Positions 1 through 64,000 of a stretch of DNA of 64,000 bases are shown one piece after another. The DNA lies in contig OX485806.1 of the NCBI GenBank assembly GCA_950295325.1, positions 434,001 to 498,000 on the forward strand. Direction: 5' to 3'. Position numbers and translations under genes: made by a program. The DNA is from Polytrichum commune (lineage: Eukaryota; Streptophyta; Polytrichopsida; Polytrichales; Polytrichaceae). Positions within the stretch are counted from its first letter, which is position 1; the number at the start of each line of letters is the position of its first letter. The notes beneath the pieces are model-generated. The model was not told the DNA's origin. It searched no databases and worked only from the letters and a program-made list of their open reading frames with translations.

Positions 1-325
1 CCTGTACCGTGATTACACAAGTCCTCAACAAAATTGGACCCGTAAAAGCACATGAAATTGTCTAGGTATGCCCAAAGTATAGATTCAAGATGAATATGGA
101 TGCTTGAGGGGATCCTAATTGTCAACTCACATATTGTAGCCTCAAGGTAGTAACGATTTTTACTTATATCAAATCATGGTCCGCTCTAAGTCTGATGAAG
201 CCACGGTAAATTGTAATGATGTGTAGCCGGCAATTGCTGCGCTAAGTAAATCAGGTGATGAATATTTTGTAGAACACTCAATGTGGCGTGTCAGTGGATG
301 TAGGTTCTCATCTTGACAGGTGTCA

Positions 326-525
326 TTAAACGAGCCCCCATGTGAGCATGTCGGTCATGGAACGAGCAAACAGAGCACCCAGGACAGCACCCAAACACGG
401 GGCAACCCACGAGTACCACCACTCCGAGGACCCCTTCCCAGGAATCGGGAAAAAGAAATGCACGATGCGAGGTGATAAATCGCGTGCCGGATTTAATGCA
501 GGCCCTGTTGTCCCACCTCCACAAA
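326..525 (-). CDS. Aquaglyceroporin (GlpF-like MIP) terminal exon, partial
   Basis: The minus-strand reading frame contains the second NPA box in the glyceroporin form (TTGPALNPARDLSPRIVHF) followed by a typical last extracellular loop and sixth helix (IPGKGSSEWWYSWVAP, then LGAVLGALFAR), and ends at a stop at 326. Asp after NPAR is the signature of glycerol-conducting MIPs as opposed to plant water aquaporins. A plausible splice acceptor precedes the Gly-Gly-Thr-Thr stretch, so this looks like the last exon of a multi-exon gene. The first NPA half is not recognisable in the next 2 kb upstream on this strand, so the gene is either truncated by the nearby repeats or has long introns. GlpF-like plant MIPs (GIP subfamily) are known from mosses. 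Family call is firm; whether it is functional is open. Confidence 0.72.
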
Positions 526-539
526 GCACAAGTCTGCAC

Positions 540-1611
540 GAACACAGTTCCATGTTTCTCAGAAAATTAGGTCTTACATTTACTTTCCTAGAGAATGCAT
601 CCCCACAAATGAAGCGGCTCTGCAAGATCACCAGAAACGTGGGAATTTCGGTTGTTTCTCATGACACTCTATTGAATCTCTTAAAACAATCTGGGTTGTG
701 GAGTTGTGGAAATACATCCAACAAACATTTTGTGAAGTAGAAGCTGAGACAAACAGGATGTCATGTCGTCTCTGGGTAATAACCTTGATGCGCAGCAAGG
801 GTACCAAAAAACGTGCGAAATAGGTATCGACGTTTTGAATGATATCTTTTTGAAGCTCTTCATGACTCTGGGTTCTGGAGATGTGACGATGGAAATTTAA
901 TCCAGTTCGAAACCAGGACTAACATTGGGTACTGGTGTTTATGGTTAGTGACCGTGATGATCAGCAAGGTTACCGAAAGCATGTGAAAATGACGTTCTTT
1001 TTGTATTATCAAGTTGCAATATGTTCGTTTAAGTGTCCACAAAATACATGACAAGTGTGAAGGAATCATTATTAAAGGCACGATGTGGGCCTAGTGTGGC
1101 GCTCATCTGAATTGGTCACAGATGTTTGAGTGTATGGCAAGGCTTATAGCTAGTCAAGAACGAATTCTACGAAGATAATAATCACGGTGAGATTGGTTTA
1201 TGTGCTCAAAATTTAGATACCATGGTGAGTTCAATAGTTAACACAATTCAACTTCAGTGTAGGTGGTCACCTCACCCGTAAAGATAAAAGGGTGGTCTTT
1301 GAAAATTAAGCTGGTTTAATAAGATGAAAGGCCCTCTAAAATTCTCAAATGTAAATTACATGTACAAATCATGAAAAGGTTGCATTGCATGTAGTTGGTT
1401 CATTGTTAAATGTAATATTTTGCCTTGTATGCCCATAAGTCATGCATAAGGTTTTTTGGGCCATGCCCTAAGACCATGACTATGCTTCACTTGGTTTTAC
1501 GAGCTATTAAGGCTAGATGAAGCAATGACCTTAAGTTTAAGAAGTAGGTTGACATGATCCATTTCCATGAAAACACACATGTTAAAAAACTATAGTTTAG
1601 GATGGTAGGAA
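540..1611. other. Intergenic, no recognisable gene
   Basis: No coding signal was recognised. Around 770-830 and 930-1000 there are two loosely similar stretches (AGCAAGG-TACC-AAA...), possibly an old degenerate duplication. Confidence 0.4.
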
Positions 1612-1972
1612 ATACATTAAATATGATATTTAGTCGCATATGGTTTTAATGTTATCATGGTAACTTTTTGGACGACACTTCTTAGAAATAAATGGACAAA
1701 TATTTCGTATGGATAATGGATGAGTTCATGCATTGTCCAAAACCCAACTTTCTCTTGTCAGCAAGTTGTGATGAAATATTGTCATGGATGATTGAATTTT
1801 GGATGAAACATCAATGGGTATGTGACAGTAATTGCAACATTGTAAACCTATAATCCCCCCAGAACATAACAAGAAATCATAACTAATGTTGGGTCAACAT
1901 TTAGTGTTGGTACTAATTAGTATTGAGCAAGATAATTAGAGTTGGTCACGGTAACCATCATATTTAGTGTAG
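1612..1972. repeat. MITE family A, copy 1 (~360 bp)
   Basis: A non-coding unit bounded by ATTAAATATGATATTTAG at the left and CATATTTAGTGTAG at the right, so the ends are inverted. The interior (GATGGATGAGTTCATxCATTG, TTGTGATGAAATATTGTCATGG, and a late GTTGGGT(C/T)AACATTTAGTGTT) is shared with copies at 46508-46876 and 54142-54520. No long ORF. Probably a non-autonomous DNA transposon; superfamily not determined. Confidence 0.7.
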
Positions 1973-2789
1973 TTTAGGACACGAGCTCTACCGGTTAAAT
2001 TCAATACCGGATGATGTTGGTGGACAAATCATTATCTGGAACCATGAATATATAAATATACTTTTGGTGGAGTTTTGGTGTATACATAGTAAATCTATAT
2101 GGTGATTTTTTTATGTTGTTTTGTTGACATAAATTCAAGTTTGTCTTTGATGTTTGGAAATACTTATGATATACTTATTAGTTGACAAATGTATTTCATT
2201 TCAAAGGGTTTTAGGGTTTAGGATTTAGGGTCCGGTTTATCATACTTTAATGTATATTTCCATAGAATATATGTTGATAGATTTCATTATGTTATATACA
2301 TGTTATGATTCTTATAAATATAAATATTTATTGGAATCTTAACGTTAATTATGTGATACTCCAACAAATGGTTCGTTATCACTTTTAGGTTGGTGACTTT
2401 ATTTTTTTCAATTAAACCACATTATCTAGAATCCGAACAACAAAGAATTTGTATTTGTTGAATACACTTCAATTAATATAAAAAATTATATATATAGATA
2501 TATATAAACCCTTTCAAGTTTGACAAATTGGTCATCAATGAAATGGAAATACTCCAATGAATAGCTAAATATGAGTTTAGTATCCCTATCCTTAAACACC
2601 GCAAAGCAACATATGTCATTGTGCATTCCTTGAATACTCAATTTCTACAACAACATCATGTTAATATATTAAGAGATTGTAATCTTCAATTCTCCCACAT
2701 ACTATGCCTCAATGAGACTCGCATAAAGTCTCAACGAGATTCAACATGTTGGTCACAATTGATAAAGGTCAAAATAGATGAGATATTAT
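1973..2789. other. AT-rich intergenic sequence
   Basis: AT-rich with short telomere-like GGGTTTAGG motifs near 2210-2235. No gene recognised. It ends at the left target duplication of the outer element. Confidence 0.4.
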
Positions 2790-2821
2790 TATGAACACTA
2801 TATTCGTTATTTGGAGACTTT
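2790..2821. repeat. Left TIR and TATG target duplication of the outer element
   Basis: TATG at 2790-2793 is followed by the left 28-bp terminal inverted repeat (2794-2821). It is identical in reverse complement to 36347-36374. Confidence 0.82.
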
Positions 2822-3127
2822 TTGTTAATTTTGAGACTATTTAAGGACGTGGCTTTCACATTTATAGGAATGAAAACACTACAAATATGCTATGTTCCCA
2901 ATATGGAAACAAATATGAAACTCAAATGCATGTAATTACACATATAAAAATAGGGAAATGGGACAATTACAACATTTGCATATAGGAAATCGATATCATA
3001 TTCATTGAAGAGGGTCAAAATACAAAATGCAAGTGGAATATCCACTATTAGGCCAAAGCCCTAGAAACACAAATCCACATCTATATGTATTTTAATATAG
3101 CCTATACATTTGGACCATGAATAGGCG

Positions 3128-3463
3128 TCACTCTTTTGTTTTTGAAATACTATTATTAGCCTTTGCGGCCGTTTCTTTTTCTTTTGCTTTCATGGCGTCT
3201 ATGGCTCTAAATATCTCGGCTCCGCGACTGTAACCTTGTTTATTCCCATTCCCAACCCTCGAATATATGCCATTTTCCCATATTGGCCGACCCCCTACCG
3301 AATAAGTGGAATACGAACGCGTTTGGGAAACCGAATGTCTTGCACTCTTTCGTAGGGCCAAACAACGATCAGACTCGCAAGTCGCAGTCTTCAGTGTTCG
3401 CCTATCCAATGACGGAGTGGAGGATTCACGTCCCACATCCATGTATATTGGGGTCTGAAACAA
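3128..3463 (-). CDS. Possible 3' exon or small ORF, unknown
   Basis: A 111-codon open frame on the same strand as, and downstream of, the methyltransferase/HAD gene. It is rich in Arg, Ser and Lys and ends in a basic Lys-Glu-Ala tail (KAKEKETAAKANNSISKTKE). A TTTCAG acceptor-like site precedes it, so it may be another exon, but no clear donor was found that links it to the exon at 3543-3998. No family recognised. Confidence 0.25.
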   Translation of the reverse strand: MFQTPIYMDVGRESSTPSLDRRTLKTATCESDRCLALRKSARHSVSQTRSYSTYSVGGRPIWENGIYSRVGNGNKQGYSRGAEIFRAIDAMKAKEKETAAKANNSISKTKE

Positions 3464-3542
3464 TGACCATAAATATATATAACGACGTGGGTTAGTATAA
3501 GTTACGGATGTAAGTCCGAAAAACCCAAGAATTTGAAATGCA

Positions 3543-3998
3543 CTAAATTAATATGCGGACATCATGAACGAAAAACTTGAGAATGCCAATAGTGGGGCAC
3601 CTTGGCCTTCGGGGCGGCGGTTTGATCTTCAGGGACATCGAGGGGAGTAGACACAAGCACAACCAGGACGTTCGTAAAGGCCGGGACATCAATGTGGGGT
3701 TCATCCATGCAAAGACGCCTGGTCGACCGCGGGTTTCGAACGTGCTTCTCATTGCGGAGGGGAGATGGGGATAGAGCGTAATAATATTGAGCTTTGCAAC
3801 CTTTGGAGGAGGGCTATTGACAACTCCGTCTTCGAACCCCGAGTCTTTGGAGTAATCCACGGCAAAGGCGGCATCGACGGCCGAAAATTGAAATAGTGAA
3901 GGCATTGAAACGTCGGTCACACCAATGGAAGGGGAGCTGGGGCCCGGCTGAGATGTAGACATGCCATGTCTGAGACTTTGGGATGCTTGGTGAGGCAA
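3543..3998 (-). CDS. Last exon (E) of the ParB/methyltransferase/HAD gene
   Basis: The acceptor TTTTTGTGCCTTAG at the right edge joins in phase 0 to the donor (GTATGA) at the end of the HAD exon at 4098, across a 99-nt intron. The exon adds about 151 residues: a Ser/Pro-rich start (QPGPSSPSIGVTDVSMPS), then a low-complexity, basic C-terminal tail ending at a TAG at 3543. No domain is recognised. The splice junction is inferred from consensus sites and phase, not from transcripts. Confidence 0.55.
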   Translation of the reverse strand: MPHQASQSLRHGMSTSQPGPSSPSIGVTDVSMPSLFQFSAVDAAFAVDYSKDSGFEDGVVNSPPPKVAKLNIITLYPHLPSAMRSTFETRGRPGVFAWMNPTLMSRPLRTSWLCLCLLPSMSLKIKPPPRRPRCPTIGILKFFVHDVRILI

Positions 3999-4097
3999 CT
4001 AAGGCACAAAAATACATTTACAAAATAAGGAGAGAAATGTTAGATATAAACATGGAGAGTCCAAGTACGGAGCCAAAAAGTATCAAAGTTCTCATAC

Positions 4098-4874
4098 CAA
4101 TTTATTGAGTTCAGCAAAGCCGTACAACCTCCTAAATTCTGTATCTCTTGGGCCTAGAGATCTATTGCCAATACGATTTGAGAGGACAAAATCCGGGACA
4201 CTTACGGAGTGATGGGCAAGCCTTCTAATGTAGGGTCCTAATTCTAACTCTAGGAAGTTGTCGTTTCTATCGCCCTCCCAAGGGTTCAGGAAAATGCAGT
4301 TGCCCGGGGGGTTGAGAACGCTCTTCGCCGGGCTGTCGTCAATGAGGAGCGTGTTCTCCGGAGTGGGCCAATAACCTTGGGGGACCCCCTCCAACATCGG
4401 GACGCCCACCCAGAGGTTCTTCCTCAGCACCTTAAGGAATTGAGGTCCGCGGCCTCCTCCGACCTTGGGTACAATCTTGCCGCTACGGTCATAAAGGTCA
4501 TCGCAGTGTTCTTGACCGAGAAGCAAGCACGGCATTGCGAGTTCTCGGAAAAGGAAACTGACGACGGCCTTCGTGTTGTCCATCAGCATGGAGCTCCAGA
4601 TGATGACATGGGCCAAGCCGAGGACCTCACGAAGGAAGCACCTCAAGCCGGGCCGGACGCACACAACCTTCTTGTTAATTAGTGTATCGAAGCGCCCGCC
4701 GTAATCCATGTCTTGTGGAGTACGGTAGGGACCCTTGGACGCACTATTGGAGATATGTGTGGATTGACAAAGCACGCCATTGAGGTCAAATATTATGAAG
4801 TTTTTCCTCATGGGCTGGCTTGGTCTTTCGGCGGGGTTGCGACATATCTCCGACGGACCCTGTGATGGCACATA
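4098..4874 (-). CDS. FCP1/NIF-type HAD phosphatase domain (exon D, or a separate gene)
   Basis: 259 codons matching the HAD-superfamily NIF/FCP1-like domain of plants. HAD motif I appears as FIIFDLNGVLC (exon residues 26-36), motif II lies in the VIIWSSM strand, a conserved Lys region follows, and motif III/IV is LLIDDSPAKS (about 176-185) before FLNPWEGD. The second motif I residue of the classical DxD is Asn here, so catalytic activity is uncertain, although DLNG variants are common in plant homologues. It can be joined in phase 0 to the upstream exon C (acceptor at 4875-4876, donor at 5203-5204), giving one polyprotein. Alternatively it starts at an internal ATG near 4811 as its own gene. 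No stop codons interrupt it. Confidence 0.78.
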
Positions 4875-5204
4875 CTACCTAGGTGAATGGCACTACCCAA
4901 GAAAACCAAATGACAAGCATGCAAAAACGCAACAAAGAAATGCGAGGCAACAAGTATCCGAAGAACTATCCAGTTCAAAAAATTGTATTAATGTGTTTGG
5001 TGATATACATTTCGCGAATAATTTACATTGTCACTAAAGGTCTCTCCTAAGATTAATTGAGCCTACACTAGCAAAATTGGATCCGCCGCCGCGGGCGAAG
5101 TCGAGATTCGAACTCGAAAATATGCACACGCCACGAAAGCTGGCTGACTGGGAACTTACGGACGCACGTCCGTAAAGAGGGAGGCATGCTCAAAGGTTGA
5201 TTAC
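4875..5204 (-). other. Putative phase-0 intron C/D with one palindrome
   Basis: Donor GAG|GTAATC and acceptor TAGGTAG|TATGTG on the minus strand delimit 330 nt. They enclose a palindrome copy, TTACGGACGCACGTCCGTAA, at about 5156-5175. The same arrangement (palindrome within an intron) recurs in the other introns of this element. Confidence 0.5.
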
Positions 5205-6593
5205 CTCTTCAGCGGTGAGTTCCTCGCCGGCAGTGCCTCCCTCACCAGGCCCAGTTGCGGGGCCAGGTTCCGGATGCGCGTCCGTAAATTCGCCCTGCGT
5301 GTCTTCCACCACCAACAAATCGGCTCCACCTGCTTGCGACGCTTGCGTGCCGACGAAAGGTTGATCCTCATGCGAGGAGTCTTGGCCCCCCCGCATATGT
5401 ACATCTTCATCGGCGAGGGGGGCGTCGCCGATGTTGACATCTTCATCGTCTCCTATGGCGGGAGGGGAGGGCTCTGGAGCGGCAGCAACCTGGGGAGGGG
5501 GCGGGACAACCAACGCGGGGGCCGTATAGGTGTGCTCCGGTATGTACACCGTGTGGCTGCTAGAAGGAGGGCGCACCAGAACGGGGGGCACGGACATGGC
5601 GGGCTCGGGAGCTGCATACACCACCTGGGGTCTTGCCTACAAACTTGCCATCATGCTCATGAATTGTTGGCTTTGAGCCAAGAATTGTTGATTTTGAGCC
5701 ATGAGGTCGGCGTGCCTCCGAGCAGACTCCAACCTAGCTTGCTCCATCTCAGCTTGGATGGCGGCCATCTTCCTGGCATGCTCTTCGTTGGCCTCCCGGA
5801 GCCGCATGTCAAGCTCTTCCTTCATCCTCTTCTCCATCTTCTCGTCCAGCTCGGAGACGGACATGGGCTCTCTCTTCACCTTGCCTGGCTCAGAAGGCAA
5901 GGCGGAGATGGAAGCGTACAGCCTCACCTCATCCTCGTCTTCATCTGAGAGTTCCAAGACGGCGCCTTCGGGGTATTCGTTGTAAGGTGTCTTGTTCCTC
6001 TGCCGCCGGCTTGCACGGTAGGAGTCGATATCGGGCCTCGATATCAACTCTAGCATATCTCTACCTTCCATGGGCGGGAGCGCCGCCTGCTCACTGGGCT
6101 CTCCCCCACCAGAGGACGCCGTGCATCCGGTTTCTGCAGCAAGGTCCGCATCCCTCTCCGCCATAAGCCTTGCAGCACGAGATGGGCCCACAGTGGAAGG
6201 AAGCCCAACTCGAGAAGTGGGAGTCCCAAAGGGTGATAGACTAGGCGTATTATGAGGCACCCGAATTGGAGTGACGTTGGGCTGCGCCTCCTCTGCATCC
6301 ATGTTGTCTTCACCCAGGAGATACGCCACGCGATCCACTGGATGACGAGCAAGACCACGCAAGTCTTCCTGCCTGGAGGGCTGTCCCCTTGGAGACATTG
6401 GATCATCGTCTCCATCGCTACCCCACCCACCTGCATGAGAAGGCTCCTCTCTAGAGGCAAGAGGAACAGCAGGATGTGGGGTAATGATATCCAAGAAGTC
6501 ATTGAGATCCATTTTCTCTGCAAGCTTCCTGTGATCTTTGCACTCATCCATGTCGCCAGCCCCCACAAACGAGTTAACCTGCAACCCAAGCAT
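5205..6593 (-). pseudogene. Methyltransferase C-terminal strand plus coiled-coil exon (C), one in-frame TAG
   Basis: The exon opens in phase 0 after a TTTGGTGCAG acceptor with MLGLQVNSFVGAGDMDE and DHRKLAEKM. This is the strand after motif I in N6A/N4C-type DNA methyltransferases (usually 'R.IG.E.DP.Y...A..R'). It therefore completes the fold begun in exon B. It is followed by an acidic Ser/Pro linker, then a charged coiled coil (DEKMEKRMKEELDMRLREAN through QNQQFLAQSQQF) and a Pro-rich tail. A TAG at 5637-5639 interrupts the frame between SMMASL and ARPQVVY; CAG to TAG explains it. The exon ends at the donor GAG|GTAATC at 5204. The downstream partner is the HAD exon. Confidence 0.62.
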
Positions 6594-6865
6594 CTGCACC
6601 AAATAAAAAAAGTTAGTGGATTGTTGGTATCAAGATTGAATTGACGGGGCAAATGGACATACAAACATGATGCAGTGTGCATTTTACGGACGTACGTCCG
6701 TAAAATACACACTGGTTTAGGTTTGATAACTTTACGGCTGCGCGGCCGTAAATATGCATTGCAGCGCGGCCGCAAAGTTGAAATGAACTAGGTGGTTACA
6801 CTTTACGGTCGCGCGGCCATAAAGTTGCATCAGGTGGAGGCATGAAAGTTTTTTTAAGTACTTAC

Positions 6866-8185
6866 CAATGCCGCATAAACAAATTTGGTCCCCCCGAAGA
6901 CGTTGTACACTGTCTCACTCATCACAGTCACAGCCTTCAATACTCCTATGTAAAAGTCCATTCGGAGCTCGGTTGCCGGGCAGATTGCGAACATCGCCTC
7001 GTCCATTAGCTCCTTGGGGTGTGGAGGCGGCAACTGGTAAATTTTCTTGAACACGCTCTTCGCCTTTATAGGCAAACGCCCACTTGGCGAAGACTTCCGT
7101 GTCAAGAAATAGATACATATAGCGCCGACCTGCTTTACCCCCCTTGCTTCTTCGATGACGGCGATGCCTTCCGTCTTCGCGGGGGCGTATGTGCTGTGGA
7201 AGATATTGTATTCGAGATCCATCGTCGAGTTGTATAGGTCGACGACCGCTGCGGATCTCTCTTGGTCCACAATCCACAGCCACACGTTTGGCTCCAGAAG
7301 TGCAGGGGACCGAAAGCTCTTGAAAGCTTTCAGGAAGCTGTCGTAGAAAGGGGTCCCCGGAGGAGGTTGTTTCCAAGAATTTGGAAATGCACGGAAATCA
7401 AAGATAGCAAAAGGACAACCCCGGGGGTCATCTCTCACAGTGGCCCGCGAAGCATGGGTGTCCCACTTGCCGAACTTCAATTGTGATGTCACAGCGCAAA
7501 ACCTCGCGACACCCTCGAATTTGGCATTCTTCTTTCTATCGAGGAAGTGTTTATACAAAGTTGTCTCCCTTTCGTCGATAGAACCTTTCTTCTCGTTCTT
7601 CCTTGAGCGCTGGGCCAAGAACGGAGATGTTGCTCTTATCAATGCCTTCATTGAGACGCCATTGATGTGGTATGCTATTTTCAATCCCCTCCAGTTGTCC
7701 CACACAATGTCACCATCTGCATCTGTAAGGTTGTAGGCGGGTACCAATTTGCCTATCTCCCTCATAGCCAATGTCTTCTTCTTCCTGTATTCGCACCATT
7801 CCTTAATATGGTACGTTGAAGGCTTCATAAACCTTGGTCGTTTGAGGAAGATTTTTGGATACGGCGCTGTCCTTCTCGGAGTCTCCTTAAGAAGGTGTTC
7901 TGCCGCCTTGTAAAGCTCGGCATCGAGCAACCCTTGGAGGGGACGGAAAAACTCTCTGAGGATTGGAGGCACCTTAATCTTCAGGTCCTCTTTGTACTTC
8001 TTCTCCGTCTCAAGGTTGATGAGTTCTCCGTTGCTGTGTGCATGGAAGACGCGCATTCAGATAGCCCAGGTCTTACCCAACGAAGTGATGAGCTTCAGTT
8101 CGCCCTTCAGATCTTGCACTGTCTTCATGCCGCTTTGCTTCATGTCAATGCTTGAGAACTTCGTCACAATCGCACTGCTGAATGC
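6866..8185 (-). pseudogene. DNA N-methyltransferase-like domain exon (B), one in-frame TGA
   Basis: The exon runs from acceptor ACTTGCAG|GCATTC to donor TTG|GTAAGT and encodes 440 codons in phase 0. The order matches beta-class, permuted N4C/N6A methyltransferases: a motif IV-position strand (CPFAIFDFRAFPNSW, about polyprotein residue 690), two further strands (NVWLWIVDQ and EYNIFHST), then motif I at the very end (VYNVFGGTKFVYAAL). It continues in exon C. The usual DPPY/NPPY catalytic tetrapeptide appears as DFRA, so the enzyme may be inactive or divergent. A TGA at 8057-8059 (one C to T from CGA) splits the exon, with AFSSAIVTKFSS... upstream and MRVFHAHSNGELINL downstream. Confidence 0.62.
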
Positions 8186-8339
8186 CTGCAAGTAGAGAAA
8201 CAAATGAGTTGTTGAAATGAGATTAAAAAATGGAATGAGAACAGTCTAGTTTACGGACGCGCGCCCGTAAACTTGGAGCACAGAAAGAGTGAAGGAGAAT
8301 TTACGGACGCGCGTCCGTAAATTCATTTGGGAATATTAC

Positions 8340-8630
8340 CTGCCATTTGGGATTCTTGACGACTGCGTTGTCCCTCTCTTTTGGTGGACAGCCGTGCTCC
8401 TCCCACAAGGTCCTACCAGCCACGATGTTGGCTGCCCATGACGCCTCAAACGCTTTGATTTTGTTTGTCTGGTTGAGGAAGGCAGATATGGCGATGAGCT
8501 GATTGGAGTCCTCTGAATGCACGAGAAGTGCCTTCCAATATCGGATTGTGGGTTTCAGAGGGCTCTTCCGATTATCGTCTACGAGGAGAGCTTTTGCCGC
8601 TTCCACGCTATGCTGGCCGTCCACGATGTA
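8340..8630 (-). pseudogene. ParB/DGQHR-domain exon A, distal part (right of the hAT insertion)
   Basis: This is the 3' part of exon A, beginning within YIVDGQHSVEAAKALLVDD. DGQH followed by an alanine-rich helix is the core motif of the ParB/Srx-like and DGQHR families. It ends at donor TGGCAG|GTAATA. The reading frame continues exactly into 24121 once the hAT element and one 8-bp duplication are removed (999 + 291 nt, both multiples of three). The domain is known from ParB partition proteins and phage or bacterial DNA-modification proteins; its role here is inferred. Confidence 0.65.
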
Positions 8631-8900
8631 CAGGGTTGTCTATTGTGTCGTGACGGAGGGTAATCCCGACATAATGTCGTGCCGTCACGACACGTATCCG
8701 TCACGACATTATGCCGGATGCTGTCTTTATCCTGACGGACTTGAATTTTACCGATTTTTTTGTGTAATTACATTAACCCATTTCTGACACGTAGGATTTA
8801 CAATGTCCACGTGTGATGACATGTCAGCAAAGTAAAGGTAAAGTGGGGAAAATTTTACTAGAGCCCGTCCGCCCCCCCGTCCGCCTCCGTTCCCAACCCC
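8623..8900 (+). repeat. Left end of the hAT element: target duplication, TIR and subterminal motifs
   Basis: ACGATGTA duplication (8623-8630), TIR CAGGGTTGTCTAT, then GTCGTGACGG motifs in both orientations (about 8643-8715). About 240 bp from 8631 are closely matched at 55951-56190 in the small non-autonomous relative, which defines a conserved family end. Confidence 0.88.
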
Positions 8901-9572
8901 CGTTCGCCCCCGTTCCCCCCCGTTCACAATCCCATTCGCCACCGTTCCCCCCCGTCCGCTCCCGTTCCCAACCCCGTCCGCTCCCCCGTCCGCCCCACCC
9001 CCGTCCGCCCCCCCCCCCCCCCCCGTCCGGCCCCCCCCTCCCCCGTCCGTCCGCTCCCCCGTCCGCTCCCTTGTCCGTTCCCCCCCCCCTCCGTCCGCTT
9101 CCCCGTCCGCCCCCCCCGTCCGCTCCCCCCCCCGTCCGTCCGTTCCCCCTTCCGCTCCCCCGTCCGCTCCCCCGTCCGTCCGCTCCGTCCGCTCCCCCGT
9201 CCGTCCGCTCCGTCCGCTCCGTCCGCTCCCCCCCCCCCCCGTCCGTCCGCTCCCCCCCCCTCCGTCCGCTTCCCCGTCCGCCCCCCCGTCCGGTCCCCCC
9301 CGTCCGTCCGCTCCCCCGTCCGCTCCCCCGTCCGCTCCCTTGTCCGCTCCCCCGTCCGCTCCCTTGTCCGCTCCCCCCCCCCCCTCCGTCCGCTTCCCCG
9401 TCCGCCCCCCGTCCGCTCCCCCCCCCCCCCCCCCCCCCCCGTCCGCTCCCCCCCCCCCCCCCCCCCCCCCGTCCGCTCCCCCCCGTCCGTCCGCTCCCTC
9501 GTCCGCTCCCCCCCTCCGTCCGCCCCCCCGTCCGGTCCCCCCCCCCCCCCCCTTCCGTCCGCTCCCCCGTCC
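8870..9572 (+). repeat. GTCCGCTCCC array upstream of the transposase promoter
   Basis: About 700 bp of almost G-free plus strand built from CCGTCCGCTCC-type units and C runs, ending about 10 bp before the TATA box of the transposase gene. Open frames across it on either strand are repeat artefacts. Extreme strand asymmetry could favour R-loops or non-B structures. C-run lengths are likely to be unreliable in assembly. Confidence 0.85.
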
Positions 9573-9582
9573 GATTCGAATA

Positions 9583-9590
9583 CTATAAAT
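9583..9590 (+). promoter_or_regulatory. TATA box of the hAT transposase gene
   Basis: CTATAAAT lies right after the GTCCGC array and about 240 bp before the ATG at 9828. A 5'UTR intron is likely, because TTTGCAG|GTTTTG precedes the start codon. Confidence 0.5.
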
Positions 9591-9827
9591 TGAGGGTTCA
9601 AGGTGCCATTTTTGCCTCCACTGACATAGTGTGTCTCAAGTCTTTTGATTCTCCTTTGAGGAGTGAGGAGTGAGGATTGAATGCGTGAGACCCGAATGCA
9701 GAGGATACTTTGTCCAATCTAGTGACTGTGAATTAGGGTTGCCCTTGTGGCACTCTTGAACAGGACCTAGTATGCGATCAAAGTTACTTGCTCTAACTTG
9801 TTTGTATTTGCAGGTTTTGTTGAAGTC

Positions 9828-12800
9828 ATGCCACGCCGAAATGATGCATGGGATCATTGGTACGAGGATAAGGGGATGGTTCCCGGTAAATCACAAAGGC
9901 AGGTTAAATGTAGGTTTTGCCCGTTCGTCATATCTTACCGAGGAAATAGAATGTTGGCCCACCTTGGTTATAGACCTCCTGTAGGGGGTGCTTGTGATGT
10001 TTCCACATGTAGGATGGTACCCCCGCATATTAGGGTCTTGTTTGAACATTGCGGAGGCATTGTGCCCTTACATGTAGGCATTGTAAATGAGGACTCTCCG
10101 GTGCCAGATATTGTACCTCTGGAGCCTATTATAGCGGACTCCGTAATTAGTGAAACAAAGCCTTTGCTTATGTCCCAATCCACTCAACATTCTGATGTTG
10201 TGATATATGGCACACCTCCTCGTGAACTACGTCAACTCAACATAACGGAGGGGTTCAATGTGTCAACAAAACAACTCCTTGATAGAGCATGGGCAACGGC
10301 TTTTTATGAAGCTAACATTCCTTTCAACATTGTGAGACATCCTGCATTTGTTCATGCTGTGCGTGAAACTGCCTGTCATCGAATGCCAGCCTACACACCA
10401 CCATCGTACAATGCCATCCGTACGAAGTTGTTAACTGATAAAAAGGTTGACCTAGATAGGCAAGTGAAGGAGAAGATGGGGAATTCCGTTGAAAAATACG
10501 GTGTTACAATATGTTGTGATGGATGGGACAACGTGCAAAACCGACCTCTCCTAAACGTTCTCCAATGCGGCACAAAGGGAGATGTTTTCTTGGGTACCAT
10601 TGATACCACGGGAAATCACAAGGATCATGTATACGTTGCTGCTCAAATTCAACCATTTGTGGAAAAGGTTGGTCGACATAATGTGGTCTAGATTTGCACC
10701 GACAATGCCCCAGTTATGGCCTCCGTTGCTCGCGACTTGATTCAAGCAAATCCCGATCTATATTTTCAAGGATGTGCTGCGCATTGCCTAGATCTCCTCT
10801 TAGAAGATTGGGGGAAGGAGGAATGGGTGAAAAAGTTGGTAAAAAAGGCGCGCCATATTTGTGTTTTTATCAAAAACCATCATGCTTCTCAAGCTATATT
10901 CCGGAGGTTGTCACCAAATCTCTCACTCCGCCTACTTGTAGAGACCCGTTTTGCAACGAACTTCATCATGATAGATCGTCTTCTTCAAGTACGCAATGCT
11001 TTGGAAAGAATGGTGGTTGATGAGGATTGGCCTACTCTAATGCGTGATATGAGGAGGAGATCTCGCACCTCTTACATGAAGGGCTCTGCTGTGCGAAGCT
11101 TTATACGTTCTGATGGATTCTGGAACACGTGCGAAAATTTCTTGTATATGGTGATCCCGGTTGTTAAAGCTCTTCGTGTATTTGATGGCAAGGCGCCTGC
11201 AATGGGAATGGCTTGGAGGGTCATGCATGATTTACAAACCCATATTCGTGGATTCAGTAAACCTCCATTTTGCTTAAGCCCTGAGCTTGCTGCAAATGCT
11301 ATGCTAATGTTTCAAAATAGATGGAGGTTGATGTTGAATGATCTACATTGGGCTGGAGCGATGTTAAATCCGCTTCTACGTGGTTGGGCCCCACTCCATG
11401 AGGATGAGAATTCGAGGACAATCCTAAATCGAGTTCTTCGCAGGCTTGCTCAAGATGAGGACACTTATGTCCAAATCCTCCACCAGTACCAAGATTTCCT
11501 TGAAAATCGAGGGCCTTTTGCTGATTCTACTGACCCGAACGTGCATGCCGCACCTCTCCATGAATGGTGGGATGCAATGGGAGGTGGAGCTAAAGCCCTC
11601 CAAACAATAGCAAGTATGTTCCGCATCCTTGCACAAGTATGTTCCGCATCCGCATGTGAACGCAATTGGAGCATGTACTCATATGTTCACAACAAGAGTC
11701 GCAATCGCTTGAAGCATAGTCGTGCCGAGGACCTCGTCTACATATATACCAATAGTAGGTTCATTCGACATCGGAGGGGCCCAAGACCTGCGCAATGGTA
11801 CGAATTGAATGAGGTCCATTCTGACGATGACCTTGACGAAGAAGATGACGTGGATCCAAATGATAGTGCCGGAAATGATGATGACAACAATGTTGATGAC
11901 ATCGACTTTGATTTGGATGACCTCAATTCCAAGAATCATGATTCAGAAGATGAGGATGGCAATGGTAGTGATGGAAACCTTGGGGTGTTTGATTTTGATG
12001 AACCGGATGTCCCCCAACATAACGACGGAATGCATGACGATCATGAGGGGTCTATTGGAGGACCGCCTTTTGAAACTCTCCACATTGGACAAGGGTTTCG
12101 CCCTGCCCATAATGTTGCTATGGGGGCAAGTGAGAATGTAGGAATTGAAGTAGATTCCTTGCAACCTCGGAGCGATTCTCTTTCTTTTGGTGAAGGTGAC
12201 AATGTACTACCCGCAAATGAGCCAACGCACGTTCAATAGGATCCATTTCCAGCCCGAGTACATTCTGAATCCATGGACGCCTCCCTCATATCCAACCATC
12301 GTATAGAAGATCAAACGCCCAATGTTCCTGAAATACCTACAACTCGATTCCGTGCTCTTCAAAGAACTGCATCAACCTCTACGGTGCAAGTGCATGCACA
12401 AGGTCAACGTCGTCCTCTCACTCGAAGTATTGCCAATACTTCTAGATTGGGTGTTTCACGTGCAACTGCGGTGGGTGCTACTTTGGTTGCTATACACAAT
12501 GTTTCAAGAAATGTTACTACAGAGGCGCCACGTCGTCATTCTGTTCGTCGACATGTTGTTGAGAACATACCAATTGCAATTCCATCCGCATCAGTTTCAC
12601 TTCCACACAGTCAATCCAATGGAACATGTGGCCTTGGAGTTGGAGGCGGAAGTACAACGGGGGATGTTTTTATAGATGGAAGTAGAGATGAAGTGCACTC
12701 AAGTCGTGGTACGGGTGGAGGGCGTCAGAGAACTACGAGAGGTGTCAAACGTACTAGGAAGAGGTATCAGGGAAGATCGCTTCCGTTTACTGCTGAAGAC

Positions 12801-13019
12801 TACAATGAAGATGAGGGTAGACCACATCTAGATGAAAATGGCATACAGGATGCAGAGGGCTCCCGGCCGACCAAGAAGATAATTTTCTCACAACGTGACC
12901 GAGAGTTGCATCTTCGGAGCGCGACTCCCCAAACGGATGATGATTGCAGCACAGACGAGTCTGAAGAGAACCCAAGATGTGTCGAAGCAAATGATCCCAC
13001 AGTACGGATTCGAACGTAA
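9828..13019 (+). pseudogene. hAT transposase (BED, DUF659, hAT-C) with two in-frame TAG codons
   Basis: One continuous frame from MPRRNDAWDHWYEDKG, interrupted only by TAG at 10689-10691 and 12237-12239. In order: a BED-type zinc finger near the N-terminus (VKCRFC...HLGY); a DUF659 region with first catalytic Asp in CCDGWDNV and second in ICTDNAP; the CAAHCLDLLLEDWG motif; the hAT C-terminal dimerisation region with CERNWSMYSYVHNKSRNRL; then a long acidic Asp/Glu tail. The first TAG stands two residues before ICTDNAP, where Gln is expected (CAG to TAG), and removes most of the catalytic core. The second lies in the acidic tail, followed by about 260 codons of open frame. It sits directly downstream of the left terminal array and would mobilise this element if read through. 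Confidence 0.88.
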
Positions 13020-13718
13020 TGGTTTTGCACAAATGTGGTATTTCGGTGCTCCCACGTACTCCCATAATTTATTACTTACGTCAAAATTGATACAAGTTAC
13101 AACCTTAGGGCCTTCGGTAAGACATTTAGACCACAAAGCGAACGTTACCTTCGAAGTTGTAACATTTTATTATAGTAATAAAATTATTTATTGCATGTTT
13201 TTTAAAATTTTGAAAATACAATATGGTTGGCAACTCAGCATTGCAATTAATGTCCAATAACATGTTATGCCTTTATTAATTACTATTTTGTATAATTCTT
13301 ACTGTGAATGGAGTTTTATGTTTATTTATTGAGCTTCTTAAAGAATATGTTTTTATAAATATTGCAATTCCCTATTGCTCGATTGTACATGCTTCGTTGG
13401 TGACATCCTCTTTTTGAGGACTTTTCTATCCGTTTTATATAATTATATCTTTATGTGGTATTCAATATTAACTATGTAGTCAATAGTACTTTTGGTTAGA
13501 CTATCATATGAATTACTAATATTCAAGTAAGTTTTTACAAGTTTCAAATAACATTAAAACATGTGGCATCCATATGTTATCTTTTACACGATCTTAGAAA
13601 TGACAACTTGTCGGTAAATCCTCTTTATATTACATATACTTTGAACATGAAATATGCTCATTGTGTCCAAAGTCTTCATCCGTTCCTATACAACTTCCTA
13701 AACATGGTACAAAAATGC
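13020..13718. other. AT-rich spacer between convergent transposase and RING genes
   Basis: AT-rich, no ORF of note. It would hold the 3' ends of both convergent transcripts. Confidence 0.4.
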
Positions 13719-15992
13719 CTAATCCGAATCTGAATCGAGGTCTATTCTAACTGAAGTAGATCCTCGTCGTGCTCGTGATGATTCCCCCGCTTCCATGCTT
13801 CGCGTTATTCCACGGGTGAGGTATGGACGACTACTAGGAGACAATGGAACGGCATTACGTGGTCTAGGCCCACCATTTAGCCATCTCAATACCGCATCAT
13901 CCGCAACTCTATGCAAGAGTGCATCAATTGCAGCCAACTGCAGCATGTTCTTGTGGTACCCCACCTCTAACTGCAATTCATATCTCGGATCCCGTTCCGT
14001 AGGCATGTCATCTGCATCTTCTTCCAAATCATGCTCCGATACTGATTCGAGACCTGCTGCATTGTACCAAGGAGGATGAATGCCTCTCTTTAATTGTCTG
14101 CTGATTGAATCCCAATGCCATTCAAGAGTTTGGTACAAAAATCTTCTCAAGCCATGATCGGGGGGCTTGTTGGAATACAACTCGTCTGCAACATACAAAA
14201 TTTGACGTGCATTCCGTGTCCAGTCGCCATCTCTGTTCTCGTGCCATAGCTCAACCTTGACACAATTGTATAACCAACTCCATTCAACATTCTCCCCATC
14301 AAACTCTTGAAGATCGAAGGGAAAGTCCCATGGCTTTAATACCCAGTCGTTAGGCATGTAATCCCGAAGGCCAAATTGGAGGTACAAACGAGGGTGGAAG
14401 GGTGATCTGCAATGAGGACATTGGCGTTTCTTGATCATATTCTCTATTAGACATTGTGGATGGAATTGGGTCCCACATGATCCAACTTGATAGCATCCCT
14501 CTGGGCCAAATAGACATTGGCAAATCGCACATGCGGTTCCGTCGAAGACCATTGTATGTGGATTTGGCCATAACAACTCATCCCTCATGCGGAATGGATA
14601 TTCATGCACTTCGATCACATCCCAATGGTGATCTGGGTCGGTCACTTGACGCCAATCGATGCTCCCGCTTGGCAATGTCCACTCATTATCCCTATCCCAC
14701 CTACTAGGGTACATCTGCTCATCTTCTGGCCATGACGTGAGCATCATATTCCGCATTCTCTGATTGCGGTTCCATTCTTTCTGGATGCTCTCAAACTCAG
14801 CTTCAAATTGATGAGCCTTGGCCATAGCAAGCAATGTGCTTGTCCTCATATTTTTGCGCTCCACAATCGCATACAACAGAACTTTCTTCAACCTTGCATT
14901 CTGCTCCTCCAGTCCGCCAATCTTGGCTTCGTGATCAACAACCACTTCATTGACCACTTGAAGTTGTTGTTGCATGTCCACCACCTCCTTTTGCAAAGCC
15001 TCTATCTTTCCTCGCATTACTTCATTCCTCATACATACCTCCAAAGCTTGTGACTTTGCAATCTTGGCCTCCTGTAAAGTTGCGTCCCTCTCTGCTTCCA
15101 AAGACTGAAGGTTAATTGGTGTACTACTTGAACTTCTAGCCTCCCCCATCGTAAGTGTTGCAACTCGATTTTCCAACTCGAAAATCATCGTTTTATACTC
15201 ACGAATTTCCAACGCATGTTGCTTACACAATTCCTCCATTCTGCTCTCAGTCGGGTCCGCTCCATGTTCACCAAGGTTTACCTCGTCTAGGACCTCGTTA
15301 ACCACGTCGTTGATCAGGTTGTTGACCTCGACATTTGCCTCCATGCCCTCATCCATATGCTCAAACACCTCCTCGATGGCCATCTCCACGTCATTGGCTG
15401 GTCGTTTACGATTACGCGGTTTTTTTGGTTCCCGACCCTCTGGAATTGGGGCCCCAGGCTCGTCCACTAGTCGAGGATTCCTCCTGAACCACTCCGGAAC
15501 GGGAGTGTATGGAATATCTGGAACTGTGCATTTAGTGAATGCAATTCCAATACCCCCAAATTTTTGACCATGCAGGGTAGCCAAACTTGACCAATCCACC
15601 CTAACTCGCAACACGTGCTCCGCATACATCATACACGCCACCGACTTTGGAATTGCACTTTTGGGCCATCTATCCAAATTGGAGATACTTCTAAGTATCG
15701 TTAGGAATCTCCATTTTGCCTCCACATCATCAAGCTGCATATAACTCGCACTGATGGCCTTGCAGTGTCGCTCGTGACAAGGTCTTGGCCATAACCGATC
15801 AAAGTGAGGGAAGCCCACGTACTGCATTGCAGTCTTCACTGACCACGGTTGTGGTACATTCTCCCAACCTGCCCTGGCTTTTTGGGTGTTGTCATCATAA
15901 ACATCCCACTCCAACCCAGCAGCCTTGCGTACATGTGATCTGTGACAACCTAATCCCCCACTTGCCATGTCTCCAGATCCTCCACTTGCCAT
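13719..15992 (-). CDS. RING-finger coiled-coil protein carried by the hAT element
   Basis: An intact frame of about 757 residues from the first ATG (15992), ending at 13719; an in-frame GTG lies 30 nt further upstream. The N-terminal third is novel and has a basic cluster (EPKKPRNRKRPAND), consistent with nuclear entry. A long coiled coil follows (about residues 280-420). A C-terminal RING-like zinc finger reads CAIC...C...C...HPQC...CPHC (about 488-532 from this start), after which comes a Trp-rich region and a Ser/Asp tail. RING proteins usually act as E3 ubiquitin ligases; that role is inferred. No stop codons or frameshifts, unlike the transposase. A TATA box on its strand lies at 16461-16467, just below a GTCCGC array. 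Confidence 0.78.
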   Translation of the reverse strand: MASGGSGDMASGGLGCHRSHVRKAAGLEWDVYDDNTQKARAGWENVPQPWSVKTAMQYVGFPHFDRLWPRPCHERHCKAISASYMQLDDVEAKWRFLTILRSISNLDRWPKSAIPKSVACMMYAEHVLRVRVDWSSLATLHGQKFGGIGIAFTKCTVPDIPYTPVPEWFRRNPRLVDEPGAPIPEGREPKKPRNRKRPANDVEMAIEEVFEHMDEGMEANVEVNNLINDVVNEVLDEVNLGEHGADPTESRMEELCKQHALEIREYKTMIFELENRVATLTMGEARSSSSTPINLQSLEAERDATLQEAKIAKSQALEVCMRNEVMRGKIEALQKEVVDMQQQLQVVNEVVVDHEAKIGGLEEQNARLKKVLLYAIVERKNMRTSTLLAMAKAHQFEAEFESIQKEWNRNQRMRNMMLTSWPEDEQMYPSRWDRDNEWTLPSGSIDWRQVTDPDHHWDVIEVHEYPFRMRDELLWPNPHTMVFDGTACAICQCLFGPEGCYQVGSCGTQFHPQCLIENMIKKRQCPHCRSPFHPRLYLQFGLRDYMPNDWVLKPWDFPFDLQEFDGENVEWSWLYNCVKVELWHENRDGDWTRNARQILYVADELYSNKPPDHGLRRFLYQTLEWHWDSISRQLKRGIHPPWYNAAGLESVSEHDLEEDADDMPTERDPRYELQLEVGYHKNMLQLAAIDALLHRVADDAVLRWLNGGPRPRNAVPLSPSSRPYLTRGITRSMEAGESSRARRGSTSVRIDLDSDSD

Positions 15993-16460
15993 GTCTGGAA
16001 ATCCTTCACTTGCCGGATCCACCCAAATTGTAGTTTCTAATTCTAATCTAGAACTCTAATTTTTAAATTACTAATTGCACTTCATAATAGTGCTACAAAA
16101 CATCCAAGCATACACTTCAAAATAGTATTGCTGTGGAATTAGTTCAAAAATGTCGTTAAAAATTAAAATACAAAAATTCAACACACCCTTCGAGCACCCC
16201 GCTACCAGCGCTCACGCAGAGGCCAGTTGACTGGGCGCGTCACAAGGAATATGCCAAAAAGGCAATATGCCACGTCACAAGGGAACGGGTCCACGTGGAT
16301 CACACCCACAAACAGGTCAGTAAAAAAAGTATAAAATGATCCCAAAAAAGGGATCCTTAACTCCTCCGAGCACCCCGCTAAACCCCGCACTCTGTAGTAG
16401 AGGAGGGTCGTCCGGGCGCCCACAAGGAGTGGAGTGGGGTATGTAAGTGGTCCCCTCCAC

Positions 16461-16467
16461 TTATATA
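16461..16467 (-). promoter_or_regulatory. TATA box of the RING gene
   Basis: Minus strand GGGTATATAAGTGG, about 470 bp upstream of the ATG and immediately downstream (in the gene's direction) of the internal GTCCGC array. Confidence 0.5.
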
Positions 16468-16469
16468 CC

Positions 16470-17040
16470 CCTCCATTCGCTCCCCGTTCCCACCCGTTAC
16501 CACCCTGTTCGCACCCGTTCCCTCCCGTCCGCGCCCGTTCCCCTCCCAGTCCGCACCCGTTCCCGCCCCCGTCCGCACTCGTTCCCGCCCCCGTCCGCAC
16601 TTGTTCCCCTAAGTCCGCCCCCCGCGTTCCCCCCAGTCCGTACCCGTTCCCAAACGTCCGCACCCGTTCCCAAACGTCCGCATCCGTTCCCAAACGTCCC
16701 CTACGTCCGCCCCCCGCGTTCCCCCCAGTCCGCACCCGTTCCCTCCCCTGTCCGCACCCGTTCCCAAACATCCGCCCCCTCGTTCCCTACGTCCGCTCCC
16801 TCGTTCCCTACGTCCGCCCCCTAGTTCCCTACGTCCGCCCCCTCGTTCCCTACGTCCGCCCCCTCGTTCCCTACGTCCGCTCCCGCGTTCCCCCCGTCCG
16901 CTCCAACCCGCCCCCCCCCCCCCCTTCCGCTCCCCCCGTCCGCTCCAACGTTCCTATAAGTCCGCCCCATGTTCCCCTACGTCCGCTTTAGAGTTCCCCT
17001 GCGTCCGCTCTAGCGTTCCCATACGTCCGCTCCCGAGTTC
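16470..17040. repeat. Internal GTCCGC/CGTTCCC array upstream of the RING gene
   Basis: About 570 bp of tandem units such as GTCCGCACCCGTTCCC and GTCCGCCCCCTCGTTCCC. The motif matches both terminal arrays of the hAT element, but this copy is internal and sits directly behind the RING promoter. Confidence 0.82.
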
Positions 17041-17490
17041 CTTTGAATCTGCACTTTTTAACTTTTTTTGGAAGTTTGGACATAGTCTCGGTTTTTTGGC
17101 TCTCAAAAATTCATATGAAGTCCAAAAAATGATTTCTTGGTATCCATGGATAGGTTATGAAGTCCTCTACATGAATATGCAATAATATTTCTACTGCACA
17201 TTCCCGCGTTCCTCCATCCGCACCCCATCTAACTTAGGCCCTTTGCAAATAATATATGTGACACTAAATATCATTACCGGTGTACTTATCCACACAAAAC
17301 TAATGAAGGATCCCTCAAGCAACAAAGTAACCAATGTAGTATGATGACCAACAAATTATCACCCTTATGGAGACAACGATGTACAAGTAATGACTTTATT
17401 ATTGCGACGACGGTACAAATGCCCTTTATAAATCACATACATGAACAAACCATGCACGATTTAATATTCCACTTCATTCCGTCAACTTGA
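17041..17490. other. Non-coding spacer
   Basis: No gene recognised; moderate AT content. One stray CGCGTTCCTCCATCCGCACC remnant of the array is seen near 17205. Confidence 0.4.
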
Positions 17491-17496
17491 CCTCCG

Positions 17497-18057
17497 TCAT
17501 GGCAACCTCGTAGATGCTTGTGGCTTCCGTCGAGGGTCCATTTTTGGGAGAGGATTCGGTCGAAGTAAATCAACATAGCTAATCGTTCGGTCTTTCATCC
17601 GTTCCTTCAATGGTAGCCGATGAGGCGATAATCCTCTCATCTTCTTACGAAAAAACAAAGTCCTTGAAGATTCTTCCGCTACCTTGACATCTTCAATGTC
17701 GATTGAAGTCTCCTCCACATCCACATCCCCGGGCTTCTCCAAAATATCCGCACACAAATCAATCAGATCATTTAGATCTCCACCCACGCATTGTGTGTTG
17801 TCATTCTCTACCGCATCGATCTCAAAGTTGTCCGCATATCGTCGTTGGTCCTCCTCCGCCCTCATCCTCCAAGCTTGTGTAGATTGTGAGAAGAGAGTCA
17901 TGACATACTCATCACGAAATCGATCCCTAGCACATCTCTCATCTCTCTCATGCTCGGTTGATGGATTGATTGGAATATCGGGTTCACCTAAATTTTCTAT
18001 CTCCTCATCACATCCTAGACCCTCAAACATGTCTCTCTTCTCTCCCATCCTATCCAT
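17497..18057 (-). CDS. Small acidic protein of unknown function (186 aa)
   Basis: Open from ATG 18057 (MDRMGEKRDMFEGLGCDEE) to 17497. A TATA-like TATATAAG on the same strand is about 50 bp upstream (18098-18106). The N-terminal two thirds are acidic (DVDVEETSIDIEDVKVAEE) and the C-terminus is basic and Pro-rich (PLPKMDPRRKPQAST). No domain, signal peptide or membrane segment is apparent. It lies between the RING and kinase genes in the hAT element and shares their strand. It could be a cargo gene or a host-gene fragment captured by the element. Confidence 0.5.
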   Translation of the reverse strand: MDRMGEKRDMFEGLGCDEEIENLGEPDIPINPSTEHERDERCARDRFRDEYVMTLFSQSTQAWRMRAEEDQRRYADNFEIDAVENDNTQCVGGDLNDLIDLCADILEKPGDVDVEETSIDIEDVKVAEESSRTLFFRKKMRGLSPHRLPLKERMKDRTISYVDLLRPNPLPKMDPRRKPQASTRLP

Positions 18058-18294
18058 GATACTCTACCCTCGTTATATGTATGAGTCTAAATGCTCTACT
18101 TATATATTGAGCTCAAAGGACTTTATGAAATATACAATATTTGATGTAATCCAAGATGTAGAGGATCCAATTCTCGTTGGTAGGATAAAGACAACACAAT
18201 AGGAATAAAAAGAAAGTTGGTGAACTCAAAAAGTTAGTTGCACTTTTTGAAAAAGTCCCCCGACACCCGCATTGGAAATCTCTTTGAAGCTTCT

Positions 18295-18606
18295 ATATTT
18301 GATGGGTTGTCCTTTCATTCAACAATTTACATATTTGAGCTTCAACCTTAGTGGTTCGTATAGTTTCACAACCCACACGCATTCGAATGTCATATTAATT
18401 CAACAAAGTACATATTTGTGCTTCAACCTTTGTGGTCCATATGGTTTCACAACGCATATTAGGCATCCGAATGCCATCTTCATTCAACAATTCACATATT
18501 TGAGCTTCAACCTTAGTGGTTCGTATGGTTTCACAACCCACACGCATCCCCTTGCCCTTTCATTCGACAATTCACATATTTGTGCTTCAACCTTTGTGGT
18601 TCATAA
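18295..18606 (+). repeat. Tandem ~83-bp repeat, about four units
   Basis: Units of the form TTCAACAATTCACATATTTG, GAGCTTCAACCTTAGTGGTT, CGTATGGTTTCACAACCCAC. Units alternate between GAG/TTAG and GTG/TTTG versions, suggesting a two-unit higher-order repeat. Confidence 0.75.
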
Positions 18607-18643
18607 ACCCTAAACCCTAAACCCCTAAACCCTAAACCCTACG
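18607..18643 (+). repeat. Interstitial telomere-like CCCTAAA repeat
   Basis: About five units of CCCTAAA with one variant, matching the Arabidopsis-type plant telomere. Shorter stretches occur near 30971-30987. Confidence 0.8.
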
Positions 18644-19691
18644 TCATTCCAAATTGCTACCACATATGTGCCGTTGTTTTGTTCTCTCACTCATGTAGAA
18701 GTGTTTCCATACATGGTTTGAGGGTTTAGGTTCCCAGCTTTCCAACGAACCCACCCGTTTTTTTTTACGATGCCTACAACGAAAGTTAAACGTTCGCAAA
18801 TCGCGAGGACTACTTCAAGTTGGCACAATCTCTACTTAGACATATAACTTATGGTATACATTGGGGTTTTTAGAAGGGGTCATGAACGCACGTGATTCTC
18901 AAACATAATGTAGAGTGCATCCGCCGAGTTCCTATAGGCTTCATAAAGATATCTTACCAACACCTTACACAAATTAGAACATTCTAGAAAAGCAAATTAA
19001 TATGGTCCACATTGATATTAAACTAGGGATTTGGTGTGGGCTTAAATTTAATGTGGCCCACATTAGTGATCATTTGGGGGGGGTGCACTATACTAAATCC
19101 GTATGAGTATATGTGAGTGTACAAAAGAGGTATTGATTTGAACTTTGTTGTATTATGTATTATTCATCACAAAATTATAAGTTGTAGTTATGTAAATATA
19201 TAGAATAATTTTAAAAAATATACAACATCTCTACTAACTTGTATGGTAGTGTCATTAGATTTTATAGAATAAGGTTTATTTTATTTTAGTATTGGCTTAA
19301 ACTGGTACATAAAAAGAACCAACCACAAGTGAACATACGATCTTACATATCATTTGATGGTAGACTTCAAAACAATAATTGCATTAGCTTTTATGACATG
19401 TATTACAAATCAGAGTATGGGAGGATTGAATGGAAACAGATGCTTAGGGACTTGGAAAAAGCCCCGGACGTGGCCTACTATGACATTCTTAACAAATTTG
19501 ATTTGATTTGGGGGGTCAAAGGTCTTATTGTGACCCGTAGCAACTTAGTCCCTACTTGGAAGGATAGGCCTCAAATGAGCATTATTTCTAGATTTCCACT
19601 TAGGCTGCGCTGTTTCGACTGGGTTGGTTGTATTTTCAATTTGAATTTTCAATTTGTGCCAAAAAAAGAATAAGACATGTATTGCAAATAT
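18644..19691. other. AT-rich non-coding sequence inside the hAT element
   Basis: No gene recognised. The frame at 19329-19673 shows no family resemblance. Confidence 0.4.
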
Positions 19692-20275
19692 AAGGGCCGG
19701 TTCACAATATGGCCAAACTTTGAGAGGTTCAACATTTGGACCAATGAAAATGCTGAAATGCCCAAAGTCCGTCCTCTCGGCCTTCACACTAGAGGCCGAA
19801 GTCCAAAGGACGTGGCCTCCAAAAGAGCCTAGGTGGCAACACTTTTAGGAAGTTATGGCGCCAAGAGTTCGGCCTCTCGAGCAAAGATTGGGTATAGCAA
19901 AATGCTCAGCCCAAACTTCCGTCGAGAGGCCAAACTTTTTTTTCATTAAAATAATCAATCATTGACAAGATCTTGGCCGTTAGATTGGAGGGGTTATTTT
20001 GAGCAAGGAATAAAGTGGCATGCTCCTTTGAGTTTGGACTTTGGGATTGGCCTTTGGAGGCTTCACACTTTGGCCATCCAAGCCGAGAGGCCGTGGGAGT
20101 TCATGGCCAAAGGTTTGGACTTTGCGCTTGGCCTTTGGAGGCTTCACACTATGCCCAACTAAGGCTACCTTTACTATATTTTCTTCGCTATTTTCAGTTC
20201 ATTTCTTTGGACTATCAACAAAGTTGGGCCACTCAATCGCACGGCCTCTCAACTTGGACGGCCAAGAATATGTCC
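19692..20275. repeat. hAT-like MITE family B, copy 1
   Basis: About 580 bp rich in GGCCTCTCGAC and GCCTTTGGAGGCTTCACAC motifs, bounded by AGGGCCGGTTCACAATATGGCC and a degenerate inverse end near 20265. A second, better preserved copy is at 57953-58523. Overlapping short ORFs inside are artefacts. Confidence 0.72.
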
Positions 20276-21024
20276 AAACTTCCAAAAAAAAGTGATTGTG
20301 AATTATATAAATATAAATATAAGCAATTGTGAAGATTCCTTGTGAGAGAATACCATTCATAAAATTGCACACCCAATCAAAAATTTATTCAATATCAAGT
20401 TTACAAATCACGAGTGAATATGAATCAATGTAACTGGATGTGTAGTTTTTATCATCCATATTATGGTTGTATTTCATCCGTTAACGTTTATAGAGTCAGA
20501 TTTACAAAGAAGGGAGTACCATTTTGTTAACTGTTAACACGTTTAACATTTATAGTGTGCAATATGTGGGGAGTAGAAGAAATATAACATTTAGAGATGT
20601 TTTGGATCACGTGTACAACCGATATAACTATTGCAATATTGTGCTCAACTTTAGTTAACTAGATATAATTATAGTTGACTACATTTTGTGGCATACCAAA
20701 ATTAGAATAAATATAGGTAACTGCATTTTTTCAAGACATATCACAAACAACTATAGTTAACTTGAACTTAGCACATGGATGTGATAACAACGATGTGAAA
20801 GAAGGATGTGGCCTCACGAGAGGCGAGAACCTTGGTTAGCCTCCCATAGACTTCTTCTCGATTATGGAGCAAAGGCCTCATGAAGTAGTATGAACATTGC
20901 ACTAAGATCCATAAACCTCATACAATATACAAGTTTTGTATGAAAAAATGATGGCTTTATTTACATCTCCAACGGTTACAAAATTGGTATGATTCAAAAT
21001 TACTGCAAAAAAAACAAAAAAAAT
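20276..21024. other. AT-rich non-coding sequence
   Basis: Contains repeated short (G)TTAACT motifs around 20640-20780; no gene recognised. Confidence 0.35.
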
Positions 21025-22958
21025 CTATTTTGCAGTGTCACGGAAGCACATTGTCGGGTTAACCATGTTGTATGGAGGGGACTTCAAAATGTTCACTACG
21101 TGTGTGATGGTTGACCTTTCCGCTGGATTGGTCTTCGTCAATGAATCCAATGCTAACTCAAATCGCATATTCAAGCCATTTGGATCACTGTTTAGCTGAA
21201 ACAAGGGGGAAGTCGCATCCCTGGCATAAATCTTCTTTGCCAACGCACCCACTGAGAAGGACTCCGATAGAAACGTGTGCCTATGTTTCCGAGCCATCCT
21301 CACCGGAGAGGTGGATGTTCCACGCTGCCCTCGTACATGGAATAATCTGGACCAGCACAGTTGTATTTTGCTTTGTGCTTGTTCATCTCATCCACTGAAT
21401 TTTTTCCATAGTTGGAGGGTGCGTCTTCACCTCCCCAGGATGCCATGCCCCAATCACACACACCAATGTAAACCGTGTTCTCACGGTCTTGTGGGAAATG
21501 CAGCATGACATTGTTGGGATTAAGGTCATTGTGCAACACGTCATGCTTGTGCACTACATCCACAATGCACATTAGAGCCCATGCCAAATAAGCTCGATGC
21601 CTTCGATATACAACCAACCGTTTCCGTGCTTCAAAGTCTGCCCCATGCATGTGAAGGATTGTGCGCTCGTGGGTTTCCGGAACGCTGAAGTCATAGATCC
21701 TCATGTTTTTCAAGGAGCCTCCATTCCACCACATCGAATAGGATTCGTATGTTTTCATATTGAGGTATTGTAGCTTGATTACCCCAGGATGATCTACTGG
21801 ACACGCCAATGCTTCAACTGAACGTTCCTTTCGATTCTCCAAACTATTCGTGGCCTTCATGGTCTTCCCAGCCCACTCTATCCAGCTAGGGATGAATGAT
21901 GCTCCATGAATTGCGACTCTCCGCACCACTCCGAAGGTCCCTTGGAAGATTTCCTTATCCAAGGCTTTGATCTCCGCATTCCTAGGCAACCATATGACAC
22001 CCTGCCGGCCCTGAGTGGCAATGTTGTCTGCCATCTGCCTGTCAATAAAAATGGGAAGGTTGCGGGCGGATGTTCCTTTTGCTGCTATTACGCCTCTTTT
22101 CCAATTCTCTAGCTTCATGTACAGCTCGGACTTCCTGCCACTACTACTTCCCTCGCTAGGATGCACAGCATCATATGCCATTGTTGGATTGTAGATTGCT
22201 TCCACGGCTTGTTGTTCAATCCAGGTGCCCCAATTGCTCATGCCCCTAGCATCTTCAAACTCCGCTCCAGCCGTGGCTTCCGTGAGAATAAGAATCAAAT
22301 CGTTCCTCACCAAATCCAACCCCTTTGTACCATCATTGAGGTATTTTTTTTCCAAATAAACCATGCTGTTATTTCTAAACCACTCCAACAGCACGACCCT
22401 ACAATGGTTTCGAGCCTCATCGATCCGCGGGTCGCGTTTGCCTCTATTTTTCCTTTTCCTCGATTGCGAACCTGAAACCCCGGACCCCTCCTCCGTCCCT
22501 TCCGAAATTGCTGGGCGTTTTTGTCCCCGTCTTTCACCATGCTCCGAACCTTGAGGTACATCACGTGCAGGGCTCTCCGGTCTTGATGTCCGCCGTGTCG
22601 GAGATCGTGGTGGCACGGACTCTCCATGAGTGGCTGCATTTATATCGGTGGAACTGCCTAAGCTTGGTCCCCTTCCTGTTCTCCCTCTATGTCCACTGTT
22701 TCCCCGACTCCCACGTGTTCCACGGCTTCCACGTGTTCCACGACTTCCACGTGTTTGGTTGCCTCCTGAATGGCCAACTGCAAAGAACTCTTCGTCAAAC
22801 CGAAAAGGATCTGGATGTGGGGGACGTGCTGCAGTGCTTCCACTTCCGGCCTCGCTTCCCGTACCCTCTCCAGTATGCGCAAGTGCAGTGCTTTGGAGCC
22901 AAGCACGGTGCAGCCTCGTATCCTCGTCTTGGTAAGGAGCAATGTCCTCCCCCTCCAT
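21025..22958 (-). pseudogene. Protein-kinase-like cargo gene with a one-base frameshift
   Basis: From ATG 22958 (MEGEDIAPYQDEDTRL) there are 552 codons to a stop near 21300, and the frame then resumes one register over for another 92 codons (MARKHRHTFLSESFS...) to 21025. The N-terminal half is low complexity: GSRGTR repeats at residues 71-86, then a basic KRKNRGKRD stretch. The kinase-like domain has a Gly-rich loop (FQGTFGVVRRV, about 338-348), a Lys candidate (AGKTMKA, about 363-369), the catalytic loop HNDLNPNNV (475-483) and DWG in place of DFG (502-504). The C-terminal fragment supplies the helical lobe (SVGALAKKIY and NPAERSTITHVV). The break falls in the activation-loop to C-lobe region. 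The template is a plant Ser/Thr-type kinase; function in the transposon is unknown. Confidence 0.72.
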
Positions 22959-23183
22959 CGTGAAAAAAACCGCGTGAGTGAGTGAATGTAAAAAGGAGTG
23001 AGTGAATGTAGAAATGAGTGCGTGAATCTGGAAAAAAAATTGCGAGGGTTCCCCCACAATTTGCCCTGCCCTCCCAAACCCCCTGAGACCCGCGCGGTGC
23101 CGCTGTCCTTGGGACGACAACAAGGTCTCGGGTCCCTTTGTGGTGGGAGGAGAGGAAAGTGAGGGGAACTAAAACCCCACGGC

Positions 23184-23191
23184 TTTATATA
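23184..23191 (-). promoter_or_regulatory. TATA box of the kinase-like gene
   Basis: Minus strand CTATATAAAG about 226 bp upstream of ATG 22958, directly downstream (in gene direction) of the right terminal GTCCGC array. Confidence 0.55.
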
Positions 23192-23259
23192 GGCAAAGGG
23201 GAGCACAATCATTATGGGATCCCGGTCGGATTTGACATGGGGCACGAAAAGGACGTATG

Positions 23260-24098
23260 GGGAACGTGGGAACGTGGGGGCGGACGGAGGGAACGAGGGG
23301 GCGGACGGAAGGGAACGGAGCGCGGACGGGAGGGAACGTACGGGAACATGGGGCGGACGGGAGGGGAACGTGGGGCGGACTGGAGGGGAACGCGGGCGGA
23401 CGGGAGGGGAACGTAGCGCGGACGGGAGGGAACATGGGACGGACGGGAGGGAACATGGGGCGGACGGGAGGGAACGTGGGGCGGACTGGAGGGGAACGCG
23501 GGCGGACGGGAGGGGAACGTAGCGCGGACGGGAGGGAACATGGGACGGACGGGAGGGAACATGGGGCGGACGGGAGGGAACGTGGGGCGGACGGGAGGGA
23601 ACGTGGGGCGGACGGGAGGGAACGTGGGCGGACGGGAAGGGACGGGAAGGGAACGGGTGCGGACTGGGGGGGAACGGGAGGGAACGGGTGCGGACTGGGG
23701 GGAACGCGGTAGGGAACGGGTGCGGACGTTAGGAAACGTGTGGGAACGTGAACGCACGGCGGGGGAACGTGGGGCGGACGTGAGGGAACTTGGGGCGGAC
23801 GGAGCCCTCCGCGTTCCCCCCGTCCGCCCCCGCGTTCCCGTCCGCTCCAGCGTTCTCCCCCCCGTTCCCAACCCCCTTCCGCCCCACCCCCGTCCGCTCC
23901 ACCCCCTCCACCGTCCACTCCACCCCCCTCCCCCGTCCGCTCCACCCCCTCCCCCGTCCGCTCCACCCCCCTCCGTCCGCCCCACCCCCCTCCCCCGTCC
24001 GCGCCACCCCCCTCCGTCCGCCCCACCCCCGTCCGCTCCACCCCCCTCCCCCGTCCGCTCCACCCCCTCCCCCGTCCGCTCCACCCCCCTCCGTCCGC
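23260..24098. repeat. Right terminal GTCCGC array of the hAT element, with a strand switch
   Basis: 23260-23805 is G-rich on the plus strand (GGGAACGTGGGGCGGACGGG units). From 23810 to 24098 it switches to C-rich units (CCGTCCGCTCCACCCCCCTC). The array is thus two head-to-head blocks ending 14 bp from the element terminus. Open frames on both strands are repeat artefacts. Confidence 0.85.
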
Positions 24099-24120
24099 GA
24101 TAGACAACCCTGACGATGTA
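24099..24120 (+). repeat. Right TIR of the hAT element and target duplication
   Basis: ATAGACAACCCTG (24100-24112) is the exact inverse of the left TIR, followed by ACGATGTA (24113-24120). Confidence 0.92.
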
Positions 24121-25119
24121 GAATTCCCCTTGCTTAATAATTGGCCAATGTTCTGCTGTGACCTCCACGATTGGATCCTTTGGGGTCACACATATGGTCT
24201 GCCGGTCAGCTTTCGGGTTGTTCATGATGTTGTTCATCTGCCACCAGACGCCGCTCTCTTCTTGCACCAGAGTATTCATACTCTCGGTGCCCTGGTGGCA
24301 TTTATAAACATCCACGTCAAATGTGAAATACCTGCCCATTGGCCAGCAGGCTTTCATTTTTTCGTCGAACTCTTGTTGAATTTTTGTTGATAGATCAGAG
24401 TTCGGGCGTTCTCCTTTCTTCAGAAGTGGTGCGACAGTAAGGGTGGAGCTGACATCTGGACCTTCGGTAAGTCCAGATGACTCCATCTGTGAATGGGAGC
24501 GTTTACTGGATGGTCTGCTCCCTCTCGATGCTCCACTTTGAGACGGTCTTTATCCTTCCGGGACTCTCTGTGGAACACGCGGTTGTCGTTCAGAAACGAC
24601 TTTCTTCTTCCCTTTCCCCTTTCTGGACTCCAGGACTGCCCCATTCACTCTCGTGACATTGTTGAGGAGTCTTCCAAGCCGCTTACCCGTCCAAGGTGCA
24701 TTGTATGCATAGTCTTGGAATTCAGTTGCCAGATTGAAGCAACCCGCATCCGGGCTGCCATTTTCGCATTCAGCCTTGTGGAATGGATGTTTGTGCTCAT
24801 GAAGAAGAATTGTGACTCTGTCATCTTGTTTTTCAAGATCTATGACGACATAGTCACCTTGGGCCACTGCACACTCTACTGACCAATTTTTAACTCTAAC
24901 TCATTTATCTACATTTATATCTTTCGTCTTCATTTGATACCCAAATCTAAGTACGAATATGTCATTCTCAAGTTTCTCTACGTAAACTGTCCAGTTGTCT
25001 ACTGTGTCTTCGACTGGCTTGTAGTGATCGTTGTGGCTTATATCTTTGATGGCGGGTGGAAGTGGAGGCGGAAGAAACTCAAATGCCTGGTCAATTGCAG
25101 GTCTTTTTGTAGATGTCAT
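24121..25119 (-). pseudogene. ParB/methyltransferase gene exon A, proximal part, with two in-frame stops
   Basis: The first recognisable coding exon starts at ATG 25119 (MTSTKRPAIDQAFEF), directly after a TTTGCAG acceptor, so a 5' exon probably lies upstream. It contains a charged segment, a basic Ser-rich linker, then the ParB-like front half (KACWPMGRYFTFDVDVYK, a CVTPKD strand, and EHWPIIKQGEFYIV) leading into DGQH, where the hAT element sits. Two in-frame stops break it: TGA at 24901-24903 (CGA to TGA) and TAA at 24550-24552 (CAA to TAA). Upstream lies a dense array of palindromes, suggesting the promoter region shared with the divergent DUF7869 gene. Confidence 0.6.
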
Positions 25120-25163
25120 CTGCAAATGCAAAAACAATGCTTAGCATCATGATCAATGTCCAG

Positions 25164-25793
25164 TTTACGGACGCGCGTCCGTAAACTTTCCACAGGTTGT
25201 TTTGAATTATAGTGTCAGAATGAACTATCCGAAAAGATTTTGCATATGTCAATACGAAATTTCACATGTAGTTTACGGACGCGCGTCTGTAAACTATCAA
25301 CGGGTAGTTGGGGATGAGAATCTCAACTATGAACAAAGATAAGATTTAATAAGAAAGTTCTAGTTTACAAACGCACGTCCGTAAACTAGTAGTTGGGTTT
25401 ACGGGGTTAGCACTAATTTACGGACGTGCGTCCGGAAACTAGGAATGGGGTTTACTTGGATGTCACTAGTTTACGGACGCGCGTCCGTAAACTAGGAATG
25501 GGGTTTACTCGGATGTCACTAGTTTACGGACGCGCGTCCGTAAACTAGGAATGGGGTTTCCTCGGATGTCACTAGTTTACGGACGCGCGTCCGTAATCTA
25601 GGAGTGGGGTTTACTTGGATGTCACTAGTTTACGGACGCGCGTCTGTAAACTAGGAAAATATACTGTCCATTAGTAATAATATTGTTTTTTAAATATATC
25701 CAGAACTTACGGACGCGCGTCCGTAAGTTCTGGATATATGTTGCATGCTTCACCCACATGGTGCGTCAAAGTTTACGGACGCGCGTCCGTAAA
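25164..25793. promoter_or_regulatory. Palindrome array upstream of the ParB/methyltransferase gene
   Basis: Ten copies of the 20-24 bp palindrome TTACGGACGCGCGTCCGTAA or close variants, at about 25164, 25272, 25362, 25418, 25470, 25522, 25574, 25628, 25705 and 25772. Five lie in a ~52-bp tandem repeat (25414-25655: palindrome, AGGAATGGGGTTTAC, CGGATGTCACTAG). The array sits just upstream of the minus-strand gene and mirrors a second array before the plus-strand gene, consistent with a divergent control region or protein-binding sites. Confidence 0.78.
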
Positions 25794-25919
25794 CTTCAAG
25801 CCCTACATTGGTTAATCTGGTCCTTGTTGAGAGGGTTCCGGAATTTCAGGAAGGTGGTTTTGTATTTCCCAAGGATCTGCAGAATGCAATTGCATTGATC
25901 TACAGACTGCAATTGCAGT

Positions 25920-26640
25920 GTTCTAGAAATCTTTCATGATGCATATGATGCAAAATACAAGCAAACCAGCAAAGAACAAAAAAAACCAAGCAATCAAACA
26001 ATCAAACCAGCAAGTAAAAAAATAAGAAATAAACTAAAACACAATCAAACAAGCAATCTATGTACTTATGCAAGAGGCCAGCAAGTAAACAAGCAACCAC
26101 GCCAGCAAGCAAAGCAAAGCAAAGCAGCAAGCACAAGCAAATCAAACAACTGTAAGCAAGCAAGCACACAAGCAAAAGAGAGAAAAAACAATCACAAGCA
26201 AGCACATAAACAAAAGATAAAAAAACAATCACAAGTAAGCACAAGCAAGCACAACCAGCTAGCAAGCACAAACAATGATACAAGCAGCAGGCAATCAAAC
26301 AATTAAACAAGCAAGTAAAACCAAGAAATTAACTAAAACACAATCAAACAAGCAACCTATGTCATTATGCAAGAGGCTAGCAATCAAACAAGCAACCAAG
26401 CCAGCACAACAAAGCACAAGCAAGCACAACCAGCAAGCACAAGCAATGCAAAACAAAGAAAAGCAAAGCAAATCAGCAAAGCAAAGCAAAGCAAAGTAAA
26501 GCACAAGCCAAGAAAGCACAAGCAAAGCAAAGCAAAGCAAAGCAAAGCAAAAGCAAAGCAAAGCACAAAGCACAAAGCAAAGCAAAGCAAACCAGCAAGC
26601 ACAAGAACAAACACAAACACAAACAACAAATAACCTTGTG
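25920..26640 (+). repeat. Purine-rich AGCAAAGCAAGC low-complexity tract
   Basis: About 700 bp of degenerate AAGCA, CAAGC and AAAGC repeats (G and C strongly partitioned by strand). Long ORFs here are compositional artefacts. Confidence 0.85.
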
Positions 26641-26878
26641 AGGTGACCAGGAGCGCCAACAGCAAGAGGAGCAATGCCACCAGCAAGAGGAGCGCGGAGA
26701 GCAAGAGGAGCGCCAACAGCAAGAGGAGAGCAAGAGAAACGCCAACAACAAGAGGAGAGGAGCGCGGAGAGAAGCGCCAACAACAAGAAGAACGCGGGGA
26801 GGAGAGGGTTTAGGGTGACAACAACAAACCCTAGAGAAGCAAGAGAGGAGCGTGAAAAGAATGTGAGGAAGGAGAGCG
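26641..26878 (+). other. AGGAGCGCCAACAGCAAG repeats and flank of the CACTA-like insert
   Basis: Short imperfect repeats of GAGGAGCGCCAACA-type sequence that continue on the far side of the inserted element (from 27958), showing that the element landed in this tract. Confidence 0.6.
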
Positions 26879-27957
26879 CACTACAAGAAAAAACGGTTCC
26901 GTTCCAACAGAGTTCCAACAAAATTCTGTTGATTCTACCTGTTGATTCGGAACTCTTGATTCGGAACAATTTTAACACATATCTCTTGATTGAGGCATTG
27001 GTTAAATGTCCAAGTTATACTAGTAAAAAAGATAAAAAATCTGTAATTCCGCTACTCACATTCCAAGCCTATACACCTACTACCAAGGACCGCCTTGCCT
27101 AGGACCTAGCCACCTACCTAACCTAGACTAGGGGCAAGGGTGAAGGCCAAGGGTATTGATCCTTAAACCTCTTGGCTACCGCAAGGAGGCCTTAGCCACT
27201 AAGCCACCACTCATCACATGATGTACAATGAGTATGTAAGACACTTGTATAAAGAGGCCGTAAAATTTATAATTACATAGATTACATAATTACATAATTA
27301 CATAGATTACATAATTACATAGATTACATAATTACATAATTATAGTAATTACTGTAATTACTGTAATTGTTTTTATTACTATAATTAGTTTAATTTCTGT
27401 AATTAGTTTAATTAGTCATTTCTGTAAATATTTTAATTAGTAATTTCTGTAATTACTTTAATTAGTAATTTCTGTAATTAGTTTAATTAGTATTTTCTGT
27501 AATTATTATTTCTGTAATTAGTAATTATTGTAATTACTTTAATTACTTTAATGAATAAGTACAATAATTAGAGTAATTGCTAATTAGTAATTACAGCTAC
27601 TATAAATAGAACAAAATTACAATCATTCACAATTTACTATAATTTTAAATTTAAGTAATTAAATAATTAAATATTGCAAATTAATCAAACTATTTAATTA
27701 TTGTAAATTATAGGAATCATAGTAATTGATTACTTTAACATAATTAGTGTTATTTAAAAATTAAAATACAATAATTAAAATTCCTCTGTTGAAATCAACA
27801 GATAAATGATCTTCCTCTGTTGAAATCAACAAATAAATGTTCCCTCTGTTGATTTGTGTCGCACAATGGATCCATTTCAACATTGTTTTTCCCAAATCTG
27901 TTGAAATCAACAGAAATTAGTTGATTTTATGTTGATTCGGACTGCGATTTCTTGTAG
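26879..27957. mobile_element. Non-autonomous CACTA-like element (1.08 kb)
   Basis: Starts CACTACAAGAAAA, the typical plant CACTA terminus, and ends TTTCTTGTAG, which lacks the final TG. GCG flanks both sides (26876-26878 and 27958-27960), fitting the 3-bp duplication of CACTA elements. Subterminal CTGTTGATTC and CTGTTGAAATCAACAG motifs occur at both ends. The middle is a TAATTACAT-rich AT tract. No transposase. Confidence 0.75.
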
Positions 27958-28141
27958 GCGCGAGAGAGGGGAGGCGGAGAAATGAGAGGGTGAAAATGGG
28001 CGAATGAAACCCTAAAACCCTTAAGTACTCAAGAGGAGCCCCCCAAACGCCCCGACTCCCAACGTCCCATCCACCCCGCACCCCATCGCCACGTGGCAGA
28101 ACCCTATAGGTTCATATTGGAGAGGTATGTGGCACACCTCT

Positions 28142-29817
28142 CCCTCTTTAGTAAGACACGTTTGGAAATCACAAAAAATGTCGTATTATCGACATGTTGT
28201 CTTCTCGTTAATATGACAAACGCTGTAAAATTGTCGTACTATTGAGCGAATCAAAAAATAAAAAAAATATGAGCTTCAAAACACACACAACGGATGTAAG
28301 CAATTATTATATATATTGTATGAAATAATAACGTATAACTTCAAACAAATACAAGCGTTCTCAATAATTATTGAAATAAGAGTTCAGTGATCTGAGTCTA
28401 GTGTTGCCTACCTAAGTGAAACAAGTTGTCTAATAAAAAATTAGACAACAATGATGCATAACGTTGACGCTTTAATATTGTACGTGAAAAAACATCATCC
28501 AAATGAACCAAATGCAAATTAACATTAAAATCAAAGCCTTCTGCATTATTGATTCCCAAAACGGCATCCACCAACTCAACAACCATTATACACACTTCTT
28601 GCTCAATATCATATGCATATAAGTATTAGTTGACATGTCACCATCATCCAGTCGCAACATCCAATTACACTAAATATCACTAACCCTATGAAAGTAAGGT
28701 ACTTTTAACTGTGAACTCAAACACTAAATTTCAACTATTAATGGTAATAAGTGGAAGTGACATATAATGTGTACCATTAATTATATGATTAAAATTTAAC
28801 AATGACAAAAGGAGAAGGGACATGGTAGTAACCTAGCATGTAAGATACAAATTGTAAAAACATAGCACCAGTGACAATTGGGTTCTGCACCTTGTACTCG
28901 AATATAGTCTTTGTTTAAAATAATCTCTTGAAACCCTTATTTTCATTAAATAGTGGCAGGCTCTTGGTCTGAAACCTAAATATCACCCTTATTTCATTTT
29001 TTCCATGTCGACATAAATATTTATATATTTCACATTTTCATTCGTAGGTTTATTTGGGAATTGTTGTTCTGCCAACCGACTATCGTGCTAACCCAACTCA
29101 CACCATATTACTTCATAACTCCACATGATAGATTGTTTGATATTAGTCCTTCAATGTAGCATCATATTTATGACAAAGCCCAACTAACATAAGGTGAAGA
29201 TGCATGACCTGGAGTCATATTAGTCACCTTTCATTTATTAATACCCTAACCAAACCCATTCTACAATACAAATCCTAATGTTTATTAAGTTCACAATGAT
29301 AAGCCTAGGGAAGTTTTTGGTATTGAAACTATAGGACAATATGAGGTTGAGTAACTCAAGTGTAACATTTTTTTGTGGAGTTGTTGCAATATGAAGGTAA
29401 GTGGACTTTAAATGACTAGTACACTAACTATCGCTTATTATTACGAATTATGATATGCTACAACTATTTATTGTATGATAATATATCATTGTCCACAATT
29501 AAATTACATCAAGAAATTTTTTTTAAAGGTTAAGCATTTTGTAAATACAAACATCGACATATGCCACTCTTTGGACTCCTCTATCAAGAGTTTTTGAAAA
29601 TATTTGTATTTGTTTGGAGTTATTAGCTCTTATTTCATATCATCTATATTGCCTATTAAACTTGTTGTATATATATCTTTGCGCTTATTTTTATTATGAT
29701 AATTTCGTATTCCCTCAATAATATGACAACTTTACGCCACTTGTCATATGAATGAGAAGACGACACCTAGATAACATGACCTTTTTGTGTTTCTCACACT
29801 TGTCATACTAAAGAGGG
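28142..29817. mobile_element. Non-autonomous element with ~105-bp inverted repeats (1.7 kb)
   Basis: About 105 bp from 28142 (CCCTCTTTAGTAAGACA... to the ATTGAG near 28246) are matched at about 80% by the reverse complement of about 29712-29817. Long TIRs without a transposase resemble MULE-type or other long-TIR MITEs. No convincing target duplication was found, so the exact ends are tentative. The interior is AT-rich without a gene. Confidence 0.65.
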
Positions 29818-31836
29818 TGAACAATAATGACATTCATGTTCGGTTTGGATGAATTTGCATGTTAATCTCTTTAATTCTTGGAGGACATAACTCTCGTTCG
29901 TCACTTGAGGTCATCCTAAGCCGGTATCAATAACATAACCTCGAAGTGCGAGGCTTGGAAGAAATTTCACCATATTTTGAGAAGAACGACATAATACTAT
30001 GGGTTGAGGGTTTAGGATTTAAGGGGTTTAGCATGAATGCAAGTCTAGAACCTAGGGTGAGCATTCAACTACCCTACTTCTTGTAATCATGAGGCCAAAT
30101 TGCTTGCCTCTCATTTGAGAGTTTTAATGATAAAATGAGGTAGTGGGGGATGTCAATCCAACTACACTCTTTGGAATCTTGTGTCAAGAGTTCTTGAAAA
30201 TGTTTGTATTTGTTTGGAGTTATAAGCTCTTATTTCATACCATCTAATAGGGTTGAAGTCATATGCCTATGATATTATCTTGCACAACATTACGAATTAA
30301 TTCAATCCCTTTGAACATAGGTCTAGTAAGCTTGTATTAAAAGTGCACGCAAGGGTATGTATTGAATTTACATCCCTCTTGTACATTAAACAACCATCGG
30401 GATTCATTGAATCCTTCCACGAGCTTGTATATCACCTACATCAAGTACTAGCAAACTGTTTTTTATTCTAGAGTTTTGTTTCCATGGTGACATGGATTGA
30501 TGTGTTAAGTACTCCATTAAAGAATACCAATTAATATATATGATCTTCAAAACCTTTCATCAAAAGTATATGTTAAGAGCAAATGGCTAAAGCTGGCTTG
30601 GAACATAAATATTATAATGATCTTCAATGTTTCGAAGCCTTAATTGTTTTCATATTTGTATCCCTTCATTTCATTTTAAACTTGGGGTCACATCAAAGGA
30701 TAACAAGTCCCAGCTAAATCTTTTACTTGCATGTAAGGGGTACATTTCACCCAAAAAAAGTAAGATTCAAAAAAATGAAAGTTAGGGTTACACAACCCAA
30801 GTTTTATGGCTCTCATTGAAGGATACCAAATGAAGATTTTGTACATGACAATTAGAATTGTTATTGACAGTTTCATGAATATTTATTCAATGTCATATAC
30901 TTTTTCACCACTTACACCATCTTGCAAAATAATTGGTGTTGTTCAATAACTAAGAATGCTTGCAACCAAACCCTAAACCCTAAACCCTACCTAGGTCCAT
31001 AGATGTTCTACTTTCATGGCCTTACGGAAATCAAAGTTTCTGTATGTATTAATAATATTATGTGTAGGTGGGGAAATTAAAAGGGTTGGATGGTAGGGTG
31101 GTGGCCGATTGTATTACAATATTAAATGCAAGATGAGAGGAGAGAACATGATATTCTAATATCATAAGATTGTATGCAAAACAATTAAATAGTTGCTAGA
31201 TTATTTCCGAAGCACATATATTTTTATAGTCCATGGACTACAAATGTTGTTGTGGTGGTTGATTTTTTATACGATTCTATAATTTTTTGTCCACAAATTC
31301 TACAATGAACTCTTAATATTGGGTACTCCAATAATATAAACCCCCCCTCAACAATGTTTATTGCTCATATAATATTAACCAACTTGCTTTGTTGTACACC
31401 ATAAATATATAGATGCCTTTTGCTTTGTCATTATGTGGAGTCATGGTCAAATGCATGTTGGCCGCCATGAATACACATTCCATTGCAAGGCTGGCATTCT
31501 CCATGTTGGAATATTAGGTTTTTGTTTTTAGGAAATAGTTGGCGGCTAGTATCCTATGTTGAAGAAATGATCCAAGGGAAGACGACGAATACTTAAGGGA
31601 AATCCCCCCACCAAGAGACTCTTTTTGCATCTCAGATGTGGGTTGCGCTCTTGAGACCCTTGTAGTGTGGTGGATACTTGTTTCGCGCAGGTATAGATCC
31701 TATTGCAATGAACCTATTATACCCTAAACCCATATTCGATTTGCACTATCTGGATCTCTGAATGCGATGGATTCTATTTCTGACAGGTATTGTTCGCGCT
31801 GCAAGGGTCCTATTATGACGCCGCAAATTACGGAAC
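29818..31836. other. AT-rich non-coding sequence between nested inserts and the DUF7869 promoter
   Basis: No gene recognised. A short telomere-like run is at 30971-30987. CAG acceptor-like sites at 31680-31780 could belong to 5' non-coding exons of the downstream gene. Confidence 0.35.
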
Positions 31837-32574
31837 TTTATGGACGCGCGTCCGTAAACATTACATCTCTTGACTTATTTTCTTATTGAATATCTCATAT
31901 CTTATTGAATCTCTCAGTGGCTCGTTGCATCATTGAGTATCTCAATCTATTTTCATTGGCTCATTGAGCATTTACAAGTAGGTTTACGGACGCGCGTCCG
32001 TAAACATGCATCCTTTTGGTGTCACATGGTGGTATGTCATCTACAATGTGGGCTGTGAATTATTATCTATTTTGATAGTATGCATATTTGTTCTGATGAA
32101 TATTTACGGACGAGCGTACGTAAATCTTGAACCTTTTGCATCTGTTCTAGTAATGAGGTAAAGGTAGGTTTACGGACGCGCGTCCGTAAACATACAAACC
32201 TCTTGCATCTGTTCAAGTAATGAGGTAAAGGTAGGTTTATGGACGCGCGTCCGTAAACATACAAACCTCTTGCATCTATTTAGTAATGAGGTAAAGGTAT
32301 GTTTACGGACGCGCGTCCGTAAACAGACAAACCGTTGGTACACATTCAAATACATTACTGGTAAGGCCAGGAAGTAAAATTTAGTGTAAATGTAAATGGG
32401 GTTGGGACTTCTTGGTTCCTTGCAACCCTATTTGTTTTGGACACAATTATCATTTGACATAGGGATGTTTACGGACGGGCGTCCGTAAACATACATTGTC
32501 TAATTTGCCAAGACGTTTGCACCTAACCCTGACATCTCTTATCAGATAATGATTTGCGGATGGGCGTCCGTAAA
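31837..32574. promoter_or_regulatory. Palindrome array upstream of the DUF7869 gene
   Basis: Eight copies of the element's palindrome at about 31837, 31982, 32104, 32170, 32235, 32300, 32468 and 32553. Four fall in a 65-bp tandem repeat (32090-32340: palindrome, ATACAAACCTCTTGCATCTG, TAATGAGGTAAAGGTA). It ends 54 bp before the start codon at 32628. With the 25164-25793 array it frames the gap between the two divergent genes. Confidence 0.78.
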
Positions 32575-32627
32575 CATACACTGCTTATGTTTTATCTCAT
32601 TCTTCATTTGGCTCTCTTGTAGTGGCC

Positions 32628-35600
32628 ATGGATTCCGACGTCGGTGATAGTGCGTCCGATTTCTCCTCGGAACCGTCAAGCTATGCTAGCGAGTTTGAAG
32701 ATGTCGTGGAACATGAAGCTACAAATGGTGTGGCCGATGCAGATGATGAAATCATACCACCATGTGAGGGTTATTCGCGGGAGCAGTGGGTTGATCTTGA
32801 TGTTGTACTACTTAATGCATGTGCCGTTCCCGTGGCCAACGGTGTTTGTAGGAACTCGAATCCAACGGATTGTATTGATGCAAAACCCTTCGGGGAGGAC
32901 GATGTTGGGGTGTGCATATTGAACTCCTTACTTCCATTGGAAGTGCCTCCTGGTTGGAGGTTCTCTCTCCGTCGATGGCCTTTGCGAAGTGTTCATCACG
33001 ATGGTGTGAGCTTCTGGGATCAATCCCGCCGATTTGAGCAACTGCAACAGTCTTTGTTCGCCACAATGCGTCCCAGACAAGGTCGTCGTAAATATGATTC
33101 CGTTCGTGTGCCTCGTGAACCCACGCAGCGTCGTCGAGATCATACATTGGGAGACACATCTATTAGGTCCGTAGCCACGAAGGATTGTTGTGCGAAGAAG
33201 TGCTGCCAACTATTTCCCCGTGACAAAATCAAATCTTTGAGGCAAGAGATGTGGCTTGCCGACTTTCGTATGCGGTCTGCCAAGAAACTTGAAGTACATC
33301 GCAACATGCACTTGGATGCCGGAGGTTGTAAGGTTGTGACCTTGGAAAATATAGAAGTTTGTTGCCGGGCATGGTACATTATTCATGCCGTTTCAAAGGC
33401 AGATTTTTATAGGTTCCGGAACTACTCGCTGCAAGGAAGGCGTTCTCGGTTCCATGGCAACTCAGGTACAAAGAAGCCCAAGGAGGCAACACTGCAAGCG
33501 GCTGCAACTTTGTCAACCATCATTATGCCATTAGCGGATGCAATGCCACACAAGACACGCACTTTGCCGTCGGGGGAAAAGGTTGTTCAGATGGTTTTAT
33601 CCACAAGGACAAAATGGAAGAACATACTCGTGGATGTTAATGAAGTTGGTGAAAATGTTGGATGTGGGCCGATTTCGTTGTCAAAATTGAGTGTGATCAA
33701 GAATCAACAGTTCACTGAATACATTACGAAGAGACCCGGGGATAAGTTTGCTAGGTGTTCTACTTGTGAAAAATATAAAGGCCTTCGAGACGTACATCCA
33801 ATAAGGACCGAGTCGCACACCAGACATCAACAGAAATACATTGAGCATGTCAACAACCAGGAGGCACACCGTCAAGACTACTACAAGAATCGCGCCTTAT
33901 CAATAATGAGGCCGAACGAGGTGTTGACAATCATTCATGACAAAATGGACCATGCGAAGACCGCTTGCCCTTGTTATGTTCGGAAAATAAAGGCCACATA
34001 TGGATATTTCAAGCTGCCAATATCTGTCACAGGTTCGTTGGTTTTCATTTTTTTGGCGTGCCCACATACTCATTTTTAAGAGTTACGGATGCGCATCCGT
34101 AACTCGTCTGTGCATGGTTGTTCCTTACTTGCGGCAATATCATATTTCCTTCATATATATGATATTGGAATGTACTTCTCATTTGTATGTCTTAATTCAG
34201 GTATGATTGCACATGGCCATGTGGACGTCAAGTATGCACATTATGGTTTGGATTTCTATCCAGACGACGCCAATCATACCGTAGGGTCTTTTGCAAAACT
34301 TCTACGAGATCTTGAGAGTCCGCCAACATCATCCTCGCGTGCTCTTTTTGTTGGATGTGGAACAACTCCAATTTATGAGGCTGTGCTAGAGGGGAAGGAA
34401 GTTTGTCTATCTTCACTTCAAGAACCGCCTGAACAATCCGTTCTTGCTAAACCTTTGCCTCGAACTCTACACGTGCAACTTGACAATTGTGCCAAAGATA
34501 ACAAATGTCGATACGTGTTTTGTTTTTAGTCATTGCTGGTAGCCAAGGGCATTTTCAAAGAAGTGTTTGTGTCTTTTTTGATGGTTGGCCACACGCACGA
34601 TGACATCGACGCTTCATTTGGACGTTGGAGTATGAAGTTGCACGAGGAGGATTTTCCGACAATTCCTCTTCTCATGAAATCATATATGGATTTGGACAAT
34701 GTGCCAGTCATTCCACATTTGATTGAAGAAGTGCCCGATTTCAAATAGTTTATAAAACCATTAATTCTTAAGGGGTTTGACCGACTAGTGGGCCACACCA
34801 AGGCTCAACAATTCCGATTTTATATGCGTGATGATGGTCTGCCCGCCATGCAATTCAAAGTTTTGTGCACTTCCCCGAATTGGGGTCCGGAGGAAGGGAT
34901 ACTCATTTGGCGCAAAAACGAAGATGGCAAATGTGTGCTACCTGATGGTGAGCCGAAGCCTTGCACACCCAGCCCCATGAGGAATGGGCCAGAAATCATC
35001 AAAGGTATATCCGGATTTATTGAGTATTGGAAAGAATTGTGCGAGGAAAACATCACAAGACGTGTTAGGGATACCCACGAACCATTGATTGCGTATTGGG
35101 ATCGCATTCGCACGGCATTGATAGCACCCGATGTTGATACACATTCATGTTAGACATAAGGGTTTTGGCCACAAAGTCGAGTGACAGTCGTGGAATCTGA
35201 GGCCATGTTGTTCAACAATGGGGACGTTCGTGAAGAGTTCGCTGCGGACGATCATTACGTTGGCCATGCTCGCAATCGACCGGAGCCGTCGTTTCGTGTT
35301 GGGGTTGATTGCCACGAAGGTTATTTGCTGCTCGTACGTGCTGGGGATGAGGAGCATCCCAAGCCAATTTGGTTGGTGAAAGCATTGTCATCACCAAACT
35401 TTGTTCCAACTAGTCCAAATTTTTGCCAAATTGAGGTGGAATATTGCCGTCCAAGCACCAAAGATCAAAATGTGCTCCGGACATATTTAGGGTGGGACAC
35501 CAAAAAAGGTTTCAAATGGACAATGGACTCATCATACGAACCGGTTTGGATAAACACAGATACCATACTTTGTGCTTGGAAACCACGCAAAGGTTCGAAA

Positions 35601-35729
35601 TCAAAGACAATGACCATCCTGCAAAAACATATAGATTTTGCCAAAGACAACTTGGCACGTATCGCAGCTGCAGAAAACGATCTTGAAAATGGAAATGAAG
35701 TTGAAGATGAAGATGAAGAGGGGGAATGA
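32628..35729 (+). pseudogene. DUF7869-type candidate transposase, two exons, four in-frame stops
   Basis: Starts at ATG 32628 after a CTCTTGTAG acceptor. Exon 1 (32628-34032) and exon 2 (34201-35729) join in phase 1 as Val-Thr-Gly-Met, giving a 978-codon frame. In order: an acidic N-terminus, Cys motifs (DCCAKKCC; FARCSTCEKYKG), VLTIIHDKMDHAKTACP, then AHGHVDVKYAHYGLDFYP, VQLDNCAKDNKCRYVF (about 561-576) and FLMVGHTHDDIDASFGRW (about 595-612), which are the hallmark of the DUF7869 family. It closes with a WLVKALSS...VEYCRP region and an acidic tail. Asp in HDKMD, Asp in LDNC and the GHTHDDID acidic cluster could form a DDE/D site; this is inference. Stops at 34527 (TAG), 34746 (TAG), 35151 (TAG) and 35157 (TAA) each need only one C:G to T:A change. 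Confidence 0.72.
34033..34200 (+). other. Intron of the DUF7869 gene with a palindrome
   Basis: Donor CACAG|GTTCGT and acceptor TTCAG|GTATGA, 168 nt. Contains the perfect palindrome GTTACGGATGCGCATCCGTAAC within 34080-34105 (given here in overlapping parts: left arm GTTACGGATGC, right arm GCATCCGTAAC). Confidence 0.65.
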
Positions 35730-36346
35730 TATTGATGTACGTCGGGACCAAAGTTAGTTGAAATGTGTATTTGTTTGTCATTAATATATGACATTGGGGT
35801 TGAATATTATATTAGACACATTTTATAGATTACAACTAGTATAATATTATTGCATGACTGTATTGATTTACGGATGTGGAATCACCCTTCCCATGCGCTA
35901 TCAAATGTTTTCTAGTATATGTTTATATTTACGGATGTGGAATCCAAACTATTTAATATTGCATATTATGTTAATTTGTAAATTCTAATTAACATTGTCA
36001 ATTTATTTTAAGTATTGTTGCAATTGGGATGTGCCATTCAATTCAACCACAATAGGCCAAGAGCTTTATGTTTCGGATGCGCATCCAAGAGTCAATACAT
36101 ATAAAATTAGATGGCTATTTATGGATTCATTACTTTTGTTCAACACAATCCCAAAAAAACCAAATAATCGTGTAATTGTGTCATTTGATTCTCATCCCCA
36201 TACTTACTATATTTAGTAATATATAGTTCCATCGCATATGGATTTCTAAAACATTATGATGTAATTGTTCCCGATGTTCCCGATGTTCCCTACGTTCACA
36301 ATATTCGCATCCGAAACTATGGGTCCAATTTATTTTGAGACTTTCC
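35730..36346. other. Subterminal right region of the outer element
   Basis: Non-coding, AT-rich, with half-palindromes TTTACGGATGTGGAATC at about 35868 and 35930 and TTCGGATGCGCATCC at about 36073. These look like decayed copies of the element's palindrome. CCCGATGTT is tandemly repeated near 36270. Confidence 0.5.
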
Positions 36347-36378
36347 AAAGTCTCCAAATAACGAATATAGTGTTTATG
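36347..36378. repeat. Right TIR and TATG target duplication of the outer element
   Basis: 28-bp inverted repeat (36347-36374) followed by TATG (36375-36378). Just inside, GAGACTTT-CC-AAAGTCTC forms a small hairpin that is absent at the left end. Confidence 0.82.
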
Positions 36379-36409
36379 TTACAATAATCATAATCCAATG
36401 ATGATGTAT

Positions 36410-37290
36410 GAAAAAACTATGGTCTTATTTATTATACTTTTTCTTTAATTTTAAGAATTATGAGTTCAAAATAATGTTTTTTCCTCTCATGGCATTAAAG
36501 TGGAGCTCTTCATTTGGTAATGTTTGTCAACGGCACCACGGGCCTTGGCTTGGTGGTTAGGGCTCATGGCCCCCAATGAGGAGGTTGTGGGTTCTATTCC
36601 CCATGCCGGCGTGGTGCTCACCACCTTAGTCCACCCAACTATGGTGGGGGGTCCTTGGACCTTGTTGTATGGGTACCTCAAAGTCCTTTGGGGGGATACC
36701 ATGTCCGGTATCTTCAAGGCACTAGTGGCTAGCTAGGAACTAGTATAGTGTGTCACTATAGTGTCCATCCTCGAAAGGGGAGAGTAGTATTGCCCCAATG
36801 TCCCCTTGTCCAGTGGGCATCGGGTCATTGACATTATGAACGGACACTTTATTCACGCCGGCCCCTTGCTAAAAAGGGACCGGAGTTTCTATCTATTCTA
36901 TCTATCTAATGTTTGTCAAGTAGGATAACATAGCATTGGGAAGAATAAAACTAACATATATACAAATACCATTTAACCACATCACAATGAGGACAAGACA
37001 TCAAGGTTGTGGGCAAATGCAAGGATTGTGGTTTTTAAAGTCTAGAGTATATAGTAGTTGATTATTCAAAGAGTTTCCCTTTACAAATAATGTATGTGAG
37101 GCATACAGTAGATAAGATAGTTCAATGAAAAACCAAAACAATTCTCCATGGAATGTGAATACTATATTTGCGATTGTGCTAGAAAACACACATTCAAATC
37201 AAAAAAATACTTTGAATGTGCAGCTCACACCTGCAAGTCTTGGTGGCCCCTTCAAAATATATCGCATTGTATAAACATGATGAAACTTGC
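36410..37290. repeat. Duplicated segment, copy 1 (interrupted by the SINE)
   Basis: Sequence from about 36470 and again after 36908 (GGATAACATAGCATTGGGAAGAAT through GGTTTTTAAAGT and GAAAACACACATTCAAATC) matches 59690-60120 at high identity. The region is non-coding. Confidence 0.75.
36519..36918 (+). mobile_element. tRNA-derived SINE with 11-bp target duplication
   Basis: 378 bp (36530-36907) flanked by AATGTTTGTCA on both sides (36519-36529 and 36908-36918). It contains a pol III box A-like GGCTTGGTGGTTAGG (36547-36561) and box B-like GGTTCTATTCC (36590-36600), and ends in a CTATCTATCT simple tail. The duplicated segment at 59690-60120 retains the uninterrupted AATGTTTGTCA site, so it serves as an empty-site control. 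Not a functional tRNA gene: it is too long and the cloverleaf is incomplete. Confidence 0.85.
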
Positions 37291-37586
37291 TAAAACAGTT
37301 GAACATGCAAACAAAACAAAAAAAGAAAACCACATGTTCCCAAAACAACTCTAGCCTACTCCGACGTCTTCAAATTGTGCTCCTTTGGGTCACCCAATAC
37401 TTGTATGCAACTTAGAAAGTGGTTATCCCTCGCATATATTTTTTGAATGTTGCATGATGAGGTTTTTGAACTTAATATCTTGATATTTAAGCGAATAAAT
37501 AATAATAAAGAATGATGGGAATTCTTTTGAAATAGCAGGCCCACATATATCCACAAAATTTCGCAAATAAATTATTTTTCTTCTGA

Positions 37587-38159
37587 TTATTTGTTGGAAG
37601 TGCGCCTCCTCAAATTTGCACTTCTTTTTTTTGTTACGAAAGTGAAACCCAAAGTGCCACATATACCTCTTTTTCTTTTTGATTCTCTGCTATTTTCGTT
37701 TTCAGTTTCGCCTTGATTTCCGTCCTTCAATACCAACTCTCCAAATTGCTTTTCCAATTCTCGGGATGCATCCTCGCTTAACAACTCCGAGTTTACCTCC
37801 AAAAGCAAGTGCCCGTCTCCATTATACACAACACATAAATTTGTGTCCGGCGTAGAGATAGCCAATGGAAATAACCCACCCGATTCAAAGAACACAAGAA
37901 GTCTGTCTCCGGGTTGTACTGCCTTCATAACATGGTGCTTCCTCCTCAATGTAACGCAATATGTAATCCCCTGACTTGTCAAACATTCAAGATATTGGAG
38001 AGAAAATTTAGATTCCTCAGCCAACTCGCCACCCCTATATACACACAACCTCATGCTAGGTGGACCTCCCAAGAAGGATGCGAATCCCATGCTGTATATG
38101 TGTGTGAGCCCAAAAGGGTGCCCACATTTAGTCTTAGACCCTTGAAACGTTAGTTGATG
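37587..38159 (-). CDS. Open frame of ~190 codons, unknown, possible exon
   Basis: The frame shows plausible protein composition (MGFASFLGGPPSMRLCVYRG; VMKAVQPGDRLLVFFESGG; a Lys/Arg tail) but lacks a good ATG at its 5' end and is probably an exon. It lies 3 kb downstream of the TNL gene on the same strand, so it might encode a post-LRR C-terminal region. The splice phase to the LRR exon does not fit simply, however. No family recognised. Confidence 0.35.
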   Translation of the reverse strand, partial: HQLTFQGSKTKCGHPFGLTHIYSMGFASFLGGPPSMRLCVYRGGELAEESKFSLQYLECLTSQGITYCVTLRRKHHVMKAVQPGDRLLVFFESGGLFPLAISTPDTNLCVVYNGDGHLLLEVNSELLSEDASRELEKQFGELVLKDGNQGETENENSRESKRKRGICGTLGFTFVTKKRSANLRRRTSNK

Positions 38160-39300
38160 CACTTTGAAGTAGCATGTTACTTCACAAAAATATAAAAAGA
38201 GTGAAATGTTAGTCTTAGAAGTACCATGTTGTAAGAGGCTAGGATGTGAGTTGTTATTGTGTTTTTACCTTCGGAAGGATTTGAGTGAATGAGGATAGGT
38301 AAGGAGAACTTGGATTGAGTAGTTAGTGAGTAGGCTAGTACAAATGGATGGAGACAACCAAAGTGACTCAAGAGGCAAGTGCATTCGAATTGGGATGAAT
38401 GGAGGATCACATGGAGCGCACAAGTGGACCACCTCATCATGGCCACTTAATGGGGAAGGCCCAAGGAAGAATGCAAGGTGGAGGATAAGCAAATTCTCAA
38501 AGCACCAATCAAATCACGAGTTAAGCATCGTGGTTTGAATTAAGTGGTGAGCGACGATTTGGGAAAGTAAGGGGAGAAAGTTATGGCGGCGGAAAGCGAA
38601 GGAGGCTAAGTTTGGGTTGAAGCATCCCAAGTTTGGTAAAGTGTGGTAGGTAGAAAGCCAAGGCTAGTTAAATGTTCGAATTAGGATCCTTGTTGATCAT
38701 TTGAGGGAGGAAGGCTTAGAAGATAGAATTGGCGCCTACTAAGTAGGAGGAAATCTCAAGGGCTTATCGTGAGCCTTGAGGGTGCTCACCCCCTCAAGCT
38801 TACTATATAATCCCTCATTCTTCCCTCACTCATCCTCTCTTTCCTTTGTGCTCCAAGGCACCCCACGAGTTATAAGTGTGGGTGTGGGAAGCCATATTGG
38901 AGCACATGTGTGTGCTTAGTTTTTAGTTTGAGAGCCAAGGCTTGTTAGCCTTGAAGAGGGCTTGACCTCTTGGTAGAATTAGTGTTGACGTGAAGGATTT
39001 TAAAGTTAATTCATGATTCCAATTTGTGGTACTTAAAGTTCATGTTTTGAATACACGTGGTTGCAAGTTCCATGTTTAAGAGTTGAGCACTTGATGTTGT
39101 GATGAGTGCAAAAATGTACTTGTGTGGATTAGTTAGTCTTAGTGAAGTTAGGAAATTCTCTCTCCCCCTCTCCTCTCTAGGATTTTAGGATTTTAGGATT
39201 AGAGAAGAATTGTGTGGTTAGAAAGGGGTTGTTAGTAGAATTAGGGAAATTAGGTAGGAAGATTAGTTAAGGGCTTGAATAATTAGTGAGGTAGTTGGGG
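38160..39300. other. Non-coding, possible promoter- or LTR-like sequence
   Basis: TACTATATAATCC at about 38808 looks like a TATA box, followed by a CT-rich tract. No flanking repeat pair was found, so an LTR could not be confirmed. Confidence 0.3.
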
Positions 39301-39314
39301 ATTACAACTACAAA

Positions 39315-39570
39315 GTTGTGGGTTCATGAAGGAGCTGGGTTTATGAAGGAGCTGGGTTTGTTTAGTTAGAAAGTAAAGAGCTGGGTTTATGAAGGACCTG
39401 GGTTTGTTTAGTTAGAAGCTAAGGAGCTGGGTTCATGAAGGAGCTGGGTTTATGAAGGAGCTGGGTTTGTTTAGTTAGAAGCTAAGAAGCTGGGTTTATG
39501 AAGGAGCTGGGTTTATGAAGGAGCTAGGTTTATGCAATTAGAAAGTAAAGAGATGGGTTCATGAAGGAGC
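39315..39570 (+). repeat. GAAGGAGCTGGGTTTATGAA minisatellite
   Basis: About a dozen copies of GAGCTGGGTTTATGAAG alternating with TTTAGTTAGAAGCTAAG. Confidence 0.8.
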
Positions 39571-41131
39571 TTAGTAGATAGCCTACCTAATTAGCTCATA
39601 GACAAGTAGTTAGTTACATTATGGTAGTTAGTGTTATGTGTGGCTTTCACAAGTAAATGTATTTGAGATTGACTATAGAGAATAGTGTTTTTTTAACACT
39701 TGCATCCTCTCTTTAAAAATAAACCACGTGCACAACTTAATGGAGAATGTGGAGCACTCTCGCGATGGCAAGACAAAGGAAGCAAAGACCAAAGGTGCGA
39801 GGGAGAGATTGACATAAGTCATATAAGTATTTCTTAATACTTAAAGGCTTATGTACGGTATGGAGACACCAATTAAATCCAAGACCACTTGAAGGGTGAA
39901 CCTTGTACTATGGACTCATCCAAGTCCAAATCCAATACCGCGGAGGAATGTGAGCCCAAACCCACTACTCGGACTACGGACGCTTAAGGGTGGGGGGTTT
40001 GGCCTCACAATGTGCTCGAATATTGAGCAGCACGTGATGACAATGCACTCTGCCTTCCTCGAAATGGTTGCCTCTGCTACCAGGAATCGGTCTCTAGCAG
40101 AACACCCGGCCATTCTACCTTTTGGAAGGAATGATGGAAGTCTATCCCCCAAATAGCTGATTATTTGTGCACAAGGTTCATCCTGCAAAAACTTCCATTT
40201 CTCATATGTACTTCATTCCCTTATTTATCATACGCTTTCATGAATCTCTCCACAACAAGAATATTGTATGTAGCAAGCCTCAAATATCATGGCCAATTAT
40301 TAATTATAAGACGTATGCACTACATGTATGTGACTACACATGTCTCCTTCAATATTAATAATCCATGATGAAGTGAGAGATCCATGGTTGTGTTTGAATA
40401 TTTCAAATCCACCTCTATGCCAACTAGGGTCTCTAGAGGTTTGGGATGTTAAGTACAACAACGCATATTGTATCGGTATTGAAAATTTTACTTTTCACAA
40501 CAAAAAAATTATAAAAAAAAATAAAAAAAATATTCAAGTCCAATTGATCCTATTCTCACTGCATAACAAGTTCAACAAATGATGAGGAATGTTATTTCAT
40601 GAGCCTACTCATCAAACAAAGATGGATAATGATTACACTTTTAGTTATTCTTAAGGACTAATATCTTGACTCACCATATATCCACCGATATGTTTTTTAT
40701 CACATGTATTTATAAACAATTCATAGCACATTTTCATTTACTAAAATTGCCTACAAACTTCCCAACATACTTCAAGAGTAACAAAAATACAATCGCATGT
40801 GCAATTAATGGGTACTACATATTGCATAGAAGCATCCCAAGTTAGTAGGCAACCCCTTTTGTACGTTCAAGAGTTAAACCACTATGAATTATAAAACTCT
40901 ACATTTATACCATTAGATTTGAATTCTCCACAAAACCACAATATTTTGTCCAATCTCTCTATAAATAAATATATTTCCATAAAATAGGCTGACACCCAAA
41001 CCCTTAAATGTAAGGAAAATAAGTACTACATTCATAGCAATTGTGGATTGCTCATAGAAGAAGAGGAGACAATATTTATCATTTGGCCACGGTGGGTTCC
41101 GGTGAATGTAACAATTCTAAGTATTTATTGT
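39571..41131. other. Non-coding AT-rich sequence
   Basis: A short GC-richer island at 39900-40160 has small open frames on both strands but no family resemblance. Nothing else seen. Confidence 0.35.
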
Positions 41132-44100
41132 CTACATAAAACTAGAAAATGAACACAATCTATGGAATTGGAATTGACACCCAACACTTGCCACCATCCT
41201 ATTTAGGGGTTCAATATCAAGAAAAACACTAAAACAAAACTTAAGTGATAGAAGCCTTACCTCCAACCATCCATTGTTGTATGCCACGCCAACTTTGCTA
41301 CCCGTCAAATCACATTTGCACAATGTTTTGTTGTCCTTACTGACGTTAACTCCATCATCCTCTATCGAAGCACAACCGTGCAGATTGATGACCTCCAAAG
41401 TGGTGAGGCGTTCCAAGCCGTGTATATGCGTCAATCGTTTGCACCCCTCCAAGTTCAAGTGCACCAATGATGTCATTGGCATTAAGGATGGAATGTTAGT
41501 GAGATTCCAACAACCCCATAGGTCTAGGTGCTCCAAGCACTGTGGCAATGCTTCAATAATCAACAAATCCCTGCAATCATTGATTTGCACCTTGCGCAAA
41601 CACTTAAGCTCCCCCAAACTTCGGGGAATGCAGGAGATCTTCTGCACCTTATACATGTGAAGAGATTGTAAAGCGGTAAACGCTCCTAAAGAATCCTTGA
41701 ATCGCATGGACACATCTTCACCTTGTTCTACATATAGATGAGTCAGTGCTTTTAGTCTGTCAAATCCCACAGGGACACCTGTACAAATCCCCATGGATAA
41801 TGAGGTGAAGGATGTGAGCAACCCAAGGTCCGTTGGAAGGGGCCACACTCCTACTCCTTCCATTTCCAACTTCTTCAACTTCTTGAGCCCAACATCAGGT
41901 TCTTCAGGGTTGACCAATCTTCCCGATTCCATTGGCATTTCCTTCAGCTTATTGCAGACCCTCAAATTCAATGTTTCTAGGCCTACCAAATTCCCAAAGG
42001 TATTTGGTAAGGTAATCAATTTACCACACTTGAATAGATCCAAGTGTTCTAATTCCGTCAAGAGACCAATAGAGTTCGGTAGCGTCTTCAAACTCGTACA
42101 CCACCTCATTATCAAACTCTTCAATTTTGGTACGCTCCCGCCAAAATTATTCGGAAGTCCAACCAAGCAATCGCACCACTCTAGTTCCAACACTTCGAGC
42201 CGCGGGAGCTACAAGAACACATGTCATAATCAAAATGTAAGCATATTCTCCATTTGTGAAACATTACCTTAATTAAATACTAGTTCAAGTAACTAGAGAA
42301 AAATTGTTTATTTTTTGACTCATGTTTGACGCCATCAATGGTATTTGCAGCTTTAATTTCTATAAATCTTATTATTCATTTCCTATTACCTATTCCTGGG
42401 GAGCCACAATAACAAGCAGTTGTTTAGACCTAAAACCATCATCCTGAAAAGTATGCAAACATACCATGGTCCTCTTCCCAATGTAAATGAGTCCGCACTC
42501 CATAATAAACTAGTCCACATTTGATTAAACCCACTCTTTTGGTTGTTAATTGATCATTATGTACCATATGCCATACATACTCCAACTCCTACAAGAATAT
42601 TATTTTGAAGTTTTCCATAATTTGGTCTTATGAACGTGTGGACCCATAAATGTGGTCATCAAATGCCCATCACACCATGCCATGTGTACGTCATGGCAAG
42701 TCGCCAAGTCACGCACCATGGCAACTTAGCATGTCTAATTTCAAGATGTGGCACCCTATTATTACATAACAATTGGGAATCAATATTGACCACACTATTT
42801 AAACTTGTGTACAAAGTAAAAAAGTTTCAAAAGAAATGAGGATTTATATTTATGTGTCACTAATCCATTACAAAAGAAAAGGCTCTTTTACCTGAATATT
42901 GGCATCGTTCTCCCAAAGACAAGTCAGGTTTCGACAAGACAACAGGTCCAATACAACAAGGTGTGCCAATGTCACCTGGGAAGGTAAAAATGAAATCAAT
43001 GTGAACACCGATATCTCTTGCGCAACTGCCTTGGTGGGTGGGTGATAACAACTAGAATCAAACTTGGCCTACTAAGGGTGATAACCATTACAACAAAAAT
43101 TTTGAAATCCAAATTTCAATTTAAGCTTTATCCAATCATATCAGTTGGGAAAAATTCAGTAACACTTACCATGACATGGACATCTCTCTTCCAAAGACAA
43201 TCCAGGTGGCAACTCCTGCTGAGATCTAGGACAACCAGGTGTGGCAACTTCAACTGCGGAGGAAAACTTGTCAATTGGTTCCGCCTCCATTGGAGCCATC
43301 TTAGTTGTTGGGACCAACTAGAGAAGTCGTCATGCACCACATTGCAACCATCTAGTCTAAGCAAGTGCAACTCCTCCATTCTTCCCAATTTACTGGCTTC
43401 ACAAGAATGAGTAGATTTCTGAAACTTATAATGCACATCTGGATTTCCTACTGTTAAACAGATCCCCCGAGTCTTGGTATTCACCTACACACGATATAAT
43501 GCACATCAATCAAATTAATTCCAAATCTTATTCATTTCTCACACAGAATGTCAAAACATAACATCAAAATCCCTCAAGAATGTAGAAGTCAATCCACGAC
43601 AAATATACCCTCCTACAGGCCCCACAGTACTCATTGGAGAGTTTGTCTACATTCCAGGACTAGTCTAAACTCCAAACAAACCAACAGCAAAGCAGATACC
43701 CGTCATGTCTGCATGTCCATCAAAAGATCGTCAATACTTTTGTCTCTTTTCATTTAAATTTGTCGTAGAATAGTCTCACATAATCCTGCCTTACTTGTCC
43801 GTAAACTACCAAGTCAAATCTGCAGTCAGAAATCATGATACCTTGACACTTACCTTCCCACGCCTCAATTCTTTCTCGGCTATGGCCGGATCCCACAAGT
43901 GTGTCCATTTTTTTGTTGGTTGTCGCCCTTCCTTCTTACCATCCGTCTCTACTATTTTTCTTCCCATGTCACGAAGGACATCATGCATTCTCAATGTGTC
44001 ATCCTCGTCCAATTTTACCAGTGACCTGTCTTTCAGAGTCCGTAAGGATGAGGCGGCAGTTTTTGAACAACTGCAACTACAATTGCTACACGACTTCCAA

Positions 44101-45763
44101 ATTCTCATTGCTACTTCTTGCTTCACGCCGATTAGCATGCATGCAATATCTCGGAACATTGCCCTGTTCCCATCTGTGGGCAACCCATCATAACAGATTC
44201 GCAGCTTGTCCATAATGTCCCCATTCTCTTTTAGCATTTTCATTGATTCCACCCATATTTCCTTATCCTTCTCCTCAAACAAGTAACTGCCCATCACTAT
44301 AAGAGCCAATGGAAGTCCGTCACAAGCGTCTGAAATGGTCTCTGCCAATTCAACAAAGCCTTCGCTTGGTGTCTCACTCCCAAATGCATGGATGTTGAAC
44401 AGACGTTGTGAGTAAGATTTGTCCAACTCTTTCACAATATACACGGCCTTGGAGGACGCAGGTAGAGATTTCATCGCATCCTTCAACACATCCTGTGCCC
44501 GTGATGTGATCACAATCCGAGACTTCAATCCAAACTCATTAATCTCAGGGATAAGAGCTTTGAATTGATTCGAGTCACTTATATCATCAACAATGACCAA
44601 CACACTCCGATCCTTCAAAGCACCACGTAATATGCGTGTATAATCACCCTGATCCATACAGTGCGACTCCAACCCAACGCCCAAATCATGTAGAACTTTA
44701 TTCTGCAGCACGGAAGTTTGACTTGACCGCACATCCTCTACAAAACAACAACGCTCAAAACGTTGACATGAAACAAAGTGGTTGTATACTTCCATGCCAA
44801 GGGTCGTCTTGCCAATACCGCCCATCCCAACTAGACCAATAACACTCACACTCTCAAGTTTCTTCACCACATCCTTCCTGGAGTTCTCCAACCCAATTCG
44901 TCTTCCTGGTAGCAAATCAGGGGGCAGTGCATTTCGAACTTCCACCACGATCCTACTTATCAGTTCGTGCTCATTTCTGGAGTCCACAAACACCAACAAA
45001 CACAATGTCATGGCTCATCAGTCTCTGGAATCAAGGCAAGTGGCCATAAGCCAAATTGCAGCAACATGTACGTTATGATTTTGGGTCAACTTATACAACT
45101 TTATTGGGCTAACCGTTGCGTAACTTCGACGTTGTAATCGTGGAAGGCAGTTTAAGTTCCACTCTTCTGAACGGGAGGTCCTAGACAACAACATGCTTCC
45201 TAGAAACTTTTCATCAAATGTGGTAATTAATATCAGCACACACTGAAGAAACATCAGTACAAAAGAGAGTCTCACCCATTCACTTCATCCATTCGAAAAG
45301 CCCTGTAATCAGCAACTTCGTGAAGAGCTTTCTTCCATATCGGGATCTTCTCTGTCCTGCCACGCTCTCTGTGCTTTTTGAAGGCCTCCTTGTACGGCCC
45401 ATCCTCGGGTCTTCGCAAGTTTCCTGCCTCCACGTCATAAAATACGGGAATTATCCGTCGCTTGCTCTTCAACATCGCACACAACTCGTCCAGACAATAT
45501 ATAGATTCTGCATAACCCTTGGTAAAGATGGCCACGTGAACACAAGCACCTTTAAGTGCTTTGTCAATTTCTTCAAAAACCGGCAGCGTATGAGGAATGT
45601 CCTTTGCATCCAGAAATGGTCGAATTCCATATCTCCTCAGAGCAGCATAGAGATGAGCCACAAATGTCTTCTTCACGTCCGGCCCCCGGTGATTTATAAA
45701 CACGTCATATTCATGAGACTTCCATGTTGTTGCTCCAGCACCAGTAGCAGCAGACATTTCCAT
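41132..45763 (-). CDS. TIR-NB-ARC-LRR (TNL) immune receptor, five exons
   Basis: Exons with consensus splice sites: 45763-45276 (TIR), 44976-43854 (NB-ARC), 43484-43170, 42975-42892 and 42208-41132 (LRR). Lengths and phases close exactly (phase 2, then 0, 0, 0), giving about 1028 residues with no stops. TIR: DVFINHRGPDVKKTFVAHLY to the end of exon 1; a catalytic Glu candidate lies in CLDELCAML. NB-ARC: P-loop GMGGIGKTT, kinase-2 VLVIVDDIS, RNBS-B SRIVITSRA, GLPL CDGLPLALIVMGS, MHD LRMHDVLRDMG. LRRs: repeats such as LPHLVVLDLSRSCHLDCLW and LVHLNLEGCKRLTHIHGLER. A donor at 41259-41260 (GGAG|GTAAGG) allows an alternative last exon further downstream. TNLs sense pathogen effectors in the cytoplasm or nucleus and signal cell death. 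This is the best-preserved host gene in the window. Confidence 0.9.
42209..42891 (-). other. TNL intron 4
   Basis: 683 nt between donor CAG|GTAAAA and acceptor TTCTTGTAG|CTC. No other feature seen. Confidence 0.6.
43171..43853 (-). other. TNL exon 3 and flanking intron 2
   Basis: Exon 3 (43170-43484) begins after TGTGTAG|GTGAAT and encodes KTRGICLTVG, a typical post-NB-ARC linker, then the first LRRs. Intron 2 (43485-43853) has donor AAG|GTAAGT. Confidence 0.6.
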
Positions 45764-46507
45764 TAGATATAGATTCCTACAATCTTCAGAATGAGTAGGT
45801 ACCTGTCTTCGATTCCTGCTTCAATCAAACTACGTATGGTAGTGCGAAAGAACTTTCTGCACAACAAGCAGGTTACACCATTCTCTAACAGTTACTACAC
45901 TAACAACGTCCCCATGTGCATGCTATAGTACAAGCCAAAATCCCTGACTCATTCGGACATTACATGTTTAGAGCCCTGGCCATGTCCTAGGTACACCAGG
46001 TTGCACAGACTCCTTCAATACTTCCTCCTCACCGTGTTGCAACTCCAAATCTACACTGCCCTCAACTGCCACTGGATCATTGGGAGCTAGAAAGTTCCAA
46101 ACAGAGAAGTCTTCCAGGCCAATTACGATCCATTTCACTACATTCGAACAGGAAGTCCTTACACCTCCACTCTCTCAGGGTGATTTCAAAGCTCATATCA
46201 CTGAACATAGCGTTGCCACGACAATTCTTCATGTCATCTTCGCACTTGAAATGGAAGACCAAGCGCTTTCTTGTAACTGGAACGTGTGTTCTTCGTGCTA
46301 CACTGATCAGAGTGTTACTCCAAGAACCATAAAATTTCACATCCACAACCTATGTGAGATGCGTTGCACATAAGTCTTTTGCGTGAAAAAATCAATAATT
46401 GAAGGGAATACCATTGTTGACACCAAGGAAAATCATTGGGCACAAAGGAAATAATATGTCACACGACAAGGCTACCTTGCTTGTTCCCAGAGATCACAAC
46501 TGCAGAG
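45764..46507. other. 5' flank of the TNL gene
   Basis: Promoter side of the TNL gene. The frame at 46077-46346 (minus) shows no recognisable family. Confidence 0.35.
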
Positions 46508-46876
46508 CTACACTAAATATGACATTTAGTGTCATATGGTGTTCAATGTCACTATGGTAACTTTCGGATGGTGCTTCTCATGAACAAGTGACCAATTATT
46601 GTCATGGATGATGGATGAGTTCATCCATTGGCCAAATCCCTGCCTTCTCTTGTCCGCAACCTGTGATGAAATATAATCATGGATGATTCAAATTAGGATG
46701 AAAATTACATGGTAAGCGACTGTAATTGTAAATCTATGACCCCCCAAATATTTGACAAGAATCGACAAAATAATCTTGCCATAACATTCCGTCGTGGCAA
46801 CACTACACTGCGGTTTACAATTAGTTTTGAGTATGAGAATTAGAATTGCTGACACAAAATATTATATTTAGTGTAC
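46508..46876. repeat. MITE family A, copy 2
   Basis: CTACACTAAATATGACATTTAG at the left and TATATTTAGTGTAC at the right; the interior is shared with 1612-1972 and 54142-54520. Confidence 0.72.
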
Positions 46877-46910
46877 TATCGGTCCCCTCTCCAACACTGT
46901 CCAAAAATGA

Positions 46911-47576
46911 TCAGTTATAAACGCCTCTACTATAATGTAAATAATCATTAATTGTGCCGATTGTCAAATGCTTTGAGAGTCTTTTATGTAGTGAAGTTTC
47001 GTCCTCTTCAACTTCATCAATGGATGCTGGATAGAATGTGGTACAACGTTGAGTTTGAAGAATACTTTGGCTTTGACCTCGATAACACAGTCGAGATATG
47101 TCACACATTGTATGAAAACAACATTCCAAGTCCAAAAGAAGCTCTCTAAAAGTCTCTTTGTTGTTTATTTGCAACACTGCACCATGGCACCAATCTTCCT
47201 TGCAGCATTCGTCACCCACATTTTTTGCTTTGTCCACAATCCGAACTAAATCTTGTTCAACGTCACTGAACACATTCCCTCGGGAGCCTTTCTTGATCTT
47301 TTGAGTTGCTTCCACACCCTTTCGGAAGTTTGCCACCAAATTGTTGCATTGTTTTTTATTCAATAGAATCGAACTTGACAATCTCCTCATATCTTCTACG
47401 ATCTCAAAAGCTTTCTTTACGTTGTTTGACATTTTGAAAGTCTTACAACAAGAAAATTCGTTGTTTTGATATTTGACTTTCCATGTGAAGATTTGTGATG
47501 ATAATGTCAAGGTTTGCAGCACAATCCCTATGAATCCACAAACTTTCGTATTAATGCAATATAAGAGGCAACCCAT
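46911..47576 (-). CDS. N-terminal helical domain exon of a plant kinase/MLKL-like or PK-NLR protein
   Basis: ATG at 47576 opens a 221-codon frame with a central helical, charged region: KKAFEIVEDMRRLSSSILLN, QCNNLVANFRKG, DVEQDLVRIVDKAKNVGDECC, KEDWCHGAVLQINNKETFRE, LLLDLECCFHTMCD. This pattern resembles the helical-bundle N-terminal region of bryophyte protein-kinase-type receptors and MLKL-like proteins, recalled by pattern only. No kinase or NB-ARC follows on this strand within the frame, and TGA/TAG end it at 46911. It is either a first exon whose partner is missing or a separate small protein. Close proximity to the TNL gene suggests an immune cluster. Confidence 0.45.
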   Translation of the reverse strand: MGCLLYCINTKVCGFIGIVLQTLTLSSQIFTWKVKYQNNEFSCCKTFKMSNNVKKAFEIVEDMRRLSSSILLNKKQCNNLVANFRKGVEATQKIKKGSRGNVFSDVEQDLVRIVDKAKNVGDECCKEDWCHGAVLQINNKETFRELLLDLECCFHTMCDISRLCYRGQSQSILQTQRCTTFYPASIDEVEEDETSLHKRLSKHLTIGTINDYLHYSRGVYN

Positions 47577-48937
47577 TTTTTTATTATGAGGTGCTCAATA
47601 CTCTTCTGTGTAGACATTGGTATCAAACCATACACGATCGAAATCATATTGGAACTTGTATTAATCATATGTAGAAATCAATTAATTAACATACAATAAA
47701 TTAAAATATATTGAATAGGTCGGGACATAATGTCCTCCACTCGATCGCAACTATAATATATATTCCTTACAAACATTTGCCATCCATTGTGAATACGCTC
47801 TCAAATTCTATAAACATGTGTTAAGACTTACCAAATTTAAGCAACAACACTTTAATAAATGTTTCAAATTTGTACATTTCTTAATAAGTGTATGTATTTC
47901 GTGCGTAGGTAACAAATTGTGAGTTTTTTTGAAACTAATTGGTAGTGCACACCTCCTCAACTACGTATTTCACATTCTTTACTAACTTTTTGTAGATGGT
48001 TGTGCATAGTATTGCACAACCATTCCATATTGATGAATCCAATCCTCACAAACAATGTAATATCCCCGCCGACAATGACTCGTGTGGGGTCAACAAAAAG
48101 ACTTGTTCAATTTATTATTACTTTGAAGTGAAAGGAAATGAAAAATAGAATCATTGACCACTATATACCCAAAGAAATCAAAATTTGAAATGTCACAACT
48201 AACAACCTTGGTGTTGAGAAAGTTATGGACATCTTGGAATAGATCAAAAATACCTGTGAAGATGGTGTTTATGTTTCAATATTGATCTTCAAATTCACCT
48301 CCAACCTTTGATGGCCTGCCATCATTCTTCACGAAGTCCCTATAATTTCTATAACAAATGTTCTCGTTTCCTCCAGCAAAAGCTCTCTGGGAACAACCAC
48401 TACCCAACTTAGAGCAACAACCAAGTTCCTGCAGCCACAAGACCACCACCGACAAAATTGGGAGTTTGCAATCCGAGGGGTGCTTCCTCAAAGTCCTTTC
48501 AGCTTTAGCTTCAGCTTAATATACCAAATCATGGATCCAACTAATCGAAGCAACTTTTGAAACGTGCAATAGAGTTGATGTTCTTTCCCTCTAACCTATG
48601 TTCATCAATCCGGAATGGAATAACAACTCCTCCAATAGAAAGAGAACCCAAAGAAATCCACAACACCATGCATGACTCCAAGCACCGGAACAATGAACCC
48701 CCACCTCTCACTAAGGTATGTGGGTGTCATTCAGTTACGTTTCTTGATATTTGATTGGTGTGTGGTTCGGGGAGATCAAAGAAGAACTACCATAAAACAA
48801 ACACATGCTTAAAAGAGATTGGACTAGTACGACTTCGGATTTTATTAACTACAACACACTCAATAGTGGACACAACTGGGAGGATCTAATATGTCACTCA
48901 CGAAATCAAGAAACATGCACTGCCAGTAACCATGATG
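47577..48937. other. Non-coding sequence, no gene recognised
   Basis: Scattered small frames without family resemblance; AT-rich to about 48200. Confidence 0.4.
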
Positions 48938-49495
48938 AAATCAGGGGGAGGTCCGATTTTCATTCCGAGCTTTTGCTGATGCTTCGTCGTAGATATGCTC
49001 ATGCAACACAGGTTGCGTTGTGTAAATCTAAACGGCAGAAGCTGAACGAATCAAATAGCATACGTTAGGAGGCGTGAAGAGGTGGCAGCAGCAGGAAGAA
49101 GAGATCGTCCACCGACAGACAACGAGAGGCAGCAAGCAGCAGCCGGACTCAGGAGAGCCGTGGCTATGGCAGGGGGACAAGGAGAAAGAAGGAGGAGGAG
49201 GAGGAGGAGGAAGAAGAAATCAGGGGGAGGTCCGATTTTCGTTCCGAGCTTTTGCTGATGCTTCGTCGTAGCTGTGCTCATGCAACACAAGTTGCATTGT
49301 GTGAATCTAAACGGCAGAAGCTGAACGAACCAAACAACACCCACATACCTTAGGAGGCGTGAAGAGGTGGCAGCAGCAGGAAGAAGAGATCGTCCACCAA
49401 CAGACGACAAGAGGCAGCAAGCAGCAGCCGGACTCAGGAGAGCCGTGGCTATGGGAGAAAGGAGGAGGAGGAGGAAGACGAAGAAGACGAAGAAG
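48938..49495. repeat. Tandem duplication of a ~279-bp unit
   Basis: AAATCAGGGGGAGGTCCGAT begins at 48938 and again at 49217. The units share the TGCTGATGCTTCGTCGTAG, AAACGGCAGAAGCTGAACGA and AGGAGGCGTGAAGAGGTGGC blocks and end in GGAGGAGGAGGAGGAAGAAG purine tracts. High identity suggests a recent duplication. The ORFs on each strand are shared by both copies and not convincing. Confidence 0.8.
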
Positions 49496-49499
49496 AAGA

Positions 49500-50871
49500 A
49501 GGGAGGGGGGGCAAAGGTGGGTTTCCTCCGCACCATCGTGGTTCGCCAAGTCCCCGTTCCCAATGCCCAGAACCTGGAGAGTGGAGTCACCTATTTTTTG
49601 GGTTTCTTCCCTGATGGTAGCTTAGTTTGAACACTGGCACACATGAGACTTTGCCTCGCTTGACCTCGTCTTGAGAAATACAGACACTTTCTAAGGACAC
49701 GTGTCTCCAAGTCACGTGAGGTTCATCCGTGCATTCTCAACCGTTGATAGCATGGAAGTTGCAACTTACCACTTCACACAGTGTCCCAAGACCTATGTCC
49801 CGAGTATGACATGGATGTCTACATGGCAATATTTCTTGAAGGTGAGGCTTGGGAGATGTGTTTGAGTGTTGGGTCGATCAAAAAGCTAGACCCTTTTCTC
49901 AATTCAAGTCTTGCAAATGTTTTTTTTATAAATAATCATGATCCAACTCTAATGATAATTAACCATATTTTAACGATTTCTTGAAGCTCAAAAGTTGGGA
50001 CTTGGTCTCCATGTTGGGACTTTCTAACATGAGTGGGACTTGGGACCCCATGTGAAATGGCTCTTAATGTAATGAGGGAGGGGAGGTTTCGGAGCAAAGG
50101 TCTGTAAAACTATTTGCAAACATCATGTGAAGTCACTCCTCTTTAAGGGACACTAACATTTAAGTGGTATACAAATTTATATACCAAAAATGACATATGT
50201 CATGATGGAGTGTGTGCTTGACACATAGACATTCTCTTAGATGCAACATTTAACACATTCGGATAGACCTATGTCATCAGTAAAAGAGAGTGAGATTCTT
50301 CACTATGACATTTCAAATTTGGTTGTGAAATTTGAAACGACAATCTTCATGACTTGCAATTGCTAACATGATGAGACACTTCTTAGTTTAAAGCAACTAT
50401 TGACTTTTTATGTGGAGTGGGAAGTGCCCACAATAAGACCATATAGTTTATGTTCATATACTTTTAGTACGTTCATGCTAATTATGTATCCGTTCTTTAT
50501 ATTAGATGATACAAAATATTTATCAAACCCCTACCAAGTTACTTCACATGTCCAAGTATCATGAAGAATAGATAATCTTGCAAAACAACAAGCTCTCATT
50601 AGTATCCATAAGAAGCCCAAATCGGACTTTCATCATGTGTAAGGGTTATTCGATGAAAATTTAAAACATGGAGGAGCCTCAATCTCACATGAGTTGAGCA
50701 ATGCTTTATACTCTCAATTACAGCCGATACTCATCCCCCAGTGATGTGGCAAAAAGCAGGCCCCACCTCGTAACCAACACCTAACTTAGACATATAGATG
50801 TCCCACATATTCTCCATTGACTAGAGTAGAGGCACCCATAACCGATCATTTACAAAATTATGTGACAGATT
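49500..50871. other. Non-coding sequence
   Basis: No recognisable gene. Confidence 0.4.
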
Positions 50872-51537
50872 TGGAGAAGTATAAAGGCGGTGTAATTTTT
50901 GCCGTGTAGGAAGATAGAAATCGGGAGCATTTCAAAAATTTCGGTAACATCATTCCTTAAACTAAAATTATTGTAGTTTTTTTATGCCAAAAGTTGGCTT
51001 GAACAAATTATCGAATGTACAAAGTTTGTCATAACTGTTCATTCTTCCTTAGTTTAGCACTCAAAACCAAGACACGTGTTTCGGCATGATCGAAATTGAG
51101 ACCCAGCTTGATCGAAATTGAGTCCCAACGTGATCGAAATTACAGTACCCTGTAGATTGCTAATGGGCACCTGACTGGAAATAGGCGCCTCTACTATACA
51201 CTAACTTGTCCTATTAGAGTCGAACCACCTATTCCCGACCAAAACCTTATTGGTAATCTATAGGATACTGATATTTGTATCATGTTGGAACTAAATTTTG
51301 CTTAGACCATAACTAATACTGCCATGACACAGGTCCCTAGTTGTGAGTGTTGAAGCTCCTCACAAAATGAGCAATTATGGCAGACTTTAGACATTGGTAA
51401 TATGTTCGGGCCAACTTCTAACTTAAAAAATCCATAATGACTTCAATTTAAAGAAAAAAATTACCAAAAAAAATTGCAGTCCTCATGATTTTTATTTTCC
51501 TACACGGGAAATATTTGCACCACCTTATACCTCTCCA
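50872..51537. repeat. MITE with ~55-bp inverted repeats (666 bp)
   Basis: TGGAGAAGTATAAAGGCGGTG...CCGTGTAGGAAGATAGAAATC at the left is inverted at the right as GATTTTTATTTTCCTACACGG...CACCTTATACCTCTCCA. No coding potential. No clear target duplication. Confidence 0.68.
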
Positions 51538-51856
51538 GGTTCGGCGCATAATATCTTAAATGATCAGTTATAAACGCCTCTACTATAATGTGAGTTACCA
51601 TTTGGATTTACATAGTGCTATAACTTTTTATCAACATTTTTTTTACCAATTAAGTTACATCATATTCTTAGATGTGCATAATAACTATTTATGTTATCTG
51701 TGTGAAAAGTGATATTGTCGGTAAAATGCTATGACGATGTGTAACTCGGAATGGGAACCCACACGAATAGGGCAATCTAGTGTTTTAAGAGAATCGTTGG
51801 ATTAAAATACTAAAATGACTCCCCATTTTGCAACCATCCTCCACGGGCATCAATGA

Positions 51857-52370
51857 TCGGGGAGAACCGGCAGTTAGTTACAGATGAACCGGTTGAGTTT
51901 GAGAAATAACCAGTTGAAGTTCAAGACTGCAGGAAAATTACCGATCATTTTAGAGGAATTTATGGAATATACCCCGATTTAATAAAGGAAAACCGGAGGA
52001 TGTCAAGATGTAACCGGTTGGACTTGCAAACACTAGGATCTCAACCGATTATGCCCAAAAATCTCCCCAACCACTGACGGGCATTCGGAAATTGGGCTAT
52101 CTTTGGGCCGACATGGGCCCACCAAGCCCAACTTCAACTTATGGTGTGGATCAGTGCCCGGGAAGTTGTTGGGCACATATAGTCGGTCAAGATCCTACTG
52201 ATTCTAAATCCAACCGGTTACATGTTGAAATCATCTTCCAGTTTTGCTTTATTCATTTGAGGTATATTCTTCTTTAGATTCCTTTAAAATGATCCGGAAG
52301 TTTCCAACTTCAACAGGTTATTTTTCAAACTCAACCGGTTCATTTGCAACTAACTTTCGGTTCTCCCCGA
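51857..52370. repeat. MITE with ~80-bp AACCGGTTG-rich inverted repeats (514 bp)
   Basis: Left TCGGGGAGAACCGGCAGTTA...GAACCGGTTGAGTTTGAGAA is mirrored at 52290-52370. The AACCGGTT motif and its decayed forms recur six or more times inside. No ORF of note and no clear target duplication. Confidence 0.72.
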
Positions 52371-52605
52371 GCAGTGGTGTGGATTAGTGTTCAAGTTCGA
52401 AGTGTGCACATGCATTTCAATGTGAAGGGCTTTCAAATAATCACACTTCACCCAAACTTTCAAACTTTTTTGCAACACTTCACAAAAACAAAAACTTGAT
52501 ATTGGCCGTTTTGTATTGAATATAATATGATGTCTCACTATATTGAAGAAATACATGCAATAAAATGATGCACTATAATTATTTCGATTCCCCTACATAA
52601 TGCAC

Positions 52606-52860
52606 TTAATCATCATCCCACTCCAAAGGCCAAGCCCTCCGGTTTTTGGGCGATTTCCAAGTGTCAAAAATTCTAGCCCACTCGATTTTATCCATCGGAA
52701 GACCGCATAAATATGACACTCGCATCAATGCATCCAATGTTTCAAGTCTCAATCGACTTTTGCGATCTCTCTTCACCCAATTCTGTTTGGAAAATCCGCG
52801 CTCACATATAGTTGTGCTTGCCAAGCTGAAGTTGCAGTCACTCCCGAGTCGAAGTTGCAA
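52606..52860 (-). pseudogene. hAT (ZNF862-like) transposase C-terminal fragment
   Basis: About 80 codons reading STTICERGFSKQNWVKRDRK, SRLRLETLDALMRVSYLCGL, then WARIFDTWKSPKNRRAW. This is the hAT dimerisation end of the ZNF862/KIAA1586-like transposase group (ERGFS...LR...L..LM.V). The rest of the gene upstream (to about 53160) is degraded. It differs from the DUF659 transposase of the giant element. Confidence 0.65.
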
Positions 52861-54141
52861 AGTTGAAATTACAAGAATTATTGAAATTTGGAAGTGTCTG
52901 TTAGAATGCTAAGATTGAAGTCCAACCATGTTCCTATAATTTGCAAATTGCAGCCACCCTATTTCATGATAGGTAGTTTTTGGAGAGGCCTTCACTATGA
53001 AGGGTGAAAACTTCGCAGAGCAAATTTTTGAGAAGTGCCACCCCCAACCAAAAACAATTACGGCCAAAATTGCATTTGACAGGTGTTGAAGTCTTCAATA
53101 TCGAACACTGGTGCTCAATCATTCCATTGAAAATGCTATGGTGCATTTAGCAAGCTTGAAGAATACCAGCCTACCTGCGTGGTTGCTTCGAATCCGATAA
53201 AACAACAAAAATTACAGAAATCCTATTTTAAACAATCTAGCAGCGGAAAGTATTAAAGATTTGAGAACAATTGACTTTTTTCAAGTTTGCTGAAATCTGT
53301 TTTGGGAAATAAAATAGACCTTCGATTCTTTAGGTTTGAAACTGTCTAGGTAGGACGGTATACAGACTTGAAAGATAGGAAACTGTGACACCCACACATG
53401 TATCATATTTCTACCCCTATGTGATATGTACACTAAGATAGAGGGTGCTTAAACCAACACTTTAAGCTATTGCACATACATATTGCTACATGGTTGATCT
53501 CACTCTCACACACACACATTAGCCTTTGTTCTAAAAATGGGTATCAAGAAAGAAAAAATATTTTTAGCCTCAATTAGATATTTGATGAATATTCAAAGTC
53601 AAAACCACTAGCTTCCTTAAACCAATATATAGGTCCTGTGTATGACGACCTTGGATATGATGAGGACCCCCACCCTCATTGCCTAGAATCAACACAACAT
53701 AGTTGGGTACTAGAACCAAGCTAGATCAAAGACCAACTAGTAACGGTGCGCAAAGCCACATGGCCACCTCCATGATCCCACCTAGTTCGCTTGCAAAACC
53801 ATCACCTTGCATCCTGGGTACCAACCCCCTTTGTGCTTTGTGGGCTTACCTTCGTGACTTTGTGAATAGAATGGCAACAACCCCTCCCCCTTCAATGTAT
53901 AGAATGGCTAGAATAGGCATTGACAAGCCACCTTAAAGCCACCTTGAACCAACTTGAGATAGAGTGGAGCCCATTACGTACCCTACATGAAGGTAGTGGA
54001 GGTCGCTATGAGGTGGTGCCACTAATAGCACCTAAAAACGTCACTCCATGGGCCCAAATACTCCTACACCATGGGGAAGGCTTCAAGGTAGTAGAATCTC
54101 GGTGATTGGGAGGTATTGATAGGTGTTGGTTTTAGCACCCT
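52861..54141. other. Non-coding or unrecognised sequence
   Basis: Contains a ZNF862-like hAT remnant near 52960-53150 at most. The frame at 53703-53936 is not recognised. Confidence 0.35.
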
Positions 54142-54520
54142 CTACCTTAAATATGATATTTAATGTCATATGGTATGTTATGTCACTATGGTAACTTATC
54201 ATATGACACTTCTTATGAATAAGTGAACAAATATTGTAATTGATGATGAATGTGTTCATCCATTGGCCAAAACCCGACCTCCTATTGTCAACAACTTGTG
54301 ATGAAATATTGTCATGAGTGATTGAAAGTTGGAAGAAAAATCACTTGGTAAGTGACGGTAACTGCAACACTTGTAAGTCTATAATTTACCGGAAAATTGA
54401 CAAGGAATGACAAATGATGTTGGGTTAACATTTAGTGTTTGTGACGCTATACCGCGGTTTACAATTAGTGTCAAGCAAGACAATTAGATTTGGTGACACT
54501 AAATATCATATTTAATGTAT
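54142..54520. repeat. MITE family A, copy 3
   Basis: CTACCTTAAATATGATATTTAATGTC... to AAATATCATATTTAATGTAT. Most complete match to copies 1 and 2, including GGTTTACAATTAGTGT. Confidence 0.75.
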
Positions 54521-55254
54521 CTTGGTGTGGCTTTAAGAATGGATACTAAAAAGGTATGTATGAAAAAGATTGGGCTACGTGTTTAAAATTTGACAACCAT
54601 TTTAGGTTCAATATTCAACATAATCGGGGAAGAGACTTATATGACCATTTAATGAGTACAAGAATCTTCACTATGATAATGAACAATATGTTTGTATGAG
54701 CTTCAAGAATTCTGAGGAAAGTGGCTATGGCCTCAATTTGGATTTCCTAACCATTTCATAATAAGTGTGTGTTTCATATCCTAGAAGAAGTGGGCAGTCA
54801 CAAAATATGACCGTTCTAGACCCATCTACCTTGCATGGCCTAAGAAACCACGGTAAAGTGGTTGCAAGTATTTCAAAGTAAATGTGTCTCAATCCAAAAT
54901 CATTGTTTTCTTTTTCTTTTCTTTTTTCACTTGAAGCTACACTAATTATGGTAAGTAAGTTGGTACAATAGTTCTTACCCTTCACAACTCTATAGCGTGG
55001 CCCACAATGTACACCATCATACAACGCTAATTACACTTGAATCTTCAACCACTCACTATGTTCTCACTCTTGCACTTCTAGTTGTGGGTGAACTACCAAC
55101 TAAAAACTATTGAGATTGCGAATCCAAAGAGCATAATCTCATTACCTACCTTCAAGAATCGAGGTAGAAATTCCAAAAGTCGACATAAATAGTGGAATGA
55201 TCTTCAAATGTTCACTAAGCCCAATTGGCTAGGAATTGGAAGGCTACCTTGGCT

Positions 55255-55735
55255 TCTACAAAAAAGAGCATGAGAACCTTTACAATATAGATTGTGGGTG
55301 TTGTGAAAAACGTGCAAGATTTGAAGCAAATGTCATTGTTCAAAGCAATTGGAGGTGTTTCTTGATGGTAGGTTTTGTAGTCACTGCACCCAAAGCTAAG
55401 AGTTAGGATGTGATCTTGGTGTCTATGGAAACAAGATAATAAGCTTTACAAGATAGATTGTTTGTATATGGAAATTGAGCAAGATTTGAAGGAGATATCA
55501 TCATTTGAAGCAACCATAGGTGTTTCTTGAAGCTAGGTTTTGGTGATTTGCCGAAATGGCTAAGAGTTACTATGGCAACATTGGTGGTGTATGTAGAAAG
55601 AGCACAAGAAGGCTCTCTACAAGACAACTCATTTGGTTGTTGATAAATATCAAGATTAGAAGGAGATTTGATTGTTTGTAGGATTTGAAGCAATTGGAGG
55701 TGTTTCTTGAAGCTAGGTTTTGATGAAGAACACCA
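55255..55735 (+). repeat. Tandem ~175-bp repeat, nearly three units
   Basis: GAAGCAATTGGAGGTGTTTC followed by TTGAAGCTAGGTTTTG recurs near 55340, 55515 and 55690, with intervening ACAAGATAGATTGTTTG and GCTAAGAGTTA blocks aligned between units. Confidence 0.72.
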
Positions 55736-55950
55736 CCTCGACTAGGTATGAAACATAAAGGGTTCCCATGTTGGTTCCCAACACATGACATATTCCACAC
55801 AAGTTATCATCAACTAATCTATGCAGACCAACATATTTTCTCAAGTTCCAAAGCTCTTTTGGTTAAGCTCTCTTCAAATATGATGGTTCCACATACTAGT
55901 GGAATATCTCATCAACCTTCTTAACTTTTCCGCCTTCATTTCTATGGAAT

Positions 55951-56481
55951 CAGGGTTGTCTATTGTGTCGTGACGGAGGCTAATCTCGGCATAATGTCGT
56001 GCCGTCACGACACGTATCCGTCACGACATTATGCCGGATGATGTCTTTATCCTGACGGACTTGAATTTTACCGAATTCTGTGTGTAATTACATTACCCCA
56101 TTTCGGACACGTAGGATGTAAGATGTCCACGTGTGATGACATGTCAGCAAAGTAGAGGTAAAGTGGGGAAAAAATTACTAGCGCCCGTCCGCCCCGTTCC
56201 CCCCCCCCCCCGGTCCGCCCCACACCCTCCTTAGTCATATTTTATTACTTTGATTTTAACAAAATGATAAACATAATGGCAAAATGGTTTACCTGGCGCT
56301 AGGCATATCCACGTCCACGTCGGCCTTTTCTGCCACATAGGACGCCACCTTGGCAAGAAGGTAAGTATTTTACCCACCCTACTAGCTTCCCCCTAGGTTG
56401 ACCCTACGTGGACCCTATTGTGTCATGACGGAGGGGTCCGTCATGACACGACACGTCATGACGTCGGGATAGACAACCCTG
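55951..56481 (+). mobile_element. Non-autonomous hAT relative of the giant element (531 bp)
   Basis: CAGGGTTGTCTAT at 55951 and ATAGACAACCCTG ending at 56481, flanked by a perfect 8-bp duplication TATGGAAT (55943-55950 and 56482-56489). The first ~240 bp match the left end of the giant hAT closely, including the GTCGTGACGG motifs and the start of the GTCCGC tract. The right half is different and has its own GTCATGACGG inverted motifs. No ORF. Confidence 0.92.
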
Positions 56482-56499
56482 TATGGAATACATTCATAC

Positions 56500-57165
56500 C
56501 GTGTAAGGGCGTTACTTTTTCTTTTCTTGAAATACATTCCGTTTGTGGACTTTGATGACATATTTGGAACAAACATGGATGATGTAATCTTGCAAGAGTT
56601 AGAGGAAGAAATTTTGTTGATGTGCACCATGATGATGGCTACATGCAACACCCACAACTTGTTCAATCCAAATGAGTTGGAGGAAGGTGGCCAATCAATT
56701 GTCAATCCCAATGTGGGAGTTATGGATGTGTTCAGCCACATCCGCGAGGTGCCTACATTGTTCAAGGTTTTGACTAATTTTGAGGATCCCAAATTTGATG
56801 AATTTGCTTCCCTTGTGTGTCCTACAATTTGCGACAATGCCCGTAGCACAACTTGTGAGAGAATCATGAGTGGCAAGCCCATGAAGTTGACACTTGAGCA
56901 ACATTTGCTTGACTTTATCATGTATTTGAAGCATGATAATGTAATTAGCGATGAGTTTTTTCAATGAAATGTCACGCGGTCGACTTTGTATGACAATGTG
57001 ATTTTCATTGCTTTGCGCATCAACAAAGCACTTGCTGAATAGATATCTTGGCCCAATGCAGTCAATGCAGTCAAGCGGTGGCGGTTGTCTTATTTGAACC
57101 CTCATTTTCCAGGTTGCATCGGACTTATTGACGGTACACTCGTTGAGATTCGGAAACCATTGACA
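56500..57165 (+). pseudogene. PIF/Harbinger-type transposase N-terminal fragment
   Basis: One frame with two stops. It reads IMSGKPMKLTLEQHLLDFIM and LKHDNVISDEFFQ, stop TGA at 56965, NVTRSTLYDNVIFIALRINK, ALAE, stop TAG at 57040, ISWPNAVNAV, then HFPGCIGLIDGTLVEI. The last segment is the DDE_Tnp_4 motif around the first catalytic Asp (GCIDGTH in family members). The rest of the catalytic domain is missing and is replaced by a tandem repeat. Both stops are one C:G to T:A step from Trp or Gln. The hAT MITE sits just upstream. Confidence 0.72.
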
Positions 57166-57425
57166 AAAATTTCCAGCCCTTTGGGGTTCTTGCTGGAACT
57201 CACACAACCACTGAATAATTTTGCCAGCCCTTCAGGGCTCATCCTGGAACTCACATAATTTTCCAAAAAAATTGCCAGGCCTTCGGGACTCACACTGGAA
57301 CTCAAGACGTCGCCTCAGATTTTCGTCAGCCCATCAGGACTTTGATGGAACTCACAAAATCGACCTACTAAATGCGCTGGCCCTTTGAGGCTTAATCTGG
57401 AATTCGAGAAGTCGCCCAAGTTTTT
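57165..57425 (+). repeat. Degenerate ~60-bp tandem repeat
   Basis: Five units of GCCAGCCCTTCAGGGCTCAT followed by CCTGGAACTCACA and variants. It begins exactly where the Harbinger frame ends. Confidence 0.7.
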
Positions 57426-57952
57426 TGCTAGCAGGGCTCTCACATTCACTTGCAGAATCCCCTAAACACCTGGATCAACACCGGCGATCATTCACTCGGA
57501 TCAAGAAGTTGTTGAATGTGAGGTCCAAGAAGCATACCTGAAGCTAAATTGTCCAGCATATTCTTAACGCAATTGCCAAAGCTCTTGTCTTGTAGATCCA
57601 TAACACACTTTGCGTTCCAACGATCCATCTCACGCACTCAATCCACGCTTCCTCCGGATCCCCAATGCAAGGTCGAGGTAAACGACGCTCCCAACTGCAT
57701 CGCCAAAATTCCCCTCCTGTAGATCCACATCTCTCCTAATTAAACCAGCACGCTCCGCAGTTCTATGATCCGGTTCGCGTTCAACCCAAGCTACCTCCAG
57801 TTCCTCAGCGAAAGTTTGAGCTAACTCTAGCTCCCAACGCGATCACCGAAGCTACGGAGATTCAAGCGCTTGGGAAGGGAATGAGGATGCGTTTCGGAAG
57901 GAGAAGAAGGGGGTAGGTCCCCATCAAAACCTTGGAGACAGGATCGAATGCT

Positions 57953-58523
57953 CAGGGGCGCTTCACACTATGGCCGAATGTCGAGAGGCCGTCAATTTCC
58001 ACCAATCAGATTGTAAAGAAACCATGAGTTTGGCCTCTCGACCTTTCACACTAGAGGCCAAAGTCCAAAGGCAGTCGCAATTTTAAATGTTTACTTTTTG
58101 AAGAAGGCGATGGATTCTCGAAGGAAGTTTGGGTGGGAATGGAAACCCAAACTATGGTCGAGAGGCCGTCGGTTTTTTTCATAAAAATATCAATCATTGG
58201 CAAGATCTTGGCCGTTAAATTGGAGGGGTTGTTTTGGGCAAGGAATAAAGTGGGATGCTCCTTTGGGTTTGGACTTTGGGCTCGGCCTTTGGAGACTTCA
58301 CACTATGGTTGTCCAAGTTGAGAGGCCGTGGGAGTTCATGGCCAAAGGTTTGGACTTTGGGCTTGGCCTTTGGAGGCTTCACACCATGCCCGGCCGAAGA
58401 CTCCACTTACTATATTTTATTGGCTATTTTCAGCCCATTTCTTTGGACTCTCAATAAAGTTTGGCCACTCAATCCCATGGCCTCTCGACTTGGATGGCCA
58501 TAGTGTGAAGCGGCCCTCAAACG
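57953..58523. repeat. hAT-like MITE family B, copy 2
   Basis: CAGGGGCGCTTCACACTATGG at the left is inverted near the right end (CCATAGTGTGAAGCGGCCCT). Full-length relative of 19692-20275. An 8-bp target duplication could not be confirmed. Confidence 0.75.
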
Positions 58524-58854
58524 ATCCTGAGCTCGGGCTACCCGGAGTTGGACACCGTGTTTATGTTTAGGGGCTTGGCACATGGGTATCTTGCTGTCAA
58601 ATTTAGACCGGGAGCTTAAACCCATGGTGGAAACCCTGGGTATGACCCCGCATCTAGTTAGTTTAAGGATAAATTGAATGTTTAACGTGCAATGTGGGAA
58701 TGAGGTGCTAAAATGAGTTTGACCCTCAATTCCTTGATATAGAATGTTATTGGTTCAAACCTCCACACGACCTCCGACGCATGCACCTCAAGCTTGCCAA
58801 GCATGGAAGGTTTTGTAAGAAACTCCCTACCAAACTCCTTTGAATTAAAGGATA

Positions 58855-59419
58855 ACTCTATTGCCTACAAAGTGGAATGCAGATATCAACAATTTTGATG
58901 AACGTATGAAGTCCAAAATGGAGGAAGCAGCTTTGGAATTGGGCAATCTCATCGCCGCATTGAATTTGGGTTTGGATGTCGAAGGCAAGCCTGTAGAAAA
59001 GCTTTGTCCTTTGGAGTACATAAACATGGAAGGTGAAGATGATTTTGAGGTGGAAAATTCTACTGAGGAGCTTGTGCAATTAGTGCAAGATGGCGAACAA
59101 GTTCTTGATTCCATGGAAGTAGACCCATTGATTGTCGATAGCAGTGATGATGAGTCTAAAGTAGTGAAGCTAAGCGATGCACAAAAATATGCTAAAGATG
59201 TTTTGAATTTTATGGCTAGCCAAGGTTCTCATATTTTCAACACTCTGGAGTTGTTAGGAATGGAAAAAATCCATGACAAACTCATTAGAATTGGTGTTGC
59301 ACATTTAACATCAACAAATGTGACATTAGAAGCTTCTTTGTCTCCAGTGAGAGGTCTTTACCTGATCTCAATGACACACTATGATGTGCTCTTGTTGTTA
59401 TTCACAATTTTGAATTAGA
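58855..59419 (+). pseudogene. Possible pogo/Tigger-like transposase C-terminal fragment
   Basis: A 185-codon frame without an ATG at its start. It reads LPTKWNADINNFDE, an acidic region with EYINMEGEDDFEVENSTEEL, VQLVQD and a C-terminal helical tail (SDAQKYAKDVLNFMASQG). The 'EY.N.D.......T.EE.V..V' arrangement recalls the region after the DDE domain in plant pogo/CENP-B-like transposases. Similarity is by recollection, so this remains tentative. Confidence 0.4.
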
Positions 59420-59689
59420 TTTTACATTCAAAAACATTGAAGTCTCGTATTTGTTATTTTCTTTTTTACATTGTAATTTTATTTTGATTTTCTACCTATT
59501 TTTTTGATAATATCACATTATGCACAAATCTTCAAAATGTGACATTATCAAATATGTCACACCTTGTTTATATCACTCTTTTTAGTGAAACGGATGGTGT
59601 GACATTATCAAGGTTAGACTGTAAACCCAATTTGACTTTGTGTTGACTTTCCAAGGATAAAAGACATGCAATTTATTTTATTTATAAAA

Positions 59690-60120
59690 ATTATGACTTC
59701 AATTTTTTATTTCTTCTCGTGGTATTGAAGTGGAGTTCTTCGTTTGCTAATGTTTGTCATGTAAGATAACATAGCATTGGGAAGAATCGAACTAACAATT
59801 ACATTTACACTTTTAATTACATCACAATGGGTACAAGACATCAAAGTTGTGGGCAAATGCAAGGATTATGGTTTTTAAAGTTTAGAGTATATAATAGTTG
59901 ATTACAAGGTTTTCATATACTATCCTTTTACAAACAATGTATATGAGGCTCACAATAGATAAGGTGGTTCAATGAGAAACGAAAACAATTCCCCATAAAA
60001 TGTGAATACTATATTTGTGCTTGTGCTAGAAAACACACATTCAAATCAAAACAATACTTTAAATGTGTAGGTCACACCTCCAATTCTTGGTGGCCCCATA
60101 AAAAATATAATTACATTGTA
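59690..60120. repeat. Duplicated segment, copy 2 (SINE-free)
   Basis: Matches 36470-36529 joined directly to 36908-37290; lacks the SINE. Confidence 0.78.
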
Positions 60121-61990
60121 TAAACATGATGAAACTTGTTGTAAGTTGATGCATTGTGGAGCCATAAATTTGCCAGGCATTATGCCCTCATTTACTTTGG
60201 GCTACCCTTGTGAAATGAATATTGTTCAACCTCAATGGTGTCCATTGCACGCCTCTGTAATGACTACATTGATTGTCCCAATTATACTATTCGGGTTTAC
60301 ACAATGCTATAACTATTTATTAAAAATATATTCTTCTACAAAGCAAAGTCATTTATGGTCTATAATATCTAACAACCTAAAGAACGTTCAATAGTAATAT
60401 TGAGCTCTTGAGTAAGACATTAGTGCATTGCGTAACTCCGAATAGTAACACACGCTAATTGGGACAAACACTTATAAGGCCAAGTTAGTGTGCATGCAAT
60501 GCTATTACTTTGGGCTTCCCTTGTGCTCAGGGGGTTCACTCCTTCTTATATTTTGCGTACACGTGCGTTCGGGACCTATTTATTGGGGGGCTATTTACCT
60601 TGCAGAAAAGATTATAAGGTATGGTATTTTTCAAAATAAAGGTGTGATGGTATTTTACATGTATTCTTTTTTCATTATATTAAACCCCCCTATATTATAT
60701 GTAAGTTTTTTACAAAATTTATCTACAATGAATATATTAGACCCTATTTTTTATCACACGTTGTTCTACGATTTTCGCCAGCGAACCCCTCGAGCCCTTG
60801 TGAAATGAATATTGTTCAATTTGTAAGGCACACTAACTACTAGTAACACACACTAATTGGGACATTTGAGTAATATCCTAGCCTTATATATATATATATA
60901 TTGAAATTAATAAATGAGTAGCTAAAATGCTCATTATTATTGTAGATTTTGGGGACAACTTGTTGGTTCTAATGAAAAGAATTTTAAAAATGGGGTTGAA
61001 AACTCCAAATTAGTCTAATGAACTTAGATTGGGATGAATCACCAACAAATTTACATATAACATGTTTTTATGATCCCCCTTAGTAGGTGTTGTGAATCGA
61101 AATTCATTGTGACCTTTACGTAAGAGTGGTACTTCTGATGAGTGATTCTTGTAGGTTCCTGTGTAAAATGAACTTGCTTTGAACATGAAAACAGGTCTTT
61201 GGGTTAGATTTGGACAAACATGTATCCAACAATTTGAATATTCATACTTTAATCATGTAATGTCCAAAGTGATATGCTAAGATGTGTTTTAGCCCCCTTT
61301 CAATCACCATTGACAAGACCCAATAGAATTAAGTTGTCATAATAATAGCAATAAAGTGGATGAGTTGATTAAGAGAATTGCAAAATCGATTCAAAAGCAT
61401 TCTCTTCTTAGTGCATGTTCACATGTTGTACACCAAATGTAAACACAAATGGGGTGCTAAATCAAGTAACATTAATATAGAGGGGAGTAGTCTCACCATA
61501 TGTCCCATGCATTCACTCTATATGAGCTTCATAAATGTGGGTCCCATAATTAAAACCAATATCTTCAAGTTCACAGGGCTTTACATAGAAACAACTGAGG
61601 ATTTTATTTGGTCACAAAATGTGAGGTATTGATAGTTGATTCTCTCATAGGGGAGTTGAAAGTGGCGGACGCTAAATCTTCCCCTACGAGCTTTCAAGGC
61701 GAAGTGGATAGAGGTCGGGCTTGCCAGTTGGAACCTCCGGGCAAACCCACAAAAAAAATTCCAAATTTTTAGATTCCGACCGAAATTTGTTACATGCTTT
61801 GCCTGACTATTTACCTGGATCAATCTATGTAAATATTACCACCCTTCTTACCATATCAACTATGGCATTACTTGACGAGGTTAAAGAATGGGCAACTACT
61901 ACTATTAAATGATACAACAATTTTCTTAATGTAGATACGTCAATGTATTGGATAATTGATTCAATTATTGATTTTACACTAAACATCTCT
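60121..61990. other. Non-coding AT-rich sequence
   Basis: No gene recognised. A TA dinucleotide run occurs at about 60884-60900. The frame at 60488-60808 is not supported. Confidence 0.35.
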
Positions 61991-61994
61991 ACAA

Positions 61995-62600
61995 TGATCA
62001 ACAACGTATATGTTGTTGATATAACTAGATGTTTTTAATCCATTCCCATAGCAGGTAATGATACACTATATGATGCAATGGAGTTCATCACTGATCTTGG
62101 TATGACCAACTTAAGACGCAAACACCCTAGATCTGAACAACTTACTTTGGGTCAGAATCAATGACAAAGGAGTTATAACTAAAGCTCTATGGACATCTAC
62201 ATGTTCTAAATATGGTGAATGGTTCCCGATACCAATCATAATTTTTTACAAATTCATAAATGGTTGATTACGAACTGTTATGTACGTTTGGGTAACCAAG
62301 TATGGAAACAAATACTTGGTATATCCATGGGATTTTCATGCTCATCACTTTGGTGTAACTCATATCTCTCATCGTACGAGATAAAGTTTATCCAAAGATT
62401 GGCTAGATTAGGAAAAATCGAGATCATGTCCAAATTCAAATATGCATTTAGGTAAATTGATGATTTATGTTGGTTGAATGTGGTGGAGGCTAATAAATTC
62501 CTCAACCCGACACAACCTAGATATAAGGATAATCCATTATAGATTTATCCATTGGACATGATCGAGATCAAAACAGAGGTCTCTCAATTCTCAGAATTGT
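61995..62600 (+). pseudogene. Penelope-like element reverse transcriptase remnant
   Basis: Motif A appears as VYVVDITRCF, stop, SIPIAGNDTLYD, with LGMTNLRRKHPR after it. The frame then shifts to WVRINDKGVITKALWTST and CSKYGEWFPIP, and shifts back to KWLITNCYVRLGNQVWKQIL, GISMGFSCSSLWCNSYLSSY, EIKFIQRLARLGK and KFKYAFR, followed by a stop and IDD. The stop replaces the Tyr of the YIDD box (62453-62455), and NPTQPRYKDNPL...IYPLDMIEIK follows. This order is characteristic of Penelope-like reverse transcriptases. Several stops and frameshifts make it non-functional. No GIY-YIG endonuclease was recognised. Confidence 0.75.
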
Positions 62601-64000
62601 CACGGTATGCGGCGTCGGCGGCGGCTACATCTTATCCGTTGGGATTCATCCATTTAAATTCGCATGAATGAATCTTAGATGTGGAGAGGAAGGCTCTTAA
62701 GTGAGGAGCCTCCTCCTTGGCTTGGCATTCATGTCAAGTCAAGTCTTGTGAGAGAGATTGTGTGAGGTGAAGATTGTATGTGGTTGCAATAAATCTTGAG
62801 TTCTTCTCTCCTTTCTTACACTCTTGGATTCTCCCGTTGTGGAGTGAGAGATAGTTTGACTCATTGTGTGCATTTGAAGAGAGATTAGAGTTCTTATGAG
62901 TGTTTGACTCTCTTCCTTCTCACTTGACAAGAATGCATTATTCATTCTCTTTTCTTCAAATCTTGAGCTACAACACTCAAGAAAAAGTGTGAGGACAAGT
63001 GATGGCGGGATTGTGAAGTGAAGGATGACAAACATCGCGGATTAGCGGAGCAACAAGAAGAAAAAAATTTGCTTATGAAGTTTATACATCACTTTGAATT
63101 ATGGTGAGATATCTCTAAATACTACACGGAATTTCTTGTCATGAGTTGCCCACAAGCATGAATTTGTGAAGTGGAAGGCGTAAGAGCATTCTTGATTCTA
63201 AAAAAGAATCAAATTTTTAACAAAAAAAGAGTTGGAGTTACTACATAAGGTTGTGTACTATGTAACTACTATGCATTGTACAAAGGCAATTTTTCTTATT
63301 CAAATCCTATAAACATAGCTTGAATGCTCACAACTTGTTGAAAAACTATACAAACACCAAGATTCAAGCAAATTTACAAACACTTTCTTTTGTCTCCCCT
63401 CCATGATGCATTCTCATGTCTAATTGTTGTGAGGACTTTTCTATGATCCCATTTGGGTTTACACTACTTGGGCTCATGACCTCCAAAAGACTTTGGGCTA
63501 GAGTCCATGGACTTCTTTATGCTCTCATCCAAGAAGTAGGTATCATGGTCATTCAAGAGCCATGGCCTAATGCATTTAGGGAGCAAGCATGGTCAACTTT
63601 ATGAAAAAAATGGTCCAATATACTGAAACCATAAATTTTTTTGGTCAAATGCCTAAAGTATAGTAGTAGCAAAGTGTTGTTTGAAATGGATTTGTTTCAT
63701 GACGCCCTCTATTTTTGTGTTATGTGCTCAATTATAGAATATCAAGATGAGATCTTCAAAACTTATCATCCAAAGTAATGCTCAAAAGGTAATGGCTAAA
63801 TTTGGTTTTGGATGTAGATTTCATGACCTTAAATATTTTGAAGTTGGATTTTTTTCATATTTTGTGAATTCCTTATAAATTTGAGGGCATCATTACAAAA
63901 AACTATAGAGCACATTTATTTAATGTAATTTTATCATGTTTTAAGCAAATACAATACAATTATGTGTTCAATATATTTACTTGCACACTACTTGCACCGT
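62601..64000. other. Non-coding sequence at the window end
   Basis: No gene recognised. Confidence 0.35.

Follow-up and report, generated by a model that had tools for sequence, protein, structure and literature searches.

The window analysed here, 64,000 nucleotides of the moss Polytrichum commune (contig OX485806.1), contains two identical inverted repeats that enclose genes and many short palindromes. This raises the questions whether the enclosed DNA is a mobile element, to which class it belongs, and what acts on the palindromes.

Ends, copies and decay of the element

A copy of a giant DNA transposon occupies positions 2794-36374; its features are compiled in Table 1. The earlier note had proposed such an element on the basis of 28-bp terminal inverted repeats (TIRs) flanked by TATG, and genome counts bear this out: within the source genome of 408 Mb, the 28-mer has 83 exact matches, 39 of them forward and 44 reverse, and 1,994 matches with up to three mismatches, the reversed-pattern control giving 0 in both cases. 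From the match list, 21 inward-facing pairs (42 exact ends) can be read off, the window copy included, which leaves 41 of the 83 without an exact partner in the vicinity. Among these 41, at least one lies opposite a one-mismatch end at a distance of 17.3 kb (C1:36951047 and 36968396). Of the 21 exact-TIR pairs, 20 (11/11 and 9/10 in two batches) show the 4-bp target duplication, also claimed before, precisely where element and flank meet, the sole pair without it being C4:8945685-8967844, and its letters differ from copy to copy. The genome counts against zero controls, together with these duplications, rule out chance TIRs and duplications. Size and cargo are odd for a DNA transposon, but given duplications of such varied sequence, and Pfam scans of 18 ORFs without any capsid, polymerase or terminase family, it is hardly credible that the locus is a product of chance, a segmental duplication or an endogenous virus.

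Ten copies were read completely and measure 16,525-18,205 bp. Ten full copies align with the window copy over 16.2-17.0 kb at 97.3-99.1% identity, and all ten are alignable along almost the whole element. ORFs of both genes are present, some of them disrupted, in all seven copies for which ORFs were listed, in agreement with the expectation that the two genes recur between the ends. TIRs without the genes, named beforehand as evidence against the element, occur only in an ordinary sense: one (L051) of the four variant-TIR loci read has just the terminal 54 bp in common, as expected of relatives or non-autonomous derivatives. The element is real mobile DNA of about 17 kb with many near-identical copies. 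The window copy itself is dead, because a hAT transposon and a CACTA-like insert interrupt it and its candidate transposase gene contains in-frame stops (in exon 2, TAG 34527, TAG 34746, TAG 35151 and TAA 35157). Without both inserts its length is about 17.0 kb, which replaces the previous estimate of about 18 kb without the hAT insertion.

Table 1. Coordinates of the element's features in the window
Feature	Position	Strand	Basis or remark
Left target duplication TATG, 4 bp	2790..2793		sequence read at junction
Left TIR, 28 bp, AACACTATATTCGTTATTTGGAGACTTT	2794..2821	+	exact match
Left gene, last coding part(s), two overlapping stop-to-stop ORFs	3128..3998	-	similar ORF stretches in second family, by eye; borders approximate
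NIF/SCP-like phosphatase exon	4092..4874	-	PF03031, E 3.6e-14; second-family homologue at 59%
Palindrome core ACGGACG-NN-CGTCCGT, downstream of exon C	5158..5173		motif scan
Left gene exon C, linker; internal stop in window copy	5205..6593	-	gene model, copy comparison
Palindrome core, intron B-C	6686..6701		motif scan
Left gene exon B, methyltransferase-like domain	6866..8185	-	gene model and predicted fold
Palindrome core, intron A-B	8303..8318		motif scan
Left gene exon A, 3' part with ParB-like DGQH segment, interrupted by hAT	8340..8630	-	copy alignment
Nested hAT transposon, foreign, 15.5 kb, 8-bp duplication ACGATGTA	8631..24112		Pfam scan and duplication
Left gene exon A, 5' part, start codon 25119-25117	24121..25119	-	in window copy open pieces only, e.g. 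24550-24900
Six exact palindrome cores (25167, 25473, 25526, 25579, 25709, 25775)	25167..25790		partly within 53-bp tandem array 25360-25657
Nested CACTA-like insert, foreign, 1.1 kb, flanks GCG/GCG	26879..27957		copy alignment
Four exact palindrome cores (31986, 32172, 32305, 32471)	31986..32486		partly within 67-bp tandem array 32103-32333
DUF7869 candidate transposase gene, exon 1	32628..34032	+	gene model
DUF7869 intron with palindrome GTTACGGATGCGCATCCGTAAC	34033..34200	+	palindrome at same site in copies L023, L019
DUF7869 candidate transposase gene, exon 2 (PF25273)	34201..35729	+	Pfam match and gene model
Right TIR, 28 bp, AACACTATATTCGTTATTTGGAGACTTT	36347..36374	-	exact match
Right target duplication TATG, 4 bp	36375..36378		sequence read at junction

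Genes and relation to known elements

As had been recognised earlier, two divergent multi-exon genes lie between the ends. One is the DUF7869 gene, on the forward strand; the other, on the reverse strand, is a ParB/methyltransferase-like gene, here called the left gene. DUF7869 very probably represents the transposase, of DDD type, because models of its relatives show an RNase-H fold and invariant aspartates. The DUF7869 alignment comprised 44 sequences; the fold model of the homologue P0039 gave a middling Z-score for RNase-H and no significant Foldseek match. A domain of unknown function thus acquires a strong candidate role.

According to its predicted fold, the left gene encodes a domain with the N-terminal fold of ParB and a methyltransferase-like domain. 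Of the traits that characterise ParB as a CTPase loading at parS, a CTP-binding motif and a helix-turn-helix, the tetrapeptide DGQH is present, which presumably stands in place of the canonical ParB motif, and a helix-turn-helix was not identified in the low-confidence model. At the spot where an active N6/N4 DNA methyltransferase has a DPPY-type catalytic motif, inspection by eye of the alignment consensus and of the same model found DFRxxP. Because the DPPY-like motif seems to have been swapped in this way, the methyltransferase domain might have lost catalysis, and the protein may therefore recruit or exclude instead of methylating. Sequence searches of the left gene against Pfam, PHROGs and solved structures gave sub-threshold matches only; a first protein search found 3 relatives and a profile search 80. 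Within-family dN/dS values (left gene: exon A 0.69, B 0.49, C 0.99, NIF 0.51; DUF7869: exon 1 0.99, exon 2 1.33) were uninformative and were dropped as proof of live genes.

Sola elements are described as having a DDD transposase, 4-bp duplications and TIRs of 11-1124 bp; they are mostly 2-9 kb long, can exceed 15 kb, and are known in Physcomitrella (PMC10741241). The moss element matches this description in its 4-bp duplication, its 28-bp TIR and the modelled DDD/RNase-H fold, and differs in size from most Sola elements. Sola1-1_Ec32 from Ectocarpus (21.5 kb), likewise above 15 kb, has, antisense to its transposase, a gene that combines ParB with a DNA methyltransferase (PMC12477816), the arrangement found here. 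Compared with the algal element as described there, the methyltransferase motif of the moss element looks degenerate and a phosphatase-like exon has been added. We conclude that the element is probably of Sola-1 type, and the earlier statement that no nameable family fits was too strong, as Sola-1 shares both the duplication length and the opposite-strand gene. The likeness to Sola is one of described features, and DUF7869 is unmentioned in the literature searched, which would suit an element that founds a superfamily of its own; in view of the duplication length and DDD transposase (PMC10741241) and of the size class and gene arrangement (PMC12477816) as described for Sola, we regard this as rather unlikely.

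Other assignments fare less well. VANDAL/MULE elements make duplications of 7-12 bp, and Ginger elements have TG...CA termini (PMC10741241). With a duplication of 4 bp and termini AA...TT, the moss element belongs to neither. KDZ elements make an 8-bp duplication. The duplication here is 4 bp, and no KDZ transposase family appeared among the Pfam results; of the analogy with KDZ elements drawn previously, the giant size and the accessory genes hold (PMC12477816), but it is weaker than that with Sola-1.

Palindromes and their lineages

The private palindrome family described in the earlier note was recovered: in each of two copies examined, all 12 perfect palindromes of at least 16 bp belong to one family, against a shuffle mean of 0.35 (n = 20). 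About 26 non-coding sites of the form TTTACGGACG-NN-CGTCCGTAAA are spread through introns and spacers, the division into coding and non-coding sites being subject to the approximate borders of the last left-gene exons. The idea that the palindromes are shielded from methylation decay was tested and found no support.

The same genes occur in a second family, whose palindromes are exclusively of the form TTTACGAACG-NN-CGTTCGTAAA (26 exact sites versus 0). Of this family 27.8 kb were read, with a single copy beyond 2.3 kb; this stretch yielded neither the right TIR nor the catalytic exon of DUF7869. Exon 1 stops at about residue 414, probably owing to another insertion, and the transposase is seen in its N-terminal part only.

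The palindromes might be RNA or DNA hairpins that serve in splicing, in transcriptional pausing or as small-RNA precursors, or might have spread passively by tandem duplication or symmetric repair, with no dedicated binder. Such an origin would agree with the symmetric extension of single-site flanks in site-specific letters, up to 46 bp, with the 53-bp and 67-bp tandem arrays, and with variant sites altered in both arms (L023 3939-3960 and 14706-14731). In the second family, however, the half-site stays constant from site to site and only the two bases at the centre differ, and all 26 exact sites of the copy read have one symmetric change in common. Recognition by a protein fits this better. 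Many sites lie outside the gene models. We consider hairpins or passive spread unlikely.

In the translated read-through tails of left-gene homologues, palindrome type follows lineage in 12 of 12, 7 of 7 and 8 of 8 cases, counted with reading patterns that were set post hoc, after inspection of the tails. These counts derive from 81 relatives, of which 54 lack an unambiguous palindrome reading (49/61, 2/9 and 3/11 by lineage) and stand outside them, as does the ambiguous LRTxVRK form. Fisher's test of lineage 1 versus 2 gave 2e-5, related proteins being taken as independent. The motif of the third lineage was deduced purely from translated read-through; five of its eight readings fit exactly (P0162, P0163, P0164, P0169, P0173) and three partially (P0161, P0165, P0171). 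Lineage 1 is not perfectly uniform, with the deviant arms LRPRGRK (P0127, P0133), which corresponds to the GGCCG variant site seen in element copies, and LRPRVRK (P0124).

Alternatively, the DUF7869 transposase itself or some host factor could bind the palindromes as internal sites, and the ParB-like protein would have nothing to do with them. Both genes co-diverge between the families, so that the agreement of palindrome type with lineage cannot set the left gene apart from the other, and the DUF7869 model has an additional C-terminal BAH-like region. In copy L023, on the other hand, the sites span 0.7-14.7 kb of 17.0 kb, mostly in introns and spacers, and none is at the TIRs; in addition, loading at palindromic parS sites is described as a property of ParB (PMC10653881). 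We judge this alternative to be quite improbable.

Possible self-recognition

Taken as a whole, we think it fairly probable that the locus is a giant cut-and-paste transposon, probably of Sola-1 type, with a ParB-like protein that acts on the element's own palindromes. The DUF7869 transposase would, in all likelihood, cut at the 28-bp TIRs and insert with a 4-bp stagger. The ParB-fold/methyltransferase-like protein may dimerise on the palindromes, with each half-site bound by one subunit, and may load along introns and spacers; once loaded, it could alter the chromatin state by self-marking or anti-silencing, and the element's genes would therefore stay expressible. The complete rewriting of the palindromes between lineages would reflect co-evolution of protein and sites. 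More tentatively, with slightly less than even confidence, we suggest that the transposon lineage has built a self-recognition system resembling parS/ParB, in which each family maintains dozens of palindromes of one type in its introns and spacers as labels for its own ParB-methyltransferase-like protein, and this protein would mark or shield that family alone. At least three mutually exclusive codes would have arisen, through symmetric half-site change in at least one step, and families sharing one genome would therefore not cross-activate.

A giant Sola-1 element with a ParB-methyltransferase gene is already published, and the palindrome system is the new part. The authors of the algal work suggest that accessory proteins of this kind may bind to the transposon that encodes them and modify it; the accessible text names no target for them, and the word palindrome is missing from the main text (PMC12477816). 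The moss element offers candidate targets whose every letter is given and which number in the thousands, and specificity has been swapped naturally between families within one genome, so that the idea of a self-marking transposon becomes directly testable. Bacterial ParB/Noc/VirB-parS systems have the N-terminal ParB fold and palindromic sites in common with the moss element (PMC10653881), whereas the moss protein is fused to a methyltransferase-like domain and resides in a eukaryotic transposon. The anti-silencing system VANDAL/VANC of Arabidopsis works in a similar way: introns and upstream regions of the element are rich in a short motif, which is amplified in tandem repeats and shifts along with its cognate protein (PMC5735166, PMC10398659). 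VANDAL belongs to another superfamily and uses another protein, and the moss motif is a long, strict palindrome; if the proposed self-recognition is true, sequence-specific recognition of an element by its own protein would be known from a second and independent case, this one built on a protein of prokaryotic type.

Copies of the element and their target duplications

The window (C4:434001-498000) belongs to a source genome of 408 Mb in 64 contigs. Seven of these, C1-C7, measure 42-78 Mb each and together hold about 406 of the 408 Mb, which suggests that the assembly is at chromosome level and that this bryophyte has n=7; this number fits Polytrichales mosses. In a whole-genome search, the 28-bp TIR of the element gave 83 exact matches and 1,994 with at most three mismatches; the reversed pattern, used as a control, gave none in either search. 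Counted by hand, the exact ends form 21 inward-facing pairs with a spacing of 16.5 to 43 kb. Ten pairs read end to end are 16,525-18,205 bp long, each with a perfect 4-bp direct repeat at its borders; for ten more, of which the ends alone were read, nine have the repeat. Its letters differ among copies. The 4-bp target duplication, which the earlier note had proposed for the window copy, thus recurs in 20 of 21 exact-TIR pairs, window included. Pairwise, copies of this first family share 16.2-17.0 kb at 97.3-99.1% identity; the family has therefore moved recently.

Features of the window copy and its inserts
Feature	Position	Strand	Remark
Left TIR	2794-2821		AACACTATATTCGTTATTTGGAGACTTT, 28 bp
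Right TIR	36347-36374		inverted AACACTATATTCGTTATTTGGAGACTTT, 28 bp
Nested hAT	8631-24112		8-bp duplication ACGATGTA
RING-finger-like ORF in hAT	13719-16055	-	just below Pfam curated cut-off
Protein-kinase-like ORF in hAT	21300-23168	-	just below Pfam curated cut-off
Nested CACTA-like insert	26879-27957

The window copy is dead: exon A of its left gene is severed by the hAT, and its DUF7869 gene, the probable transposase, has in-frame stops at 34527, 34746, 35151, and 35157. This frame stays open in other copies; in L017, two exons splice to give 979 aa. The hAT is giant too (15.5 kb, with long C/G-rich tandem repeats) and is a second cargo-bearing element in the window.

Palindromes in two families and in protein relatives

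In each of the first-family copies L023 and L019, all 12 perfect palindromes of at least 16 bp stem from one shared family, whose core is mostly ACGGACG-NN-CGTCCGT (type 1), plus symmetric variants; shuffled sequence contains a mean of 0.35. At up to five mismatches, L023 has 28 sites, compared with none in ten shuffles. Non-coding DNA, half of the element (exon borders are approximate), harbors 26 of them, and the palindromes are located in introns of both genes and in intergenic spacers, some in tandem arrays. The 13 window sites with exact arms are all within the element, none of them inside the nested hAT. A genome search for the exact type-1 22-mer centred on CG gave 878 matches (control: 0); among the matches listed, 50 in number, all but one isolated site lie in clusters. 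A palindrome-like site of L023 (element coordinates 2475-2496) lies within coding exon C and encodes FTDARP. At 7437-7482 of L023 and at other sites, site-specific flanks lengthen the palindromes symmetrically to as much as 46 bp, a pattern that would be expected if both arms were repaired in the same way.

Among four variant-TIR loci read, L052-L054 form one group with the terminus AACACTATATTCGGTATTTGG, their terminal 54 bp being 92.6% identical to family 1. A second-family copy (C1:2444300-2472140), read as far as short of its right end, contains the left gene (43% and 52% to the left-gene protein P0121), the NIF exon (59% identity to family 1) and, further inside, DUF7869 exon 1 (70.5% aa and 73.8% DNA identity). 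It has 26 exact ACGAACG-NN-CGTTCGT (type 2) sites and none of type 1; each of the 11 family-1 copies has 12-16 type-1 sites and none of type 2. The half-sites differ by a single symmetric substitution in both arms. Type-2 22-mers with open centre number 2,909 exact matches in the genome (control: 0). The NIF/SCP-type phosphatase in the downstream part of the left gene (window 3128-4874; L052), kept in both families, is seldom expected as cargo of a transposon; its substrate may be RNA polymerase II. The variant-TIR locus L051 (C1:2259800-2262100) has, across about 2.1 kb, only the terminal 54 bp in common with the second family, and may represent a non-autonomous derivative or else a further, third family.

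Many public left-gene relatives are single-exon frames reading through into non-coding DNA, so that the palindrome is legible in translation. The type was called from the base that varies: FTDxRP and YGRxSV are compatible only with type 1, FTNxRS and YERxFV only with type 2. These patterns were drawn up post hoc with the tails already inspected. Palindromes were readable in 27 of the 81 relatives compared: type 1 in 12/12 of lineage 1, type 2 in 7/7 of lineage 2, and another motif (VWVDRPK, FGSIDPN, LGRSTQ) in 8/8 of lineage 3. The latter, judged from translated protein alone, back-reads to the putative palindrome TTTGGGTCGATCGACCCAAA, exactly in five cases and partially in three. Neither reversed proteins nor the 119 DUF7869 relatives matched any of these patterns. 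Some lineage-1 relatives have further variant arms.

Affiliation and proposed mechanism

The earlier note could name no fitting family; this claim was abandoned, as gene pair and 4-bp duplication agree with Sola-1/Sola elements as described in PMC12477816 and PMC10741241. The element is therefore a probable Sola-1 variant, assigned by described features. The word 'palindrome' is absent from the main text of the Ectocarpus paper (PMC12477816), and listings from a literature collection with few subscription journals showed no report linking lineage-specific palindromes to ParB-methyltransferase transposons.

The transposase probably mobilises the element, and the ParB-like left-gene protein would be the natural palindrome reader. 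The latter role is suggested because, according to excerpts of PMC10653881, ParB loads at palindromic parS and its relative VirB uses a site of this kind to relieve silencing. In Arabidopsis, the VANC proteins of VANDAL elements act analogously via short motifs, which have multiplied in introns and upstream regions and diverge together with the VANC protein (PMC5735166; PMC10398659). Two results run counter to this proposal: among ten copies, palindrome CpGs decayed equally to other CpGs, with no slowing, and the palindromes are somewhat more variable than the remaining non-coding DNA. They argue that these copies, most of them dead, have not been protected lastingly, but they do not bear on binding.

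On the transposase side, a second clade of DUF7869 relatives (P0105, P0108, P0112, P0116) carries the extra Pfam domain PF26133. In the predicted structure of the relative P0039, residues about 800-936 form a C-terminal BAH/SH3-like region, possibly a chromatin-targeting domain.
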